Positions 1 to 64,000 of a stretch of DNA of 64,000 nt are shown here, piece by piece. The notes under the pieces are model-generated. The model saw nothing but the letters and a program-made list of their open reading frames with translations. It made no database searches and was not told the DNA's origin. Origin of the DNA: a virus; IMG/VR virus record IMGVR_UViG_3300044635_002180, positions 1-64,000 of that record; one strand, written 5' to 3'. How positions within the stretch are numbered: position 1 is the first letter of the stretch; every line of letters starts with the position of its first letter. The translations under genes and the position numbers were made by a program.

Positions 1-34
1 CTGCGTCTTGCCTGCGCGCCACACGCTCAAATTG

Positions 35-451
35 TTATTCATCACCTAAATTTTCAAAATCCCTACCAAAACCTTCAAAGTCACACAAGCTAATTTTCGT
101 TGGCCAGTTGGTAATTATACCATTCTCATTAATTTTGAGATCAACATAATCACCAAACTCACCAGGAACAATACCATGAGGCACATAATCGTTGCGTTCA
201 GCAATGTTGATACCTTCGCTATCACGCAAGATGTATATGCCACCATCAACCACTTTCATGTACATGTCCAGCGTTTTGCCGCGAGGCCAATCATAGATCC
301 CACCTGTTGCAATATCGATTTCAGCTTGCCATTTATCTCCATAACGCCCTGGTGCATCATAAGGAATATCTTCATCATTATACCGCACAGGTAGAATGAC
401 ATCAATGGTCTGAACGTCTACTTCTCTTTGAATAGTTTGAGTAAATTTCAT
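35..451 (-). CDS. hypothetical protein
   Basis: Unrecognised acidic soluble protein of 138 residues. I start it at the ATG whose codon ends at 451, giving the TAATATG junction with the upstream gene that recurs throughout this genome; a longer reading would overlap that gene by 35 bases. It has no membrane segment or known motif. It is the last visible gene of the leftward operon starting at 1019, and what follows it lies outside the window. Confidence 0.6.
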   Translation of the reverse strand: MKFTQTIQREVDVQTIDVILPVRYNDEDIPYDAPGRYGDKWQAEIDIATGGIYDWPRGKTLDMYMKVVDGGIYILRDSEGINIAERNDYVPHGIVPGEFGDYVDLKINENGIITNWPTKISLCDFEGFGRDFENLGDE

Positions 452-452
452 A

Positions 453-1019
453 TTAGTCGTGATCGTATTTGTCGGTTTCAATTCCATCGCGAGTGATGAT
501 CACTTTGACGTGATCCCCAACCATGTCCATCCAATTGTCATCATCAACAACTTTAAGAGCTTCACGGAAAGCATCAACTGCTTCTTTGTAAAGAGGGTTG
601 AAATCAGGATTAGGCTTCTTGACCCATCTAGTCTTGCTGTAATGTGATCCACCCCATTCGCGATTAGAAGGATCATAATCAGGATTTGGTTCTTCAACGT
701 AGATGGTTTTACGAGACAACTTTAGAACATCTACATTTTCTCCCTCTTGCTCATCATCATCTTCATCATAACCATTGAATTGGCAGTATTCATGATTCAC
801 ACTATATTCGCATGTGTCGCCGTCATTAAAAAAAGGCTGAAAAGCGGTAAAAGAAACACTATTAACAAACGGATATTCATCAAAAAGCTCTTTCAATGAG
901 TTGTGAAACTCACTGCGCAATTCAGTTGCCATTTCTTGCTTGAGTTTACTAATTTTTTCGTTTGCAGCTTCAATTTTTTGTTTAAGTAGGTCAATTTTTT
1001 TCATATTTGTTATCTCCAT
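453..1019 (-). CDS. hypothetical protein with N-terminal coiled coil
   Basis: 188 residues; residues 6-35 are rich in Lys, Glu and Leu with heptad spacing (coiled coil), the middle has an acidic run (DEDDDEQEGE) and two similar Pro-Asn-Pro-Asp segments. Function unknown. Two starts are possible. The ATG at 1019 lies 7 nt after a good -10 box and would be leaderless; the ATG at 1004 is preceded by GGAG at a Shine-Dalgarno distance. I keep the first because it fits the promoter rule seen elsewhere. First gene of the operon running to 35. Confidence 0.6.
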   Translation of the reverse strand: MEITNMKKIDLLKQKIEAANEKISKLKQEMATELRSEFHNSLKELFDEYPFVNSVSFTAFQPFFNDGDTCEYSVNHEYCQFNGYDEDDDEQEGENVDVLKLSRKTIYVEEPNPDYDPSNREWGGSHYSKTRWVKKPNPDFNPLYKEAVDAFREALKVVDDDNWMDMVGDHVKVIITRDGIETDKYDHD

Positions 1020-1026
1020 CGTTGTA

Positions 1027-1054
1027 ATAATAGACTCTTTTGAATAAATATCAA
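1027..1054 (-). promoter_or_regulatory. early promoter, leftward
   Basis: On the minus strand TTGATA (1049-1054), 16-nt spacer, TATTAT (1027-1032), then 7 nt to the ATG at 1019. It occupies nearly the whole gap to the divergent endonuclease gene. Confidence 0.6.
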
Positions 1055-1055
1055 C

Positions 1056-1958
1056 ATGTATATTGTATATAAAACAACAAATTTAATTTCCGGTAAGATT
1101 TATGTTGGTGTTCATTGTGTTAAAAAGATGAATGATGCTTATCTTGGTTCGGGTGTGCAGCTCAAAAAAGCTGTAAAGAAATATGGAAGACAGAATTTTG
1201 CAAGAGAAACTCTATTTGAGTTTGCAAATGAGCAGGATGCTTATGACAAAGAACAGGAAATTGTCAACATTGAGTTCATTAGTAGGTCAGACACATACAA
1301 CACCTGCATTGGTGGTAGGAATGCTGGACGAAAATTTGAAGTGGGTATTATCATGTGCAGAGACATTCATGGAAATGTTCATAGAGTCACAAAAGAGGAT
1401 GAAAGATATAAATCTGGTGAGTTGCAGCATATTGGATCAAAGAGAGGTCTGGTGAGGATTATTAACATCAATACTAACAAGCAGTTAGAAGTATCTCTTG
1501 ATGTAGCAAAAGAAATGGTGCAAACTGGTCAATACGAGTATTGGTCAAAAGGTTATTGCAAATACATTGACTCAGCAGGCAAATACTATTGGATTAAAAA
1601 TACAGATCCTATTATCAAAAAATTCAACTTAACAGCATGGTTTAAAAACAAAGTTGTTGTAAAGGATAAAGATGGTAACATCAAATCAATCAACAACAAT
1701 GATTGGAAAAAATCTGGTGAATTTGTAAGCATAGTAAAAGATACAGTGACAGTTAAAGATGTATTTGGCCATTATCATAGAGTTTCTATTGCAGACCCAC
1801 GCTACACATCTGGTGAATTAGTGGGGGTAAACAGTGGTAGAAAAGGTTTAACAACTCATCTTAACAGTATCAAAAAAACGTGTGAGCATTGCTCTAAACA
1901 AGCTAGCTTAGCAAATTACAAAAGATGGCATGGTACAAACTGCAAGCATAAGCTTTAG
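1056..1958 (+). CDS. GIY-YIG homing endonuclease
   Basis: Free-standing GIY-YIG nuclease of 300 residues. The N-terminal module shows the paired tyrosine motifs (Y2-I-V-Y5 and K14-I-Y-V-G18), the YLGSG segment at 29-33, the KYGRQNF region around 42-48, the catalytic-region glutamates near 66-68 and the YNTCIGG motif at 81-87, all typical of phage Seg-like enzymes. The middle carries repeated short units (SGEL/SGEF contexts) resembling DNA-binding repeats, and the C-terminus has a Cys/His cluster that may bind zinc. It is the only rightward gene in the first 16 kb, sits between two leftward operons, and has no clear promoter of its own. Insertion as a selfish element is the likely explanation. 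Confidence 0.9.
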   Translation: MYIVYKTTNLISGKIYVGVHCVKKMNDAYLGSGVQLKKAVKKYGRQNFARETLFEFANEQDAYDKEQEIVNIEFISRSDTYNTCIGGRNAGRKFEVGIIMCRDIHGNVHRVTKEDERYKSGELQHIGSKRGLVRIININTNKQLEVSLDVAKEMVQTGQYEYWSKGYCKYIDSAGKYYWIKNTDPIIKKFNLTAWFKNKVVVKDKDGNIKSINNNDWKKSGEFVSIVKDTVTVKDVFGHYHRVSIADPRYTSGELVGVNSGRKGLTTHLNSIKKTCEHCSKQASLANYKRWHGTNCKHKL

Positions 1959-1980
1959 TCAATATAAATTGTGCTTTTGT

Positions 1981-2169
1981 TTATTCAACGGTTTCTTTGC
2001 AAACAACTGTCAGACCAGTAACAATTACGTTGTTATAACAATTACTTTCAAGATCCGGTCCTAGTCTAATTTCCCAATGAGTAGGCTTAATGCCTCGTGC
2101 ATGAAGCGATTCATTAATCATTCCTGCTAGTTCTGCTTCTGTGAAGCGATATGTAATTTCTTTTTGCAT
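1981..2169 (-). CDS. small hypothetical protein
   Basis: 62-residue protein of unknown function, started at the ATG at 2169, immediately after the upstream stop (TAACATG). Pattern of short alpha/beta protein, no membrane segment. Last gene of the operon led by the gene starting at 2590. Confidence 0.55.
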   Translation of the reverse strand: MQKEITYRFTEAELAGMINESLHARGIKPTHWEIRLGPDLESNCYNNVIVTGLTVVCKETVE

Positions 2170-2170
2170 G

Positions 2171-2590
2171 TTAGTCAATGTGAATTTGTTTTTGTGTTTG
2201 TTCAACTGTTTCTTTTATTTTTCTTTGTCTGAGGATGAGTGCATGTGATGGAGGTGAACCCTTACCATTCATCATCCAATCCGGAACATTCATGCAGTCC
2301 AAATAGTCAGAAGCACTTGGAATGAATCCATTGAAGTCTTCTGAAATGTGCTGTTCACCAATGTCGCGAGTGGAGATGAGCTTGCCATCAGATTTGCGTT
2401 TGAACACTTCACCAAACACTCGAGTCAGTACAGTTGATACAAACCAAGTGTTGTGGGTTAATGCGCGATGACTTGGAAGAGATGTTACAGCTTTGGAGCT
2501 GTCCATGAACTCATGGATCTCAATGTAGTCCTCAAAAGTACCTCCGTATCTGCGCGCAGAAGATCTAGCATGTATTAATGGTTTACTCAT
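2171..2590 (-). CDS. conserved phage protein (DUF6915-like)
   Basis: 139 residues. The N-terminal SSARRYGG stretch, an HRALTHNTWF motif and the DIGEQH motif match a family of small conserved proteins common in phages and some bacteria (I recall it as DUF6915, but am not certain of the number). Function unknown. It leads its operon: a perfect TATAAT lies 6 nt before its ATG. Confidence 0.65.
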   Translation of the reverse strand: MSKPLIHARSSARRYGGTFEDYIEIHEFMDSSKAVTSLPSHRALTHNTWFVSTVLTRVFGEVFKRKSDGKLISTRDIGEQHISEDFNGFIPSASDYLDCMNVPDWMMNGKGSPPSHALILRQRKIKETVEQTQKQIHID

Positions 2591-2596
2591 ACAATT

Positions 2597-2602
2597 ATTA
2601 TA
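2597..2602 (-). promoter_or_regulatory. early promoter -10 box, leftward
   Basis: TATAAT on the minus strand, 6 nt before the ATG at 2590. I see no good -35 hexamer at the usual distance, so this is a weaker call than its siblings. Confidence 0.45.
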
Positions 2603-2624
2603 ACGACTTTCCTATCTATTAGAT

Positions 2625-3197
2625 TTAACATATAGGATATTTGCAAGGACCCAATCCACATGTTGCACATGTTCGTGGACTTGCAAACCCCGCTGCATTC
2701 AGCAATTGACTACAATTAAGAGTCTGAATCTGAACTGCAATGGGATTATTCATATCTGGCTTCTCTGGTTGAGGTGCCATTGCTTCGGGTTCACGATCGT
2801 TCCAGATGTTGTCCAGGAAGATCTCCAGTGCATCCAATGCTTGTCCCAATCCTGCGCGGTCGTCTAGCAAAATATTGTAATAGATCTTACCATTGTTGCC
2901 AAACGGGAGCTTGATGGGGTTCTCATTGATTGCATCTACATGAATGCCATTGTCTTTCATGTAGTTTTTCATGAAGTCGAATCGTTCAGGAGCAGATGCA
3001 GTCCAAAGAACCACATAGAATCCAACCGCAGCACACTGCTTTACAACATCGATAGCTCTTTCATGCAGAGCGCCCATCTTGTGAAAGTCGTAAACTGTAT
3101 CATCAAAATCCACTGCAACGACGAGCTTGGGATGTTTTTTGTATTCTTTGTGCAACCGCTTGACAATGTTGCTGGTGCTTGAAAAGGGGTCTGTCAT
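2625..3197 (-). CDS. HAD-superfamily phosphatase
   Basis: 190 residues. HAD motif I is D30-F-D32-D33-T34, motif II the WTAS segment at 65-68, and the acidic motif LDDRAG lies at 111-116, so the catalytic set is complete. The fold resembles small phage 5'-nucleotidase or polynucleotide phosphatase proteins. A C-terminal extension after about residue 130 is Pro-rich and ends in a cluster of cysteines (CATCG and C-terminal C), possibly a metal site. The phage also encodes a kinase-only Pnk (18750) and an RNA ligase (9140), so this could supply the missing 3'-phosphatase of T4 Pnkp, but a nucleotidase is equally possible. Confidence 0.8.
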   Translation of the reverse strand: MTDPFSSTSNIVKRLHKEYKKHPKLVVAVDFDDTVYDFHKMGALHERAIDVVKQCAAVGFYVVLWTASAPERFDFMKNYMKDNGIHVDAINENPIKLPFGNNGKIYYNILLDDRAGLGQALDALEIFLDNIWNDREPEAMAPQPEKPDMNNPIAVQIQTLNCSQLLNAAGFASPRTCATCGLGPCKYPIC

Positions 3198-3198
3198 C

Positions 3199-3462
3199 TT
3201 AGTGTTCGGTGAAAATTACTTTGCCTTCCATCAGACCAAAATTGGAATCTTCTTCCATGGTAATGACATCAGGTGTTTCACCTGCTTTGCGAGGACGATG
3301 AATGTACCAAAGCTCTTCTTCCTTCCAAGTTGCAGCTACAAACTCTGCATTGACTGGCAAGTCAACTTTCATTGAGCCTCCAAACGATTTAGCCATTTGA
3401 TTTTCAGTGCAGCTAGCAAATGCAAGCGCTGCAATAAGAGAGAGAATAAATTTCTTTTTCAT
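3199..3462 (-). CDS. small lipoprotein
   Basis: 87 residues with a short basic start, a hydrophobic stretch and a lipobox ending AFAS-C18, so it should be lipidated and exported to the periplasmic face. The mature part has SFGG followed by TWKEEELWYIHRP, a pattern I have seen in small lipoproteins of other phages. Role unknown. It has its own promoter and shares its operon with the HAD phosphatase (1-nt gap). Confidence 0.75.
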   Translation of the reverse strand: MKKKFILSLIAALAFASCTENQMAKSFGGSMKVDLPVNAEFVAATWKEEELWYIHRPRKAGETPDVITMEEDSNFGLMEGKVIFTEH

Positions 3463-3467
3463 GTAAT

Positions 3468-3496
3468 ATTATAACACAGGTGATATAAAAAAGCAA
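3468..3496 (-). promoter_or_regulatory. early promoter, leftward
   Basis: TTGCTT (3491-3496), 17-nt spacer, TATAAT (3468-3473), then 5 nt to the lipoprotein ATG at 3462. The -35 box lies inside the T-rich tail of the upstream terminator. Confidence 0.7.
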
Positions 3497-3498
3497 AT

Positions 3499-3522
3499 GC
3501 AGAAGAGGAAAACCTCTTCTGC
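3499..3522 (-). terminator. intrinsic terminator after the SPFH gene
   Basis: Perfect 10-bp stem (GCAGAAGAGG / CCTCTTCTGC) with a 4-nt loop; on the minus strand it is followed by ATTTGC and six T. It ends the transcript of the SPFH operon, just before the lipoprotein promoter. Confidence 0.8.
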
Positions 3523-3546
3523 ACTTTTATTGCTATGATGTTATGA

Positions 3547-4611
3547 TTACTGACTGACCTTAAGTCCTGGAATTCCCATAAGCGTCGTCACATTATCTGT
3601 GCCGATATAACTCTGTGGCAACTTACCATCCCATTGTGTATTGAACTCCTTGGTTACATTGAGACGTTGCATTTCAATGTATAGCGGGTTGCTTTGAGCT
3701 TCCTGAAGAGCCTTGGCTTCTAATGTAATAGCCTCAGCTTTACCAGCAGCTTCCAATTTATAGGCAGCTGCTTTACCTTCTGCTTCTTTCTGGAATGCTT
3801 CAGCTTTAGCCTGTGCTTCAGACAACATCTTTTGGTTGATAGAATCCTGTGCTTCAAAGGTAGCAAGGTTCTTATTCTTCTCCTGCTGAGCGACGAACAC
3901 ACCGTCAATGGCTTCTTGAATCTTTTCATTCTCATAGACGAAGCCTCCGAACATACCGATATTGGTAATAGTAATACCTCGCTCGATGAAGAACTTCTTA
4001 ACATCAGTCTGAATGCTTTCCGACATTTCACCCTTCATCTCTCGTAGCTTATCCATCTTCTGCTTAGCAGCAAATGTCTGTGCTACTTCCATGACGCGAC
4101 CATGCACTTCCGTATCCATTACATCCTTGAGCGCTCGCCCAGCATACATATAAAGGAACTTACTTGCATTAGGAGCCTCAATATAAGCGCTTACATTAAA
4201 CCCAATACTAAATCCAACCGAGTCCTGACTTTCAATCCAGATGGAATCATCACCCTGACGTCGAATAGGTCGCCCATTTGGATCAACACTAGACTGCCAT
4301 TGAACAGTAACAGGTGCTCGATCAACTTTGATGAGGATCAGTTCTGGGATGTATTCACCATCAATCCACAAAAATCCTGTTGGGCGCCACTTCTTAGGAA
4401 TCTCAATTCGACCAACACTGATCTTGTTCTTCTCGAGGAATTCCTCTGAATCGAATTTGACCTGTTTGTCTCGCTCACCTTCTAGTGGAACAAGGAATGC
4501 AGTTTCATTTGGAGCAATCTGCTGTTGATCTGGCGCATTGTATGGGCGGCAAGAGCTGAACAGCATGGTGATTGCGATTGCGAGTAGAGTAACTAGCTTT
4601 GTGTATTTCAT
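3547..4611 (-). CDS. SPFH/band-7 (prohibitin-like) lipoprotein
   Basis: 354 residues. A signal sequence ends in the lipobox LFSS-C21, so the protein should be membrane-anchored outside the cytoplasm. Residues about 35-235 form an SPFH/band-7 domain, including the FFIERGITITNIGMFGG segment typical of prohibitin-like proteins. Residues about 230-305 are an Ala/Glu/Lys-rich coiled coil (repeated EAEGKA and EAAGKA units) that drives oligomerisation in this family. Band-7 proteins form membrane rings that control proteases or membrane microdomains; in a phage the role is unknown. It lies downstream of a two-segment membrane protein (4660). Confidence 0.85.
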   Translation of the reverse strand: MKYTKLVTLLAIAITMLFSSCRPYNAPDQQQIAPNETAFLVPLEGERDKQVKFDSEEFLEKNKISVGRIEIPKKWRPTGFLWIDGEYIPELILIKVDRAPVTVQWQSSVDPNGRPIRRQGDDSIWIESQDSVGFSIGFNVSAYIEAPNASKFLYMYAGRALKDVMDTEVHGRVMEVAQTFAAKQKMDKLREMKGEMSESIQTDVKKFFIERGITITNIGMFGGFVYENEKIQEAIDGVFVAQQEKNKNLATFEAQDSINQKMLSEAQAKAEAFQKEAEGKAAAYKLEAAGKAEAITLEAKALQEAQSNPLYIEMQRLNVTKEFNTQWDGKLPQSYIGTDNVTTLMGIPGLKVSQ

Positions 4612-4659
4612 GTTTTGTTTATTTGTTTTCTTTAACGAGATTAATATACGTTGTGTTTA

Positions 4660-4908
4660 TTACGCTTCAACGGTTTTCTTTGCTGGTTTCCAAATTGCAA
4701 TCAGCGCTGAGATACCTAGCACAGCAACAAAGCTGTTGATGTATCCAATGTTGTCTGCAATCTGAAACATCTGGTAACTAGATTCAGTATTATCAAACTG
4801 ACCTAGAGCCAAATACTTTCGAGTAATGGTTTCTGTTTTATTAATAAAGGCAAATGGAATACTCCAAACGCCAAATACAAATAAGGTTTTAAGGATTTTA
4901 CTTTTCAT
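4660..4908 (-). CDS. small membrane protein
   Basis: 82 residues with two hydrophobic segments (about 5-22 and 55-73) and short charged ends. Function unknown. Its ATG overlaps the stop of the upstream gene (ATGA), and the SPFH lipoprotein follows, so both may act at the envelope. Confidence 0.65.
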   Translation of the reverse strand: MKSKILKTLFVFGVWSIPFAFINKTETITRKYLALGQFDNTESSYQMFQIADNIGYINSFVAVLGISALIAIWKPAKKTVEA

Positions 4909-5267
4909 TTGTTATTCTTTTTGGTTGGTGCTGCTGCTTTTGTGGTAGCACTGAGTTGTGATTCAATTTTATTGTGTTGTTCACGACTACAATGAAGAGT
5001 CCACTCGTGAGTTGTAGGCGGTGTTGCACGTTGTTCGATGAAACCAATAATGGTGCGTTCATCATCAGTGCCTATATGGATACGTTCAACGCTAAATGCT
5101 ACAAAGCCAGCAGCTTTTGCGACATCAAAATCAATTGCAAAATTGACTTTACTTCTTTCAGCATCAATCTCATCGTAATAAGTGGAGACGAAATTTGGTA
5201 GCTTCTGTTGTACCGGTGTTGGTGGCTCTGCAACAGGTGTTGGTTTGCGTTTAAATAGATTGAACAT
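4905..5267 (-). CDS. hypothetical protein
   Basis: 120 residues; Pro-rich N-terminus after a basic start and a Lys/Ala-rich tail. No recognised domain. Lies 9 nt after the NAMPT-like gene in the same orientation and overlaps the next gene by 4 nt. Confidence 0.6.
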   Translation of the reverse strand: MFNLFKRKPTPVAEPPTPVQQKLPNFVSTYYDEIDAERSKVNFAIDFDVAKAAGFVAFSVERIHIGTDDERTIIGFIEQRATPPTTHEWTLHCSREQHNKIESQLSATTKAAAPTKKNNK

Positions 5268-5276
5268 AGCTATATA

Positions 5277-6743
5277 TTAAATGTGTTTTGCAAGATTGCT
5301 ACGGATTTCTGCAAGAGTCCAATCTTTCACAAGATTGCCATTCTCGAAGACCTTGACGAATTCGCAGTTGTTAACTTCATCCCAAGTGGCTTGATCCTTG
5401 AGATAGAATTCACCATTGGCATCTTTATAGACTGCGGTCAATCCCTTAGCACTCTTCTTGAACGAAGCACCCTTAGGCGACTTGAAGATCTCCTTATCAA
5501 CGCCATTGATCTTGGCAAAGGTTGCCTTGACTGCGTAACCATCAGTGTCACGCGTTGCATACTGGTAAGTGAAGCTGCCAATGCCAAATACAATGTTGGT
5601 GCTGGCAAAGCCTTTGCGCTTGAGACCTTCACAGATCTGCTGAGCACGTTCCAAAGTGATGCTGTCGCCATAGATCAATCCTACATGTGGATCAAGCTCT
5701 TTGAAGCCTTTGTCATTGACTTTGCCACCAAAGACTTCCCACAGACACTCAATGGAGCCTTTATATTCAGGAGAATCTTTTTCTGCATCTTCATTACCAA
5801 CAACCACCTTGACTGGATCTCCAGTATCGGGACGAAAGACTACCTTGCCATCACGCTGCATGATCTCATTCTTGAGCTCACGAGCAATGTTGGTAAGAGT
5901 ATTCCAATAGTCCCATGTGTCTGATACAATGCTGACAATGCCTTTGGGATACACTTCATTGATCAATCGACGGAAGGTACCAATCTCATCATCAGCACCA
6001 CCTGCGCACATGACGCTGTGTTCAGTTGCAGCAACGCTACCACCAACAAGCTCCTTGGTTGCATCAGCATTGTAGTATTGCTCCAAGAAGTCAATGGCTG
6101 GAATGGTATCAGTGCCTGTGAAGCTGAACAAGTGAGCAGCACCACTCATGCAAGCGGCCTCCAAACCGAACATACCACGGAAGCTGAAATCATGACCCTG
6201 CCATTGAACGAAATCAGTATTGCCAACAGTCTCTGCAGCATATTTAGTCAGCAGCTTCTTATACTGGTGAGCAGTAGTTGCACTGGTGCACATACCCCAA
6301 ACACTGGTAGACAAGATAGTCTCTAAGTAGTTGGTGAACCATCCAAAGCGCTCATCTGTATTCCATAGCACCAAGCTTGGCACCTTGAGAGGATGCTCAC
6401 TACCTTCAGGCAAAGCGAGAATCACAATAGGCAGATGGCCTAATTCATGCAAATCACGAATGTGCTGTTCACCAACATCATTGGGACCAAGATAGTTGTT
6501 GATGCGGTTGCGGAACTTCTCCATCACTTGTTCAATGGGCTTATGGAAGAAATTTTCATCCCACTGCTTGATGAGATATTCCTTGACGAAATACTGTAAT
6601 CCTGCAAAGACAACTTTGTCAGTATTGGTGCGACGAGTGCTTCGAGCGGTAAGATTGCTGAAGATGATTTCAGTATTGTCGGGGTATTGACGACGATGAT
6701 CGACTTTGTAGCCGTCGATTAGTGTAGCTGGGTTTGTAATCAT
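5277..6743 (-). CDS. nadV: nicotinamide phosphoribosyltransferase-like enzyme
   Basis: 488 residues, full length for the NAMPT family. The family joins nicotinamide to PRPP to give NMN; in the phage NARP1 pathway a relative instead joins nicotinamide to ADP-ribose pyrophosphate to give NAD+. Active-site residues are conserved: R189 in the HDFSFRG segment (185-191), D212 in FTGTDT, H242 in ATEHS and R304/D306 in FRPDTGDP. It has its own promoter and lies just downstream of a PRPP-synthetase-like gene and a deoxyribosyltransferase-like gene, so the three probably form one NAD module. Which substrate it uses cannot be told from sequence. Confidence 0.93.
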   Translation of the reverse strand: MITNPATLIDGYKVDHRRQYPDNTEIIFSNLTARSTRRTNTDKVVFAGLQYFVKEYLIKQWDENFFHKPIEQVMEKFRNRINNYLGPNDVGEQHIRDLHELGHLPIVILALPEGSEHPLKVPSLVLWNTDERFGWFTNYLETILSTSVWGMCTSATTAHQYKKLLTKYAAETVGNTDFVQWQGHDFSFRGMFGLEAACMSGAAHLFSFTGTDTIPAIDFLEQYYNADATKELVGGSVAATEHSVMCAGGADDEIGTFRRLINEVYPKGIVSIVSDTWDYWNTLTNIARELKNEIMQRDGKVVFRPDTGDPVKVVVGNEDAEKDSPEYKGSIECLWEVFGGKVNDKGFKELDPHVGLIYGDSITLERAQQICEGLKRKGFASTNIVFGIGSFTYQYATRDTDGYAVKATFAKINGVDKEIFKSPKGASFKKSAKGLTAVYKDANGEFYLKDQATWDEVNNCEFVKVFENGNLVKDWTLAEIRSNLAKHI

Positions 6744-6748
6744 GTTAA

Positions 6749-6777
6749 ATTATAATATGTGTTTAGTTGTTATGCAA
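6749..6777 (-). promoter_or_regulatory. early promoter, leftward
   Basis: TTGCAT (6772-6777), 17-nt spacer, TATAAT (6749-6754), then 5 nt to the ATG at 6743. The -35 overlaps the 3' end of the upstream gene. Confidence 0.75.
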
Positions 6778-7281
6778 CGCAAATCGAAGAACTTGATTTA
6801 CTAATTCATCTTTTGAATGAACGATTCTATTAGCAAGTTTTATATCTCTCAATCCTGTTTGATAGAAGACATCATTCTTACGTTTATATTCAGGATCAGT
6901 ACCAATAAAAATCTTGTCATGGTCATGCGTATGAAGCGCACTGCCCAATTCAAATAAGGTAATAGGTGCAAGTGTTTCAGGTGCGAACCAAAACAGAATG
7001 TAGTCGCACTGATGAATGCATTGATACTCCCACGTAATCTGTTCTCTTTCGAGTTCAGGATTCAATGCATCATAGTTGCTCCGTCGAGGATTGAACACGT
7101 TCAAAACGTCAATGATTCGCAAGCTTATAATGCCATGTTGAGTTGCGGGAGCATATGCTAACTCTTTCTGCCAATCCTCAGCGCCTGTAATAGATCCAGC
7201 CATAAAAATACTCCTGGCTGGATCTCTACGAGCGACCGCAAGATTGTATTGAGGTGCTTCGATATACATTCTTTCTTTCAT
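6763..7281 (-). CDS. nucleoside 2-deoxyribosyltransferase-like protein
   Basis: 172 residues from the ATG at 7281 (an in-frame TTG lies 6 nt upstream). The N-terminal IFMAGSITGAEDWQ (25-38), VFNPRR (62-67) and FWFAPETLAPITLFELG (98-113) match the nucleoside 2-deoxyribosyltransferase-like family, with E111 in the position of the catalytic glutamate. These enzymes cut or exchange N-glycosidic bonds. Its position between two putative NAD-pathway genes suggests action on nicotinamide, ADP-ribose or another nucleoside intermediate; that is inference. It begins 2 nt after the upstream stop. Confidence 0.8.
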   Translation of the reverse strand: MKERMYIEAPQYNLAVARRDPARSIFMAGSITGAEDWQKELAYAPATQHGIISLRIIDVLNVFNPRRSNYDALNPELEREQITWEYQCIHQCDYILFWFAPETLAPITLFELGSALHTHDHDKIFIGTDPEYKRKNDVFYQTGLRDIKLANRIVHSKDELVNQVLRFALHNN

Positions 7282-7283
7282 AA

Positions 7284-8165
7284 TCAAATTAAGCTAATGA
7301 TTGGTGTAATGTTGAGCATGACACTGCGGTCAGCAAACTCTTTGCTGTTGGTTGTGAATACACCATCAATGCCTGACTCTTTGAGAATTCGAAGTATAGC
7401 AGTGCCCTCGTAATGGGAAACTACCAAGTATACCTTTTCGGCACCCTTTGCCTTGAGCACTTTGGCAAGAGCACAAAACGTACCACCTTTACTGCAAATG
7501 TCATCCACAATGATGCAATGTTTGCCGGTCAAATCATCTGCATACACCGTGGTCTCGATAATCTCACCCGTTGCAACATTGCGCAGCTTGTCAGCACGAA
7601 CAACAGGAACATCTTTGTATCCATCCTTGTAAAGATGTTTAGCAACATTGGCAACTTTTTTGTTGCTGCCTGCATCAGGAGAGACAAGGACAGCACGCTT
7701 CATGAAGTCAGTCGACATGCCGTTAACAATTTCACCATTAAGCCTAGAGAAAACATGAGCCACGAACTCACAATTGTCAACGACTTCTACATTGTTGAGC
7801 AATGCTGGTGTCACATCGCTATGAGGATCAAACACAACAACTCTGTCAAACTTCATAGCGTTGATGAGATCTGCATATACTTTGACGCTTAAAGGTTCTC
7901 CTTCATTACAGACACGGTCTTGACGAGCTGCTGGGAAGTATGGAATCTTGAGACTCATGCTTTTGCAACCAGCACGGCGCAATGCATCGACAATCAAAGC
8001 AAGTTTGATAATTTCAGAATCCTGCATGAATGGCAGAGTAATAGTAACAGATTCCGCCATATGCAATCGTTCTGCATTAAGCTGAACGTGTTGCTCACCT
8101 CCGCCAAAGAAGAAATGCTTGTAGTAAATGTGGTTGTGATCGATGTTAGATTCGATTGTAATCAT
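7284..8165 (-). CDS. prs: ribose-phosphate pyrophosphokinase-like enzyme
   Basis: 293 residues, slightly shorter than bacterial Prs (about 315). It transfers pyrophosphate from ATP to a ribose 5-phosphate group. Visible motifs: YFPAARQDR at 76-84, the metal-binding FDPHSD loop at 112-117, VSPDAGSNKK at 161-170 and the PRPP-binding loop VDDICSKGGT at 220-229. The segments after RQDR and around the flexible loop differ from housekeeping Prs. In phages such divergent Prs paired with NAMPT-like enzymes can act on ADP-ribose (NARP1). First gene of its operon, with a promoter 5 nt before the ATG. Confidence 0.9.
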   Translation of the reverse strand: MITIESNIDHNHIYYKHFFFGGGEQHVQLNAERLHMAESVTITLPFMQDSEIIKLALIVDALRRAGCKSMSLKIPYFPAARQDRVCNEGEPLSVKVYADLINAMKFDRVVVFDPHSDVTPALLNNVEVVDNCEFVAHVFSRLNGEIVNGMSTDFMKRAVLVSPDAGSNKKVANVAKHLYKDGYKDVPVVRADKLRNVATGEIIETTVYADDLTGKHCIIVDDICSKGGTFCALAKVLKAKGAEKVYLVVSHYEGTAILRILKESGIDGVFTTNSKEFADRSVMLNITPIISLI

Positions 8166-8170
8166 GTGTT

Positions 8171-8199
8171 ATAATAAACGATTGTTGTTTGTTAATCAA
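8171..8199 (-). promoter_or_regulatory. early promoter, leftward
   Basis: TTGATT (8194-8199), 17-nt spacer, TATTAT (8171-8176), then 5 nt to the ATG at 8165. Fills the gap between two genes. Confidence 0.7.
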
Positions 8200-8202
8200 C
8201 TA

Positions 8203-8562
8203 CTATTGCAGTCTTTCTAGATTGAACTCTTTGATCAGTTTTTCTGCTGGTTCCATATCAATATTGATCCACAAAAAGTAATCAGTGTCTTGAGTATTCA
8301 TTGTGGATGCACCAATGTCATAGTACATCTTGCCTGTAACATAATCTCGCTCATCTCTCAAGATGCATACATAATGAGAGTTTTTTGCAGCTAAGCACAA
8401 CTGCAGAACTTCTTCAATGGTTTTATCAGTAGGTTGCCTTGCCCGGGATACAGAACAATCCAATTGATCAACCCGAACGTCAAAGGCAAGACTCAATGCT
8501 TTGCGCAAGAAGTCTTCCTTTGCGTTGGGTAAACGATATGCTGCTCGTCGGATTTGATTCAT
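8203..8562 (-). CDS. hypothetical protein
   Basis: 119 residues. I start it at the ATG at 8562, directly after the upstream stop (TAATATG); a longer reading to 8781 would overlap a better-supported gene. No recognised domain; mixed alpha/beta composition. Last gene of an operon that includes the RNA ligase. Confidence 0.6.
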   Translation of the reverse strand: MNQIRRAAYRLPNAKEDFLRKALSLAFDVRVDQLDCSVSRARQPTDKTIEEVLQLCLAAKNSHYVCILRDERDYVTGKMYYDIGASTMNTQDTDYFLWINIDMEPAEKLIKEFNLERLQ

Positions 8563-8563
8563 A

Positions 8564-9130
8564 TTAAAACCATTCAATGTGACCATCAAGATAATGGATT
8601 GCAGTTTCTTTTTGTCCCTTCTTAAAGAATCCAGATGGTTCCTTTTTGGAAGGATGTTCATCATATACTTGCGGTTCTTCTGTGCCTTTATCATCCCATG
8701 GCTCATACCATCGATTACCGCAGCATTCACAATCTCGTCCAGATGCAACACCATGAAAGTAAAGACCAATGTCTTCAGCACGACTCATTGCATGCTTAAG
8801 ATCATGTGCTTCAATGATCGCATAATGAGTAATACCAGATCGCTTATCGTAATCAAATGAACCACCAGAATTGTTTTGACCGAATGTATAAAATTTACCT
8901 TTCACTTGCTGTTTGGTTTGGTTGAAGATTTTATTGAATTCCTCTTTCATGGTGCTGAATTTGTTGAGAGGGTGGTCATCAGACCATTCGCCAACGTCTA
9001 CGCTTTGCATATCCATCACATAAGGTGCAATGCAACGGTTGGGATACTTTTGATTTTCGATGATGTCTTTGATATCATCTCCGACTGCATCATGGTCAGT
9101 AATGAGTAGTGTTAATTTGTATGCTTTCAT
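8564..9130 (-). CDS. conserved phage protein (DUF7296-like C-terminus)
   Basis: 188 residues. The first 60 residues (KAYKLTLLITDHD, then DVGEWSDDHPLNK) and residues 90-188 (GSFDYD, GLYFHG, CECCGNRWY, HYLDGHIEWF) look like two conserved phage modules joined together. The Cys-Glu-Cys-Cys cluster may bind a metal. Function unknown. It lies 9 nt after the RNA ligase gene. Confidence 0.65.
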   Translation of the reverse strand: MKAYKLTLLITDHDAVGDDIKDIIENQKYPNRCIAPYVMDMQSVDVGEWSDDHPLNKFSTMKEEFNKIFNQTKQQVKGKFYTFGQNNSGGSFDYDKRSGITHYAIIEAHDLKHAMSRAEDIGLYFHGVASGRDCECCGNRWYEPWDDKGTEEPQVYDEHPSKKEPSGFFKKGQKETAIHYLDGHIEWF

Positions 9131-9139
9131 TTTTACTCT

Positions 9140-10303
9140 TTAATTATATTCTCTTTCCTTTGACTCTGCAACTTCAAAATCATCTTTGGTGAGACTCTGC
9201 AGTACATGATCGCTAAGTTTAAATGCATCCATATTGAGATCCATGTACTTGAATGCATACTTCATTACATCCGTTACACGATAATACTGCTGCAAGTAAA
9301 GTGCAAACTCCTTGCGAGTATCTTTTGGAGCATTGTATACAACTTTGTCAACCTTTGTAACAATTTGACTCACCTTGTTGTCAATCATCCATTTGTAACG
9401 ATCAAACTCAGGCAAAAGTTCTTCTGGAAGAGCTTTGCGAATTTCTTCATCCTCATTTAATTGCACAGCTTCAAGCACACGCTTGAAAGTAAACTGAGCA
9501 ATGATGCGATGCAAACGCATGTAATCTTCAGACTTAAATTTAAAGATGGAGCCATCAGAAAAGTGCACCACAAAGCCTTCAAATTCAGTTCCCTTGGTAG
9601 CATTGAGCCAAGCAACCATTTCTTCTTTTGTATTGAACCTATAGTTGTTTACATAATGAGGCCAAGTAGGAACTGCATTACTACCATAGAAGCATTCACC
9701 GGAATGAATGTTGCGCATACCAATGAGCATCAAGAGGTTTTTATCATACTTGACAACAATGCGACAAATGTCATCAATGATTTCAAACAAATAAGTGTAG
9801 CTTGTATTTAAAACCATCGAGGTCAATGGTTCATCTTTCATAGCATCATCAAATAGTCTCTGACCCACAATACCAATGTCAGAGTTGAGGGAGCCGCGAG
9901 TAGTCAAATGCCACTTACCATGCCAGAAGAAACAAATACCAAGAGAGCCATCAGCCTTTTCAAATACTTTGTCAATGGTTGCACCTTGGGATGGGTAATG
10001 AATATTACCTTCACCATAGTTGAAGAACTTGGAGAAAGGAAGAGCTACAATCTTGTAGTCATTAGTGGCATCAAAGATGATGCCACGGCAGTGCTGCACC
10101 AGAGGATCCCAAGGAACAGAGTTATGCTCGTATTGATAGGTCTTGGAGTAAGTAACAAGCTTGAGACCTTCGCGCTTGCCCTGACCGATGTTGACTACAA
10201 GTTCATTTTTTTCGATGTGATGTTGTAGGGCATTCCATAGCTTCAACCCATCAATTGAATTAGTTTCGTAGTTCCAAAAATGTTGTGCGAGATAGTTACT
10301 CAT
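9140..10303 (-). CDS. rnlA: T4 RNA ligase 1-like RNA ligase
   Basis: 387 residues from the ATG at 10303, close to T4 Rnl1 (374). It seals 5'-phosphate to 3'-OH RNA ends by lysyl-AMP chemistry. The nucleotidyl lysine is K116 in KADGS (116-120); motif IV is EGFVV (242-246) and motif V FKFKSED (254-260). The upstream HCRGIIFD (71-78) and KFFNYGE (92-98) segments are typical of this clade, and the C-terminal helical domain follows from about 265. It overlaps the preceding stop by 8 nt. With the kinase at 18750 it could repair host tRNAs cleaved by anticodon nucleases, as in T4. Confidence 0.93.
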   Translation of the reverse strand: MSNYLAQHFWNYETNSIDGLKLWNALQHHIEKNELVVNIGQGKREGLKLVTYSKTYQYEHNSVPWDPLVQHCRGIIFDATNDYKIVALPFSKFFNYGEGNIHYPSQGATIDKVFEKADGSLGICFFWHGKWHLTTRGSLNSDIGIVGQRLFDDAMKDEPLTSMVLNTSYTYLFEIIDDICRIVVKYDKNLLMLIGMRNIHSGECFYGSNAVPTWPHYVNNYRFNTKEEMVAWLNATKGTEFEGFVVHFSDGSIFKFKSEDYMRLHRIIAQFTFKRVLEAVQLNEDEEIRKALPEELLPEFDRYKWMIDNKVSQIVTKVDKVVYNAPKDTRKEFALYLQQYYRVTDVMKYAFKYMDLNMDAFKLSDHVLQSLTKDDFEVAESKEREYN

Positions 10304-10589
10304 TGTTGTAATTTCTAAATAATTTAAATGGTACAAGTGTTTCTTCGTGTACGTCCCAATCATCAACCCAATCCCAATTATCAGATGCAATAACAATGGT
10401 ATCATCTTTTGATGTACCATCTGTTCTGTATGGTGCATTATCTAAATGAATCATCAATGTCTCATCATCTGTAATATGAAAATCTTTGCAAATGCACACC
10501 ATGTAAGGTACGGTGTCCGTTGATCTATTTACTGCAACAATTTTGCGAGTGTCTTCAAGTTTTTCAGTGTCATCAATTGTGTGTTGCAT
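10296..10589 (-). CDS. hypothetical protein
   Basis: 97 residues, acidic, no recognised domain; includes a DNWDWVDDWDV run rich in Trp and Asp. Overlaps the RNA ligase start by 8 nt, suggesting translational coupling. Confidence 0.55.
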   Translation of the reverse strand: MQHTIDDTEKLEDTRKIVAVNRSTDTVPYMVCICKDFHITDDETLMIHLDNAPYRTDGTSKDDTIVIASDNWDWVDDWDVHEETLVPFKLFRNYNNE

Positions 10590-10593
10590 ATAA

Positions 10594-10902
10594 TTAAATT
10601 GTATCTTTGCTTTGCATCTTTTTCATCTGCATCTTTGCATACAAGTCTAATATGGTGTGTAGTTCAATGCTACTTCCAGCATACTCTGTTGCAAGAACAA
10701 TGTATAGATTGGCTTTCAATGACCCATCTGGCATGGCCTCAATGATTCGCTTCAGCTCTTCAATGTTAGACACCTGCTGCACCTGCTCAATTGGCTGCGG
10801 CTGAATACTGTGAGATGTTTTGAAATAAGCAGCTGCACATATGCTCATTGCAAATGCAGTGCAAAGAATCACAGAATGCCAGTTATTAGAAAAGATTTTC
10901 AT
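10594..10902 (-). CDS. small membrane-anchored protein
   Basis: 102 residues from the ATG at 10902, chosen because a near-ideal promoter sits 6 nt upstream. One N-terminal hydrophobic segment (about 9-27) followed by a linker and a helical soluble domain, probably periplasmic. Function unknown; leads the operon that contains the RNA ligase. Confidence 0.6.
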   Translation of the reverse strand: MKIFSNNWHSVILCTAFAMSICAAAYFKTSHSIQPQPIEQVQQVSNIEELKRIIEAMPDGSLKANLYIVLATEYAGSSIELHTILDLYAKMQMKKMQSKDTI

Positions 10903-10908
10903 GTGAAC

Positions 10909-10937
10909 ATTATACAATGGCTTGTTAACCAAATCAA
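10909..10937 (-). promoter_or_regulatory. early promoter, leftward
   Basis: TTGATT (10932-10937), 17-nt spacer, TATAAT (10909-10914), then 6 nt to the ATG at 10902. One of the best matches in the window. Confidence 0.8.
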
Positions 10938-11210
10938 CTATTCTTTGTAATCTTCTGCACCTGGCTTCCATTGTTCATAAACAAGTGAAATGCTCATGAG
11001 TTCTCGAACAATCAGTGGAATTACTGGTGCAGTATAAGTTGCAAACGCCATGGCACTTGCAGAATAATCTGCGCTTTCAGGAGTTTCTTTGATGTGCTCT
11101 TGAAGCAGTTCACATCTTTCTTTTAAAGATTGAAGATAGTGCAGTGCATTAGCTGCATGACTATCTCTTGCTCGTAGAAACTTTTCATAATGCTTTTGCT
11201 TAGTTGTCAT
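10938..11210 (-). CDS. hypothetical protein
   Basis: 90 residues, mostly helical, with a moderately hydrophobic middle (about 47-72). No recognised domain. Begins 5 nt after the DNA ligase stop; its stop abuts the next promoter. Confidence 0.55.
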   Translation of the reverse strand: MTTKQKHYEKFLRARDSHAANALHYLQSLKERCELLQEHIKETPESADYSASAMAFATYTAPVIPLIVRELMSISLVYEQWKPGAEDYKE

Positions 11211-11215
11211 GACTG

Positions 11216-12316
11216 TTAATTTTCATAGTCGCGAATTGCTGTTACAAACGGGAATCGGGGAATATTGTCTGGTGTTAAGTTGAAGTACTTAACTGTAGCT
11301 TGTTTACCAATGAGATCAACTTTTTCTTTGAGAAGTTGTGCACAGTATTCACGAGAGCCTTTGATGTTGCTGTTGAATCTAACACCCTGTTCATTTGCAA
11401 ATGTCATGGCTCCAGCACCTCCAGCACGATTGCCTTCACCTTCAATGACATCAAGAATAATATACTCCTTGTCTTCAAATTCTTTGCGCTTCAAGAGACT
11501 CTTGCTGCGCTTGTTCTCATATGGTTTATCCAGACGAACCATTTGACCTTCATACCCTTCATTGATGTACTTGCCATATAGTTCATCCAAGTAATACCGC
11601 TGCTGCACAAACATAGTTGGAACTTCTTGAATGCACCCCCCAACTCTGTCAATAACATCTTGCACAATGTGATAGAAGCGCTTGCCAAAGGTTTTGCCTG
11701 TATCAGCTGCATCATAAATCCAATACTGAATGCTAGCTGCAGAGTCAGCTAAATCTTGTGCTGTTGGCTTGGTTTTCTTGACTAAAGAACAAATGGCATT
11801 GAAATCATTGCTAAACTTATCACAGTACAATTCACCATCTAAAACCAAATCTGGATTGGATGCAAAGATGCATTCCAGTGCTTGCTCAATGTGTGGCACG
11901 CTTGCAAACTTCTTACCATTGCGGCTCCACAAGCCATCCTTGCGCGCAATGCATCTGATGCCATCTAGCTTAGGTTGTGAGTAAACAGGCAATGTAATCT
12001 TTTGTGCATAGTCTTCATACTTCTTGGCCAGCATAGGCTCGGTGAACAGTGCAATGTCAATGTCTGCAACATCCTCAAAGCAGCCGCTATCTTTCTTTTT
12101 CTTCCATAGAGCCTGTGCATCTTTGAGCGCTTGTTCTGCTGCAGTTGTGGCATTGGCTTTGCCTTCATTTTTGGGCTTGCAATGAGTGAGTTCAGTAGTT
12201 TGCTGCTTGCCATCAATTTGACCAAAGTGAGTGCGATAAGAATCATCTTCGATTTCAATGGTCCATTGCTGAACAGCACCAGTTGAGGTGCGAGAATAGA
12301 GTGTAGGTAATTTCAT
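11216..12316 (-). CDS. ATP-dependent DNA ligase with N-terminal WGR-like region
   Basis: 366 residues from the ATG at 12316 (TAATATG junction). Seals nicks in duplex DNA during replication and repair. The adenylated lysine is K116 in PKLDGIR; SRNG lies at 131-134, motif III LDGELY at 159-164, motif IV EGQMVR at 256-261 and motif V LLKRKEF at 274-280; a C-terminal OB-like domain follows. Residues about 5-75 (SRTSTGAVQQWTIEIEDDSY, FGQIDGK) resemble a WGR-type DNA-binding module. It is clearly different from the T4 gp30 layout and closer to compact phage ligases. Confidence 0.9.
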   Translation of the reverse strand: MKLPTLYSRTSTGAVQQWTIEIEDDSYRTHFGQIDGKQQTTELTHCKPKNEGKANATTAAEQALKDAQALWKKKKDSGCFEDVADIDIALFTEPMLAKKYEDYAQKITLPVYSQPKLDGIRCIARKDGLWSRNGKKFASVPHIEQALECIFASNPDLVLDGELYCDKFSNDFNAICSLVKKTKPTAQDLADSAASIQYWIYDAADTGKTFGKRFYHIVQDVIDRVGGCIQEVPTMFVQQRYYLDELYGKYINEGYEGQMVRLDKPYENKRSKSLLKRKEFEDKEYIILDVIEGEGNRAGGAGAMTFANEQGVRFNSNIKGSREYCAQLLKEKVDLIGKQATVKYFNLTPDNIPRFPFVTAIRDYEN

Positions 12317-12317
12317 A

Positions 12318-12635
12318 TTATTCTGCTTGGTAAACGTCATATGCAGTTGCTTCGTCTTCAGTGACTTCTTTGAAGTGTTCAACTTCAATCTCGTCAGGAA
12401 GTTCAATCTCCCAGTCGTAGTCTTTGACGTTCTGAAAAACTGCAGCTTTTGCAGTTTTTTGTGCATTCTTCCAGTTAATTGGTTTATCAGCTGCAACACG
12501 TATATTGACAAATGCAAGTTGCTTGCGACTCACTTCAATCTCGTAGTAGCGATATTGAGGCGCTTCATCTTTGATAGTATCTACTGTTTCATATACTCTG
12601 TCTGGTTCAGTATGTTCTAGTTTGAAGTCTTGCAT
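12318..12635 (-). CDS. hypothetical protein
   Basis: 105 residues, acidic, predicted alpha/beta. No recognised family. Started at the ATG at 12635 because it directly follows the upstream stop (TAATATG). Confidence 0.55.
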   Translation of the reverse strand: MQDFKLEHTEPDRVYETVDTIKDEAPQYRYYEIEVSRKQLAFVNIRVAADKPINWKNAQKTAKAAVFQNVKDYDWEIELPDEIEVEHFKEVTEDEATAYDVYQAE

Positions 12636-12636
12636 A

Positions 12637-13704
12637 TTATTGATTGGTGAATTGCCTGTGGGCATCTACTACGAGATTGATTATATCCTCTGAACTCATC
12701 TCGAGCAACTTGTATTTGCCGAGTTCTCTAACTTTGTTCATGATTTGCCCAACTAGCTTACCATCCTTCTCGGTGAGATCAAGCCACTCCATGACAAGCT
12801 TGCCATTTACTTTAGCGGCGACAATTTTGTCAATCTCATACAGCAAACGATAATTGCTAATGGCATTTTGCAAATGTTTGTATTTGCATTGCATCATCAA
12901 GCTATATTCATGCTTGCTCTTGAAAGTAAAACCAGCAGGCCTCCAATACTGATCATTTACATACTCAATGAAACGCATATACATTCCACGCTTGCGATTG
13001 CGAGCACGATTGGTATGATTGAGATTTTCCAACTGAAACAAATCTGGATGAAAGCATTTGCTATTAACAACAAATTCAAAAGCATCTTGTTCAGTATCAA
13101 AGCCTCTTTGCCAACTCAAATAATCAAAGCCACCAATCTCACAAATTTCAATCATATTGTTTGTGAGAATGACTTTTTCGTAAATGTGATCACTATCACT
13201 CCATTGAAGATTGTTGTCAAACAATCCTTGACGAATCCAGAATGAAAGACCAGAATGACCAAAGTGTAATCCCATTTTATGAAAGACTCTACCCATGATG
13301 TTGCCAAGATCTCCCCAAGAAGAGTAATCAATAGCCATGTTGAAGTCATGCATGGGGTGAAAGGTTACATCCACCTGAAAGCCTTTGTATGGGAAAGAAT
13401 AGACATTGCTGTTCTTGAATGGTTTATAACCGAACTCTTTTTCTAGATAAATGCCAAAATCATTTTCATTTTTCCAGTGCATAGAAATAACTGGATCTTC
13501 AAAACGACCAATGATGATATCTAAATCTCCATGAGTCTCCTTATCTCTAATAGATGGAGCTACATTAGCCCACAGTCGGGTAGGTCTATTGACCTTGCAA
13601 TCAGTTTTGAACTTAGAGATTAGTTCATTTTTAATCCAGTTATACTCCTCTGTAGGAATACGCTTTTCTGGAAGATTCCAAGTTTTAAGTAGATTGCCGC
13701 CCAT
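12637..13704 (-). CDS. nucleotidyltransferase-like protein
   Basis: 355 residues. The THGDLDIII segment (G59-D60-L-D62) followed at 109-113 by FQVDV (D112) has the three-acid layout of the Pol-beta-type nucleotidyltransferase fold, though the upstream Gly-Ser motif is not obvious. The C-terminal half is helical. Substrate unknown; the family includes tRNA and poly(A) nucleotidyltransferases. It has a promoter 5 nt before its ATG and leads the operon with the DNA ligase. Confidence 0.6.
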   Translation of the reverse strand: MGGNLLKTWNLPEKRIPTEEYNWIKNELISKFKTDCKVNRPTRLWANVAPSIRDKETHGDLDIIIGRFEDPVISMHWKNENDFGIYLEKEFGYKPFKNSNVYSFPYKGFQVDVTFHPMHDFNMAIDYSSWGDLGNIMGRVFHKMGLHFGHSGLSFWIRQGLFDNNLQWSDSDHIYEKVILTNNMIEICEIGGFDYLSWQRGFDTEQDAFEFVVNSKCFHPDLFQLENLNHTNRARNRKRGMYMRFIEYVNDQYWRPAGFTFKSKHEYSLMMQCKYKHLQNAISNYRLLYEIDKIVAAKVNGKLVMEWLDLTEKDGKLVGQIMNKVRELGKYKLLEMSSEDIINLVVDAHRQFTNQ

Positions 13705-13705
13705 G

Positions 13706-13810
13706 TTATAGAATAGAGAGGATTAAAAGAATAGCAAATGAAATGGATGTAACAAGTGCTGCTTTGCAACCTTTAGCATAGCAACTGTTGTGTAACTGAG
13801 ACATAGTCAT
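13706..13810 (-). CDS. very small membrane protein
   Basis: 34 residues (MTMSQLHNSC, then KAALVTSISFAILLILSIL), a single C-terminal membrane segment after a Cys-containing polar start. An internal ATG at 13804 is an alternative start. It overlaps the end of the next upstream small gene and ends just before the nucleotidyltransferase start. Tight packing supports it, but the short length keeps confidence low. Confidence 0.4.
   Translation of the reverse strand: MTMSQLHNSCYAKGCKAALVTSISFAILLILSIL
13710..13737 (-). promoter_or_regulatory. early promoter, leftward
   Basis: TTGCTA (13732-13737), 16-nt spacer, TATTCT (13710-13715), then 5 nt to the ATG at 13704. Lies inside the 34-residue gene. 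Confidence 0.5.
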
Positions 13811-13934
13811 AATACAAGGGAATTACATTGTTGTAGTACAGCTCAAAAATTGAAAACGCCACCAATAAAAGCAAAATGCCAAATGTATTGTAGATCAAAA
13901 TTTTTAAGATTTCATTAGCTGTTGCTATGTACAT
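13773..13934 (-). CDS. very small membrane protein
   Basis: 53 residues with one strong hydrophobic segment (about 18-33, FGILLLLVAFSIFE) and a Tyr-rich C-terminus. It overlaps the upstream gene by 10 nt and the downstream small gene by 38 nt, filling a stretch that would otherwise be empty. Confidence 0.5.
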   Translation of the reverse strand: MYIATANEILKILIYNTFGILLLLVAFSIFELYYNNVIPLYYDYVSVTQQLLC

Positions 13935-14140
13935 GATTGTTGTAATTTTTTGTATTCCTGTTCTGTAAGCAAGTCTTCAGAATTATGTTGTTCAAATGCA
14001 GTTTGATCAATGATAGCATCATTGAAGTAGCATTGCCACTGTTTAATTGTTTTTCTTTTGCGAAAAACATCATCGTAATTGCTCCAGTATGCGTCAAGGT
14101 TTGCACCAGCACGTAGTTTATCTCCTTTGCCTGCTGACAT
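13925..14140 (-). CDS. small conserved phage protein
   Basis: 71 residues beginning MSAGKGDKLRAGANL and containing YWSNYDDVF; this start is a recurring signature of a small conserved phage family of unknown function. It begins at a TAATATG junction behind the caspase-like gene. Confidence 0.65.
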   Translation of the reverse strand: MSAGKGDKLRAGANLDAYWSNYDDVFRKRKTIKQWQCYFNDAIIDQTAFEQHNSEDLLTEQEYKKLQQSCT

Positions 14141-14141
14141 A

Positions 14142-14711
14142 TTATTTAAAAAGTATTAAGCCGTTGTTGTTGAAATTGATGACACTCTTGTTGTCTGCCA
14201 CAGTATTTTCACTGCAAAAATCTTGCTTTACATTTTCATAGAGCGTTTGAACATCATATGAAATGTTGGCTCTCATGAGCCGAGCAAACAAATAGTTTTG
14301 CTCATGAACAGCATGCTCATCAACCACTGAAGTATACATGCTGGAAGGCAAACAAAATCGCGCCTCACCATCTTCAGAGATAAACATGCTGGTTGAAAAA
14401 CCTTTGAGTTGATGATGACTCGCAAAAGTTCCAGCATAGCACCAAATGAAAACATTATTAGTTTTTTTAGCAAGAGCTTCAACGTTTTTTGAACTAATGA
14501 TGAATGGATCATGGGATCTAAAATTGTTGCTGAACAATCCTTGTGAACTGCCATGTCCGAGCATAATCACCTGATCATGCGCATCAATGAGCTCATTCAT
14601 CAATTCATAATGAAGCGCTGTACGAACAATGGTTGCATCTGGAAGATGCGAATAAATGGGGCACAAAAAATCTGTGCTGCTATCTTTCACATGTATAATT
14701 AATCTTTGCAT
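14142..14711 (-). CDS. possible caspase-fold (HG/C dyad) protein
   Basis: 189 residues. VIMLGHGSSQGLF (H53-G54) at the end of one hydrophobic strand and VFIWCYAGTF (C91) at the end of a second have the His/Cys layout of caspase-like (CHAT, C14) peptidases, and the following GFSTSMFISE resembles the later conserved strand. I have seen similar phage proteins annotated only as hypothetical. The dyad could be catalytic or a remnant. It has its own promoter. Confidence 0.5.
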   Translation of the reverse strand: MQRLIIHVKDSSTDFLCPIYSHLPDATIVRTALHYELMNELIDAHDQVIMLGHGSSQGLFSNNFRSHDPFIISSKNVEALAKKTNNVFIWCYAGTFASHHQLKGFSTSMFISEDGEARFCLPSSMYTSVVDEHAVHEQNYLFARLMRANISYDVQTLYENVKQDFCSENTVADNKSVINFNNNGLILFK

Positions 14712-14717
14712 AAAGCA

Positions 14718-14746
14718 ATGTTATGATGGTATTTGCAGTAAATCAA
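14718..14746 (-). promoter_or_regulatory. early promoter, leftward
   Basis: TTGATT (14741-14746), 17-nt spacer, TAACAT (14718-14723), then 6 nt to the ATG at 14711. The -35 box sits within the loop and arm of the inverted repeat at 14732-14753. Confidence 0.6.
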
Positions 14747-14753
14747 CTGCAAA
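14732..14753. repeat. inverted repeat over a promoter -35 box
   Basis: Perfect 8-bp arms TTTGCAGT / ACTGCAAA with a 6-nt loop. No T-run follows on either strand, so an operator is more likely than a terminator. Confidence 0.5.
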
Positions 14754-14754
14754 T

Positions 14755-14922
14755 CTAAAAATTTTTATCAACAATGTCGTCAATGTTGGAGATGCGCCGT
14801 TCTACAAATTTACACAATTGTAGCACGCGCAATGAGATGATATAAATTGCATCATACAGCAATTCCCAGAAAAATCCCATTGCATAGCAATACACCAACA
14901 AACACAATTTGCTAATATTCAT
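14755..14922 (-). CDS. small membrane protein
   Basis: 55 residues from the ATG at 14922; a long hydrophobic stretch (about 4-33) then a basic, charged tail. Overlaps the upstream gene by 11 nt. Function unknown. Confidence 0.5.
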   Translation of the reverse strand: MNISKLCLLVYCYAMGFFWELLYDAIYIISLRVLQLCKFVERRISNIDDIVDKNF

Positions 14923-15175
14923 CTTTGTCCCAATCGCTGATTTCTTCTTCTTGAGACTCTTCATATTCAGCTAGCACATCTTCTAGCCAATCATCAATAT
15001 TTGCCTCAACAATTTTTTCAACCTCATTGATTTGATGCTCTGACAAACCAGCTTCATCGTAGCTGTAATTGCTGTCATACTCATCGCAGCGAGCCGCTGG
15101 TCCCTCCACGCTAAACATCACATCAATGGGTGTTGAATCACTTAGTGTAACAATGTAATTTTTTTCTAGTAACAT
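14912..15175 (-). CDS. acidic hypothetical protein
   Basis: 87 residues, very acidic, especially the C-terminal third (EYEESQEEEISDWDKDEY). Could be a DNA mimic or a small binding protein, but nothing specific is visible. Lies 22 nt after the RadA-like gene. Confidence 0.55.
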   Translation of the reverse strand: MLLEKNYIVTLSDSTPIDVMFSVEGPAARCDEYDSNYSYDEAGLSEHQINEVEKIVEANIDDWLEDVLAEYEESQEEEISDWDKDEY

Positions 15176-15197
15176 ATTTTAATCAATTATATTCAAA

Positions 15198-16154
15198 TCA
15201 AGCAAATGCAACTACATTTTGCATTTTAATTGCAACTTTCCACACTGCATTTTCGCCGCGGCCAAACTTCTCAAGCTTGCCTTCTTTCACCAGCAGCCAC
15301 AGCAAATATGTGGCTCGTTGAGCATCAATGTGGAGTTCATTGCACACTCGCTGCACATTGATGTGTGGTGGTTCATCCATGGACATAACAGCCTGCATTT
15401 GCTCAATGCGTGCATTGCTGCGTGCACCATTTTTTGCAGGCTGTTCATCTTCTTGAAGCATCTCCACTTGTTTGTGAAAATCATATCCAGCAGCGCCAAA
15501 GTAGTATTCATAAGATGCAGCACATCCCATGCGGTTTTTAGTAAAATCAATGATGCGCACATCTGGCCTCTCTTCATCACGCAAAATGCTGATGTTGATA
15601 TCCACAGCATGCTGCACCGTTGTGCTGCCCTTGTATGTACCGCTCTTTGTAACGTGCAGAATAATTCCCACTGCACATTTGCTGCTGTTGGCCACTTTGA
15701 TGATTTCAATGAGCTTTTTCTCCTCACGCTCAGTGCGACTCAACTCCTCAGCATCATCCAAGTCGTAGATGATGCTTGGATAACTATCCACAATGACCAA
15801 TTCATTGTTGGCAATTGTATTGAGAATTTTGCTGAGACGATTTTCCATGGCAATGGCAACATCTCCTGAATTGATGCGGCGAGCTCGCATTGCAACCATG
15901 TAGATGTTTTCTTCACCACTCAAGAGAGCAACTTCATGATTGGCTTCAGCATACAACTGACACAGCTGCAGCAGCAATGTGCTTTTGCCCGTGCCTGGTG
16001 CAGCATCAACTGTAAATGTGCTGCCAGGAAGAATACCATCTCCAAACATAACATCAATGCTTTCAATGCCTGTTTTGAGGCGGTTGAAATAGATGTCAGG
16101 GATTTCAATTTCGTTTGCGCGCTTGAGTGTGGTGTAGTTGTGATTAAGAATCAT
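15198..16154 (-). CDS. RadA/RecA-like recombination ATPase
   Basis: 318 residues. RLKTGIESIDVMFGDGILPG (25-44) leads into the Walker A loop APGTGKST (52-59), and LVIVDS (119-124) is Walker B. This is the RadA/Sms or KaiC-type RecA core. No zinc finger or Lon-like domain is present; residues 240-318 form a winged-helix-like tail. It probably acts in homologous recombination or fork processing. An upstream in-frame ATG (16229) exists, but the promoter TTGCAG-17-TATGAT lies inside that extension and ends 6 nt before the ATG at 16154, so I use the shorter form. Confidence 0.8.
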   Translation of the reverse strand: MILNHNYTTLKRANEIEIPDIYFNRLKTGIESIDVMFGDGILPGSTFTVDAAPGTGKSTLLLQLCQLYAEANHEVALLSGEENIYMVAMRARRINSGDVAIAMENRLSKILNTIANNELVIVDSYPSIIYDLDDAEELSRTEREEKKLIEIIKVANSSKCAVGIILHVTKSGTYKGSTTVQHAVDINISILRDEERPDVRIIDFTKNRMGCAASYEYYFGAAGYDFHKQVEMLQEDEQPAKNGARSNARIEQMQAVMSMDEPPHINVQRVCNELHIDAQRATYLLWLLVKEGKLEKFGRGENAVWKVAIKMQNVVAFA

Positions 16155-16160
16155 GCATGC

Positions 16161-16189
16161 ATCATAACATCTTTTTAGAGTACCTGCAA
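16161..16189 (-). promoter_or_regulatory. early promoter, leftward
   Basis: TTGCAG (16184-16189), 17-nt spacer, TATGAT (16161-16166), then 6 nt to the ATG at 16154. Divergent from the promoter at 16214. Confidence 0.65.
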
Positions 16190-16213
16190 CTACATTTTTA
16201 TTAAGTTTATCAG

Positions 16214-16242
16214 TTGACTTGTAATGCAAAAGAGCGTATTAA
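16214..16242 (+). promoter_or_regulatory. early promoter, rightward
   Basis: TTGACT (16214-16219), 17-nt spacer, TATTAA (16237-16242), then 8 nt to the ATG at 16251. Confidence 0.65.
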
Positions 16243-16250
16243 ATAGAGAG

Positions 16251-16976
16251 ATGAAAAACATCTCTGACAACAACACAATCTATAACCTATATACTGAAAT
16301 GGCCTTTGGCATTGCATCAAATCCTCAAAATCAGCACACCATCACTCGCGCTGAACTCGTTAATCTCATCAAGCTGCTTGATGCTGGTCGCAACGGTGGC
16401 ACTAATTTCTTCAGCGTTACACAAGTGACGCCAGCTCGCTCCAACAAGATTCCTAACTTTGCACCATTTGTCATGAGCGGCCTCAAACAAGGCAAGACTT
16501 ACCTTGCCAAAGTTGCCCAGGTGAATGGCATTTACAATCAAGATTATCAAGGCAAAGTGAATCAATTGCGAGCTGCAGAAGGCAAGCCGCAGGACTTTGT
16601 GGCTCGTGCAAGCTCTTACAATGCTGTGGAAGGTACTCATGCTTTGGGTGAGAAAAATGGGCAATTGTATTTGCGTCTCAAGCCTCTCTCCAATGCTCGT
16701 GCTTTTGCGCCGCAAATTCTACGCAAAAATAGTGATGCATTTGAAGCAGTCAACAAGGCAGATGTAGAGAATTATCTCATCAAGAGCAACCCTGGTGCAT
16801 ATCAGGGCTTGGAACAGTCAGCAGAGCAGTTTCGCATGCTGAGTCTTGATGGCATTGCTGCCATCAACATCAATGGCAAGGATTATGTGATTTCTGATTT
16901 GGATCAGATGCGCAAAGACATCTGGAAAGCTTCTGGTGCTCCAATGCCCATTGAACAACCACAGCAGCCACAATGA
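16251..16976 (+). CDS. hypothetical protein
   Basis: 241 residues from the ATG at 16251. An earlier ATG at 16224 lies inside the promoter spacer, so it is unlikely. The protein is soluble with a Pro/Gln-rich tail and no recognised domain. The start codon sits in a small inverted repeat (AGAGATG / CATCTCT, 5-nt loop), which in a leaderless or very short-leader message could mask the start. Its stop overlaps the next ATG. Confidence 0.65.
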   Translation: MKNISDNNTIYNLYTEMAFGIASNPQNQHTITRAELVNLIKLLDAGRNGGTNFFSVTQVTPARSNKIPNFAPFVMSGLKQGKTYLAKVAQVNGIYNQDYQGKVNQLRAAEGKPQDFVARASSYNAVEGTHALGEKNGQLYLRLKPLSNARAFAPQILRKNSDAFEAVNKADVENYLIKSNPGAYQGLEQSAEQFRMLSLDGIAAININGKDYVISDLDQMRKDIWKASGAPMPIEQPQQPQ

Positions 16977-17215
16977 TATCGGCACAACAAGCTGCTGAAA
17001 TATCAGCAAATTATTCACCAGATTTGCCCAATGTTTGGAGCAAGATTAAACATGCTGCAACGCGGGGTTATGATTGCATCACAGTGCATCACCTTGCTGA
17101 GACTGCTCAGCAGGCATTAAAAACTGCTGGGTATACTCTGTATTTTGATGATTGCGACAGAGGCATGAGTTTTTGGGTGGTTTCATGGAAAGATGCAGCT
17201 GCAGAGACTAAATAA
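16973..17215 (+). CDS. hypothetical protein
   Basis: 80 residues, soluble, alpha/beta with several aromatic residues near the end (YTLYFDDCDRGMSFWVVSW). No recognised family. ATGA overlap with the previous gene; precedes the lysis cassette. Confidence 0.6.
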   Translation: MISAQQAAEISANYSPDLPNVWSKIKHAATRGYDCITVHHLAETAQQALKTAGYTLYFDDCDRGMSFWVVSWKDAAAETK

Positions 17216-17219
17216 TGAT

Positions 17220-17444
17220 ATGAAAGACATTATTACTTCAATCGTTTCTACAAACAAAGGCTGGCTCGTAAGACAAGCACTCAAATATGCTACCATCGGT
17301 GGTGCTGCTTTATCAGCTTGGTTAATCTCAAAAGGAGCAGAAGCATCAAGCGCAGAGCTTATTGTATCTGGTCTTATTACAGCTGCTTCAGGTGGTTTGG
17401 AGCTTGTGCTCTCTAAGCTTGCATCTAAAATTGCTGCTAAGTGA
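17220..17444 (+). CDS. putative holin (small membrane protein)
   Basis: 74 residues from the ATG at 17220. Two hydrophobic segments (about 22-40 and 45-64) rich in Ala/Gly and a Lys-containing C-terminus. Size, topology and position just before a nested spanin pair and an amidase suggest a holin, but no family signature is visible. Confidence 0.5.
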   Translation: MKDIITSIVSTNKGWLVRQALKYATIGGAALSAWLISKGAEASSAELIVSGLITAASGGLELVLSKLASKIAAK

Positions 17445-17716
17445 TAACCACTTGGTTAGAAATAATTAAAAACCTACTTTTGGCTTTGACGGCATATCTA
17501 AACCTCAAAGCCAAAACTTTTTACATTGATCTCCATGAAAAATCTAACGCAAAACAAGATTCCCTTGTTAAAGAGATTCAAAAGCTTACTGCTAGTCCTA
17601 GCCCTGCTAACATCGCTCTCGTTAGCAGGCTGCAATTGCAATTGCAACAAGAGCGCGCTCGGCTCGCAGATATATCAGCCTACTATCCTAAGAGTTCTAC
17701 CGAACCAAACCCTTAA
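17441..17716 (+). CDS. i-spanin candidate (Rz-like)
   Basis: 91 residues with a GTG start that overlaps the previous stop (GTGA). An N-terminal membrane segment (about 4-24) is followed by a long charged helical region with coiled-coil character (Gln/Leu/Arg-rich 60-75), the layout of an inner-membrane spanin. The o-spanin candidate is embedded in the +1 frame, as in lambda Rz/Rz1. There is no sequence family I recognise, so the call rests on architecture. Confidence 0.6.
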   Translation: MITTWLEIIKNLLLALTAYLNLKAKTFYIDLHEKSNAKQDSLVKEIQKLTASPSPANIALVSRLQLQLQQERARLADISAYYPKSSTEPNP

Positions 17717-17825
17717 AACTTGCGATGGAATTTACACTACACATGGTGGTGATAAATGCGGATATGAAAGACTCTACTCAGAAAAAGAATATCTACGTGT
17801 AGTTGAGCTGCTTAATTATAAATAA
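17535..17825 (+). CDS. o-spanin candidate (Rz1-like lipoprotein)
   Basis: 96 residues from the ATG at 17535. A basic start, hydrophobic core and lipobox LSLAG-C make it an outer-membrane lipoprotein; the mature region opens with CNCNCN. It overlaps the i-spanin candidate by 182 nt in the +1 frame. Outer- and inner-membrane spanins join across the periplasm and fuse the membranes at the end of lysis. Longer than most Rz1 proteins. Confidence 0.65.
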   Translation: MKNLTQNKIPLLKRFKSLLLVLALLTSLSLAGCNCNCNKSALGSQIYQPTILRVLPNQTLKTCDGIYTTHGGDKCGYERLYSEKEYLRVVELLNYK

Positions 17826-17831
17826 TAGATC

Positions 17832-17861
17832 ATGAGCTTCGCGAACGTGGGAAAAGTGTGA
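17832..17861 (+). pseudogene. relic copy of the endolysin 5' end
   Basis: Encodes MSFANVGKV then a stop; the real endolysin 95 nt downstream starts MSFNDVGKVQ. Seven of nine residues match. Either a decayed duplication of the gene start or a short regulatory peptide. Confidence 0.4.
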
Positions 17862-17940
17862 TTCATAATAACCATAATTATTATTTCTATTTTTAGCTTT
17901 AAATATTAGACTATTATACCACCTTTGATACTTATTTACC

Positions 17941-17947
17941 ATAAATA
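17941..17947 (+). promoter_or_regulatory. late promoter, rightward
   Basis: ATAAATA, 9 nt before the endolysin ATG at 17957; spacing is longer than the 5 nt typical of this genome. The 90 nt before it are AT-rich with a weak ATAATAA/TTATTAT inverted repeat. Confidence 0.6.
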
Positions 17948-17956
17948 TATTTATTT

Positions 17957-18715
17957 ATGAGCTTTAATGATGTTGGTAAAGTACAGACATTTAATGAATT
18001 TGCAAAAACCCTACAAGCAAAGCGGCCACCTGCATGGGCTACCAGCATTACTCTACACCATACTGCATCTCCCTCACTCACTCAACGACCTAGAGGTTTT
18101 ACAATAAAACATATAGAAAATATGCGCGATTTTTACAGGTCCCTGGGGTGGAGGAGAGGGCCACACCTTTTTATAGACGAGGATCAGATATGGCATATGA
18201 CTCCTTTGATGGAGAGAGGTGTTCATGCTGTTTCTTTCAACTCAAGAGCCATTGGCATTGAGGTATTGGGTGATTATGATGATGAAGATCCATTTACAGG
18301 CAGAGGGTTGCAATGCTGGCACCTTGCTGCAAAAACCACTGCATTGCTATTAAATTGGCTTGGTGCTGAGATGAACGAATCAACCATCTTGTTTCACCGA
18401 GATGATCCTAAAACCAGCAAGACATGCCCAGGTTCCAAAATTAAAAAAGATTGGTTCTTCAATTTAATTTCAAAAGATCAAAGTTCTGTTGATGCATGTG
18501 AGCCGCAATTTTTAATCAAAAGCAATTGTGATGCTGTGGTGGATTACGTAGTCAAACACAAAGGTTACTCTCAAAAGGAAGCAGCAAAGCTATTATCCAG
18601 AAAAAACAATTTGTTCTTTTTTGGCAATGACTGGCTAGAGGGTGCCTTTTATGATAAATCTGCAGGTGCCACCATTGCACCCATTGCAGAGTTGCAACAA
18701 ATTAAGAACAAATAG
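17957..18715 (+). CDS. N-acetylmuramoyl-L-alanine amidase (endolysin)
   Basis: 252 residues. Residues about 25-165 form an amidase-2/PGRP domain: ITLHHT (H34/H35), RGVH around 87-90, FHRD (H147) and TCPG (C157) give the zinc-ligand set known from T7 lysozyme. It cuts the bond between MurNAc and the stem peptide. The region from about 185 to 252 is a separate small helical domain, perhaps for wall binding. No signal peptide, so release through a holin is expected. Follows the holin and spanin candidates and has its own late promoter. Confidence 0.92.
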   Translation: MSFNDVGKVQTFNEFAKTLQAKRPPAWATSITLHHTASPSLTQRPRGFTIKHIENMRDFYRSLGWRRGPHLFIDEDQIWHMTPLMERGVHAVSFNSRAIGIEVLGDYDDEDPFTGRGLQCWHLAAKTTALLLNWLGAEMNESTILFHRDDPKTSKTCPGSKIKKDWFFNLISKDQSSVDACEPQFLIKSNCDAVVDYVVKHKGYSQKEAAKLLSRKNNLFFFGNDWLEGAFYDKSAGATIAPIAELQQIKNK

Positions 18716-18743
18716 TTGACTGTTTGCAATGATACACTATAAT
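18716..18743 (+). promoter_or_regulatory. early promoter, rightward
   Basis: TTGACT (18716-18721), 16-nt spacer, TATAAT (18738-18743), then 6 nt to the kinase ATG at 18750. It starts 1 nt after the endolysin stop. Confidence 0.8.
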
Positions 18744-18749
18744 TGGTGT

Positions 18750-19304
18750 ATGAAGAAACAGAAAATTATTTTGACGAGAGGTTTGCCTGCAAGTGGCAAG
18801 AGTACCTGGAGCATGGAGTTTGTAAAGAACTCTAATGGCAAGGCTAAGCGAGTAAATAAAGATTTGCTCCGTGAGATGATTGATGCTGGAGTTTACTCCA
18901 AGCCTAATGAGCAGATGATCCTTGCTGCTCGAGATGCTCTGGTTGATACGTGGCTTGCTAATGATATTGAAACCATCATTGTTGATGATACCAACTTTGA
19001 GGAAAAACATTTTGAACGCATGAAGGAAATTGCTGATCAACAACGATACAAACACGAATGCAAATACCTTACTACAGACATCAATATTGAATATAAAGAC
19101 TTCCTGGATGTACCTCTTGAAGATTGTTTGCATCGCGATTCTTTGAGACCTAAACCTGTTGGTGAAAAGGTCATCAAGAGTATGCATCAACGTTATATTC
19201 TACCAACTATCAAGGATAACACATTTACAAACATCAAAAATGCAGGCGTTGATAACTGGCAAGGCTATGATTATGCTCGCGAACTCAAACAAGAAGCATC
19301 ATGA
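18750..19304 (+). CDS. 5'-polynucleotide kinase (T4 Pnk kinase domain)
   Basis: 184 residues from the ATG at 18750; an in-frame ATG at 18729 falls in the promoter. P-loop GLPASGKST at 11-19, RVNKD at 34-38 with D38 equivalent to the general-base aspartate of T4 Pnk, and a VDDTNF strand. It phosphorylates 5'-OH ends of RNA or DNA. The 3'-phosphatase domain of T4 Pnkp is absent; the HAD protein at 2625 could replace it. With RNA ligase 1 (9140) this points to tRNA repair. Confidence 0.88.
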   Translation: MKKQKIILTRGLPASGKSTWSMEFVKNSNGKAKRVNKDLLREMIDAGVYSKPNEQMILAARDALVDTWLANDIETIIVDDTNFEEKHFERMKEIADQQRYKHECKYLTTDINIEYKDFLDVPLEDCLHRDSLRPKPVGEKVIKSMHQRYILPTIKDNTFTNIKNAGVDNWQGYDYARELKQEAS

Positions 19305-19666
19305 ACTTAAAAGATTACACAACAGAACAACTACTTGCTGAATTAAAAAAACGAAAAGTTTCTAGTGATGAAATAAGTTTTAAAATGCAAAAAGTAGAAG
19401 GTGCAAAATGGAGTGATTTGACTCTTGTTTATACCATTGAAAAGACAGTCTTTACAAATAAAGAATATCTAAAAATAGCACCTTTTTACAAAGGAGTTTT
19501 TTGCTACGAAGATCTTGGACGAGCTGTTGACAATCTGTTGCCATCTTGTTTGTCAGAATCAGAAGAGTGCATTTATGAGTATGAAGGCGATCCACAAACA
19601 GGCATTTCATATCTTCAAAATTTGGGATTCAAAATGAAAAGAGATGATGAATTTTTCGAATATTAA
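19301..19666 (+). CDS. hypothetical protein
   Basis: 121 residues, starts MNLKDYTTEQLLAELKKR, a common opening of small phage proteins. No recognised domain. ATGA overlap with the kinase gene. Confidence 0.55.
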   Translation: MNLKDYTTEQLLAELKKRKVSSDEISFKMQKVEGAKWSDLTLVYTIEKTVFTNKEYLKIAPFYKGVFCYEDLGRAVDNLLPSCLSESEECIYEYEGDPQTGISYLQNLGFKMKRDDEFFEY

Positions 19667-19692
19667 AACGTTGCCCTGCAAAATACAAGAAA

Positions 19693-19761
19693 ATGAATAA
19701 ACTAACAATTTTTGCAAACGGTGAACATCACAGCATTGACGAAGCACTAAAAATACTATGA
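19693..19761 (+). CDS. possible 22-residue peptide
   Basis: Reads MNKLTIFANGEHHSIDEALK and ends IL; its stop overlaps the next ATG (ATGA), the coupling style of this region. May be a real leader gene or chance. Confidence 0.35.
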   Translation: MNKLTIFANGEHHSIDEALKIL

Positions 19762-19958
19762 AAAAACTATCTCTTGAGGAAGGTCATCTTGTTTTGCGTA
19801 ACCTTGACGGAACTCTTTGTTGGAGTCGTCATTGGGTTGATATGATTGGTTCATACCAAGGCAATAATGATGGTGGTGGCTATATTGAAATCTTCATCGA
19901 AGGAACCCTTCATCAAAAATCAAAATATCCAGAAGAGGAAGGAAAATATGAACTTTAA
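19758..19958 (+). CDS. small hypothetical protein
   Basis: 66 residues, beta-rich, with a Gly-rich loop (NNDGGGY). Unknown function. Overlaps neighbours at both ends. Confidence 0.5.
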   Translation: MKKLSLEEGHLVLRNLDGTLCWSRHWVDMIGSYQGNNDGGGYIEIFIEGTLHQKSKYPEEEGKYEL

Positions 19959-20235
19959 AGAAACAAAATTCGCATATCGTCACAAGCCAACAGGCAAGTG
20001 GGTTAGATTATATACAGGTTTTTTTGATAATAAACCTTACATGGATTTTCATCATGAAAAATTCCATCCTGAAATGCTTAGTAATAAAAAACCCATTAAA
20101 AAAGATTTGCTTCGAAGCACTATGAATGGTGAAAGATATGCTGCTCAAAACTTTCTTGAGTTTGAGCTTGTGGAAGTTGAAGTCGAATATAAGATTAAAC
20201 AATCAGGTGCTTGCAAAAACCCAAACACACTTTAA
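19948..20235 (+). CDS. small hypothetical protein
   Basis: 95 residues from the ATG at 19948, which overlaps the previous gene by 11 nt. Basic, rich in Lys, Phe and His; no recognised domain. The promoter of the next gene lies in its 3' end. Confidence 0.5.
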   Translation: MNFKETKFAYRHKPTGKWVRLYTGFFDNKPYMDFHHEKFHPEMLSNKKPIKKDLLRSTMNGERYAAQNFLEFELVEVEVEYKIKQSGACKNPNTL

Positions 20236-20238
20236 AAT
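20211..20238 (+). promoter_or_regulatory. early promoter, rightward
   Basis: TTGCAA (20211-20216), 16-nt spacer, TAAAAT (20233-20238), then 5 nt to the ATG at 20244. Confidence 0.55.
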
Positions 20239-20243
20239 ACATT

Positions 20244-20798
20244 ATGGCACACTACGATACAGCACCAGAGGAAATCATTAATCTCATCAACGACACCATT
20301 GAAGAGTTTCACCCAGAACTTGTAGAAGCACAAGTTACCATTGATGCAATGCTTGCTTATGATGACAAGGGAGGATTTCCAGTAAAAGCAGCAGGTTATC
20401 CAGCTCTTGCTGCAATCAAAATTACTTCTTTGAAGAACCGCGTCAAAGGCATGGCTGATGCAGAAATCACCATTGATGCAGATGCATTCAAAGGCATGAA
20501 CAGTGATCAGCAAAAAGCATTGATTGATCATGAATTGTATCATTTGATTGTTGCAAGAGACAAAGAAGACAACATCAAAACAGATGATGCCAATCGGCCT
20601 AAATTGAGAATTCGCAAGCATGATCATCAAATGGGCTGGTTCAAAGCCATTGCCATCAGACACAAGCAAAATTCTCCTGAAGTTTATCAGGCAACATTGC
20701 TGTGGGATAGTGATGCTCCCATCTTTTTTGCCAAACAAGTTGAAAGTATTGCAAAAGATGTTACATTGCAACATGTCACACAAGAGACCAATACTTAA
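20244..20798 (+). CDS. putative phage zinc metallopeptidase
   Basis: 184 residues from the ATG at 20244. DHELYH carries the HExxH zinc motif (H96, E97, H100), followed by a KLRIRKHDHQMGWF segment typical of a putative metallopeptidase family found in many phages. Substrate unknown. No signal peptide, so cytoplasmic action is likely. Confidence 0.75.
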   Translation: MAHYDTAPEEIINLINDTIEEFHPELVEAQVTIDAMLAYDDKGGFPVKAAGYPALAAIKITSLKNRVKGMADAEITIDADAFKGMNSDQQKALIDHELYHLIVARDKEDNIKTDDANRPKLRIRKHDHQMGWFKAIAIRHKQNSPEVYQATLLWDSDAPIFFAKQVESIAKDVTLQHVTQETNT

Positions 20799-21390
20799 AC
20801 TCAATGCAGCGTTCTTTCCACTTGCCACAAGCTCCTGGACTGACATTGTAGTCAATATTTTTTCTGGGGCAGCGCATCCATTAGACATTTGGTATGCTCA
20901 AAATGAAGATGGTACCTATGATGAAACAACTGTTGAATACTTCAATGTAGTTAAAAATTGGAAAGAATGGGCTTCATTGCCTATTCGTTGCATTGATGAT
21001 TATGTGCACACCACATCTGGTCCTGTTCGCTTGCCCAGTGTTGTTATAGCTTCTCGTTACAACAAGGTGAAGTACAAGACTGTGCAGTTTCCTACCAAGC
21101 AAAACATCTTCAAGAGAGACAAATACACTTGCGGTTATTCTGGCCGCAAGTTGCAAAAGAATGAATTGAGCGTAGATCACATTTTGCCCATTAGTCGTGG
21201 GGGTGGTAATACCTGGGAGAATTTGATCACTTGCTGCAAGTCTGTGAATACGTTCAAGGACAATAGAACTCCAACAGAATGTGGTTTAAAATTGCTTTGG
21301 AAACCTGCAAAGCCTTCTAATGGTATTGAGAGCCTTGTGTTTGACAACATGCGCGATGATTGGAATATGTTTTTAGGGTCAATGAAATGA
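20773..21390 (+). CDS. HNH endonuclease
   Basis: 205 residues from the ATG at 20773, overlapping the metallopeptidase by 26 nt. The nuclease core is SVDHILPISRGGGNTWENL (133-151): D135-H136 and N150 form the HNH centre. C120 and C154/C155 may support a metal site, but the usual two CxxC knuckles are incomplete. The N-terminal 100 residues are phage-specific. It may be a homing nuclease or a packaging-associated one; isolation from the terminase favours homing. Confidence 0.85.
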   Translation: MSHKRPILKLNAAFFPLATSSWTDIVVNIFSGAAHPLDIWYAQNEDGTYDETTVEYFNVVKNWKEWASLPIRCIDDYVHTTSGPVRLPSVVIASRYNKVKYKTVQFPTKQNIFKRDKYTCGYSGRKLQKNELSVDHILPISRGGGNTWENLITCCKSVNTFKDNRTPTECGLKLLWKPAKPSNGIESLVFDNMRDDWNMFLGSMK

Positions 21391-21983
21391 GCAATAGATT
21401 ATATAGTGATATTAAAATGAAAAAAGATTTATGGTATAAAACTCCACACGCATTGTCATGGGACGATTGGGAGAGCTGGCGCGTTAATGTGCGCCAACAA
21501 TATCCAGTTCAATACTTCTTTCGAGAGGAGGTGAGCCTATGTTTTAGCATCATGTGGCGCAGAATCAAAGATTTCAAATATAAGATCAAATGTTTCTTCT
21601 TTCCTAAGCATCAAGAAATTCGTAAAACAATTCCCCGCACATGGATGGATCTCTGCGATCTCGTTGTTGATCTCAACTTCGCCATGATTCTCAGCTTTAA
21701 GAAAGAGGCTGATGAATCTTTGGTTGATTGGGATGGAACTGTAGAACATCGTAAGTTTAAAAACTGGCTTGCTGCTGCTGCTGACTGGATTGAAAAGGCT
21801 CGCCCAGCTTTGGAGAAGCAAAAAGATAATTCCTACCCACCTCTGGGACCGTTTAAAGAACGGTCAGGAAAGACATATGAGGAGCTTTATGGTGAAGTTA
21901 ATCGCATAGAAAAACTGATCAACGAAACTGACTCCAATATTCTCAAACAGATGATTGAGTACCGAGATTACATGTGGACATAA
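21387..21983 (+). CDS. conserved phage protein
   Basis: 198 residues from the ATG at 21387 (ATGA overlap). Contains TPHALSWDDWESW, YPVQYFFRE and IPRTWMDL, a set I recognise from a conserved phage family of unknown function. Mostly helical with many Trp and charged residues. Confidence 0.6.
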   Translation: MSNRLYSDIKMKKDLWYKTPHALSWDDWESWRVNVRQQYPVQYFFREEVSLCFSIMWRRIKDFKYKIKCFFFPKHQEIRKTIPRTWMDLCDLVVDLNFAMILSFKKEADESLVDWDGTVEHRKFKNWLAAAADWIEKARPALEKQKDNSYPPLGPFKERSGKTYEELYGEVNRIEKLINETDSNILKQMIEYRDYMWT

Positions 21984-21985
21984 TT

Positions 21986-22249
21986 ATGGAAAACCGAAAA
22001 TGCACTTGCGATTGGTGTTCAATTCGCTCACCTTTGTGTGAAAAAATTCGTTTCTTGCTACAAGATAATAAAGAAGAACAAAAGGCATTTGATGATATGA
22101 TCAATGATCTGATGATGTCAGAGACTGATGCAGTTTATTGGAAAGACAAATATTATGGCACATGGCCAAGCGATACTGTGGAAGATATTCAACATCACAT
22201 TGAAAGACTACAAGCTCGCATAAAAGAATTACAGAATGAAAATCAATAA
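21986..22249 (+). CDS. small hypothetical protein with Cys motif
   Basis: 87 residues. N-terminal CTCDWC plus a later Cys may form a metal knuckle; the C-terminal half is a coiled coil. Unknown function. Begins 3 nt after the previous stop. Confidence 0.5.
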   Translation: MENRKCTCDWCSIRSPLCEKIRFLLQDNKEEQKAFDDMINDLMMSETDAVYWKDKYYGTWPSDTVEDIQHHIERLQARIKELQNENQ

Positions 22250-22394
22250 AGAAAAACTCTACAAACTCTACATGCAAGAGGTGGAGGCTATTTGTGAAGT
22301 GTGTGATTGGAAAACTAATTTCAGCGCAGAAGAATGCGTAAACATTGTATCTTATCTTTTAGAAGAGAATCCAGATTTAATTAATTATGAATAA
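22236..22394 (+). CDS. small hypothetical protein
   Basis: 52 residues (MKINKEKLYKLYMQEVEAIC and onward), helical with three cysteines. Overlaps the previous gene by 14 nt and the next by 8 nt, fitting the local packing. Confidence 0.5.
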   Translation: MKINKEKLYKLYMQEVEAICEVCDWKTNFSAEECVNIVSYLLEENPDLINYE

Positions 22395-22557
22395 TAAAGT
22401 AGAACTCATAGGCGTTTATGGATCAGACGATATTCATGCATGCTCTGCATGGACTTCAACTGGTAGAGACATTACAGAAGAACAGCGCAATTTGCAGTTA
22501 AAATCCAACATGGAAGCTGCTACAAAATTTTTTAAAGATAAAAATATTAGATCATGA
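22387..22557 (+). CDS. small protein, possible ThyX N-terminal fragment
   Basis: 56 residues. VELIGVYGSDDIHACSAWTS followed by TEEQR recalls the N-terminal strand-helix of flavin-dependent thymidylate synthase, but everything after it (including the flavin-binding region) is absent. It could be a degenerate fragment or an unrelated small protein. ATGA overlap with the phosphatase gene. Confidence 0.45.
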   Translation: MNNKVELIGVYGSDDIHACSAWTSTGRDITEEQRNLQLKSNMEAATKFFKDKNIRS

Positions 22558-22988
22558 ACACAGTTAATCACTACACAGACTTTGCCAATGCAGAAAAATA
22601 CGCCAAAGATTATGATGCCATCATTTCTCTTGGTCATTTTCTTCCAGAACAATTTCGCGAAGGTAAAAAATATTTGTTTTTAGATTTTGAAGATGAAACA
22701 TTTGGCTCCATTGCAACCAATCCCGAAGATGCAAAGCATGCGCCCACTGAAGGACATGTTCGTCAAATTATTGAGTTTGTGCGCGAGCTTGCTCCCATTG
22801 ATAAGCTGCTGATTCATTGCTTTGCTGGTTACAGCAGAAGCCCTGCTGGGGTTTTAATTGCAAAATGTGAGCGAGATGGTAAAACTCCTCATCAAGCAAA
22901 AGACGAACTCAAAGATGCTAGAATTCCAGACAAGCTGATACCTCATCCAAATGATATTATGCTGCATCAATATCTAATGATCAAATGA
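22554..22988 (+). CDS. dual-specificity/tyrosine phosphatase-like protein
   Basis: 144 residues. The P-loop HCFAGYSRSP (H88, C89, R95) is the cysteine-phosphatase signature HCxxGxSRS, and D45 or D47 could act as general acid. Expected to remove phosphate from proteins, nucleotides or RNA 5' ends. Cytoplasmic. Followed closely by a metallophosphoesterase gene. Confidence 0.85.
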   Translation: MNTVNHYTDFANAEKYAKDYDAIISLGHFLPEQFREGKKYLFLDFEDETFGSIATNPEDAKHAPTEGHVRQIIEFVRELAPIDKLLIHCFAGYSRSPAGVLIAKCERDGKTPHQAKDELKDARIPDKLIPHPNDIMLHQYLMIK

Positions 22989-22989
22989 T

Positions 22990-23184
22990 ATGAAAATTGG
23001 ACCAAGAGAATACAATGATCAAGAGACTGCTATAATTGGGAGTTGTAAGATGCAAATTCAATCTCTTCAATCAGAAATTGAAGAACACTGGCAAATACTC
23101 ATCAAGCAGTTGAATGTACCTGATAAAATTCCAAATCCAGAAACGGACCATCTTTGGGATTATATCATGAATGATTTCATTTGA
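22990..23184 (+). CDS. small hypothetical protein
   Basis: 64 residues, helical, no known motif. Starts 1 nt after the phosphatase stop; the next promoter begins within its last codons. Confidence 0.5.
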   Translation: MKIGPREYNDQETAIIGSCKMQIQSLQSEIEEHWQILIKQLNVPDKIPNPETDHLWDYIMNDFI

Positions 23185-23208
23185 TTTTTACAGGAAATAT
23201 CTTATACT
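23181..23208 (+). promoter_or_regulatory. early promoter, rightward
   Basis: TTGATT (23181-23186), 16-nt spacer, TATACT (23203-23208), then 6 nt to the ATG at 23215. Confidence 0.7.
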
Positions 23209-23214
23209 ATAAGA

Positions 23215-23928
23215 ATGAAAGAAAAAGATAAAATAATAATGCTTGGTGATATTCATGGCGAATTTGGTAAATTCCGGTGGTTTCTAAGAAATATTAGCGA
23301 CGCTTATATCATACAAGTGGGTGACTTTGGCGCTGGTTTTCACAAAGAAAATTATTACAAGACTGAGTTTAATCAACTCAATGATAAGCTCGAAGATACG
23401 AATTGCCATGTATACGCAATTCGAGGCAACCATGATAATCCTGCATGGTTCAAAGAATCTAACAACCCGTTCGATTTAAAGAATATCACATTGCTGCAAG
23501 ATTATTCAGAGTTGAATCTACTTGGCAAAAGCATCTTGCTTGTTGGTGGTGCCATAAGCATTGACCGAAGATTCCGTGTACCTGACAAAAGTTATTGGCA
23601 TGATGAAAGTTTTGTCCTCAAGCTAGACGATGAATTTCCATACAAGGATCGCCAGTATGATGTTGTTGTAACTCACACTCGACCAGGTGTATGTGGTTCT
23701 TTCAAAGGATTTTCCAACATCAAAGATTGGATTGATCAAGATGCAGATCTCAAGAATGATTTGATTGAAGAAAGTCAAGCATTAGACTATCTGTACGAAC
23801 ACACTAAACCCAAGCATTGGATGTACGGACATTTTCATTGTGGTGATGTAACTACGTATGAAGATACAATCTTTAGATGCTTAGACATTGATGAATTATA
23901 TGAACACAACACCCTCATACTTCCATAA
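23215..23928 (+). CDS. calcineurin-like metallophosphoesterase
   Basis: 237 residues with all the family metal motifs: GDIHG (11-15), GDFG (36-39), GNHD (71-74), THTRP (153-157) and GHFH (205-208). Such enzymes cut phosphomonoesters or diesters in nucleotides, RNA or proteins; substrate unknown here. Own promoter 6 nt before the ATG. Confidence 0.9.
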   Translation: MKEKDKIIMLGDIHGEFGKFRWFLRNISDAYIIQVGDFGAGFHKENYYKTEFNQLNDKLEDTNCHVYAIRGNHDNPAWFKESNNPFDLKNITLLQDYSELNLLGKSILLVGGAISIDRRFRVPDKSYWHDESFVLKLDDEFPYKDRQYDVVVTHTRPGVCGSFKGFSNIKDWIDQDADLKNDLIEESQALDYLYEHTKPKHWMYGHFHCGDVTTYEDTIFRCLDIDELYEHNTLILP

Positions 23929-24121
23929 ACATGCTGTTTTTATCAGCAGAATTTCAGATACCATTTGCTTTGGCCACACCGGCATAAGCTTCACTGATGC
24001 TTCATGCGGTAGTGGTTATTGGTTTCACCCAGATGGCATGGAACAAGTAATTCATGTACAACCAACTGAAGTTTGGTTTGATGAAGACGCTTATATCATT
24101 GGACCACCCAATTATAAATAA
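23900..24121 (+). CDS. small hypothetical protein
   Basis: 73 residues from the ATG at 23900, overlapping the phosphoesterase end by 29 nt. Beta-rich with several aromatic residues. Unknown function. Confidence 0.5.
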   Translation: MNTTPSYFHKHAVFISRISDTICFGHTGISFTDASCGSGYWFHPDGMEQVIHVQPTEVWFDEDAYIIGPPNYK

Positions 24122-24126
24122 AATTT

Positions 24127-24327
24127 ATGAACGAAGAAATGCTTAAAAATGAAATTGCACAATTGCAAACTGATCTCGAGATTATGCGCAAGAAAAAAGA
24201 ATACTATGAACAATTTTATTCTCCTTGCTTAGGCATTTATTATGGTCGCGTTGCAATGAGTGATGATGCCATCATTGACAACATTAAAAAGATCGAAAAG
24301 CTTCTGCGTGAACCAAACTTCAATTAA
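24127..24327 (+). CDS. small coiled-coil protein
   Basis: 66 residues; the first 28 form a coiled coil (heptads of Leu/Ile), then a Cys/Tyr-rich loop and a second helix. Unknown function. An ATAAATA lies 6 nt upstream, but it falls across the previous stop and I do not count it as a promoter. Confidence 0.5.
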   Translation: MNEEMLKNEIAQLQTDLEIMRKKKEYYEQFYSPCLGIYYGRVAMSDDAIIDNIKKIEKLLREPNFN

Positions 24328-24331
24328 CATT

Positions 24332-24640
24332 ATGACAGAAAAAGAATTCGTAATTTGGCTGCATGGCTTTTTAGAAATAAGCAGCGTTAAAACGCTGGAC
24401 GAAAATCAACTGCAGGTGATCAAAGATCATCTTAATACTTTTTTCGTCAAGGTTACACCAAACCGTGAGAAAGATGATGTATCAGAAGAGCAGAGAGAAA
24501 TGCGTATACCACCTGTTTATCCACATGCTAACTGGCCTACCATTCCAAAAGCTCCAGGTAATACGCCACCAAAATTTTCAGAAATTTGGTGCTGTGATAA
24601 TACCACCACACAATATCCCAACAATCAAACATACTGCTAA
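24332..24640 (+). CDS. conserved phage protein
   Basis: 102 residues from the ATG at 24332. The opening MTEKEFVIWLHGFLE and later LQVIKDHLNTF match a widespread small phage family of unknown function. Pro-rich C-terminus. Confidence 0.6.
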   Translation: MTEKEFVIWLHGFLEISSVKTLDENQLQVIKDHLNTFFVKVTPNREKDDVSEEQREMRIPPVYPHANWPTIPKAPGNTPPKFSEIWCCDNTTTQYPNNQTYC

Positions 24641-24641
24641 C

Positions 24642-25247
24642 ATGGATAATCAAATTAATTTCGAACAACAATTAATGCAAAAATACCCAGACCTCTTCTA
24701 TAAAAAAGAAGACGGTACTTTGGAATGTCCTTGTGGTGCATGGGTACCACGCGGATGGGAGTCCATTGTAGATGAGTTGTGCGGCTCAATCACTAACTAC
24801 ACTAAAGGCACATATCGAAGCAAATGCGAAATCACCAGCAAAAAATATTACCTCTGGAGTGGGGTGGCTGATATTCTTAATTGGGTTCACAGACATTTGT
24901 TTGTTAAACTATTTCCAAAATACAATAAATGGAAGTATAATAAATCATTCTTTTTATTTCTTAATAGGTTTAGGAGCCGCACGCACAAGCATGTCAAGTA
25001 TCTCAAAGATTATCCACCAGATGTAAAAATTGATCAAATCAAAGAAAAATTCGGAGAGCTTCGATTTTACTATTCAGGTGGTGATGAGCAAGTGGCTGGA
25101 ATGGTTCGCTTTGCAGAATATCTTTGCAGCAAAACATGTGAAGTGAGTGGTGAAAAGGGACGTCTTTGTATTCGTGGTAATTGGTATAAAACTCTTTCTG
25201 AAAACACTCGCAGTACAGACATTTACAAAGACTACAAACCTGTATAA
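24642..25247 (+). CDS. conserved phage protein
   Basis: 201 residues from the ATG at 24642. CPCGAWVPRGWESIVDELC, EKFGELRFYYSGGD and TCEVSGEKG are conserved signatures of a phage family of unknown function with a probable Cys-rich metal site. A hydrophobic, basic insert (about 85-125) seems to interrupt the core. Confidence 0.65.
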   Translation: MDNQINFEQQLMQKYPDLFYKKEDGTLECPCGAWVPRGWESIVDELCGSITNYTKGTYRSKCEITSKKYYLWSGVADILNWVHRHLFVKLFPKYNKWKYNKSFFLFLNRFRSRTHKHVKYLKDYPPDVKIDQIKEKFGELRFYYSGGDEQVAGMVRFAEYLCSKTCEVSGEKGRLCIRGNWYKTLSENTRSTDIYKDYKPV

Positions 25248-25270
25248 TAACATTCAACCTCTGGTAAAAT

Positions 25271-25417
25271 ATGTTTGAAAGATTTGACTCTGGCCCTGGT
25301 TGGAGAGATGAAACTGATGAAAATCAGCCACCGCCTCCTTGGTATATGCAAGTTCTAGGTTTGGTTATAGTTGCGGCAGTCATTTGGATTGTTTACGAAG
25401 GAATTAAAAGTCTATAA
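25271..25417 (+). CDS. small membrane protein
   Basis: 48 residues. Polar N-terminus with PPPPW, then one membrane helix (about 26-42, VLGLVIVAAVIWIV). Ends 2 nt before the next ATG. Confidence 0.55.
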   Translation: MFERFDSGPGWRDETDENQPPPPWYMQVLGLVIVAAVIWIVYEGIKSL

Positions 25418-25419
25418 TT

Positions 25420-25740
25420 ATGGAATATTCAGAAACAGTCACAATCGAACGCAATTACTACTTTGATATAAATGGTGAAAAAGTGCCAAACGAAGAAGAC
25501 ATGCTGGCATTTCTACTGGATGAAGGCATCTTGTTTTCTGGCAATGATTATGGAGATGGCACTGTAAATCTTTACATCAACATTAATGATTATTTTGCAC
25601 CTGCTGCTGATGCAGAGAGTTTACCAGACAAAGACATTGCGAAACTATTTGAAATGTATAGGGAAAACGGTTATAATGGTGTTGCTCAATATGTAGCAGA
25701 TAAAAGAGGCATTCCAAACAAAAGATGGAGAGACAAATGA
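25420..25740 (+). CDS. hypothetical protein
   Basis: 106 residues, acidic, beta N-terminal half and helical C-terminal half. No recognised domain. TAATTATG junction upstream and ATGA overlap downstream. Confidence 0.55.
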   Translation: MEYSETVTIERNYYFDINGEKVPNEEDMLAFLLDEGILFSGNDYGDGTVNLYININDYFAPAADAESLPDKDIAKLFEMYRENGYNGVAQYVADKRGIPNKRWRDK

Positions 25741-25901
25741 ACGAAACAGAACAAAAACTACTAGAGAGAGCAATCAAAGCAGAAGCTCAAGCAAAGTTTC
25801 TTGTTGAAGCGTTATATAAAATTAGAACAATTTCTCCTTTTGATAAAGCTTATTATATTGCAGATGCCGCATGTGCTGGCTATGAAAACCCAAAAGAATA
25901 A
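25737..25901 (+). CDS. small hypothetical protein
   Basis: 54 residues, helical (MNETEQKLLERAIKAEAQAK), no recognised motif. Starts at an ATGA overlap and ends at a TAATATG junction, which supports it. Confidence 0.5.
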   Translation: MNETEQKLLERAIKAEAQAKFLVEALYKIRTISPFDKAYYIADAACAGYENPKE

Positions 25902-25902
25902 T

Positions 25903-26205
25903 ATGACACAAGAACAAATCAAAAACGTCGAATCAGTTGTTAAACTCGCTCTTGAAATCTATGCTGACAAGCAAGAACAGTGGGACACCAACATTGAAAC
26001 AATCACCAAAGAAGCTTTTGCAGAACTAAGGATAAAACCCGTGCACCAAACGACTCTTCAAAGAAAAGACTGTGAAATAGATCGTTTCAAAGAAGGACTA
26101 AGGCAACATGAAAACGCCATTGACAATCTGAGAGGATACATTACATTCTTGGAGAGCAAAATCTCTAAACTAGAGAATGAACTTGACGAACATGAAAGTT
26201 ATTAA
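25903..26205 (+). CDS. coiled-coil hypothetical protein
   Basis: 100 residues from the ATG at 25903. Mostly helical; residues about 62-98 are a coiled coil ending in ENELDEHESY. Unknown function. Confidence 0.55.
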   Translation: MTQEQIKNVESVVKLALEIYADKQEQWDTNIETITKEAFAELRIKPVHQTTLQRKDCEIDRFKEGLRQHENAIDNLRGYITFLESKISKLENELDEHESY

Positions 26206-26209
26206 TTAT

Positions 26210-26560
26210 ATGAGTAAAAAAACAAAAAATCTTTTTAGAGTTGACCTCAATTTAAAATATCTTGTTTATACTGACAAAGAAAAATATACAGAGGACGATG
26301 TGTTAGATTGGATTCAAAATGAGGTGCATTCTAATGAATTTGATGGTGATGGTGCATTAGAAATTGAAAAAGTTGAATCTTCTGAACAAATTCAAGACTT
26401 TTTAGACATGGATATTGAATATTATGTCTATTATACAAGCGGAGAAGATGACAGTACTTCTATTGATACTTTGGTTGAAGAGCTAGGTCTTGATGCAAAT
26501 ATTCTTGTTGAAAAACTTCGCAAGCTTGGATATACTGTCTCTAAACCCAAAAAGAAATGA
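26210..26560 (+). CDS. hypothetical protein
   Basis: 116 residues from the ATG at 26210. Acidic middle, basic ends (KPKKK). No recognised family. Follows the previous gene by 4 nt. Confidence 0.55.
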   Translation: MSKKTKNLFRVDLNLKYLVYTDKEKYTEDDVLDWIQNEVHSNEFDGDGALEIEKVESSEQIQDFLDMDIEYYVYYTSGEDDSTSIDTLVEELGLDANILVEKLRKLGYTVSKPKKK

Positions 26561-26565
26561 ATATT

Positions 26566-26706
26566 ATGAGTAATCTACTAGCATTAGCTATTGAAATCCC
26601 TGATTGGCTCTTTTGTGGTCCATATTGGGGAGGATTTTTTACAGCAACTGCACTTGGAGTGGCATTGTTCCTATATGTAATGTCAAACTTTAATCCGTTC
26701 GGATAA
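26566..26706 (+). CDS. small membrane protein
   Basis: 46 residues with a hydrophobic stretch (about 19-40, ending ALFLYVMS). Stop overlaps the next ATG by one base (TAATG). Confidence 0.5.
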   Translation: MSNLLALAIEIPDWLFCGPYWGGFFTATALGVALFLYVMSNFNPFG

Positions 26707-27062
26707 TGAGTGAGGAAGATAAGATTTATGAATATCTTGTTGCTAACAGCAAGATAAAACGAACTCCAAAAGCAATTATGACAGAAGAAGAATTTAAAAC
26801 AAAATACAAATACCGAAGCTGGGAATGGCCAAAAATTGGTGATAAAGTAAAATTCAAAACATTCCTTGGAATGTTCTACCCATACTTCACCAACGTTATT
26901 CAATTCGCCAAAGACAACTTAAAGGTTGGTGAAATTTATACAGTCCGCAATTGTGAAGTTTATAGTTCATGGTGCGCTGTATGGTTAGATGAAATTGAAG
27001 GCGATCATTTCTTTCACCTCTCAATGTTTGAATGGCCAATAAAGGAGGGAAACAATGAGTAG
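26706..27062 (+). CDS. conserved phage protein
   Basis: 118 residues. The segment EVYSSWCAVWLDE followed by FFHLSMFEW is a recurrent small-phage-protein signature of unknown function. Possibly beta-barrel in the second half. Confidence 0.55.
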   Translation: MSEEDKIYEYLVANSKIKRTPKAIMTEEEFKTKYKYRSWEWPKIGDKVKFKTFLGMFYPYFTNVIQFAKDNLKVGEIYTVRNCEVYSSWCAVWLDEIEGDHFFHLSMFEWPIKEGNNE

Positions 27063-27162
27063 ATATAACGACCCAAACAATAAAGTAATGGATGGTTGGC
27101 CAACTATTATAATGTTGATTTTATTCATTTCGGGTATAGTTTATATTTGGCTCAATAATTAA
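27055..27162 (+). CDS. very small membrane protein
   Basis: 35 residues: polar start (MSRYNDPNNK) and one membrane helix (IIMLILFISGIVYIW). Overlaps the previous gene by 8 nt. Confidence 0.5.
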   Translation: MSRYNDPNNKVMDGWPTIIMLILFISGIVYIWLNN

Positions 27163-27170
27163 AAAAGCAA

Positions 27171-27353
27171 ATGAATATTAATACAAAAATAAGTGAATTA
27201 GAAGAACATGCTGTTTATGGTGTGACTTGTAAATCTTTTGCAATATTACTAAAAGATAACAACATCTCTAAGAAAGAAATTATAGAATATTATAAACATG
27301 ATAGAGAATTTCTTGAGTTAGCTGATTTAGATGATATTTTTAAAAATGAATAG
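27171..27353 (+). CDS. small hypothetical protein
   Basis: 60 residues, helical, acidic C-terminus; unknown. Overlaps the YopX-like gene by 8 nt. Confidence 0.5.
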   Translation: MNINTKISELEEHAVYGVTCKSFAILLKDNNISKKEIIEYYKHDREFLELADLDDIFKNE

Positions 27354-27801
27354 AGAACTAAAATTCCGCATTTGGGATAAACAATATAAAAAGTGGATAG
27401 AAAACAGCAGCAGTCTTCACTGCTTTAGCAATTGGACAATTTGCCCGTTCACAGGTAATCTTGTTGATTATGTTGGAGCCTTTGGCTGTGACAACTTCAC
27501 AGCTTCTCCTGCTCATGGTTATTACTTTGAAGGGGTAGAAGTCGTCAGAGAGCCACGCTATGTCATTCAGCAATACACTGGACTAGAAGATAAAAATGGA
27601 ACTCCCATTTTCGAAGGTGATTTGGTGAAAGCATATTTTAAAACCGAAGAAATCGGTGATATTACTTTTGACCGAGCGGGATTTTGTTTTAACTCCAAGT
27701 CCTTAAACGGAACATTCTTAGGAATTGTGGAGAGCGGTTTTCCTATTGAAGTTGTAGGAAATATTTTTGAGAACCGTGAACTAATTAAAAACAATGAGTG
27801 A
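27346..27801 (+). CDS. YopX-family protein
   Basis: 151 residues from the ATG at 27346. RELKFRIWDKQYKKWI at the start, QQYTGLEDKNGTPIFEGD in the middle and EVVGNIFEN near the end are the YopX signature, widespread in phages and prophages. The biochemical role is unknown. Confidence 0.85.
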   Translation: MNRELKFRIWDKQYKKWIENSSSLHCFSNWTICPFTGNLVDYVGAFGCDNFTASPAHGYYFEGVEVVREPRYVIQQYTGLEDKNGTPIFEGDLVKAYFKTEEIGDITFDRAGFCFNSKSLNGTFLGIVESGFPIEVVGNIFENRELIKNNE

Positions 27802-27810
27802 AGAAATTAT

Positions 27811-28071
27811 ATGATTCCAATCAAAGACAAAAAATACATGCTCAACTGTCAAGGCCCATACGACTATAACAGATATGCAGGTGATGAAAAAGAGACATTG
27901 CATTTCGGTCCATTTGGTCTTGAAGATGTACCTGTTACTCTCACAGACATTTATATTCCATACAAAATTGGCTGCGGATTAGGTGGTGCTGATTGGAGCA
28001 TTGTACAAGAAATTATTCACAAAACATTTGAGAAGAGCAAAAACGACGTCTATATTTGCAAATATGAATAA
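27811..28071 (+). CDS. small protein with macro-domain-like C-terminal motif
   Basis: 86 residues. The segment YIPYKIGCGLGGADW near residues 49-63, followed by a helix and a short strand, resembles the phosphate-binding loop region of macro domains (ADP-ribose binders). The N-terminal half lacks the usual macro core, so it is a fragment, a minimal variant or a chance likeness. Notable beside the NAD-pathway genes of this phage. Confidence 0.5.
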   Translation: MIPIKDKKYMLNCQGPYDYNRYAGDEKETLHFGPFGLEDVPVTLTDIYIPYKIGCGLGGADWSIVQEIIHKTFEKSKNDVYICKYE

Positions 28072-28318
28072 TACTAAAACCATCAAATGTTCATGCTATC
28101 ATGAAATGCTTCACCTTGAATGGGTTGAAGATCTCAATGTACTTGATATGTCTATTTGGGCTCCTTATAGCACAGATACAAGAATGTCATGGAAACAGAG
28201 GCTGCGGTATTGTTGGAGAATTTTAACGCATGGCAAGCCTTATGGTGATCAGCTTGTTTTGGAAAAGAACCATATTGCAGATCTAGTCGATTTTCTAATA
28301 AGCGTACAAAATCGCTGA
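28064..28318 (+). CDS. conserved phage protein
   Basis: 84 residues from the ATG at 28064 (8-nt overlap). KCSCYHEMLHLEW, then SIWAPY and RLRYCWRILTHGKPYGD, form a signature of a small phage family of unknown function. Cys/His residues near the start may bind metal. Confidence 0.6.
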   Translation: MNNTKTIKCSCYHEMLHLEWVEDLNVLDMSIWAPYSTDTRMSWKQRLRYCWRILTHGKPYGDQLVLEKNHIADLVDFLISVQNR

Positions 28319-28349
28319 GAGTGCTGCATTTAAATTGATGTTGATGTGC

Positions 28350-28356
28350 ATAAATA
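28350..28356 (+). promoter_or_regulatory. late promoter, rightward
   Basis: ATAAATA exactly 5 nt before the ATG at 28362; an out-of-frame ATG lies in between at 28358. Confidence 0.75.
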
Positions 28357-28361
28357 CATGC

Positions 28362-31300
28362 ATGTTAAACTTTCTTTTAGAGAATTACATCAGAAAACGT
28401 ACCAGATTATCAAAAGATCAGAGCTTTATTCGTGATATTTATAATCAATTCAGTGATGCGTTTGATGAAGAGCTGAATGCTGAAGAGTTTGTTGATAAAA
28501 TTGCGGAACTTTATGATCCAACTTATGAATTAACAAGCCCAGAACACAAGGGCATTTACATTGATTACATCATAGATAATCTCAAGCGCAATGTAATTCA
28601 GTTTGATCAAGCAAGTCAGCAAAAAACTCGCCGCATTCTCAAACAATACAATGAGGATCAAACTGGCGGCAGTCCAATGCTCAGCAAAGACTTGCAGCGT
28701 GCATATAGAAATATTACACCTGATCTGGAAAATGCCGCAAAAGATTTGGAAAATTACAACAAACAGGAAGTTATAAGCAGTCCTGAGTTTGAAACATTTT
28801 ACAGACAAGAAAGCAGTGGTGCCTTTGGTGGCCAGAATCAATCTGCTTTTTTTGAGGTTTTGGCGCGATTGTTTGATCCTTCACCAGATCAACGATACAT
28901 GAGATACATTGTTTATAATCTCACGCCACATGATTACATTGCAACTGTCAAAGAAGGAAAAAAAGAACAAAGAACAAGAACACCCAGCATTACCAAAGAA
29001 GATGGTCCTTTTGTAAAAAGTCTTCTCACTGCTCACATGGAGCAGGTGAATTTGGGCAATACCAAAATCAAGCGAGATGTCATGCGCTTTTATAGAGACA
29101 TCAGACCAATGCTGGTTGATGTTATAAAGCCTTACATACCAGTATACAACACAACAACAGAAATATCACAATCACTTGAATTGACCAAGGAATTTTTCAA
29201 AGAGAAAATTGGTGATCCCATTTACACAAATAATTCCAATTTATATTATTTGCTGCAAGATGTTTCTGATGCAAAAAAAGTTATTCAAGTAAAAACAAGT
29301 CAAGAGTTTGCCACTGTGCAGCGCCACTGCACAGGATATTGGTGCCTGCCCACCATAAGTTCGTATTTTCCATCTTGGATTTCCTTGGATGTGTATGGCT
29401 TTGTTGATTATGCTGTTGTACCAAAACCGCAATCAGGTTTTGTTAGCGGTGAAATTAAAAACAGACTCAACAATGCTGGACAAGGTGCGCCAATATTCAA
29501 AGCCAATGCAACTGATTATGAATCTCTGTTGGACTTTATGCTCAACAGCCCTGTTAGCAACATTGTAGCAACTCCATTCAAAAAGTTAGATATTTCTGAA
29601 ACTTTTAGTAGTTCATATGCCAATGATTATGCCATCTTTTTAGCAAGATCACCAGACATTGAAACAGTCAATGCTCTTGCTAATAAAAACTATGCTGACG
29701 CAAATGATTATCTGAGAGATGTGTTCAATATAACACCAGCAACAACCAAAGATTTGATGAGTTATCAAGCTTATGTTTTGCCAAAGTACATTATGTTTCA
29801 GCGCATTTTCAGCAAAATGCCAGATAATTATCCATTGTTTGAACAATTCAAAGGCAAAGCTGAAGGAGTTACAACTGGTACAATTTTAGATTATAGTCAG
29901 CTGGCCACAGGCTTGTTTGATGATTGGAAAAACAAATTGCAAGCATTTGTGAATGCATTCTTAAAAGATGCAAATGCATCTTTGCTTGATGCCAACAATT
30001 TAAAAGCCTTTGCATCAAGTTTTTCATATGCCAATGCCAACACAATAAAAACTTTGTTTCCAGAAAAATTCAACAAAGTATGCAGTGCATTGACAAAAAA
30101 AGTGCAGGATAGCACCATTCGCTTTGAAGGTGCATCTACATATGGCCGCGTGCGTGTATTCCTTGCTGATGTTTTGAGTGAAACCACAAACTACATCAAC
30201 AAAGATTTGCGAGATGCTTTATCAGCAAGCTTTGCTGATTACCTCAAAACTGGTGGCTTGCAAATGATGCAATGGAAAGCAGATGAAGGTGGTGATGAGC
30301 AGGTTTTAGAAAAATTAGCTGAACTTGTTAAATCAAATGTTTCAGACAAAGCAAAAGTCAACATCATTGGCATATACATGCAAATGCTTGATGATGTTTT
30401 GGATAATGAAGCACATCAGCGCAGCAGCAATGCAATTGCCGCACGCGCCAATGCAATATTGGAATCAATGAAACGATCTGCCGGTTACTTTGCAGTTGAT
30501 CAAAGTTCCATTGCACTGGCTGTTGCTAAATCATTGGAAAAACAAATTGCAAACAATGTGCCTTTGAGTGATGCTTTGTTTCAAGCCATTTATAAAACAT
30601 TTGCAGATGTTTATGTTGCAAAAATAAAAGCAATTAATGCACAAGCACCAAATTTTGTGCAGCGCATTGCTGTTTGTTTTCCAAAATCATCTCGCAGACC
30701 TCCCAATACTGCAGCACTGCTTTACCCAAATGCAGTCAATATTTCCAATGTTTATGTTAGTGTGGTGTTGAGAAACAAAGATTTGACAAGCTTTTTAAAA
30801 ACACCATTGGAATACAAAGATGCAGAAGATATTCAAGTGCGCAGTGGCAATCAAACATGGGATATAAACCATGGAGCTGTGGGCATGCATTATTTCTTTT
30901 ACAAGCAAAATCCATCATGGTCTGCAATTGAGCATTTGTTATCACTTGCAGCAAGTGATAACAGAGATGCAAGCAAAGCATCATTTGCACAGCAGTATTT
31001 GGTAGTGGTGAGAGATTGCCTTAATAAACTTGTGAGCACCTTTGATGCAAAGCCCATAGGATTGTATTTCAGACCATTCAGTTACTTGGCACGCAATGCT
31101 AATCAAATATTGAGTGAATACAAACAAAACAGAAGCAAATTTGATCAATTTGCTTTTATAATTACATTGAAGTTAAACAATGATAAGATCGTTGCCATCA
31201 GCGACCGCGGTCGTGTTATGCATGTTAGTCCTGCTGGTACATTGCGAATTTCCACATATGATGATTTTGCTGATGATCAAGTGCAAGCTGAAAATCGCAC

Positions 31301-31373
31301 ATTAAAAATTAAAAATTTCAATGTTTTATTTGAACGAGTCAATTCATACAATAAATTAATTGATGCAAGATGA
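28362..31373 (+). CDS. large late protein of unknown function
   Basis: 1003 residues from the ATG at 28362, chosen because the late promoter ends 5 nt upstream; an ATG at 28335 lies upstream of it. Largely helical and Ala/Asn/Lys-rich. The most conserved-looking stretch is near residues 317-345 (QRHCTGYWCLP, then SWISLDVYGF), with His, Cys and Trp spaced as if forming an active or metal site. A late promoter suggests a virion or morphogenesis role, perhaps an internal or ejected protein; I recognise no family. It is followed by the sugar-nucleotide genes. Confidence 0.65.
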   Translation: MLNFLLENYIRKRTRLSKDQSFIRDIYNQFSDAFDEELNAEEFVDKIAELYDPTYELTSPEHKGIYIDYIIDNLKRNVIQFDQASQQKTRRILKQYNEDQTGGSPMLSKDLQRAYRNITPDLENAAKDLENYNKQEVISSPEFETFYRQESSGAFGGQNQSAFFEVLARLFDPSPDQRYMRYIVYNLTPHDYIATVKEGKKEQRTRTPSITKEDGPFVKSLLTAHMEQVNLGNTKIKRDVMRFYRDIRPMLVDVIKPYIPVYNTTTEISQSLELTKEFFKEKIGDPIYTNNSNLYYLLQDVSDAKKVIQVKTSQEFATVQRHCTGYWCLPTISSYFPSWISLDVYGFVDYAVVPKPQSGFVSGEIKNRLNNAGQGAPIFKANATDYESLLDFMLNSPVSNIVATPFKKLDISETFSSSYANDYAIFLARSPDIETVNALANKNYADANDYLRDVFNITPATTKDLMSYQAYVLPKYIMFQRIFSKMPDNYPLFEQFKGKAEGVTTGTILDYSQLATGLFDDWKNKLQAFVNAFLKDANASLLDANNLKAFASSFSYANANTIKTLFPEKFNKVCSALTKKVQDSTIRFEGASTYGRVRVFLADVLSETTNYINKDLRDALSASFADYLKTGGLQMMQWKADEGGDEQVLEKLAELVKSNVSDKAKVNIIGIYMQMLDDVLDNEAHQRSSNAIAARANAILESMKRSAGYFAVDQSSIALAVAKSLEKQIANNVPLSDALFQAIYKTFADVYVAKIKAINAQAPNFVQRIAVCFPKSSRRPPNTAALLYPNAVNISNVYVSVVLRNKDLTSFLKTPLEYKDAEDIQVRSGNQTWDINHGAVGMHYFFYKQNPSWSAIEHLLSLAASDNRDASKASFAQQYLVVVRDCLNKLVSTFDAKPIGLYFRPFSYLARNANQILSEYKQNRSKFDQFAFIITLKLNNDKIVAISDRGRVMHVSPAGTLRISTYDDFADDQVQAENRTLKIKNFNVLFERVNSYNKLIDAR

Positions 31374-31494
31374 ACATGAACACATTGCCTTTTTAATTTT
31401 GTTTGCAGCAGCATGCATTAGTGTTGCAATTGCAATGCAACAAATTAAATGCATCCATGATTCTGCTCCTTGGTGCGACTGGTTATGTTGGTAA
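31363..31494 (+). CDS. possible 43-residue membrane protein
   Basis: Reads MQDEHEHIAFLILFAAACIS and onward, with one membrane segment and a Cys/Trp-rich end. It overlaps the 1003-residue gene by 11 nt and the RmlD-like gene by 38 nt in another frame, so it bridges an 83-nt gap in an otherwise packed region. Low certainty because the overlap is long. Confidence 0.4.
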   Translation: MQDEHEHIAFLILFAAACISVAIAMQQIKCIHDSAPWCDWLCW

Positions 31495-32335
31495 AGCTTT
31501 TGAAAAATACTTCAAGAGCAATGACATTAATTTTTTAACTTACAGCATTAGATTTCCACTCAACACAAATGAGCTTAGAAAAGTTTGTTTGCGCAACAAA
31601 GTTTCAGCAATTTATAATTGTGCAGCTTATGTGGGCAAGCCCAATGTGGATGCATGTGAATTGAACAAAGATGCAGCACTCATGGCCAATGCATTTCTGC
31701 CACAACAGTTGCGCAAGTTTTGCAATGATTATGCAATAAGTTTGTTGCACGTATCATCTGGATGCATTTTTACAGATGATGCTTGTGATCAAGCACATGC
31801 ACCAACTCGAGAATTCACTGAAAAAGATAAACCAAATTTTTGTTTTGATTCATCAAAATATTCATGGTACAGTGGCACCAAAGCTTTGGGCGAACAATTG
31901 ATCGAAAAAGATTACAATGTCACCATTGTTAGATTGCGAATTCCTTTTGATGGTGAAAATGATGATCGCAATTACATAACAAAAATCATCAGGTACCCTG
32001 TTTTGTTGAATGCAACAAACTCTTTTTCACAACTCAATGAATTTGTTGCAGCTGCACACAAATTACGACACACACCAGGCATTTTTAATTTGACGCAGCC
32101 CGGTTATTTGACCACCAAGCAGGTGATTGAAATGCTAATCAAACACAATCTGACAACCAGCAAGCTATATTTTAAAAACATTGAGGATTTTGAAAAAACA
32201 GTGGCAACACCACGCAGCAATTGTGTACTTGATAGCTCCCTTGCTATTCGCACCGGCATCAATCTTACACCCATTGAAGATGCAATGCAACTGGCCATTG
32301 ATGAATACGCTTTTAATTTAAAACAACATGCATAA
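31457..32335 (+). CDS. rmlD: dTDP-4-dehydrorhamnose reductase-like SDR
   Basis: 292 residues from the ATG at 31457. Extended short-chain dehydrogenase: NAD(P)-binding GATGYVG (6-12), SSGCIFTD (100-107) and the catalytic Y138xxxK142 in YSGTK. The layout is that of RmlD-type reductases acting on dTDP-4-keto-6-deoxysugars. The next two genes supply dTDP-glucose and its 4-keto-6-deoxy derivative; no RmlC epimerase is seen, so the product may be a 6-deoxyhexose other than L-rhamnose, or the host supplies RmlC. Confidence 0.78.
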   Translation: MILLLGATGYVGKAFEKYFKSNDINFLTYSIRFPLNTNELRKVCLRNKVSAIYNCAAYVGKPNVDACELNKDAALMANAFLPQQLRKFCNDYAISLLHVSSGCIFTDDACDQAHAPTREFTEKDKPNFCFDSSKYSWYSGTKALGEQLIEKDYNVTIVRLRIPFDGENDDRNYITKIIRYPVLLNATNSFSQLNEFVAAAHKLRHTPGIFNLTQPGYLTTKQVIEMLIKHNLTTSKLYFKNIEDFEKTVATPRSNCVLDSSLAIRTGINLTPIEDAMQLAIDEYAFNLKQHA

Positions 32336-33326
32336 AAATATCTTAATAACAGGTGGTTGTGGTTTCATTGGATCACATTTTGTTCAGCTTGCCAAACAAA
32401 ACTTTGAAACAGTTGTGGTGCTTGATGCTCTCACGTATGCAGCCATCAATGCACCTGCAGCTTTATCAGTCAAGACTCTTTGCTGTGTAGATAATATTCA
32501 TTACTACAAGGGCAGCATCAACAATTCACAATTGGTAGAAATGTTGCTACAGCAACACAACATTGACGTGGTTGTAAATTTTGCTGCTGAATCACATGTT
32601 GATAACAGCATCAGCAATTGCATGCCCTTCATTGAAACCAATGTAACAGGAGTTGCTGCATTGTTGGATGCATGTTCTAGAACATGGAGCAATGAGTTCT
32701 CCCACAAGCGCTTCATTCAAGTATCAACAGATGAGGTGTTTGGTTCTCTAACAGGAGAACAAGAGAGCTTCAAAGAGACAACACCATATGCACCACGCAA
32801 TCCTTATTCAGCTAGCAAAGCTGCAGGAGATCATTTGGTTGATGCATATGTGAATACTCATGGCTTTCCTGCCATCATCACTCATTGCTGCAACAATTAC
32901 GGACCAGGTCAGCATAATGAAAAATTGCTGCCCAAAGTCATTGGCAACATTTATCTTCACAATCAAATTCCAGTTTATGGTGATGGTGAAAATTACCGTG
33001 AATGGATTCATGCTGCAGATCATTGCACTGGAATTTTAGCAGCCATCAAGAATGGTAAAATTGGTGAGCATTATAATCTTGGCACTGGCTATGAAATTTC
33101 CAACATTGAACTCATCAAGAAAATTTGCCATTTAATGAATGCCAATCACCGCGCATTGATCAAGTTTGTGCCAGATAGGCCAGGACATGACAAACGCTAC
33201 AGCATTGACAGCACCAAAGCAAGAACACAGCTTGCATGGCAGCCCAAAATAAACTTTGAAGATGGTTTGCAGCAAAGCATAAAATGGTTTTGCAAAAGCA
33301 AAATTTGCTCAGCAACAGAATTTTAA
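32328..33326 (+). CDS. rmlB: dTDP-glucose 4,6-dehydratase
   Basis: 332 residues, close to the usual 330-360. NAD-binding GGCGFIG (9-15), STDEVFG (133-139) with the T-D-E triad typical of RmlB, and Y160xxxK164 in YSASK. It turns dTDP-glucose into dTDP-4-keto-6-deoxyglucose. Overlaps the RmlD-like gene by 8 nt. Confidence 0.93.
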   Translation: MHKNILITGGCGFIGSHFVQLAKQNFETVVVLDALTYAAINAPAALSVKTLCCVDNIHYYKGSINNSQLVEMLLQQHNIDVVVNFAAESHVDNSISNCMPFIETNVTGVAALLDACSRTWSNEFSHKRFIQVSTDEVFGSLTGEQESFKETTPYAPRNPYSASKAAGDHLVDAYVNTHGFPAIITHCCNNYGPGQHNEKLLPKVIGNIYLHNQIPVYGDGENYREWIHAADHCTGILAAIKNGKIGEHYNLGTGYEISNIELIKKICHLMNANHRALIKFVPDRPGHDKRYSIDSTKARTQLAWQPKINFEDGLQQSIKWFCKSKICSATEF

Positions 33327-33328
33327 TT

Positions 33329-34111
33329 ATGATGCATCAAAATAAAAAATCGCATCGTGGCATTATTTTAGCTGGTGGAAATGGCACACGTTTGCACCCC
33401 CTGACACTTGCAGTGAGCAAGCAATTGTTGCCAGTTTACAAATATCCAATGATTTGTTATCCCATCAACACATTGATGCAGATGAACATCAAAGACATCA
33501 TGATCATCACCATGCCAGATCAGCAGCATTTGTTTGAAAAAGCATTGCGCAAAATCATTGATGACAATGACTTGAACATAACATTTGCTGTTCAACATGA
33601 GCCCAAAGGGTTGCCAGAAGCATTCATCATTGCTGAACAATGGCTTGATGGTTGTGATGCAGTATTGATTCTTGGAGACAACATCATCATTAATCATGAT
33701 GCAATTGAAATGGACTGCAACAGCATCTATACTTTTCCAGTGCAACATCCAGAACGGTATGGTGTTGTCACATGCAAGCCCAATGGTTGCATTGATGAGT
33801 TGATTGAAAAGCCGCAGCAGTTTATAAGCAAAGATGCAGTCATAGGAATGTATGCTTTGAGCAATGCTGCATGTCAAAGAGCCAAGCTTTTAAAACCTTC
33901 CAAAAGAAATGAATTGGAAATAGTTGATTTGATAAGAGACATGGATACATTTGACTCACAGGTGAAAGTGAAAAAGCTCAATGGATTTTGGTTTGATGCT
34001 GGCAATCATGATGATTTGCTGGATTGTGCAAATCTTGTGAGAACCATTGAACAACGCAGCAGCAAGCCTGTGATACAACTCAAATATGAAAAGATGCACA
34101 ATAACATATGA
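33329..34111 (+). CDS. rmlA: glucose-1-phosphate thymidylyltransferase
   Basis: 260 residues from the ATG at 33329, about 30 shorter than bacterial RmlA at the C-terminus. The nucleotide-binding signature GGNGTRLHPLT (16-26) and SKQLLPVYKYPM (30-41) are intact, and LGDN carries the metal-binding aspartate. It makes dTDP-glucose from dTTP and glucose-1-phosphate. The missing tail forms the allosteric site in bacterial enzymes, so feedback control may be lost. Confidence 0.92.
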   Translation: MMHQNKKSHRGIILAGGNGTRLHPLTLAVSKQLLPVYKYPMICYPINTLMQMNIKDIMIITMPDQQHLFEKALRKIIDDNDLNITFAVQHEPKGLPEAFIIAEQWLDGCDAVLILGDNIIINHDAIEMDCNSIYTFPVQHPERYGVVTCKPNGCIDELIEKPQQFISKDAVIGMYALSNAACQRAKLLKPSKRNELEIVDLIRDMDTFDSQVKVKKLNGFWFDAGNHDDLLDCANLVRTIEQRSSKPVIQLKYEKMHNNI

Positions 34112-34295
34112 TGATGTGGCTTTTTGGGCTGAAAATGCAGCTCATGCACATAAATTCATCATTGTCAAAAAACAATGCGAAAAACTCATGGGAATGACTA
34201 CCAAAAAGCCCAGTGCAGAGCAATTGAGTGAATTTGGCAAACGATACTGCATCATTTGGAATGCAGATGATTCTTTTGATTTGATGCCCATATGA
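34086..34295 (+). CDS. small hypothetical protein
   Basis: 69 residues overlapping the end of rmlA by 26 nt. Contains three cysteines and a Lys-rich middle. No family recognised. ATGA overlap with the PQ-loop gene. Confidence 0.5.
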   Translation: MKRCTITYDDVAFWAENAAHAHKFIIVKKQCEKLMGMTTKKPSAEQLSEFGKRYCIIWNADDSFDLMPI

Positions 34296-34543
34296 TGGAA
34301 GCAATTGGATGGCTTGGAAGCATGTTGTTTGCATTTTGTGCATTGCCACAAATGCTCATGGTTTTGCAGCAAAAACACGCTCGTGGATTGAGTTGGGGCT
34401 TTTTGAACATGTGGTTTTGGGGTGAAATCTTTTGCTTCATTTATGTTTACAATCAACCAGCATTGCAAATTCCACTGCTTGCCAATTATATTTTGAACTT
34501 TATTATGCTGCTAATCATAATTTGGTACAAATATAAAGATTAA
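34292..34543 (+). CDS. PQ-loop (SemiSWEET-like) membrane protein
   Basis: 83 residues with three membrane helices and a PQ-loop motif: GWLGSMLFAFCALPQMLMVL (6-25, P19-Q20) and GLSWGFLNMWFWGEI. Length and topology match bacterial SemiSWEET sugar carriers (about 90 residues, working as dimers). It directly follows the dTDP-sugar genes, so a role in moving sugar or sensing it is attractive but inferred. Confidence 0.7.
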   Translation: MMEAIGWLGSMLFAFCALPQMLMVLQQKHARGLSWGFLNMWFWGEIFCFIYVYNQPALQIPLLANYILNFIMLLIIIWYKYKD

Positions 34544-34566
34544 TAATTGAAGGCCGCGCTGCACGA

Positions 34567-34573
34567 CTAAATA
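34567..34573 (+). promoter_or_regulatory. late promoter, rightward
   Basis: CTAAATA, 8 nt before the fibre ATG at 34582. Confidence 0.5.
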
Positions 34574-34581
34574 ACCACAAA

Positions 34582-37500
34582 ATGGTCATTGAAGTCGCAA
34601 AACATAATGCAAGCATAGTTGATGTAGGGCCGAGCGTAATTGCTTGCAGCAACATAACTGAAGCATTTCTTGATGTTTTTAACATTGATTATGGCAAGGA
34701 TTTTGCCATAATCAAGCAAGCGCATACATACATCAACAACAATCCAATCATCAAGGTGGATGTGGTTGTCAAAGATCAACTTTACAAAGATGTAGAATTT
34801 ATTCTCATCAAAAGCGAGCAGCAAGGCATATTCATCAACGAAAACTCGCTTGTTGATGGAATTTTAATTGAGCAGCATCAATTGCAAGAAATTGCTGAAG
34901 AAGATGCAACGGTTGTTGATTGCATTGCTGAGCAAATGGCAGCAGTTGTGGATAATGTTGTTGTTGATGAATCCACCACCATTGATGTTGTGGATCTCAA
35001 GCAACAAGCCAAATTGCAGCAACAAAACAAAATTGCTCAACATTTGCACACAATTCAAGAAGAATTGTCTGATCAAGTAAGTTTTGAATTGCAGCAAACC
35101 AAGCAATCAATATTAACTGAAGCGCTCAATTTGCAAAACAAGCTTCAGCAAGATGGCATTGAGCTGGTGCAGCAAAGCATTGAGATGTTTAGGCAGCAGC
35201 TCAGAGATTGGGCTTTGTCCACAGAGCACCATTTGACTGCTTATGCAGAAGAAGCCATTGCTGATGTTGAACATCAGTGGACTGAAAAATGCGTTCAATT
35301 GCTTGATGAAAACAAAGAGAAATCATTGCAGCATTTGCAGCAGGATATTTCCATTGCAACCATCAACAGCATGGCTGCAATCAAAGAGAAACTCAGCGTA
35401 GAAATTGCAAATCACCTAAAAATGGTGGATGAAAGCAATGCTAAAAAAGATGCTGACATTGATGCATTTGTTCAAATGCAGATTAGCCAATTGCACGGGC
35501 AAATTGAGCAATCTCAAATGCAAAAATTTGATGCAAAAGTTGCTGAACTGTTGATTAAACAGCACGATTGGTTGCAGCAAAATATAAATGAAACAACTGA
35601 TGCTTATGATGAAAAAGTTGGTCAAATGTCCAATGAGATCAACAAAGTGGTTGCAGCAGCATCAACTGATGTTGTGGATTGCATAAAAAATGCAGATGCA
35701 ACCATTGCAGAAAAAATTCAAAATGCACTGCAGCAGCTCGATGCAACAGCGCAGCAATTGCATGAACAGCGCATGCAAAGCATTGAGCAAAGTGTTGCAC
35801 AGGTGCTCAAAGACAACATTGCTGAAGAACAAACTGATGTAATTTCTGAAGCACGCTCTTCAGCACGCAATGCTGTGCGTGATGCTCTTGCATCTTATAA
35901 GTCAGATGTGAGCAAAGATTTGAATGCTCAATTGATGAACATTCAAAAGGAATTGCATGCAAAAATGCAAATCTATATTCAATCATATGGTGGCGGTGGT
36001 TCTGTAGCCATGCAGTTTGCAGATGGAGGCACCATGAATGGAACATTGAATGTGTCCAATGGTCAGATCTTGTCTGCTGGCGTGGACTTGGCTGATATTT
36101 TTTCTCAAAGCAGCGGTGGCTCTCAGACACTGTCTTTTAATGAAAGCACTGCACAGCTCACCATTGCTCCAAATGGCAATACTGTTTCTCTTTCAGCTTT
36201 GAGTGGCGGTGGTGCAATTGCTGCTGGCAACTACTTGCCTCTGTCTGGCGGCACAATTGCTGGCAGCGTTACAATCACTAATACTTTGTCAACAACAACA
36301 TTGTATGCCACATCTGCATACATGACCATAATTGATATTACACAATATGAATTGTCTGGCTTCAACGTAACAGGTGATGTAACAGTGAATGGTACATTGA
36401 GTAGCTCGCAGATAATTTATGCTGACAGCGGCAACAGCAATAAATGGAGTTCAGTATATTCAACTGTTAATGCAAATAGTGCTACAACTTGGAACTATCA
36501 AGGAGCAGATGTTAAAGCACTTACAGCAAATTGGCAAGGCACTTATTCAACCGTTAACACTAATAGCGCAGCATGGGGCATAGATAATACCACTGATGCT
36601 GAAGTTAGAGCTTTAACAGCAAATTGGCAGAGCACATATTCAACTGTTCAAACAAATAGCGCAGGCTGGATTCAAACACTTGTGTTTGATGAAAGCAATG
36701 CACAGCTGTCCATTTCAGGAGGTAATACCATATCATTATCATCACTTGATGGTGGCTATGCTGATAGATTGGTTAATGGCTCTTATCAAGTAATGTTGAG
36801 TAGTGATGGCATTGTTAATATTCCAGGCACTTTGACTGTGCCAAATTTAACTGGTGGTAAAATTATCACTGCATCACCTTTTGATGATATATCAAGTTTT
36901 TATGGTTTGACAGGTATACCTGTTAGTCAAAATGGTGTTGATGGTACCATTGATATAAGCAGCGTTGGGGTAGTTACTGTATCAAATCAGGGTAAAAATT
37001 ATACAGATGGGGTAGCCATTATAGGTGGTGGTACAAGAATTTTAATTACCACAACATTGTATGGTTGGATATTTAGCCCAGATGGCTCAATTACATTTCC
37101 TGATAATACAATACAAACTACTGCTTTTATTGCAGGTGAGCCATTGTTTACCACATGGGCGCAGACTTATTCTGCCAATTATGATTCAACATACACAACA
37201 GTCAATGCCAATTCTGCATCATGGGGAGGTGGTAGTACGATTGATACTGGTGTACGAGCATTAACTTCAAATTGGCAAAACACCTACACAAGTTTTAGCA
37301 CACAAAGCGCTAACAATATATCAACTTACACAACAGTCAATGCTAACTCTGCATCATGGGGTGCAAGCACAGGTGTAAGTTATTTGTCTGCACTCAATGA
37401 TGTTAGTATTCCTGCTCCTGTTAATGGTCAGGTATTAACATACAATGCAATTTTAAATAAATGGACTGCAGGAACACCTTTATCAGCAACAGGTGCTACT

Positions 37501-38151
37501 GGCTACTATGGTTCATTTTATGATGAACGAAATCAAAATGCCACAAGCCCCACAAGTGCTTATACAGTATCCATGAGTGGTACATTTGAATCAAATGGCA
37601 TTTCTCTCAGCAGCAACAACATAATTTTTCAATATGCTGGAACGTATGAAATTATTTACAGCTTACAAATTGAAAATAGTCATAATGCTCAGGAAGATGT
37701 TCAAGTTTGGTTTACTAAAAATGGTGCAAATATTCCCAATTCAAATTCTGTTTTTACCGTTCATGCAAAAACAGGCAATATAACAGGTAAAATTGTGATG
37801 GTCACACCTTTCATCACCACAGTAAATGCAGGTGATGCAATTGGCATAAAATGGGCAGCAGCAGATACAGGCGTCTCTATAGTCTCTCTGCCACCCAATA
37901 CAACACCAACAACACCTGCTGCTCCCGGTGTAATTTTTACTGTAAAACAAGTCACCAATGTTCAAGTACCAGGATCCATTACATCAAATTATTTGCCACT
38001 TTCAGGTGGCACTCTCACCGGCACTGTTTCAACCAACAGTGACATTGAAATCACAGATTCTACCAAAGGAATCATTTTGAGATCACCCAGCAGCTTTAAA
38101 TACAGAGTAACAGTCAGTGATGCTGGTGAACTCATAACCACTTTAGTATAA
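34582..38151 (+). CDS. large tail fibre with C1q-like tip
   Basis: 1189 residues. An N-terminal head of about 120 residues is followed by a Gln/Ala-rich coiled-coil shaft (about 130-480), then beta-structured repeats: LPLSGGTIAGSV near 552 and units of the type STVNANSA...VRALTANWQSTY near 625-705 and 868-930. Residues about 970-1130 form a jelly-roll domain of C1q/TNF type (YYGSFYDE, then FQYAGTYEIIYSLQIE), and a last LPLSGGTLTG segment follows. Such trimers bind host-surface receptors. The same repeat recurs in the genes at 38153 and 42994. Confidence 0.82.
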   Translation: MVIEVAKHNASIVDVGPSVIACSNITEAFLDVFNIDYGKDFAIIKQAHTYINNNPIIKVDVVVKDQLYKDVEFILIKSEQQGIFINENSLVDGILIEQHQLQEIAEEDATVVDCIAEQMAAVVDNVVVDESTTIDVVDLKQQAKLQQQNKIAQHLHTIQEELSDQVSFELQQTKQSILTEALNLQNKLQQDGIELVQQSIEMFRQQLRDWALSTEHHLTAYAEEAIADVEHQWTEKCVQLLDENKEKSLQHLQQDISIATINSMAAIKEKLSVEIANHLKMVDESNAKKDADIDAFVQMQISQLHGQIEQSQMQKFDAKVAELLIKQHDWLQQNINETTDAYDEKVGQMSNEINKVVAAASTDVVDCIKNADATIAEKIQNALQQLDATAQQLHEQRMQSIEQSVAQVLKDNIAEEQTDVISEARSSARNAVRDALASYKSDVSKDLNAQLMNIQKELHAKMQIYIQSYGGGGSVAMQFADGGTMNGTLNVSNGQILSAGVDLADIFSQSSGGSQTLSFNESTAQLTIAPNGNTVSLSALSGGGAIAAGNYLPLSGGTIAGSVTITNTLSTTTLYATSAYMTIIDITQYELSGFNVTGDVTVNGTLSSSQIIYADSGNSNKWSSVYSTVNANSATTWNYQGADVKALTANWQGTYSTVNTNSAAWGIDNTTDAEVRALTANWQSTYSTVQTNSAGWIQTLVFDESNAQLSISGGNTISLSSLDGGYADRLVNGSYQVMLSSDGIVNIPGTLTVPNLTGGKIITASPFDDISSFYGLTGIPVSQNGVDGTIDISSVGVVTVSNQGKNYTDGVAIIGGGTRILITTTLYGWIFSPDGSITFPDNTIQTTAFIAGEPLFTTWAQTYSANYDSTYTTVNANSASWGGGSTIDTGVRALTSNWQNTYTSFSTQSANNISTYTTVNANSASWGASTGVSYLSALNDVSIPAPVNGQVLTYNAILNKWTAGTPLSATGATGYYGSFYDERNQNATSPTSAYTVSMSGTFESNGISLSSNNIIFQYAGTYEIIYSLQIENSHNAQEDVQVWFTKNGANIPNSNSVFTVHAKTGNITGKIVMVTPFITTVNAGDAIGIKWAAADTGVSIVSLPPNTTPTTPAAPGVIFTVKQVTNVQVPGSITSNYLPLSGGTLTGTVSTNSDIEITDSTKGIILRSPSSFKYRVTVSDAGELITTLV

Positions 38152-38152
38152 T

Positions 38153-38476
38153 ATGCCAATTCATGTAACAACATCTACAACGCAAAGCCTGAGTAACAAA
38201 ACATTTGTTGATCATTTGTCAACAACTGGAGTTGCATATGCAAGTGGTGGCAACAGCAATCAATGGAACAGTGCTTACACCACAGTAAATGCAAATAGCG
38301 CCACATGGGGAACAGGTGGAGGCAGTACCATTGATACAGGTGTTAGAGCTTTAACAGCTGATTGGCAAAGCACATACACAACAGTACTGGCTAATAGCGC
38401 CACATGGGGTACAGGCGGTGGATCATTTACTGTTGAAGATGCCAACACCATCATTGGACTATCCGTGTTTTTATAA
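38153..38476 (+). CDS. short fibre-repeat protein
   Basis: 107 residues made almost only of the fibre repeat (STVNANSATWG, VRALTADWQSTY). It starts at a TAATATG junction and looks like a spare or split module of the large fibre; could be a short fibre subunit or a recombination donor. Confidence 0.6.
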   Translation: MPIHVTTSTTQSLSNKTFVDHLSTTGVAYASGGNSNQWNSAYTTVNANSATWGTGGGSTIDTGVRALTADWQSTYTTVLANSATWGTGGGSFTVEDANTIIGLSVFL

Positions 38477-38483
38477 CTAAATA
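38477..38483 (+). promoter_or_regulatory. late promoter, rightward
   Basis: CTAAATA exactly 5 nt before the ATG at 38489, directly after the previous stop codon. Confidence 0.6.
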
Positions 38484-38488
38484 CTTTT

Positions 38489-38839
38489 ATGGCAACTTAT
38501 TCTAAAATTCCTTTTTCACAAAGTTCAAATGGAAAGAGCATTATACTCTCTCTTTCTTCTGCACCAGGTGTATTAATTCACACTGCAGTTGCAACTCCAT
38601 CAACAGATGAAATTTGGCTGTACGCTTCAAATATAACAGCAGCAGACAGCATGACTACTTTTTATTGGGGTACTACTGCAATTGGTGATGTATTAGCCCA
38701 GGTGAATGTGCAGGCATATGCTGGCCTGATATTGATTGTGCCTGGATTAATTCTTAGTGATGCAAATACAATTTACGCCTTTACACAAACACCAAGCGCA
38801 GTTGATATTGCTGGATATGTCAACAGAATCACTGCATAA
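38489..38839 (+). CDS. putative virion protein
   Basis: 116 residues, beta-rich, Ala/Ser/Thr-heavy like the surrounding fibre proteins. Late promoter 5 nt upstream. Possibly a head-fibre or tail-fibre accessory; no family recognised. Confidence 0.55.
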   Translation: MATYSKIPFSQSSNGKSIILSLSSAPGVLIHTAVATPSTDEIWLYASNITAADSMTTFYWGTTAIGDVLAQVNVQAYAGLILIVPGLILSDANTIYAFTQTPSAVDIAGYVNRITA

Positions 38840-38841
38840 TT

Positions 38842-41202
38842 ATGAGCATCAGATACGGTCAGAAAGCAGCAACGTCTGCGGATAAAATCATCTCTTCCTC
38901 TTTCATGGGGTACAATAGATTTAATAATCTAAACAAACCCATTGCTGCTGCAGGCACCACAGATCGTCCCACTGATTTGCTTGCATCCCCTGTTATCTCT
39001 AGCTCAGAACAGAAGATTGCTTTGTTGGTTTTTATATCAAATGATTCATCTAATTTTTTAGCTTTTACAATTGCAGGCAACTATACAGTTGATTGGGGAG
39101 ATGGAACAGCACCACAAAACGTCTCATCTGGTACCGCTGCGCAATACTCTTACAACTATTCAACATATGATCCAACCAATTCCACTCTAACATCTAGTGG
39201 ATTTAAACAAGCATGGGTGATTATAACACCACAAGGTGGAGCAAATATAACATCTGTAAATCTTCAGACCAGACACTCTTCTGCGCTAGCGGCTAACTAT
39301 TATAGCCAGCCTATAAATGAAATATATCTTTCTGCTCCAAATCTAACATCATTAACAATTGGGTCATCATCTCCTACTACTGTTGTATTTTCTAGATATT
39401 GCAGATACGTTAATTTAATTAATACAGGAGCACTAACCAGTTTTGCAAATTTGTTTTATAGTATGTATTCTTTAGTGCTTGTTGATGTTGGTACAACAGC
39501 CGCAATAACAAGCATGGCTAGTATGTTTGTTTTCTGTTGGAGTTTATTAGATGTTAGATTTAGTTCCAATGCAAATTTAGCGGGGGTGCTGACCACATTT
39601 CAAATGTTTTATGATTGCCGCAGATTAACAGCAGCTCCATTATTCAATACAGCATCCGTGACAAATATGACAACTATGTTTTATCAATGTTATTCATTGG
39701 TGAGTGTACCGCTGTATGATACTCGTAGTTGTACTGCGATGAATCAAATGTTTCAGCTTTGCTATGGACTTAAAACAGTTCCACTATTTAATACAGTTAG
39801 AGTAACAGACATGACACAGATGTTTGCTAACTGCCATGGTTTAGTATCAGTGCCACTATTTAATACAATCGCATTAATAAATATGAGTAGCATGTTTTCT
39901 TCTTGCTACAGTTTAGAGACAGTGCCACTATTCAATACAGCCGCAGTAACAACCATGGCATCTACATTTACTAGCTGTTTCTCTCTACAAAATGTTCCAG
40001 CGTTCAATGCAGCTAATGTTATAAACATGGTCAGCACATTTAACTCATGTCATTCATTGATTAATGTTGGATTGATTAATACTATTAAAGTTCAGGACAT
40101 GTCTAATATGTTTGTAAACTGCTATAGTTTAAAAACAGTTCCTTTATTTAATACCATAGCTGTGACAAACATGACACAGATGTTTAGTGGTTGCGTCAAT
40201 TTAGTAACTGTACCTTTATTTAACACTGGTGCAGTAACAGCGATGAGTAGTATGTTTAACGCTTGTCACAGTCTAACATCAGTGCCTTTATTTAACACAG
40301 CAAACGTCACTTTATTTAACAACATGTTTACCTCTTGTTATAGTTTAACAAGTGTACCATTGTTTAATACTATTAAAGGAACCAACTTTGGTAATATGTT
40401 TCTTGTGTGTACCAGTTTAATGAGTATTCCTACATTCAATACAGTTGCTGCAACTGAAATTACAAGCATGGTTAGCCAGTGTTACAGTTTAAATACATTT
40501 CCTGCTATGAATTTTAGTGCAGTAAATTCTTCAACTCAGACAATCAACCAGTGCTATAGCATGGCTTCTTTCAATGCCACAGGTTTGAGATACACTATGG
40601 ATTTTAGCAATTGTAAATTTTCAAAAGATGCTCTTGAAACAATCTTTGCAAATTTAGGAACAGCTTTTGCAGGCGCAACGAGAACTATAACTATAACAAA
40701 CAACTGGGGCGCACCTACTCCAGTATCATTAACAGGAACACCTGCTGCTGGCTCTACAACCATCACAATGGCAAATACCACTGGTTTATCTGCTGGCATG
40801 CAAGTCACAGGAACCAATACTAGTCTCACAACAGGACGAGCAGTAACATTTATAGATGCAGGTGATTTAGTAAATCTTACAGCACATGGATTGAGCGATG
40901 GAGATGAAGTTGCTTTCTCAGTCATCACCACAACAACAGGCATTGTAATTAATACAATTTATTTTGTGGTTAATGCTGCTGCTGATAATTTTCAAGTAGC
41001 TAGCACATTAGGAGGCTCAGCATTACCATTAACAACCAATGGTTCTGGAACAGTGAAATACAATTCAACCATTGTTAGCATTGTGCCAAATACAAGTGTC
41101 ACCATGTCAAGACCCATGGCTGGTGGTTCAGCGCAAACACTAGCGTTTCGCTTGCTAGGCACATACAGAGCTATTCTCAAAGGATTCGCAGTAACAGGTT
41201 AA
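38842..41202 (+). CDS. BspA-type leucine-rich-repeat adhesin
   Basis: 786 residues. Residues about 70-120 carry VDWGDGT, a PKD-like turn. From about 205 to 590 it is a run of roughly sixteen 24-residue repeats with the consensus VPLFNTxxVTxMxxMFxxCxSL, the BspA/DUF285 leucine-rich repeat of bacterial surface proteins. A beta-rich C-terminal part (about 630-786) may attach to the virion. In bacteria such repeats bind host proteins; on a phage they probably form a receptor-binding or diversity module. Each repeat has one Cys in register. Confidence 0.85.
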   Translation: MSIRYGQKAATSADKIISSSFMGYNRFNNLNKPIAAAGTTDRPTDLLASPVISSSEQKIALLVFISNDSSNFLAFTIAGNYTVDWGDGTAPQNVSSGTAAQYSYNYSTYDPTNSTLTSSGFKQAWVIITPQGGANITSVNLQTRHSSALAANYYSQPINEIYLSAPNLTSLTIGSSSPTTVVFSRYCRYVNLINTGALTSFANLFYSMYSLVLVDVGTTAAITSMASMFVFCWSLLDVRFSSNANLAGVLTTFQMFYDCRRLTAAPLFNTASVTNMTTMFYQCYSLVSVPLYDTRSCTAMNQMFQLCYGLKTVPLFNTVRVTDMTQMFANCHGLVSVPLFNTIALINMSSMFSSCYSLETVPLFNTAAVTTMASTFTSCFSLQNVPAFNAANVINMVSTFNSCHSLINVGLINTIKVQDMSNMFVNCYSLKTVPLFNTIAVTNMTQMFSGCVNLVTVPLFNTGAVTAMSSMFNACHSLTSVPLFNTANVTLFNNMFTSCYSLTSVPLFNTIKGTNFGNMFLVCTSLMSIPTFNTVAATEITSMVSQCYSLNTFPAMNFSAVNSSTQTINQCYSMASFNATGLRYTMDFSNCKFSKDALETIFANLGTAFAGATRTITITNNWGAPTPVSLTGTPAAGSTTITMANTTGLSAGMQVTGTNTSLTTGRAVTFIDAGDLVNLTAHGLSDGDEVAFSVITTTTGIVINTIYFVVNAAADNFQVASTLGGSALPLTTNGSGTVKYNSTIVSIVPNTSVTMSRPMAGGSAQTLAFRLLGTYRAILKGFAVTG
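39455..40610 (+). repeat. 72-bp coding repeats (BspA-type)
   Basis: About sixteen diverged tandem units of 72 bp encoding 24-residue repeats inside the adhesin gene. Units share ATGTTT and TTTAATAC cores. Confidence 0.75.
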
Positions 41203-41206
41203 TTTT

Positions 41207-41632
41207 ATGAACAACGCAGGATTTTACAAAAAAGACGAAACGCAAATTTTATTTGCCCCAAATATAGTGGATGGCCCTGGCTATATGCTGGTAGTGGCTG
41301 ATAAAGATTCATATGAGTATCCAGTGGACGGTTGGATTTATGCTGATTCTTTGGATGCTGCAATTGCTTACTTTGCCAGCAATTCGAACGCATCAACTGA
41401 TGCCTTTGATGTGCAACCAGAGAATTATAAACTTGCTACAACCAGAGATGATGAAGCAGAGTTTAATAAATTGATTACGCTCTTGACATTAGCATTGCAA
41501 CAAAATAGAATGCTGCCATCCACAGAGATCGCAATTTGGGACAGCAATAAGCAGCCTCGCACCATCACAGTGCAGCGATTTTTAGAAATCATGGTGGATT
41601 ATGGTCTGCACTGCTACAGCAGCAGAAATTAA
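41207..41632 (+). CDS. hypothetical virion or fibre-assembly protein
   Basis: 141 residues. The C-terminal TITVQRFLEIMVDYGLHCYS resembles the end of some tail-fibre-associated phage proteins. Its stop overlaps that of the convergent gene (4 nt). Function unknown. Confidence 0.5.
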   Translation: MNNAGFYKKDETQILFAPNIVDGPGYMLVVADKDSYEYPVDGWIYADSLDAAIAYFASNSNASTDAFDVQPENYKLATTRDDEAEFNKLITLLTLALQQNRMLPSTEIAIWDSNKQPRTITVQRFLEIMVDYGLHCYSSRN

Positions 41633-42036
41633 CCAACTGCAATCATTTTTATCACTGATGCTTGTGATGCATCGCATTCACAATCTTCTGATTCATAATC
41701 CATGAACTGTGATGCATCAGTGATGTACTGATTGGCAATGGTGATTTTGCTCTGCACCCACCCTGGAATGGTTTCCATGGATTGCAAATGCTGCATCATG
41801 GTTTCCACTTGCTTTTTGATGGCAAGCAAATCAGCCATGGCCATTTTTATCTCTTGATGCTCACCGTGCTGCAATTTATCCATTTGCTCACAATCTTCTG
41901 ATGGTGCATTGCTCAGCATGCCTGGTGTGTTGAATGGACCACCACCAGTTGACATGTCAGCTTGCATTGGCAACCCACCTTCACGAGGGCTCATGTAGTT
42001 TTCCCAAATTAAATCGGATTCAATGGAGTATTTCAT
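41629..42036 (-). CDS. conserved T4-like phage protein
   Basis: 135 residues. The segment IPGWVQSKITIANQYITDAS is a conserved motif of small proteins in T4-like phages from water environments; Met-rich middle and acidic Cys-containing tail. Role unknown. Late promoter 5 nt upstream. Confidence 0.6.
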   Translation of the reverse strand: MKYSIESDLIWENYMSPREGGLPMQADMSTGGGPFNTPGMLSNAPSEDCEQMDKLQHGEHQEIKMAMADLLAIKKQVETMMQHLQSMETIPGWVQSKITIANQYITDASQFMDYESEDCECDASQASVIKMIAVG

Positions 42037-42041
42037 ATGTT

Positions 42042-42048
42042 TATTTAT
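42042..42048 (-). promoter_or_regulatory. late promoter, leftward
   Basis: ATAAATA on the minus strand, exactly 5 nt before the ATG at 42036. Confidence 0.7.
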
Positions 42049-42094
42049 TAAAGCAAGCGATGTATGTTCTCAATGCTTTAACAAATTATGCAAA

Positions 42095-42997
42095 TCACCA
42101 AACCGTAATTGCCCCACCAGATGGTAGAGTGACGTTAGTTCCAGCAGTCATGTTAGCAACATTGAAAACTGATGTAGCTGTAATCGTTCCTGTGCCGCCA
42201 CCAATGTTGCCGATGAGCCCAACTGTGCCGTTGTTGGTCGTAACTGTATCGAAATTAGATGAGACTGCTGCACCACTAGTATTTGTAGTGACTGTGCCGT
42301 AGTTGGTGGAGACGATGCCGCCGCTGGCGTTGGTGGTGACTGTGCCGCCGTTGTTGTTGGTGTCGACTGTGCCGTTGTTGGTGGTGACCGTGCCCTGATT
42401 AGTGGTGACTGTGCTGTTGTTGGTGGTGACTGTGCCGTTGTTGGTGTCGACTGTGCCGTTGTTGGTTGTGACCGTGCTCTGATTAGTGTAGATCACACTA
42501 CCAGCGGCGTTGGTAGTGACCAAACTATCGTAGGCGCTGGTGTTGATGGTGCCGTAGTTGTCCGTGACGGTGCCGCCGTTGTTGGTGATGACGGTGCCGT
42601 TGTTGGTGGTGATGGTGTCGTAGTTGGTGGTGACATCGCCGTTGTTGGTGGTGATGGTGTCGTAGTTGTCCGTGACGGTGCCGCCGTTGTTGGTGGTGAT
42701 GGTGCCGTAGTTGGTGGTGACTGTGCCGCCGTTGTTGGTGGTGATGGTGTCGTAGTTGGTGGTGACATCGCCGTTGTTGGTGGTGATGGTGCCGTTGTTG
42801 GTGGTGACCGTACCGTAGTTGATAACAGTGTTATATCCGCTTAAAGGAATTTCATCAACCGTATTACCAGCATTGATTTCGCAATCATCGCTTCCAGTTG
42901 GAATTGAGCCATTAGAGATAGTACCAGCTTGGTCCTGAAACCAGTTGGCAGAATCATTCCAAAGTCCTGATCCTTGATCTATGTAGTAAAGAGTCAT
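42095..42997 (-). CDS. heptapeptide-repeat beta-solenoid fibre protein
   Basis: 300 residues. A 55-residue head is followed (about 60-275) by some 30 units of a seven-residue repeat, consensus TVTTNNG with variants TITTNYG and NNGG insertions. Regular Thr/Val/Asn/Gly spacing predicts a parallel beta-solenoid. The non-repetitive C-terminal 40 residues may cap or trimerise it. It overlaps the fibre gene upstream (ATGA) and shares its late promoter. Codon use in the repeat is more GC-rich than the neighbours. Confidence 0.75.
   Translation of the reverse strand: MTLYYIDQGSGLWNDSANWFQDQAGTISNGSIPTGSDDCEINAGNTVDEIPLSGYNTVINYGTVTTNNGTITTNNGDVTTNYDTITTNNGGTVTTNYGTITTNNGGTVTDNYDTITTNNGDVTTNYDTITTNNGTVITNNGGTVTDNYGTINTSAYDSLVTTNAAGSVIYTNQSTVTTNNGTVDTNNGTVTTNNSTVTTNQGTVTTNNGTVDTNNNGGTVTTNASGGIVSTNYGTVTTNTSGAAVSSNFDTVTTNNGTVGLIGNIGGGTGTITATSVFNVANMTAGTNVTLPSGGAITVW
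42215..42815 (-). repeat. 21-bp coding tandem repeats
   Basis: Tandem 21-bp units built on GTTGTTGGTGGTGA, with some longer blocks copied almost exactly (for example the repeated block around 42550-42790). Likely to change length by slippage or recombination. Confidence 0.8.
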
Positions 42998-43635
42998 GCT
43001 GCAAATTCTTGGTTACGAACGAGCCACCATTTCGTTCCATTATAATTCATTTCAAACAGGCGAGTGAATCCTGATGATACTATTCCACTAAATGTGGTAC
43101 CTTTCGGAGTTTGTATATTTGCTCCTAAAGTGATTGTTCTATCTGCTCCAGAAGCAGTAAAGCGACATTTCCACAAACTACCATCAGTTGCATTTGTTAT
43201 TGCGTTGAGTGTGAGATTACCAGTCATTGTAACTTTTCTGCTGATGCCATCACTTAAACTAGGTGTTATTGATAAAGCATAAGTAAGTGATGTCGGTGCT
43301 GAGCCTGCGCCGGTTGCCCAGGTGCTTGAGTTGGATTGAACTGTTGAATACACTGATGCATTTGATGCACTTTGACTGGAAAATGTTGTGTATGTATTTT
43401 GCCAGTTAGCAGTCAATGCTCTCACGCCTGCATCTGTAGTGCTGTCTGTTGCCCATGAAGCAGAATTTGATCGAACTGTTGAATAAACGCCGAGACTTTT
43501 TTCTACGTTTGTTACAGTAATTTGTGCAAATCCATTGGCACCAGAAAGTGCATTGTCAAGTCTAATCAAAAATTCATCTGATGTTGCAGCAGATGAAGCT
43601 ATTTGTAAGCTTGTAAAATTTATACCTTGTGACAT
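42994..43635 (-). CDS. fibre protein with shared repeat module
   Basis: 213 residues. Residues about 50-115 carry the same fibre repeat as the rightward fibre at 34582 (YSTVRSNSASW, VRALTANWQNTY). The C-terminal 95 residues form a beta-rich tip (RTITLGANIQTPKG, KWWLVRNQE), a common carbohydrate-facing or trimer tip in phages. Late promoter 5 nt before the ATG. Confidence 0.7.
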   Translation of the reverse strand: MSQGINFTSLQIASSAATSDEFLIRLDNALSGANGFAQITVTNVEKSLGVYSTVRSNSASWATDSTTDAGVRALTANWQNTYTTFSSQSASNASVYSTVQSNSSTWATGAGSAPTSLTYALSITPSLSDGISRKVTMTGNLTLNAITNATDGSLWKCRFTASGADRTITLGANIQTPKGTTFSGIVSSGFTRLFEMNYNGTKWWLVRNQEFAA

Positions 43636-43640
43636 GTGTA

Positions 43641-43647
43641 TATTTAT
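43641..43647 (-). promoter_or_regulatory. late promoter, leftward
   Basis: ATAAATA 5 nt before the ATG at 43635; the TAA inside it is the stop codon of the upstream gene. Confidence 0.75.
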
Positions 43648-45866
43648 GCTAATTGCAGGATTGATGCATTATCATCCAAGGTTAAAACTGTTGATGAATC
43701 ATCTAAAAATAATTCATACAATGTTGTTGGAATTAGTTGTGCAGAAACACCAGATATGGTGGAGAAAAGATTTAACCCAGCAAAAAGTGCATTGGCCAAC
43801 AATAATTGCATTGTTCCATTATCTTTTGACCAATCATTGTAGCTGCTGCTTGCTCTATTGATTGTAGTATTAGCATCATCCCAATTGATGATGTTGTCTA
43901 ATATTGTTCCTTGTGCAACATTGTTGTATTTGTAGAACAAATAATATTTGTCAAAATCTGCTGCAGCAAAGTCAGCAGGCAAAATTAATCCCCATCCCCA
44001 ATAATTGTTGTAAGCACTCAAGGCATAAGTTTGCTTGTTTGCATCTATGAATTGCAAATTGCTGGAGCTCAAAGCATCAGTGTTGATTAATCTGTATGTG
44101 TTACTGAATTTTTCATATGCAACAATGCTCTGTGATGCAGATCCTGCTGTTAAAATGGCTGTGAGTGCATCAAGTTTATCACCTAAATTTATTCCCCATG
44201 TTGTACTATAATCAAAACCTTTTTTATCAAAATTATCAGCAAATTCATTGGCATGTCCCCAAAGTTTGCTTTGCTTGATGCTCAATGCATCCATGATGCG
44301 TGCAAGATTTGCTGGCACAGAAAAGTTGTAGCTATCAAATTGTTTGATGTTTATATTGAGCATCTGCTTCAAAGAATATAAAGCAGGAATGTTGCATGCA
44401 TTGATGTCTTGGGTGTTTGAAACAAAGTTGGACATTTTTTCATGAACTCTTTTGCCAAGCACATTGGGAGTTGCATCTGCATCACCCACAATGGTGCCCA
44501 AAAAGCCATCAAAGAACGCAGTTTTATCAAGCAGCGTCTCTTGAAATCTATAACTCTTGTATGTTGCCGCTTGATCAAAGTTTTCATTGATTTTTGCCAG
44601 ATAATAATCATTGTCCATCACAGCAAATGCAGCTGATTCACCAGAAAGTGTTTGAATGCCAAAAATAGAGCTCACTTGAGCAGTAGATGTTATTTTGATG
44701 CTGCTCAGAGGTGTATTAAAGGAGCAATATCCTTTGTAAATGCCTGTATCGTAATTGGCAAAAAAGCCAAACTCATCATTGAATGCTGCTGTTAAAGGTG
44801 CATTGGTTGTTGCATCAACAACATCGATTTGAATGGTATTTGCTGATAAAGAACCATTGCTATCCACTCTTTTCAAGTTTGAACAATATTTGCATGCAGC
44901 ATCATTTGCATCAGTGATTTGAACAACAAAAGGAATGCGAGTATTTGCAAACTGCATTGCATTTATTTGCATTGCACTGAGGCCAGTGCTTGTGATGCTT
45001 AAAAATGCAGGTGGCATTGATGTGAGTGTGCAATAAAAAGATTGCGCGTTTGTCTGCAATACTGGCAATGCAGTGGCAGCAGCATTGTTGTAATCTGGAA
45101 ACGTTACATTTGTGAAGTGTGCTAATATCAGTGTTGGATGCGTGGTGGTTGGTTCATCATCTTTGTAAGATGCAGTTGCAACTCCAGATGTTCCTACAAA
45201 TGTAGCATTTTGATCCAATGCATTGCAAAAAACAATGCGGTTGTTTGCAATTTTTACATACAATTCTTCATTGGTTGTTTTGATTGTATCACTTGCTGCA
45301 TAATCAAATGCTTGAATATCTTCATTGTAAGCATATTGATAAAATTGACTGTACTTTTTTAAATGAGCATACTTGTCAGCATTATATTCTTGCTGAACTA
45401 TGAATGGTGCATTGTTGCCGCTGACTGCCAATGCAATGGTGTATCCATTGGCACTCAATGCATTGTATGTCTGCCAAGAATTGAATCTATAAATTACAAA
45501 CTTGTTGTTGATGCTGGATGTTTCAAAATTTAAATCTGCAGCAGACAACACAATGCTGTCTTGCAGAAAATTATAAACAGTAACTTTTTGTGTGAAGATG
45601 TCATAATATGATTCACCCTGACCATCATACAAATACAGTGAAACTGTGTATTCACCGGGCAGATCATAAACATGTGTTGCAGTTATGCTCTTGGATGTAG
45701 TTCCATCACCAAAATCCCACAAAACTCTTTTGTTGGAAAACAATGATTCATCATATTGTGGCTTAAAAGTAAATGGAGCTATGCTCAAAGCATAGCCAGA
45801 TGTTGCAAATTCATTGGTAAAATTTACAACATCAAAGTATGCATAGCTGTATTTAACTTGACTCAT
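43644..45866 (-). CDS. large baseplate or fibre protein with PKD domain
   Basis: 740 residues. WDFGDGTTSKSITATHVYDL and the following GEYTVSLYLYD (about 50-83) form a PKD domain. The remainder is rich in Ala, Asn, Tyr and Phe without a family I recognise. It overlaps the gp6-like gene by 4 nt and lies where T4 has gp7/gp8, so a baseplate wedge or fibre-attachment role is likely by position. Confidence 0.6.
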   Translation of the reverse strand: MSQVKYSYAYFDVVNFTNEFATSGYALSIAPFTFKPQYDESLFSNKRVLWDFGDGTTSKSITATHVYDLPGEYTVSLYLYDGQGESYYDIFTQKVTVYNFLQDSIVLSAADLNFETSSINNKFVIYRFNSWQTYNALSANGYTIALAVSGNNAPFIVQQEYNADKYAHLKKYSQFYQYAYNEDIQAFDYAASDTIKTTNEELYVKIANNRIVFCNALDQNATFVGTSGVATASYKDDEPTTTHPTLILAHFTNVTFPDYNNAAATALPVLQTNAQSFYCTLTSMPPAFLSITSTGLSAMQINAMQFANTRIPFVVQITDANDAACKYCSNLKRVDSNGSLSANTIQIDVVDATTNAPLTAAFNDEFGFFANYDTGIYKGYCSFNTPLSSIKITSTAQVSSIFGIQTLSGESAAFAVMDNDYYLAKINENFDQAATYKSYRFQETLLDKTAFFDGFLGTIVGDADATPNVLGKRVHEKMSNFVSNTQDINACNIPALYSLKQMLNINIKQFDSYNFSVPANLARIMDALSIKQSKLWGHANEFADNFDKKGFDYSTTWGINLGDKLDALTAILTAGSASQSIVAYEKFSNTYRLINTDALSSSNLQFIDANKQTYALSAYNNYWGWGLILPADFAAADFDKYYLFYKYNNVAQGTILDNIINWDDANTTINRASSSYNDWSKDNGTMQLLLANALFAGLNLFSTISGVSAQLIPTTLYELFLDDSSTVLTLDDNASILQLA

Positions 45867-47674
45867 ATAACCATTATTTTGCTGGATAGTTTGTTGCTAT
45901 CAATTAAGAAAGGATACTTGAAAGAAGGTAAAGCTATGTTTTGTGATGTGATGGATACATCCTCAACACTGTACAATGGATTCCACAGCACAAAGCTCAC
46001 ACCAGGTGTTTCAATATTCTTGTCAATGCGCTTTGTAAAGATTTTTTCCACACCAGCAATGGCTAATAAATCTTTGGTGAGTGCAAAAAAGTCTAATGTC
46101 ATTCCCAATTTCATTTTGTTAATGTCAAAGAAATTGAGCATTGCATCAAGCGCATTGGCTTTGATTTGACTTGCTGTGATTTTGCTGTTTTGTGCGCGTT
46201 GTATCACAAGCATACTTTTTTCTCTCAAGTCAACACTAGCAGGCTCATCAAAAGCTGCAACGGCAACATCTACAGCAATGTAAACTGGATCACTTGGCAC
46301 TAATTCTGTGCTTTGCATTTGCAAGCTCTGCATTTGATTGACAATCAACTGCTTGAGATTTGTTGAAAGTGTTTGAGGTATGCTGTTTTGCACCACAAAA
46401 TTGCGAGGCACAACAAACATATACACATTGTTAAAATCACATGCATCTGCAAAAGAAACTTGATTCAACAGCACTCTGGTATCATCATTGGGTTGCTTCA
46501 ATCCAATGTCATAAAAGTATTTCATGTATGCATTGACGTAGTCTGCATTGCTGATGGTCTTGACATCACGAATTAAATTTGCAAAGTTGCGTTTTGCAAA
46601 GGCATCAAAGTCAACTGTTGTAACTGCACGATTTTGAGCAGAAAAAATGCGTGGAGCATTTTCTCTTATTTCTTGCACTGTTTCCAGTGATTTGGGGTCA
46701 GTTGATTTGTTGGTGTTGGTGATGAAAACAGCATTGAGCTGATCTTGCGTAGCAATGGGATCAGTTGCTTCATAAATATTGGAAGAAATTTCTCTAAATC
46801 GAGGTGTAGTAAATCTTACCAAGGCTGCATCATTGATGGCTTGTGCAGCAATGACACCTTGTGAGCCATTGCTTTGCAAATAATACACTGCAACAAGATC
46901 ATTAGCATTGAGCTTTTTGCCATTGATATCATCACCAAACTTGAGCTCATATCTTCCTGCATCATTCAAACGCTTTTCAAAAGACTTGGAATTGGTTTGC
47001 TCATTGAAAAGAGATTCAACCAAATTCCACTCACTCCACAATTGTGTTGTTGCATCTTTGACAAACACAAAAATATTGCTGTAATCTACAAACGAATCAG
47101 CATTTGTTACAATGCTTTCAATGGCCATTGTAATGATTTCAAATGGAGCACCTGCTGCTGTTTGTGTTGGGTATTCACGAAATTGTCCTTGATACAACAA
47201 ATTTTGACTGCCAATTGATTGCAAATCTTCTGCACCATTGGTTGTTTTTTCAAAGTAAATGTCATTTGATACAGAATAAAATACTCCATTGGCTGTAACA
47301 AAAGAAAATCTTGGAATTATGTAGTTGCCAGCTGCCAAACCAGCACCAGCAGCAGCATCAAAGGATGCAATTGAAGTTTGTGAACCAAGAGGATTGTATC
47401 CAATGAGATTCACAAGTTTATTCATGTTTTCAAGCAAAGCAGATTGTGAAAAATAAGATTCTGCAGCCTGATTGTTCAAATAAAACAATGAAACGTGGTA
47501 GGAATACGCAATGATGTCAATGATTGCAGAAAGATTGCTGCCTTCAAATGCTTGATCAGTAAACACATTGGATGTTTTGAGTCTTTGAATTATGAGACTC
47601 TTGAGACTAGTTGCATCAAATGCAGCATATGCATCTTTTGGTAAGTTGAACTCTGTAAAATTTTGTGCAGACAT
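45863..47674 (-). CDS. gp6: baseplate wedge protein gp6-like
   Basis: 603 residues, near T4 gp6 (660). The N-terminal part (SLKSLIIQRLKTSNVFTDQ, then IDIIAYSYHVSLFYLNNQA) is typical of T4 gp6/baseplate J proteins, followed by the AAAGAGLAAGNYIIPRFS region and a C-terminal part ending in FVLWNPLYSVEDV. In T4, gp6 dimers form the inner baseplate ring. It lies 2 nt after the gp25 gene. Confidence 0.85.
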   Translation of the reverse strand: MSAQNFTEFNLPKDAYAAFDATSLKSLIIQRLKTSNVFTDQAFEGSNLSAIIDIIAYSYHVSLFYLNNQAAESYFSQSALLENMNKLVNLIGYNPLGSQTSIASFDAAAGAGLAAGNYIIPRFSFVTANGVFYSVSNDIYFEKTTNGAEDLQSIGSQNLLYQGQFREYPTQTAAGAPFEIITMAIESIVTNADSFVDYSNIFVFVKDATTQLWSEWNLVESLFNEQTNSKSFEKRLNDAGRYELKFGDDINGKKLNANDLVAVYYLQSNGSQGVIAAQAINDAALVRFTTPRFREISSNIYEATDPIATQDQLNAVFITNTNKSTDPKSLETVQEIRENAPRIFSAQNRAVTTVDFDAFAKRNFANLIRDVKTISNADYVNAYMKYFYDIGLKQPNDDTRVLLNQVSFADACDFNNVYMFVVPRNFVVQNSIPQTLSTNLKQLIVNQMQSLQMQSTELVPSDPVYIAVDVAVAAFDEPASVDLREKSMLVIQRAQNSKITASQIKANALDAMLNFFDINKMKLGMTLDFFALTKDLLAIAGVEKIFTKRIDKNIETPGVSFVLWNPLYSVEDVSITSQNIALPSFKYPFLIDSNKLSSKIMVI

Positions 47675-47676
47675 AA

Positions 47677-48156
47677 TTATGTAAAGGTGGCATAGCCTTG
47701 GCTGTTGAGATTAATGCTAAGATTTAATTTAGCATCATTTTGCAGAAAAGGCACACCAACAGTCATATTTATCGTATACTGCTGATTATCATAATCAGGT
47801 ATTACTTGTATAGAAATGATGCTGACTCTGGGTTCAAACACAGAAATATTGCGCTCTATGGTTGTTCTAATCAAGGACGCAACAGAATCAGATGTTGGCA
47901 TGAACAAATAATCCCGCAAATCCATGCCAAATTCTGGATTTAAGATTTTATCTCCAGGGCTTGTCAAGAATAAATTGACGATGCTGTTGCGAATAGCACC
48001 TAAATCATAATCTGCAGCTATGTCTTGCTGCTGAGCTTGTTTTGCAGCTTCATTGGTTATGAGTTGCTGCAATTTCAAATCTAAATGCAAATCAGAATAG
48101 GTGTATCCACTATCTGATTTGTTTGTTTTTGGAAATACTATGTTTACATTGCCCAC
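47677..48156 (-). CDS. gp25: baseplate wedge protein gp25-like
   Basis: 159 residues, GPW/gp25 family. AIRNSIVNLFLTSPGDKIL and NPEFGMDLRDYLF (about 68-100) are the family core, which has a lysozyme-like fold without activity. Start is GTG at 48156: the late promoter ends 5 nt upstream of it, and the ATG two bases upstream is out of frame. Confidence 0.88.
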   Translation of the reverse strand: MGNVNIVFPKTNKSDSGYTYSDLHLDLKLQQLITNEAAKQAQQQDIAADYDLGAIRNSIVNLFLTSPGDKILNPEFGMDLRDYLFMPTSDSVASLIRTTIERNISVFEPRVSIISIQVIPDYDNQQYTINMTVGVPFLQNDAKLNLSINLNSQGYATFT

Positions 48157-48161
48157 ATCAT

Positions 48162-48168
48162 TATTTAA
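48162..48168 (-). promoter_or_regulatory. late promoter, leftward
   Basis: TTAAATA exactly 5 nt before the GTG at 48156. Divergent from the site at 48181. Confidence 0.55.
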
Positions 48169-48180
48169 TCACCTGTTAGC

Positions 48181-48187
48181 ATAAATA
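48181..48187 (+). promoter_or_regulatory. late promoter, rightward
   Basis: ATAAATA 6 nt before the ATG at 48194. Confidence 0.7.
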
Positions 48188-48193
48188 ATTGCA

Positions 48194-48769
48194 ATGAAAA
48201 GTAAATACCTTAGCTTACTAGAAAACACTCTTACACGCTACCAAAGAGGTGGGTTTCTTGTGGGAGACTACATCAAATTTGCTGATGATTATAAGTCTAA
48301 GCCATGCTACAAAGATTTAGCTGCACAAATCAAAGATGCAGTTGCAGAAGTTGTAGAGCTGTCCAAAAACATGAACTTGCGTGTCATTTCCATCAAAAAT
48401 GAATATCCATCCAGTGCACCTGGCAATGAATTCAACACCAATGGCAATGTTGTGATTGATGTTGGTTTGGATTATGGTGGTGGTCGCTTCTACAATGTTG
48501 TTACTGTTCCATGTGATGTGCTTACAAGATTAGATTATGGTGTGAATTATGCACCACTTCCACAAGCAATTGTTCGTCCCAATCAAATTACACTCAAACC
48601 AGAATTGGTTAAAATTGATGGTGACACTGAAGCATATCGCCAAACACGCACAGCAGATCAAGATGGCAAAGACAAGGATGTTGAGACTGAGCTTGATGAT
48701 GAGCATGTCAAGATTCCTGCAAGCTCAGCAAAAAGCTCAGTTGGTGCCTACTTGAAATATCTCAAGTAA
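48194..48769 (+). CDS. late protein of unknown function
   Basis: 191 residues. RYQRGGFLVGDYIKF near the start and NVVIDVGLDYGGGRFYNVVT in the middle are distinctive; I have seen similar small proteins beside baseplate genes of marine T4-like phages but know no function. It runs against its neighbours on its own late promoter, and its stop overlaps the clamp-loader stop. Confidence 0.6.
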   Translation: MKSKYLSLLENTLTRYQRGGFLVGDYIKFADDYKSKPCYKDLAAQIKDAVAEVVELSKNMNLRVISIKNEYPSSAPGNEFNTNGNVVIDVGLDYGGGRFYNVVTVPCDVLTRLDYGVNYAPLPQAIVRPNQITLKPELVKIDGDTEAYRQTRTADQDGKDKDVETELDDEHVKIPASSAKSSVGAYLKYLK

Positions 48770-49691
48770 CATTCAAGAGATTCAAGCAGCAGTGAAATGC
48801 ATTGATTTCTTGATCCATTACAAAGCTTGATCTATACATGTGTTCAGCAATGATGCAAATCATCATTTGTTTTTTCTGTTCTTCAACTGAAGATGAATAC
48901 AATGCATTGAGCAGGCTTTTCATGAGTGCAGCATAATCATTGCAAAAATCCTCTTCATTGTTGATGAGAAACTGACGAATTAGTTTGCAATCCTGCTTGC
49001 TTATAATCATTTGAAGCAATTCATTGCTTGTTTCATCAATGCAATTGGCAAAATAGATGAACTTGCCTGTTGCACACATGCGCTGCAAGTGACCAATGAT
49101 GCGTCTCACATCCGGATAAGTGCTTTTGATTGCTTGCAACAAGCCCTGCTTGTCATCTTCTGCAATGGTTATGTTTTCTTGCTTGAGAACTTGGGTGCAA
49201 CGCTTTACAACATCAAGCATAGAACTTTCTATTTGAATGCTTTGACAACGGCTCTGCAGTGCAGGAATAATGCGATGCAATTGATTGGCTGTGATGATGA
49301 AACGAGTATATCTGGCATACTCTTCCATGATGTTGCGCAAAGCACGCTGACCTGCTTCTGAAAAGCCATCAGCTTCATCGAGTACAATGATCTTGATGCC
49401 ACCATCCAAGCTTTTTGTTTGTGCAAAGTTGGTAATTTTGCTTCGCACAGTATCAATGCCATTTTCATCTGAGGCATTGATGTAAAGAAACTGGCACTTG
49501 AGCAAATCATTGATGATGACTCGAGCAAGAGTTGTTTTGCCAATGCCTGGACGACCAGCCAGCAGCAAATTAGGAATTTCACCCTTGCTGGTGTATGTCT
49601 TGATGAGACTTTTGATGTTCTCATCAAGACACATTTCATCCAATGTTTTGGGCCTGTATTTCTCGATCCAAAGACCTTGTAAATTGAGCAT
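48762..49691 (-). CDS. gp44: sliding-clamp loader subunit gp44-like
   Basis: 309 residues, T4 gp44/RFC-small type. WIEKYRPKTLDE at the start, Walker A GRPGIGKTT (46-54), the DEAD box LDEAD (104-108) and the SRC motif at 147-149 (arginine finger) are all present, then the helical collar domain. It loads the sliding clamp with ATP during replication. It lies 8 nt after dUTPase within the late block, a middle-type pair. Confidence 0.93.
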   Translation of the reverse strand: MLNLQGLWIEKYRPKTLDEMCLDENIKSLIKTYTSKGEIPNLLLAGRPGIGKTTLARVIINDLLKCQFLYINASDENGIDTVRSKITNFAQTKSLDGGIKIIVLDEADGFSEAGQRALRNIMEEYARYTRFIITANQLHRIIPALQSRCQSIQIESSMLDVVKRCTQVLKQENITIAEDDKQGLLQAIKSTYPDVRRIIGHLQRMCATGKFIYFANCIDETSNELLQMIISKQDCKLIRQFLINNEEDFCNDYAALMKSLLNALYSSSVEEQKKQMMICIIAEHMYRSSFVMDQEINAFHCCLNLLNVT

Positions 49692-49699
49692 AATATAAA

Positions 49700-50212
49700 T
49701 TACTTGCCAGAAGAACCAAAACCATTTTCACCGCGATCAGATTCTGCAGCTTGCTCTGCAAATGTAACTTTGTTGGCACTGATGATGTGATACAGCACAA
49801 ATTGTGCAATGCGATCACCTTTCTTGACTTGATAATCTTTGTCTGTGAGATTGTAAAGCTTGATGCCAGCATCACCACGATATCCATTGTCAATGATGCC
49901 TGGGTGTGGCAAAATGCCGTGTTTGAAGCCCAAACCACTGCGACCCTCAACTTTGATCCAGTAAAGCTTTGGAATGTAAGCAAACTTCAAGCCAACATCA
50001 ACAACTGCAGACCCACGAGCTGGAATGAGTTTATCCTCTACACAAAATACATCATAACCAGTATCAGATGCATTGTTTTTCACTGGCAGTTGAGCATCTT
50101 CATGAGTCTTGATGAATTGCAAGCTATAATAATTGTCAAGAATTGTAGAGAGATCATTAGCAGTATTATTATGTGCAGTGCAGAGAGCAATGTTAGAATT
50201 AGTTTCGTTCAT
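49700..50212 (-). CDS. dut: dUTPase (trimeric)
   Basis: 170 residues from the ATG at 50212. All five motifs are visible: I SDTGYDV (49-55), II GRSGLG (90-95), III GIIDNGYRGD (105-114), IV GDRIAQ (132-137) and V RGENGFGSSG (160-169). It hydrolyses dUTP to dUMP. The first 30 residues are an extension. The start is fixed by a promoter ending 6 nt upstream; a longer reading to 50230 would overlap it. Confidence 0.93.
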   Translation of the reverse strand: MNETNSNIALCTAHNNTANDLSTILDNYYSLQFIKTHEDAQLPVKNNASDTGYDVFCVEDKLIPARGSAVVDVGLKFAYIPKLYWIKVEGRSGLGFKHGILPHPGIIDNGYRGDAGIKLYNLTDKDYQVKKGDRIAQFVLYHIISANKVTFAEQAAESDRGENGFGSSGK

Positions 50213-50218
50213 ATGCAT

Positions 50219-50246
50219 AAGATAATGCATGCACTTGTTTTCTCAA
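50219..50246 (-). promoter_or_regulatory. early promoter, leftward
   Basis: TTGAGA (50241-50246), 16-nt spacer, TATCTT (50219-50224), then 6 nt to the dut ATG. An early-type site inside the late block. Confidence 0.5.
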
Positions 50247-50254
50247 CTATTCCC

Positions 50255-50261
50255 CTAAATA
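50255..50261 (+). promoter_or_regulatory. late promoter, rightward
   Basis: CTAAATA 7 nt before the ATG at 50269. Confidence 0.5.
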
Positions 50262-50268
50262 AAAAATA

Positions 50269-50727
50269 ATGCAACAAGATGATACGCAAGAAGCAGTCAA
50301 CAATATTTTGAACCAGCTCAAAAACTTTGATGCTCCCAAACAGGTAATTCAGCATCAGCCACCAGCACCAGAAGAGCTGGAGCAATTCATCATTGACAAA
50401 TCTAGTGAACTCATCAACAAAAGCTTGCAAGTGTTGGATGAATACAGAGATTTTTTAACTGCAACACCATCAGAAGAATCAGCAGAAGCAATGTCAAATT
50501 TAATCAATGCTTCATCATCTGCCATTGAATCACTCAACAAAGTATTGGCTGCTAACAAGCGCGCAGCAACCTCCATCAAAGTAAAAGAGATGGAAATTAA
50601 AGCTCGCATTGACAACAACAAGCGTGACAATGCTACAAAGCTCATGATGACTCGCGGTGAATTGATGCAAATGCTCATGGATGCACCAGAAGCAATTGAA
50701 GTTGAGACTCAAAAAGTTGATAATTAA
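50269..50727 (+). CDS. possible small terminase subunit
   Basis: 152 residues, helical, with a central coiled coil (AMSNLINASSSAIESLNKVL, then ANKRAATSIKVKEMEIKAR). The composition and helical-hairpin layout are like T4 gp16-type small terminases, but no DNA-binding domain is evident and the large subunit is not in the window. Its stop overlaps the convergent stop at 50724 by 4 nt. Confidence 0.4.
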   Translation: MQQDDTQEAVNNILNQLKNFDAPKQVIQHQPPAPEELEQFIIDKSSELINKSLQVLDEYRDFLTATPSEESAEAMSNLINASSSAIESLNKVLAANKRAATSIKVKEMEIKARIDNNKRDNATKLMMTRGELMQMLMDAPEAIEVETQKVDN

Positions 50728-52265
50728 TCAACTGCTACACCACTAACATATCGTGGCGGTTGAACATAGCCTGCAGGTGGTCCACTGGCTTTGGTAATGG
50801 TTGTTACAGCACTATCTAATCCAGCTGCTCTTCCCACAGGAGAGTAAAAATCAACTCTGCCAGTGAGATAATTTGCAGTTCTATCATCAAAGCGCTTTGG
50901 AAATGTTCTGCCATCAGCTGTTTGAACATTCACCCAATCACCTAATTTTACACCACTTGCTCTCATTTGCGCTTCAACATCTGGTGATGCAGCCATTGAG
51001 TAATCTTTTAGCAAATAATTACCGCCCTTCAATCCAGCAGGTCCTTTGCCAGCTTCTCCAATGCCACCTGCACCAATGCCTTTCATAGTGTTGCTATCTT
51101 TGTATGGATCATTGGCTTGCCCATAATCAGTAACTTTTGATCCATCAACATTAGCTTTGCCTTTGGCTGGCTGAGTTTGCTCATTGTTGGCATCATTGTT
51201 TTGTGATTGAGCTTCAGTTTCTTTTTTGCCAGTTTTTGGATATCTATTCCAGTTCTGATCATCATCCCAATCATATCTGCTTTCAGTGTAATCAAGAAAG
51301 TCTTTGATGGAGAGATAAAACGGCTTGACTGGTGGCGTTTTCAACTTGCCAAAGACGTTGAGCTCATAATTGGATCCTTCTGATGTTACATTGATGGTGG
51401 CATTGGTAGCAACAGCCATGTTCATGTTTGCATCCAATGGATTGTATCTGTATTTGAATTCATGCAATCTAAAGCAATCATTCAAAGAGCTTTTGGCACG
51501 AGCAAGCAAATTGCTTGCATTGTTTTGCGTTTGAAAGTAAGGAAAAGGATCTGTAGCAAAATAGCCACCATGAGGAATAAAGCTCATGCTCTTGCCTTGT
51601 TGCAGCAAGGATGTTTCTGTCTGCACCCGATTGCTATTAAAAAGCGGCTCAGTGGCTTTTGCAACAATGTTTTTTGTAGCAGTAGCAACACTGGCAAGCA
51701 ATTGCTGTGCAACAACTGATATTTTATTGAATGTAGCTCCAGCAATGTTGAGAGGTGCATGCAATAAACTTGATGCTCCATCCCATGCAGGCGCAACATT
51801 GCTGGTGTTTTGTTGCATAGCATTGGCAAGCAGTGCAACAACATCACCAATGGGCTTGAAATAATTGCATGGACCACCACATTGATTCAAAAGGTTTGCA
51901 AGTTTGCTTGGAAAGCTATCATCATTTGGTGATCTGCGTTGATTAGCTGCAACAAATGCATCATCTATTTCTCTAATGAGTGGATCAACCATCTGTGGAG
52001 GCAAACTCAACACTCTATCCACGTGCATTTGCAGTGTTTGTGCATCCAATTGATTGCCAAGCAAAATTATATCTTGCATGTATGTTCTCAATGCATTGAT
52101 GGGTGCAGCAGATTGTTCAAAATTCTTGTTATCAAATGATAGTTTATAATCTGCACTCAAAGCATTTGTAAATGCACACAAGTTTGCGTTCCTTTGTACA
52201 AATGTTGGACTATACAATGCTGTTGCATCAACAAGTTGAGGGGCTGTTGTTTTAATTAAAATCAT
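50724..52265 (-). CDS. putative baseplate hub-associated protein
   Basis: 513 residues. A helical N-terminal half, a Gln/Asn/Lys-rich linker (about 345-375) and a C-terminal domain with GDWVNVQTADGRTFPKRFDD and LTGRVDFYSP resembling a double-psi or similar barrel. Overlaps the hub gene by 4 nt, so it probably belongs to the baseplate hub. I cannot name a T4 counterpart. Confidence 0.5.
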   Translation of the reverse strand: MILIKTTAPQLVDATALYSPTFVQRNANLCAFTNALSADYKLSFDNKNFEQSAAPINALRTYMQDIILLGNQLDAQTLQMHVDRVLSLPPQMVDPLIREIDDAFVAANQRRSPNDDSFPSKLANLLNQCGGPCNYFKPIGDVVALLANAMQQNTSNVAPAWDGASSLLHAPLNIAGATFNKISVVAQQLLASVATATKNIVAKATEPLFNSNRVQTETSLLQQGKSMSFIPHGGYFATDPFPYFQTQNNASNLLARAKSSLNDCFRLHEFKYRYNPLDANMNMAVATNATINVTSEGSNYELNVFGKLKTPPVKPFYLSIKDFLDYTESRYDWDDDQNWNRYPKTGKKETEAQSQNNDANNEQTQPAKGKANVDGSKVTDYGQANDPYKDSNTMKGIGAGGIGEAGKGPAGLKGGNYLLKDYSMAASPDVEAQMRASGVKLGDWVNVQTADGRTFPKRFDDRTANYLTGRVDFYSPVGRAAGLDSAVTTITKASGPPAGYVQPPRYVSGVAVD

Positions 52266-53698
52266 TTTGTTTGTTCAAATTTATATGTTTTAACTGCTTC
52301 AATGATGTTGTAGTAACTGTTGCCCATGAACACATGAGATACGCTGATGATGAACCATCTGCCTATCAAATTATTATCCACACCTGAACCAGCTACATCA
52401 GATTCAGTGGCAATGTCTATAAAATGCCCGCTGCGTCTGTGTGTACTGCCTACAGTTCTAAACACAATGTTGTCACCACCGCTAATTATTAAATCCATGA
52501 GCATATTGTTGCGAACATTGTAGTTATAATCAAGCGGCAATGCATTAGTTATAATTTTAGGCTTTAAAAAACTATAATTCTCAATGTCAGCCAACTCAAC
52601 TGATGGTTTAATGTTGGGTGATTTATTCTTGAATGGATCCACATACAGTTTACTGTAATCTTTCAACACATTCTTAATGCTACCATCTTCACAATTGAAA
52701 TAAAAATTTCTATCACCAGGGAAAAATGTGGCAAGCACATTGTTGGTAATGCTGCGAGTAAATTCATTGCCATTGAGTGGTGAAAGTTTATGTTCAAGAA
52801 TATTACTCATTGTTCGCAGCCTTGTGCCAAGAGTATTGTCTGATGTATTTTCTTTTGCACCAGCACCGCTGCCTACAATGAATGTTTCAAGAACATATTC
52901 CTCAGGATTTGTCTTTTGCAATTCAAACAATTTTGCAAACGAAATGTTCTTAAACTTATTGATGGAATAATCATAATAGAACAGGCACGGGTCTCTATCT
53001 TTTTCTGATTGATGCAAAGAGTTTACATACATCATGCTTTGAAATGCATTGGATGTGCTTCTGCTGTACCACATGATTTTTGTAGCACCCAAATCAAAAT
53101 TAGCTACATCAATTATTTTTTCTTGTTCGCCTTCATCTATACCATAAGTTCGCAAAATAATATCCTTGAGCAATTCACCCGTTAAGATAGAACGCTCTGA
53201 GTTGTTCATATCACGCAAAGCTACATCAGGATTTTTCTTTTGTGCAACTTGTGCAGATGAAAAGAGATCTGAATTTTCAATTGCCATTTGATGCTTGATG
53301 TCCCTAAAGTTCATTATGTTGATATTAGAAGCATTATCATCACTATCTTGCAGCTCATTGATGCAAAAAACATAAGTCAGCCCAAAAGCTTTTCTCAATT
53401 CATCATTATTATAATCATTTTTTAAATTGCCAGATACATTGGGCATGATATCTACAGCCAAATAATCTCTATTGTTGCCAGCAAAATTTAATGCTCTTTG
53501 TTTATCAACATCAGCTTGCAATATGTCTCTTGTGTTGTTGATGATGATGGAGCCAGATATAAACGGAATGAATACATTGTCAGTTATGGTGAGATTGCTG
53601 ATGGTATCGGCAGTAAGCAATCTCTTGTTCTTTGTTGTTGCATCTCCAATGAAAACATTGTAAGAAAAGAATCTGTTGTCAAATTTTTCAATGTTCAT
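52262..53698 (-). CDS. baseplate hub protein gp27-like
   Basis: 478 residues. Beta-rich start with TDNVFIPFISGSI, and a C-terminal segment LIGRWFIISVSHVFMG then SYYNIIEAVKTY typical of tail-hub proteins. Size and position between the gp53-like and tape-measure region fit the T4 gp27 hub. Overlaps both neighbours by 4 nt. Confidence 0.65.
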   Translation of the reverse strand: MNIEKFDNRFFSYNVFIGDATTKNKRLLTADTISNLTITDNVFIPFISGSIIINNTRDILQADVDKQRALNFAGNNRDYLAVDIMPNVSGNLKNDYNNDELRKAFGLTYVFCINELQDSDDNASNINIMNFRDIKHQMAIENSDLFSSAQVAQKKNPDVALRDMNNSERSILTGELLKDIILRTYGIDEGEQEKIIDVANFDLGATKIMWYSRSTSNAFQSMMYVNSLHQSEKDRDPCLFYYDYSINKFKNISFAKLFELQKTNPEEYVLETFIVGSGAGAKENTSDNTLGTRLRTMSNILEHKLSPLNGNEFTRSITNNVLATFFPGDRNFYFNCEDGSIKNVLKDYSKLYVDPFKNKSPNIKPSVELADIENYSFLKPKIITNALPLDYNYNVRNNMLMDLIISGGDNIVFRTVGSTHRRSGHFIDIATESDVAGSGVDNNLIGRWFIISVSHVFMGNSYYNIIEAVKTYKFEQTK

Positions 53699-54060
53699 AC
53701 TTGTTTGATTGCTTGTAGAATTGTTTGCAGATATTCACGACGAGGCACTACAAACACTGAGCCTGCTGCTGGAATATTTATTGGATCGAGATTGTTCATG
53801 ATGGCAATCAACCACCACAAGTGCATAGTATTGTATAACCTGTAACTGATTGCTGTCAGTGGCATGTTGCTGTCAATAAAAACATACTCAACATATTGTT
53901 CATCTATGTTGGTTAAATCAACAACGACTTTGTTGCTAATGTTGTAATAGTAATAGTTGCTTGCATCCTGCGTTTGGTATACATTCAAGATATTTTCGTA
54001 ATACTCACCTGCAATTGGCGGTATATCATTTATATTTACTGGTTTTTGTGGAACTTGCAT
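53695..54060 (-). CDS. baseplate wedge protein gp53-like (LysM-type)
   Basis: 121 residues from the ATG at 54060 (TAATATG). LTAISYRLYNTMHLWWLIAI then GSVFVVPRREYL matches the T4 gp53/LysM-like baseplate family. In T4, gp53 completes the wedge before hub assembly. Confidence 0.7.
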   Translation of the reverse strand: MQVPQKPVNINDIPPIAGEYYENILNVYQTQDASNYYYYNISNKVVVDLTNIDEQYVEYVFIDSNMPLTAISYRLYNTMHLWWLIAIMNNLDPINIPAAGSVFVVPRREYLQTILQAIKQV

Positions 54061-54061
54061 A

Positions 54062-55204
54062 TTAAAAGGATATACCACCTGTATTTGATTGTTTCCACAT
54101 CTCTAGCAGCATATTGCTGTTATTAACATTGAGTGATCCAAATGTAATTGATACATCATAAGCATCTGGCATGATTGCTGGTATAGAGGCATTGAGCCCC
54201 TTAATGGAAGTTTGTGGCATGTTTATATTTACATGCCTTCTATTGCCTATGAATTTAATATTCAATGATTCAAGATATCCATATTGTATATAGCAAACAC
54301 CTGGCACATTAACAGTGTACATTTTTGGCATCTCAAGCAATGACTTGGTTACTCGTTGCGGGGTGTTTTGAAAAATTAACAACCAAAGAAATTGATAATT
54401 TGCACATGCTTGCTCAAATGTTTGTGTATTAAACAATGGAAAATTAAATGTTACAGATGGGCTGTTGGAATGTGCTGGATCAAACATTCTAGGTTTTTCA
54501 ATGTATTGACCTGGTGCGGAAATTTTAGCAAAACCTGCAACTGTATCTTGCATTTGATTTATGCTATTTGATAGAGGATATGAAAGATCAGGCCAAGCAT
54601 TTGTAATGCTGCTGAAAGCTTGATCATCTAAATACGGAAGCAAATATTTAAACTTAGTAGGTGCAAGTGAATATAAATTTTTGTAAGGCTGCATCCATAA
54701 CGAACCAGGGAAGTCATATTTAGCATTAATATCTGCTGCTTCTCGTGCACCACTATTGATTGCATTTTGAGTATCTTTTGCTAATTGAGTAGCTCCAGCT
54801 AAGCCATCTGATATAGCTCCAAGTCCTGCTTTTTTAGCTATGGTGGTTAGAAGATTAACAGAAGATTCACCTGCAGCCACTGCAGCTTCAGATGCATAGA
54901 GCAGTGCTGCAATAACAGATGTATCCTCAACTCTATATTCTGAAATATCTCCGCGGGGAACTAATTTTTTGTTGAATCCAGCATATGCTACTGGTGTAGT
55001 AGTCCAGTCAAAATCATCGCAAACATTTATATAACTACTTGCACCACTATTTCTAGCCAATGGTCTTGCAGCAACTGTATTGCCATTTGATAATGTTTGA
55101 GTGCGCAAAGCAGAAGAACCACCTGCGGGCATAGCCTTTACATACGGATATGGAGTGTTTCCAAATTTTTCCTGATCAGTAAGGTTGAATAATGATTGCG
55201 CCAT
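54062..55204 (-). CDS. baseplate tube-cap/initiator protein (gp48/gp54-like)
   Basis: 380 residues. The C-terminal half (VCYIQYGYLESLNIKFIGNR, then MPDAYDVSITFGSLN) has the beta pattern of tail-tube-like baseplate proteins such as T4 gp48/gp54, which seed tube assembly on the hub. The Ala-rich middle is helical. Late promoter 5 nt before the ATG. Confidence 0.65.
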   Translation of the reverse strand: MAQSLFNLTDQEKFGNTPYPYVKAMPAGGSSALRTQTLSNGNTVAARPLARNSGASSYINVCDDFDWTTTPVAYAGFNKKLVPRGDISEYRVEDTSVIAALLYASEAAVAAGESSVNLLTTIAKKAGLGAISDGLAGATQLAKDTQNAINSGAREAADINAKYDFPGSLWMQPYKNLYSLAPTKFKYLLPYLDDQAFSSITNAWPDLSYPLSNSINQMQDTVAGFAKISAPGQYIEKPRMFDPAHSNSPSVTFNFPLFNTQTFEQACANYQFLWLLIFQNTPQRVTKSLLEMPKMYTVNVPGVCYIQYGYLESLNIKFIGNRRHVNINMPQTSIKGLNASIPAIMPDAYDVSITFGSLNVNNSNMLLEMWKQSNTGGISF

Positions 55205-55209
55205 GCATA

Positions 55210-55216
55210 TATTTAT
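55210..55216 (-). promoter_or_regulatory. late promoter, leftward
   Basis: ATAAATA exactly 5 nt before the ATG at 55204. Confidence 0.75.
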
Positions 55217-55236
55217 GTATGTAATGCAAAATCATC

Positions 55237-57135
55237 TCATGCATAACCAGCTGCTAACATTTGCTGTCTTACCTGCGTAGCAGTGTATTGCAAAGGAAAT
55301 ACATTATAATCTGTTGCTTGCATGTCTTTAGTTTGTTTTTGTGCAGCAGAAGAACTAAATCCAATTGAATTTACTGTTTTTTCTATTCTCAGCAATATGT
55401 CGTTTGTAATGGTTATGGCTCTAATTTGTGCATCTGCTTTAGAATCTTGTGTCTTTTTTAAAGCTTCAAACAGACCTTTTAAGCCTTCATTATTCAATTG
55501 TGTAGCAGCTGCAACATTTGTTTTGTCATTAACCTTTAAATTAGGCGCTGTTTCAGCATCAGCAGCATTTGATGCTTGAGTTTCTTCAGTTGTTGAAAAG
55601 TAACCTTCAACTGAGTTCCACATTGATTTGGCCCATTCAACTGGTTTGGATACAATTTTCTTAACAAAAGATTTCATTGCTTCAATTTTAGTTGCAAGTG
55701 CGTTTTTGATGGTGCCGATAAAGTCAAACTTCTCAATTTCAAATTTCTCTGTTGTAATTGGTGTTGCAGCTTCTTGTTCTCCAGAGGTTATTAATGATGT
55801 TACCCATTCATACACAGATGCAGCAGCATCAAATACAGCCCCTGCAGGTGATAATATGCCTTTGCCAATTAATTTGAGACCATCAACATAGTTTCCATTC
55901 TTGATCATTCCAATGCCATCAATGATGTCATGCACACCTTTGAACAAAGGCATTTTTTTAATTTTCTCCCAAATGCTTGAAAATTTTTCGCCAATATTAT
56001 CAAAGAAATTAGCAAGCCCTAAACTTTTATTTTGAGCAGCTTTGTCTTTTTCTGTGTATGTAAAATCTCTGTACAGACTATAGAAGTCAGCAATTATGCC
56101 AAACCCTGGTATTGCACCAGCTAATTCCAACAAAGTGCCAAGGTAATCGCCCTCCTTAAATTTTTCATATGCAAAATATAAATTTATTATGTCACCCAAT
56201 CCAGGTACAAGTTTAAAAAGCTTTAGACCTTTTTTGAGTATATCACCAAACATGCCTCCTAGACTCTTCAAAAAAGTCTTTATAGCATCTGTTCCAGGTA
56301 TGCTTTTAATTAGATCTTTGCCCATATCAAAAACACCAGATAGACTTTTGAAAATTTTATCCTTTGCCTCCACCAATCCTTTTTTAATTGAATCAGGGAG
56401 AAGATCAAAAAGCGTTTCTGGCAATTTAAGAACTGTATCACCCATTGATTTAAGAGCTTTAAAACCTTTGTCAAAAACAAACGATATTAATGATGTTATT
56501 TTGCCCAATGTCTTTTTAACCATTTTTTCACCAAGCTTAACAGCTAATTTTCCTATTTGAGACAGTCCACTTCCTATGTCACTGCCAAAAGCCAGCAAAC
56601 CTCCACCAAGCAACAGACCAAGTCCACTTAGCAGAGATGCCCAATCAAATGATTGCTTGTTATCTGCTTTTTTGTTGGAAAAGACATCAACCAAGTCTTT
56701 GATAACATCTTTGTCAATGCCTGCAATATAAACCTTCTTAGCATCATCCCTCTGAGTTAGCCTGTTGATATCTTCTTGTTCTGCTTGTTGTTTTTGTGCT
56801 TCTGCAGTCTCGTCTGAAGATTTTGTCAATACATCAAGCTTATCAAACATTTTTGTGCTTGCATCTTTTTGCTCTTTGCGTTCTTTTTCTTTATCAGATT
56901 TAAAAGCATCATTGAATTTCTTGATTAAGTTGTCAATGCTCTTGTTGTCTAGTGAAACAATTTCACCTTGTCCTTTGGATTTGTTGTCATTGTCTTGCTG
57001 ATCATCCCGGCTTATGATGCTTGGTGCAGCTTCGTTAACAGCATTTTTTGACTGCTTGACATTGCTAATGTTACGCAGCTCATCTACAACTTCTTTTAGT
57101 TGCTTGATAAAATTATCCAAAAATACTTGTTCCAC
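55237..57135 (-). CDS. tape measure protein
   Basis: 632 residues. Charged helical N-terminus (1-160), then a Gly/Leu-rich hydrophobic stretch (LLSGLGLLLGGGLLAFGSDI) and further hydrophobic helices alternating with amphipathic ones to about 450, and a Lys/Ala/Thr tail. This layout and the position next to tube and hub genes fit the tape measure. Start is GTG at 57135, exactly 5 nt after a late promoter; an ATG at 57139 is out of frame. Confidence 0.75.
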   Translation of the reverse strand: MEQVFLDNFIKQLKEVVDELRNISNVKQSKNAVNEAAPSIISRDDQQDNDNKSKGQGEIVSLDNKSIDNLIKKFNDAFKSDKEKERKEQKDASTKMFDKLDVLTKSSDETAEAQKQQAEQEDINRLTQRDDAKKVYIAGIDKDVIKDLVDVFSNKKADNKQSFDWASLLSGLGLLLGGGLLAFGSDIGSGLSQIGKLAVKLGEKMVKKTLGKITSLISFVFDKGFKALKSMGDTVLKLPETLFDLLPDSIKKGLVEAKDKIFKSLSGVFDMGKDLIKSIPGTDAIKTFLKSLGGMFGDILKKGLKLFKLVPGLGDIINLYFAYEKFKEGDYLGTLLELAGAIPGFGIIADFYSLYRDFTYTEKDKAAQNKSLGLANFFDNIGEKFSSIWEKIKKMPLFKGVHDIIDGIGMIKNGNYVDGLKLIGKGILSPAGAVFDAAASVYEWVTSLITSGEQEAATPITTEKFEIEKFDFIGTIKNALATKIEAMKSFVKKIVSKPVEWAKSMWNSVEGYFSTTEETQASNAADAETAPNLKVNDKTNVAAATQLNNEGLKGLFEALKKTQDSKADAQIRAITITNDILLRIEKTVNSIGFSSSAAQKQTKDMQATDYNVFPLQYTATQVRQQMLAAGYA

Positions 57136-57140
57136 TCATG

Positions 57141-57147
57141 TATTTAT
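57141..57147 (-). promoter_or_regulatory. late promoter, leftward
   Basis: ATAAATA exactly 5 nt before the GTG at 57135. Confidence 0.75.
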
Positions 57148-57160
57148 GGTTTATAAACTG

Positions 57161-57871
57161 TTAGAATAGTGGAGTCTGTATATCAAGATTTTTGCCGTTA
57201 AATGCTTGTTCAATTACATCTTTTGCTTTTGTAATAAACTTTGCAACAGCATTATTGACTGATGCAGGCATTTGTTCTGCAATCTTTACATAAGAGCCAA
57301 TGTCAGCAACATCATCAAAACACACACTTTCATTTCGGATAGTTAATTTTTTAATGTGTTTAACAATTTCCAATACAAAGTAATCAGATGCAAGCTCTGA
57401 AGCACTGCGTGATGCATTTTTGTTGCTGTTGATGAACCAATTGTTTATATCAGAATCGCGTTGCAGATCAGGCAGCTGCATCTCTACCATTATAGCTTCA
57501 CCAAATGTTGCTGTAGCTTGTTGCAACTTTTCAACATCAATTGTTTTAGCGAAGGCATTTATTTCTTGAATTTGCTCTTTTGTTTCTTCTTCCTCTGCTT
57601 TAAGATTCAACAATATAAACTCCCGATCAAATGTTGATACATCATTGCTGCTATCATCACAGCAGTTGTCTGTAATGATGCTGTTGAGTGCATTTATAAT
57701 GCGAATATTATCCAAAGGGTTGTTGTTGATGTTGCCAATGATTTTTTTCTGCTGGAGCACACTAATGGGTCTGAATTTTTTTGTTTTCTTGGCCATTGGA
57801 ACGTAGATATCAACAATGGATTCATTGTTGATTGCTTCAAGATCTTTAAAAATTGCATCAAACTTATTCAT
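57161..57871 (-). CDS. putative baseplate hub assembly protein (gp26/gp51-like)
   Basis: 236 residues. The N-terminal VPMAKKTKKFRPISVLQQKK resembles the start of the T4 baseplate-assembly family that includes gp26. Helical, acidic middle. It overlaps the next gene by 8 nt. Position between tube-like protein and tape measure matches T4 hub-assembly genes. Confidence 0.55.
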   Translation of the reverse strand: MNKFDAIFKDLEAINNESIVDIYVPMAKKTKKFRPISVLQQKKIIGNINNNPLDNIRIINALNSIITDNCCDDSSNDVSTFDREFILLNLKAEEEETKEQIQEINAFAKTIDVEKLQQATATFGEAIMVEMQLPDLQRDSDINNWFINSNKNASRSASELASDYFVLEIVKHIKKLTIRNESVCFDDVADIGSYVKIAEQMPASVNNAVAKFITKAKDVIEQAFNGKNLDIQTPLF

Positions 57872-58718
57872 GTGTATTAAGCATACTTAGTGCATTGTTG
57901 CTGTTTTTCAATGCTTCGTTTTGTTGTGCTTGCTCCTCATTATAAAATGACATGAAGAGTTTAGCATCTGCTGGAGTTAAATTATTATAATCACTGCATG
58001 ATAGATGCAGCTTTGTTAAGCAAAAGTATTTTTGTCTAAAGTAATTGAACAAATCTTCTCTAAAAATAATTTTTAATATTTCAAATATGCTTGAGTTAAA
58101 GGGGTTTATGCTGATGGCATCAAATCCTAATGAAGTTACTTGTGGTATGAAATTTATTTTAGCATATTTTTGCTGCTCTCTACCAATATAATCAGCAAGT
58201 TTACGCAAAATATTGGCATTCACAATGTTTAACAATTTATCCTTTTGTTGAGCATTGAGATCATTGAGTAACAGCCCATTTATGCCATACAGTGAATTAA
58301 TGAGTGCATTATCTGCATTTAAATGCAGCTTTGTTGGTGCATTGAACTCAAAACAAATGTTGTCAATTGTTATTGTTTGTTTTTCCACATCAACTTGATT
58401 GAGTTGATCAATTATGCTTTCCAAATCAATGTTTATAGCAGAATTTTCTGCATTTACTAGTTTTAGTGTGCTGCTGTAACTTATGCTCTTTATTTTGCAC
58501 AGTATTGCGAACTTATCTATAATTGTCAAGTGGTTGCTTGCTAAATTTTCATTAAAGATGCAGCATTTTTGTATAATGTAATCAAAATACTTTTCTATCT
58601 CCTCATTGTTATCTTCCAACAAGAATTTTTGCAAGTTTTCATGCAATTCATTGGTGATGCTCTTTACAGAAATGATTGTTTTGCAACTTGGCAATGTTAT
58701 TTTTGATGTAAATGTCAT
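57864..58718 (-). CDS. putative baseplate hub assembly protein
   Basis: 284 residues, mostly helical with many Asn and Leu. ITLPSCKTIISVKSITNELH at the start resembles the T4 gp26-type family opening. Likely a chaperone-like hub assembly factor by position; the assignment is tentative. Confidence 0.5.
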   Translation of the reverse strand: MTFTSKITLPSCKTIISVKSITNELHENLQKFLLEDNNEEIEKYFDYIIQKCCIFNENLASNHLTIIDKFAILCKIKSISYSSTLKLVNAENSAINIDLESIIDQLNQVDVEKQTITIDNICFEFNAPTKLHLNADNALINSLYGINGLLLNDLNAQQKDKLLNIVNANILRKLADYIGREQQKYAKINFIPQVTSLGFDAISINPFNSSIFEILKIIFREDLFNYFRQKYFCLTKLHLSCSDYNNLTPADAKLFMSFYNEEQAQQNEALKNSNNALSMLNTHE

Positions 58719-59410
58719 GTATTATTAACATTTACACTATAATTATCAAAACACCACGTGACAGATCGCATTTCAGGTGTTCCTTGATCTTCATTATACG
58801 AATATTTTTTGCCATCCACACCAAATGGTGCGCAGTTGTAAAAATTATACACCTTTCTAATGGGCCTAAAAGCATTGTTGTCATAAGGTGCAACAGGGGT
58901 GTGCTTTTGTCGACCAAAAGATATCAATTGTATTCTAGGAACTCGTACACGCTCATTTGCATTTTGATAAGCAAAATATCCATTGTAGCTGCTAACAATT
59001 ACCCAAGGACGAATTACAAAATCAACAAAATCAGAATTTGTTTCACGAAAAGTTGTGGCAATGCTCTTGCCTGCAAATGCATCACGTGCTCCAGCAACAC
59101 CAGGCTTTGTAAAGCCACCAAAATTATAGTTTCCAGCTGGAGATATATTGTATCTATCATCTGGAAGTGTTACTGAATCTACAAAAAAACATCCAACCTC
59201 AGACGTGCTCTGCAACTGTTGCTTGGTTAAATCATCATAAGCATCAGAAACCAACCAATCATTTGTTCTTATAGCTTCAAGCTGAGCTATTTGCTGCTTT
59301 ACAGTTTGAGGAAAGCCATGTATAATTAATACCCACTGTGAATTGAGTGCTAAATTATACTCGTAACGCTCGAGTAAAGTAAGATAAGATTCTCTAGGTG
59401 ATTGTGCCAC
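58715..59410 (-). CDS. tail-tube-fold baseplate protein
   Basis: 231 residues with a GTG start at 59410, exactly 5 nt after a late promoter. FRETNSDFVDFVIRPWVIVS and the strong beta pattern match tail-tube-like proteins (the gp19/gp54 fold). Together with the 59422 gene it makes a pair of tube-like proteins; this larger one probably belongs to the tube-baseplate junction. Confidence 0.6.
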   Translation of the reverse strand: MAQSPRESYLTLLERYEYNLALNSQWVLIIHGFPQTVKQQIAQLEAIRTNDWLVSDAYDDLTKQQLQSTSEVGCFFVDSVTLPDDRYNISPAGNYNFGGFTKPGVAGARDAFAGKSIATTFRETNSDFVDFVIRPWVIVSSYNGYFAYQNANERVRVPRIQLISFGRQKHTPVAPYDNNAFRPIRKVYNFYNCAPFGVDGKKYSYNEDQGTPEMRSVTWCFDNYSVNVNNT

Positions 59411-59415
59411 CTAAT

Positions 59416-59422
59416 TATTTAT
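59416..59422 (-). promoter_or_regulatory. late promoter, leftward
   Basis: ATAAATA exactly 5 nt before the GTG at 59410; it overlaps the gp19 stop codon by 1 nt. Confidence 0.75.
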
Positions 59423-59970
59423 TATGCTGGTGCGTTCTCTTCAAAGAAGTGATAAGATATAGTCGCATCAAAGAATACTGGCTGACCTGTACCTTCTGCC
59501 ATGTTGTATTGAATTTGACCCACTTGGCGAATACCTGTACCAACTAATTTAAATGTTGATATTGGCTCAAGAGCTTTGTTGAGCTGCACCAATGTAATGG
59601 TGTTGGCACGAGAAGCAATGTTGTAATCACCTGTGCTTGTTGCATCATCAAAAACGCGACGAGATTCAGCTAAAAACTTATTTCTAAGTTGGGAATCTGC
59701 ATCACAATAAAAATTGAGCGTATAACCTTCAGCACCAGGGTATGTTGCTACACCTGCAATGTTGAACGGCAAACCCATGAATTTAGTCTGCACATTGGTA
59801 ATGCCACGTGCAGGTAGTGTTGCTGTTCTTGCGTAAATTAATTCACTTTCATCAAAAATAGCGCCACCAGCAAATGTAATGTTGATCACACGAAAGAGGA
59901 AGTCGCGTGAAAATTCTCTTGCAAGTGCGCGATCATAAAAATTACCAATGGTTTGATTAGTCTGTGCCAT
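59422..59970 (-). CDS. gp19: tail tube protein gp19-like
   Basis: 182 residues, similar in size to T4 gp19 (163). RDFLFRVINITF, ATLPARGITNVQTKFMGLPF and GYTLNFYCDADSQLRNKF follow the tail-tube family pattern, ending in FFDATISYHFF. Hexamers stack to form the inner tube. Late promoter 5 nt before the ATG. Confidence 0.85.
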   Translation of the reverse strand: MAQTNQTIGNFYDRALAREFSRDFLFRVINITFAGGAIFDESELIYARTATLPARGITNVQTKFMGLPFNIAGVATYPGAEGYTLNFYCDADSQLRNKFLAESRRVFDDATSTGDYNIASRANTITLVQLNKALEPISTFKLVGTGIRQVGQIQYNMAEGTGQPVFFDATISYHFFEENAPA

Positions 59971-59975
59971 GCATT

Positions 59976-59982
59976 TATTTAT
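59976..59982 (-). promoter_or_regulatory. late promoter, leftward
   Basis: ATAAATA exactly 5 nt before the gp19 ATG at 59970. Confidence 0.8.
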
Positions 59983-60006
59983 TCATCACCGATGCAAATA
60001 GTTGAT

Positions 60007-60861
60007 TTATTTTGTTGCTTGCTTAGCAATATTTTGGGCATTGCGATACATTCTCATGGCAACGCCCTTGTCTTGTGCTTTGGGTTTGCTGGCTGCAATG
60101 TAATCATCATTGTCAAGATATTCCTTTGCTGCTTGCTTGTAAAGACCTTTGTTAATCAATTCAATTGTTTTTGGTGAGCCAGACAAATCACCTCTAAAAA
60201 TACCATTGAGAATAGTAATTTTAAAATCATCACTGTATTCTTTAAACTTAGGAAATAAACGCTGAGCTATTTGCACTTTGCTGTTGATATCTACATCAAG
60301 CAAGTCATTTATTTCTTTGTCTGACAATGTTTTGCCTTTATACTTTTTTAATTCGCTTTTTGATTTAATCAAATGCCCATATCCAATGGTCCATTTGCCT
60401 TTGGTATCTTTGTATAGTCGTGATTTTTTTCCTTCATCTTGTTTGAGCATTTGTCTTGCTTTGTTGTAAAACTCCTGACTCAATTGTTTGTTGGCTGCAT
60501 TAGGAACCTGTTGTTTTTTTGCAGCTGCATCAGCATAGGATTGTTTTTCTTTTGCTGTGGGTGGCTTCGGCCTATAGTTTTTCCAAGCAGCATTAATTTT
60601 AGATGCAATGTTTTGCACCTTTGGAGCATTTTGTTGCTGCACAGCACTGTTCTCAATTTGCTCCACCTGTTCAGGCGTTTTTTGCTGTAGGATCTGCTCA
60701 ACTTTTTGTTTAATTTCATTCAATTTGGGTACAATGTAACCTACATCAACGATGCCAAGCATTAATGCAGTAGCAATCAAAGCTTTTGGCGAATTAATGA
60801 TGTTTTTTATTGATTCACTTACAAGTTGTTGTGAGCATGCTTCATTGAATGGGGACTTCAT
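60007..60861 (-). CDS. virion lysozyme (GH24, T4 lysozyme type)
   Basis: 284 residues. One membrane-like segment (about 28-45), a Gln-rich coiled linker, then a T4-lysozyme domain from about 130: E143 in DEG, D152 in YKDTKG and T158 in WTIGYGH keep exactly the spacing of T4 lysozyme E11, D20 and T26. It cleaves the glycan backbone of murein. A late promoter and location among tail genes suggest a virion enzyme for DNA entry rather than the lysis enzyme, which is the amidase at 17957. Confidence 0.85.
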   Translation of the reverse strand: MKSPFNEACSQQLVSESIKNIINSPKALIATALMLGIVDVGYIVPKLNEIKQKVEQILQQKTPEQVEQIENSAVQQQNAPKVQNIASKINAAWKNYRPKPPTAKEKQSYADAAAKKQQVPNAANKQLSQEFYNKARQMLKQDEGKKSRLYKDTKGKWTIGYGHLIKSKSELKKYKGKTLSDKEINDLLDVDINSKVQIAQRLFPKFKEYSDDFKITILNGIFRGDLSGSPKTIELINKGLYKQAAKEYLDNDDYIAASKPKAQDKGVAMRMYRNAQNIAKQATK

Positions 60862-60866
60862 CTTGT

Positions 60867-60873
60867 TATTTAT
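60867..60873 (-). promoter_or_regulatory. late promoter, leftward
   Basis: ATAAATA exactly 5 nt before the ATG at 60861; its TAA is the stop codon of the gp4 gene. Confidence 0.8.
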
Positions 60874-61313
60874 GGCAAATGCTTTTCAGTGATGATGAGA
60901 AACTCATAACCAATGCTTTGTGCATACTTTTTTGCAGCTTCCCACTTGCTATTGTTGATGAGCCACGTTGCATTCTCATACAAAATGGTTGATTCCTTTT
61001 TGTTGCCATGCTTTGAAGGTGGTTTTGTTTGACATTCTGGCTTTATTTCAACCAAATATTTTTTTATTGCATCACCTTCTTTAATTACAACAACATTGTC
61101 AATGAAATACCTGTGCATTTTGCGATCAATGGGGCTCATGTATGGAACAACAACAGACTCACTACTCCATTTGAGTACATTGGGATTTTTATCACACCAC
61201 CTCATGAATCGCAACTCCATGCCTGATCTATAAAAAGGCATGCCATTGCCAATGTACTTTTGTGCATTAACAGGTTTGTAGAAATTTTGCTTGTATTGTT
61301 GCTTGGCTTTCAT
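60870..61313 (-). CDS. gp4: head completion nuclease gp4-like
   Basis: 147 residues, matching T4 gp4 (about 150). FYRSGMELRFMRWCD (E33), HRYFIDN (D72) and LVEIKPECQ (E89, K91) form the TnsA-like endonuclease centre of this family. In T4, gp4 (also called gp50/65) acts on packaged heads before tail joining. Late promoter 6 nt before the ATG. Confidence 0.88.
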   Translation of the reverse strand: MKAKQQYKQNFYKPVNAQKYIGNGMPFYRSGMELRFMRWCDKNPNVLKWSSESVVVPYMSPIDRKMHRYFIDNVVVIKEGDAIKKYLVEIKPECQTKPPSKHGNKKESTILYENATWLINNSKWEAAKKYAQSIGYEFLIITEKHLP

Positions 61314-63087
61314 TGTGTGTATTTATATACTCAAATACCATGTGTCCGCAGTCCCAGATTCTTCTCCAACCCCGCTGCATCATAATCTGCAATTCAGTTA
61401 ATTTAGCATCATAGCCCTGTTTTACAAGTTTATGTTTTTGGAAATTAGATCTGTGCATCACTGTTTTTGTATCAGTGTACCAATAAGCAGCATTTGTCGT
61501 CTTAATATGTTTAAATCCTAATGTGGTGTAAAACGAACCATCTTTGCAGTATCTTAAATCAGCATATGTTGTTACTTTTTCAACATTGTAATTTCTTAAA
61601 AAATGTTTGAACAGTTTAGATGCTCCACCAATTACAATTGTGTTGAGTTTGCAGCAAAATCTTATGAGCTCAAATGTTTTATTTCTTGTTATTTTGCGGT
61701 TACCAAACGTCATCATTGCAACCATTTCTCCGTTATGCATTAAAGCTAGGGCAATCTGCGAATTATCATTGCCTTGAATGTGATTTGCATTTAAAAAATC
61801 TTTTTTTTGCATTTTTGTTGCTATTATTACTTTGCAGTTGCGTGCATATATTCTACTCTGCAATGCATTTAATCTACTTCGCAACATTGACTTAACAATT
61901 TCTTGCTTGTTTACCCATTCATTTTCAAAAATTTGAACTAAGTGTATATTATTTTGCATGCATAGCTTGCGCTTATTCAAATGCTTACATTTATTGTGTT
62001 GCTCCTCGTCAATGTTGTTGGGAAAATTGGAACCAAAGCTATGCCACAACAACCCATGAAATTCAATGCCCACATTTTTTTGTGGTATAAACACATCAAT
62101 TTCTAATTTCTTGCTACTTGTTAAACCTTTGTAAGAATTGACAACTTCTAAACTACAATCTTGCTGCAAAAAGTTCGCTACTTCTATTTCCAGCCTTGAT
62201 GTACCTGTAGCTACATTGTTGCATTTAGCACAAAAAACATCTTTCCAACGAGCATTTGTTAAGCGACGAAGCAGTATTGATCCACAGGCATTACATTTGA
62301 GGTGATACTCCTGTTGCTGATGGCTATTTACATCATTTAAAACAGAAAAATTTTGTTGCTCAACAGCATTTTTTATAATTTTTAATTTTGCTTTGTTTTT
62401 GTGCTGTTGTGAGCTTGAAGCATTATATCCCCTCAAAAAATTACAGTACTTTGCTTTTATGCTTGCATCATAACAACAAACAGCTGGTTGAGTGTTGTGA
62501 TATAGCAAGTAGAAGCGTTCACTCCAATTAATGCTATCAATGTCTTCGTATAAAAGGTGGTGCTGTGTGTGTTGTAGTATGCTGCAGCAGACATCAACAT
62601 TTTCTTTTAATATAGCAGTGTTAATAAACGCATGCAGTCTTCCATAATTTGTCTTTATTAATCTATCCTGTATAAATTCAAAACACTCACCACACTGCTT
62701 CAATATATATTCTTTGTTTTTGTAGATGTTAATGAAGTTTTGTTTGATACTATTTTTGGAAGCTTTTAGTTTTGCTGATAATTTATGTGCGTCAACTGTT
62801 TTTAGTCTTGCCCCATTTTGCTTGCCTGATGCAATTGCAAATCTGTGCTTATTATTTAGCCATGACAGCGGCAGATTTGTTATTGGACAAATGGGTTGTT
62901 GTGTGATGTTGTTGGTGATGCAATATATGCGCGCAGCAATGCAGGCTCTATCATCTAAAAAATTTGTTGCTTTGATTATATCATTATATAGTTGTGATTT
63001 TTTGAACCACCCCTGCCTTATTACAGCAGCATTTAATTTACCACTTTTGTTGTAGAGCTGTGTCTTAATTTCGTCACATATTTGCAT
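61267..63087 (-). CDS. Vsr-fold homing endonuclease
   Basis: 606 residues from the ATG at 63087. A Cys4 knuckle (CNACGS then CAKCN, about 270-295) precedes a Vsr/EDxHD-type nuclease: LEIDVFIPQKNVGIEFHGLLW with following LNKRKLCMQN and IFENEW (about 325-390). The C-terminal 190 residues (LNANHIQGND, ALALMHNGEMVAMMTFGN, FYTTLGFKH) resemble an acetyltransferase-like module seen in related phage proteins. It sits between sheath and gp4 and overlaps gp4 by 47 nt, so its end has grown over the gp4 promoter. It carries its own ATAAATA site. Confidence 0.8.
   Translation of the reverse strand: MQICDEIKTQLYNKSGKLNAAVIRQGWFKKSQLYNDIIKATNFLDDRACIAARIYCITNNITQQPICPITNLPLSWLNNKHRFAIASGKQNGARLKTVDAHKLSAKLKASKNSIKQNFINIYKNKEYILKQCGECFEFIQDRLIKTNYGRLHAFINTAILKENVDVCCSILQHTQHHLLYEDIDSINWSERFYLLYHNTQPAVCCYDASIKAKYCNFLRGYNASSSQQHKNKAKLKIIKNAVEQQNFSVLNDVNSHQQQEYHLKCNACGSILLRRLTNARWKDVFCAKCNNVATGTSRLEIEVANFLQQDCSLEVVNSYKGLTSSKKLEIDVFIPQKNVGIEFHGLLWHSFGSNFPNNIDEEQHNKCKHLNKRKLCMQNNIHLVQIFENEWVNKQEIVKSMLRSRLNALQSRIYARNCKVIIATKMQKKDFLNANHIQGNDNSQIALALMHNGEMVAMMTFGNRKITRNKTFELIRFCCKLNTIVIGGASKLFKHFLRNYNVEKVTTYADLRYCKDGSFYTTLGFKHIKTTNAAYWYTDTKTVMHRSNFQKHKLVKQGYDAKLTELQIMMQRGWRRIWDCGHMVFEYINTHNESQATIQAKFLQTC
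61320..61326 (-). promoter_or_regulatory. late promoter, leftward
   Basis: ATAAATA (preceded by T, giving the full T4-type TATAAATA) 6 nt before the ATG at 61313. It lies inside the 3' end of the endonuclease gene. Confidence 0.75.
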
Positions 63088-63092
63088 ATTAC

Positions 63093-63099
63093 TATTTAT
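63093..63099 (-). promoter_or_regulatory. late promoter, leftward
   Basis: ATAAATA exactly 5 nt before the ATG at 63087, which fixes that start. Confidence 0.65.
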
Positions 63100-63129
63100 C
63101 ACATATTATAAAGAAATCATAACGAAAGC

Positions 63130-63168
63130 AAAAAAAAAGGAGGAGTAGCGCAACGCTACTCCCCCTTT
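63130..63168 (-). terminator. intrinsic terminator after the tail sheath gene
   Basis: Perfect 9-bp stem GGAGTAGCG / CGCTACTCC with a 3-nt loop (63142-63162); on the minus strand it is followed by TCC and a run of T (63130-63138). The strongest terminator in the window, limiting sheath transcription from entering the endonuclease gene. Confidence 0.9.
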
Positions 63169-63176
63169 TAAGTAGC

Positions 63177-64000
63177 TTATCGCAATATTTCTTGGAAATT
63201 AGCACTAGTGCGCGTAGCATGGAAGTTTACCAAGATGAACTCTGCGGTGCGCACTGGCTTGATATATATATCAATAACCAATTCATTTGCATCAATGACA
63301 GAGGGCGGATTATTACGGTCATCGCAAATCAACAAGTAATCATAAATGCCTTGATTGACTGTATTGGCTTTTGCAGCTTCAAATATTGGTGTTAAATCAT
63401 CCACAACACGGGTGCGTGTGTACAATGAATTTGGCTCAAACACATAATAGCGTGCAATTGCTTTGGTTTGCTTCTCAAGCAAGATGAACAATCTACGAAC
63501 ATTCACTCGATCAAAAGCACTTGGAGTGCGCTGCATGGTTTTTTGACCATAAATTACAATGCCTTCTCTTACAAATTGCGCAATTGGATTTAGATTAAAC
63601 TTATACAAGTCATCACGCTGCTTTTGATTAGGCGCAATTGCAATGTCGTCAACGCCTTGCACCAAACCACGAGTGAAACCAGCAGGTGCAGACCAATAAG
63701 CAAAGTTTCTATCAGAACGTGCATAATCTGCTGCTACAATGCCAGAGAATGGCACCCACACATTGGTTTGTGAATAAGCATCATTAACACGAGCCCAGTT
63801 TGCATATGCTGCAGCATAGCTTGTGTTAGCAAGCTCAAATTGATGGCGCAGTGGTGAGAACACGTGCTCAGACCAGCTCTTGGTTGAATCGCTGAGTGTT
63901 TTGGTGTTGTTGCCTGTTACAAGAATATGACGAATTGGATCAGCAATGAAGATGTGGTCCATTCTATCTTTTGCAAATTCAGCAAACAAGCTAAACACTG
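63177..64000 (-). CDS. gp18: tail sheath protein gp18-like (3' part)
   Basis: C-terminal 273 or so residues; the gene continues past the window edge, and the GTG near 63998 is an internal codon. DHIFIADPIRHILVTGN, WVPFSGIVAADYARSD, RGLVQGVDDIAIAPNQKQRD, the INPIAQF-type segment (NLNPIAQFVREGIVIYGQKT) and RRLFILLEKQTKAIARYYVF are the classical contractile-sheath C-terminal domain. It ends at a strong terminator. Confidence 0.93.
   Translation of the reverse strand, partial: VFSLFAEFAKDRMDHIFIADPIRHILVTGNNTKTLSDSTKSWSEHVFSPLRHQFELANTSYAAAYANWARVNDAYSQTNVWVPFSGIVAADYARSDRNFAYWSAPAGFTRGLVQGVDDIAIAPNQKQRDDLYKFNLNPIAQFVREGIVIYGQKTMQRTPSAFDRVNVRRLFILLEKQTKAIARYYVFEPNSLYTRTRVVDDLTPIFEAAKANTVNQGIYDYLLICDDRNNPPSVIDANELVIDIYIKPVRTAEFILVNFHATRTSANFQEILR

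Follow-up and report, generated by a model that had tools for sequence, protein, structure and literature searches.

How does a T4-type phage begin its late messages when the promoter box stands so close to the gene that the start codon falls where the RNA itself should start? T4 is the textbook example of phage late transcription, and its late messages carry leaders with a Shine-Dalgarno (SD) sequence. The DNA analysed here (the window, bases 1-64,000 of a 116,215-base IMG/VR virus record, termed G000 in our genome comparison) contains ATAAATA-type boxes a few nucleotides before virion genes, which the initial annotation read as late promoters of leaderless messages, with the transcription start on the start codon.

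The record represents a distant T4-superfamily myovirus, in which T4-type sheath, terminase, gp6 wedge, gp41 helicase and UvsX genes are recognizable, as are a DNA polymerase and a primase. Its closest isolate terminase is that of Synechococcus phage B23 (37%), and a tRNA search of the record found none. The gene calls behind all counts given below are simple ones. In the terminase large subunit (locus L009, 3210-5978, record positions 66210-68978, minus strand), an additional segment, at about residues 93-417, matches LAGLIDADG/homing endonucleases; it is missing from the relatives G001, G004, G006 and G007 and is likely an intein. The terminase gene of G002, G004 and G007 shows a second interruption at about residues 521-616. 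A group I intron was considered for the interrupted terminase genes of the relatives, but the G007 pieces scanned gave no Rfam match.

Late boxes and their distance to the start codon

The late boxes of the window, with the starts behind them, are:

1044-1050, plus strand: ATAAATA, 5 nt before ATG 1056
17941-17947, plus strand: ATAAATA, 9 nt before ATG 17957 of an amidase/endolysin-like gene
24114-24120, plus strand: ATAAATA, 6 nt before ATG 24127 of a 66-aa ORF
28350-28356, plus strand: ATAAATA, 5 nt before ATG 28362 (1003 aa); box and spacing are the same in the G001 and G002 orthologues
38477-38483, plus strand: variant CTAAATA, 5 nt before ATG 38489
42042-42048, minus strand: ATAAATA, 5 nt before ATG 42036
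43641-43647, minus strand: ATAAATA, 5 nt before ATG 43635
48162-48168, minus strand: variant TTAAATA, 5 nt before GTG 48156 of a baseplate wedge subunit
48181-48187, plus strand: ATAAATA, 6 nt before ATG 48194; its divergent partner is the box at 48162-48168
55210-55216, minus strand: ATAAATA, 5 nt before ATG 55204; the spacing of 5 is kept in G001, G002, G006 and G007
57141-57147, minus strand: ATAAATA, 5 nt before GTG 57135, with an out-of-frame ATG at 57139 in the spacer
59416-59422, minus strand: ATAAATA, 5 nt before GTG 59410; GTG and spacing are kept in G001, G002, G006 and G007
59976-59982, minus strand: ATAAATA, 5 nt before ATG 59970 of the tail tube gene
60867-60873, minus strand: ATAAATA, 5 nt before ATG 60861 of a gene with an endolysin/tail-lysozyme-like domain
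61320-61326, minus strand: ATAAATA, 6 nt before ATG 61313 of the head closure gene
63093-63099, minus strand: ATAAATA, 5 nt before ATG 63087 of a homing/HNH-endonuclease-like gene

Every coordinate at which a box had been reported exactly 5 nt before a late start is correct. The reported total of twelve such starts comes down to 11 distinct ones, because the GTG cases had been counted twice; nine of them have a perfect ATAAATA and two a one-base variant (before 38489 and 48156), and the box before ATG 1056, also at 5 nt, had been overlooked. The remaining sites do lie 6 nt (24127, 48194, 61313) and 9 nt (17957) away. Among ATG/GTG ORFs of at least 100 aa in the window, ten start exactly 5 nt after ATAAATA, two at 6 nt, one at 8 nt and one at 9 nt, and none was found at any other spacing up to 37 nt. 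The first base of the box is relaxed at spacing 5 (NTAAATA, in the order A>T>C>G), around the core TAAATA. Baseplate wedge, tail tube, head closure, sheath and endolysin-like genes are among those with a box, together with a few non-virion genes. The homing/HNH-endonuclease-like gene with its own late box (61267-63087, minus strand) is present in G006 and G002; no orthologue was found in G001 or G007.

Could these boxes stand before starts by chance in an AT-rich genome? The word total would allow it: ATAAATA occurs 22 times in the window compared to 16.3 expected, a number reached by 13 of 100 shuffles. Position tells otherwise. The window holds 11 copies of ATAAATA-N5-RTG, whereas 200 shuffled versions average 0.75 and never exceed 5, so that the spacing survives the comparison with shuffled sequence by which the initial annotation had proposed to judge it, and the 116-kb record contains 19 matches to ATAAATA-N5-ATG compared to 0 for a reversed-pattern control. 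The pattern is also repeated in other relatives. Since the word total is near expectation and the spacing counts are far above the controls, the signal lies in the position of the boxes and not in their number; the position tests thus refute a chance origin, to which we assign a negligible probability.

The predicted transcription start

The T4 late box spans positions -13 to -6 (PMC1524935), and a spacing of 5 nt therefore puts +1, the sixth base after the box, on the start codon, in agreement with the earlier proposal. Two base features point to an RNA start at this position in the lineage as well. Immediately upstream of the start codon, 84% of 122 spacing-5 genes have a pyrimidine and only 5% an A. 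With start codons 7-9 nt downstream of the box, 27 of 44 distinct spacers retain a pyrimidine-purine step at box+5/+6, compared to 11.0 in permuted ones, and none of 20,000 permutations reached 27; the step is weak in the spacing-6 class. Because it is found at box+5/+6 even with the start 7-9 nt away, this step follows the position of the box instead of that of the start codon, and it thus behaves as an initiator-like transcription start would.

The start codons at box+5 comprise 106 ATG, 13 GTG and 1 TTG, and 81 of the 122 spacing-5 genes have no other in-frame start. An out-of-frame ATG lies within the five bases before the start in 17 of the 122 genes, above the 5.6% expected from composition. 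Of the three examples named in the initial annotation, those at 28358 and 57139 are real, and the third is located at 48161 instead of 48158. The out-of-frame spacer ATG often takes the form ATGCATG, as in the spacers 28357-28361 and 55205-55209.

For genes whose box lies 6-9 nt from the start, the predicted leaders are 1-4 nt long. The spread of start distances from 5 to 9 nt, and the ability of promoters to initiate at neighbouring bases, could speak for a related scenario, in which a real late promoter starts the RNA at mixed positions or 1-4 nt earlier than proposed here, yielding very short leaders throughout instead of truly leaderless messages. However, the distances peak sharply at 5 and are very rare at 4 or below, the -1 base is a pyrimidine in the large majority of cases, and the start codons are nearly all ATG or GTG, which makes general short leaders improbable.

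Shine-Dalgarno words and probable early promoters

Core SD words precede only 1 of 106 non-box genes in G000, which equals background, compared to 51% in T4 and 46% in the Pelagibacter myophage HTVC008M; they are at background in the lineage as a whole, as is expected of leaderless genes. Genes without a late box have a different signal in the same place: TTGA, ending 29-32 nt before the start, is combined with TANNNT, ending 5-7 nt before it. The count of TTGA-N18-20-TANNNT reaches its maximum at 5-7 nt before ATG in G000 (9, 6 and 4), G001 (19, 20 and 9) and G002 (11, 12 and 9), and no such peak was found in T4, Syn9, B23 or HTVC008M. Examples in the window are:

1027-1032, minus strand: early -10 TATTAT, with TTGA at 1051-1054, 7 nt before ATG 1019
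8171-8176, minus strand: early -10 TATTAT, with TTGA at 8196-8199, 5 nt before ATG 8165 of a ribose-phosphate pyrophosphokinase gene
10909-10914, minus strand: early -10 TATAAT, with TTGA at 10934-10937, 6 nt before ATG 10902
14718-14723, minus strand: early -10 TAACAT, with TTGA at 14743-14746, 6 nt before ATG 14711
18738-18743, plus strand: early -10 TATAAT, with TTGA at 18716-18719, 6 nt before ATG 18750
23203-23208, plus strand: early -10 TATACT, with TTGA at 23181-23184, 6 nt before ATG 23215
27335-27340, plus strand: early -10-like TATTTT, with TTGA at 27313-27316, 5 nt before ATG 27346

We infer that these promoters are early because of their sigma70-like form and the genes behind them (pyrophosphokinase, primase). 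As they end 5-7 nt before ATG, the early messages look leaderless, too. The geometry is the same as in bacterial leaderless genes, which are recognized by a TANNNT located some 12 bp upstream of the start (PMC3160421); those are genes of cellular genomes, whereas here the arrangement occurs in a T4-superfamily phage and extends to a phage late promoter. No recognized promoter stands at the start of 28 of 52 free-standing genes, which would have to be reached by read-through, by overlap or from promoters that our patterns do not recognize. A Bacteroidota-type promoter, TAnnTTTG, was also tried and rejected, as it was barely above chance and its distance was not fixed.

A lineage without SD motifs needs another start signal, and A/U-rich starts occur in non-SD bacteria. 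ATAAATA might thus be an A/U-rich translation-initiation element, contacted by a non-SD ribosome or by S1 within a normal leader, with the RNA starting further upstream. Several observations make this reading very improbable. The pyrimidine-purine step keeps its distance to the box and not to the start codon, a different motif pair takes the same register at other genes, and 17 genes, as mentioned above, have an out-of-frame ATG in their five-base spacer. The divergent starts 48156 (minus) and 48194 (plus), with only 37 nt between them, leave little room for leaders. Moreover, T4 relatives are known to use this heptamer as a promoter, mostly 12-30 nt from the start (PMC2984593, PMC1524935).

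In our preferred reading, which we hold with high confidence, T4-type late promoters are registered for leaderless or near-leaderless messages and the early promoters share this register. NTAAATA at -12 to -6 would be a T4-type late promoter, read by the host RNA polymerase together with the phage sigma factor gp55, with +1 on the first base of ATG/GTG or 1-4 nt before the start codon. The messages of late first genes would then be leaderless or nearly so and be translated without SD contact. Because late boxes and sigma70-like promoters both predict an RNA start at or beside the start codon, leaderlessness seems to concern the whole genome and would be the rule of the lineage; the earlier proposal of leaderless late genes is supported in its core and was too narrow in its limitation to them.

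Relatives, late transcription machinery and host

Searches with the sheath protein gp18 retrieved related records; among these, G001 (224.7 kb) and G002 (203.8 kb) match at about 70% gp18 identity. In G000, G001, G002, G004, G006 and G007, the box distances form a single peak at 5 nt, which declines through 9 and is nearly empty below 5. Box and spacing are conserved between orthologues and the spacer letters vary; for example, all five relatives place ATAAATA 5 nt before the tail tube gene (59970), and most of their spacer letters differ. Conservation in orthologues thus joins the 5-nt cut-off, the box-fixed pyrimidine-purine step and the lack of SD words as the fourth independent sequence test that backs the leaderless reading. 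Five further large records have 24, 22, 16, 15 and 17 boxes at 5-6 nt, compared to 3, 4, 2, 1 and 0 in the control. In G002, seven near-identical promoter copies, TTAAATATACGCATATG, are located at 262, 195216, 195871, 201662 and 203354 (plus strand) and at 182355 and 183321 (minus strand); the codons that follow are similar, as in a dispersed repeat family.

A gp18 profile search gave at least 600 stretches, of which 80 loci were kept. Among the matches listed, the gp18 tree of 93 rows contains 66 environmental rows with a box 5-8 nt before gp18, and this state clusters strongly (4 changes compared to 23.5 after shuffling). In a few gp18 relatives the box lies at 12-21 nt, and SD leaders occur in deeper ones; the deep branching order is unsure, since the tree was built by FastTree and has some long branches. 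L125, L129 and L133, inside the leaderless group, have a gp18 without box and with a G-rich, SD-like leader, and their other genes keep the 5-nt box. With six gp18 queries, no phage isolate record reached 80% coverage of any query. The close placement of the box thus appears to recur widely in a large group of environmental viruses from which no isolate has been obtained.

The T4 late promoter, TATAAATA, which depends on gp55, gp33 and gp45, shares the core box and the virion genes behind it. The late sigma factor that the initial annotation had expected is intact in the syntenic relatives G001 and G002, as proteins of 160 aa that are about 83% alike and match the PHROG late sigma family with E values of 1.5e-26 and 8e-25. 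By synteny, the G000 contig stops some 3 kb ahead of the corresponding locus, so that gp55 is seen in relatives and not on the contig, and its use by this phage is a prediction. The sliding clamp gp45 is encoded on the record itself (98692-99405; 37% to the G004 clamp, E 5e-44), and the search for the co-activator gp33 gave one weak match only (E 0.03), in G001. T4 differs in its SD leaders and in its boxes, which form no peak at 5 nt and lie mostly 12-30 nt before the start, whereas here the start codon occupies the expected +1 and SD words are absent. The late promoters of cyanophages S-PM2, Syn9 and B23, NATAAATA, have the relaxed first base and the same core (PMC2984593). However, these phages show no 5-nt peak, with counts that match the control, and in Syn9 and B23, as in T4, most boxes lie 12-30 nt upstream.

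Two cultured Pelagibacter myophages come closer. HTVC008M has a smaller peak at exactly 5 nt, formed by a subset of 9 among its 45 sites, but is otherwise SD-rich and has no early promoters in the 5-7 nt register. Its genes with a 5-nt box include those at 6280, 7562, 19456, 31132 and 49760. Mosig EXVC030M has 9 matches at 5-6 nt compared to 1 in the control. A published search for late promoters in their group had found none.

As to the host, leaderless GTG starts are used poorly in E. coli and well in mycobacteria (PMC4633059). The conservation of GTG starts, together with this host dependence, suggests a host that translates leaderless messages well, and the leaderless rule would presumably be fitted to ribosomes that accept a 5'-terminal AUG or GUG. 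The actinophage marker WhiB is absent in G000, G001, G002 and G004. Genome assemblies were also searched, and their nearest contigs share only about 30% of gp18 and are therefore too far for naming a host.

Our literature searches gave no direct report of T4-like late promoters with leaderless messages, and the group described here would, to our knowledge, be the first of the T4 type to rely on leaderless translation. We consider it likely that an uncultured branch of the T4 superfamily has abandoned 5' leaders and SD sequences genome-wide and has locked its early and its gp55-dependent late promoters to the start codon. With the T4 promoter core some 15-20 nt closer to the gene, one short sequence would define where transcription as well as translation begins. 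This reading predicts transcript ends at base level for dozens of genes, and since part of the pattern is present in cultured Pelagibacter phages, it is testable now. Better start-codon calling may be expected in a common group of environmental viruses.
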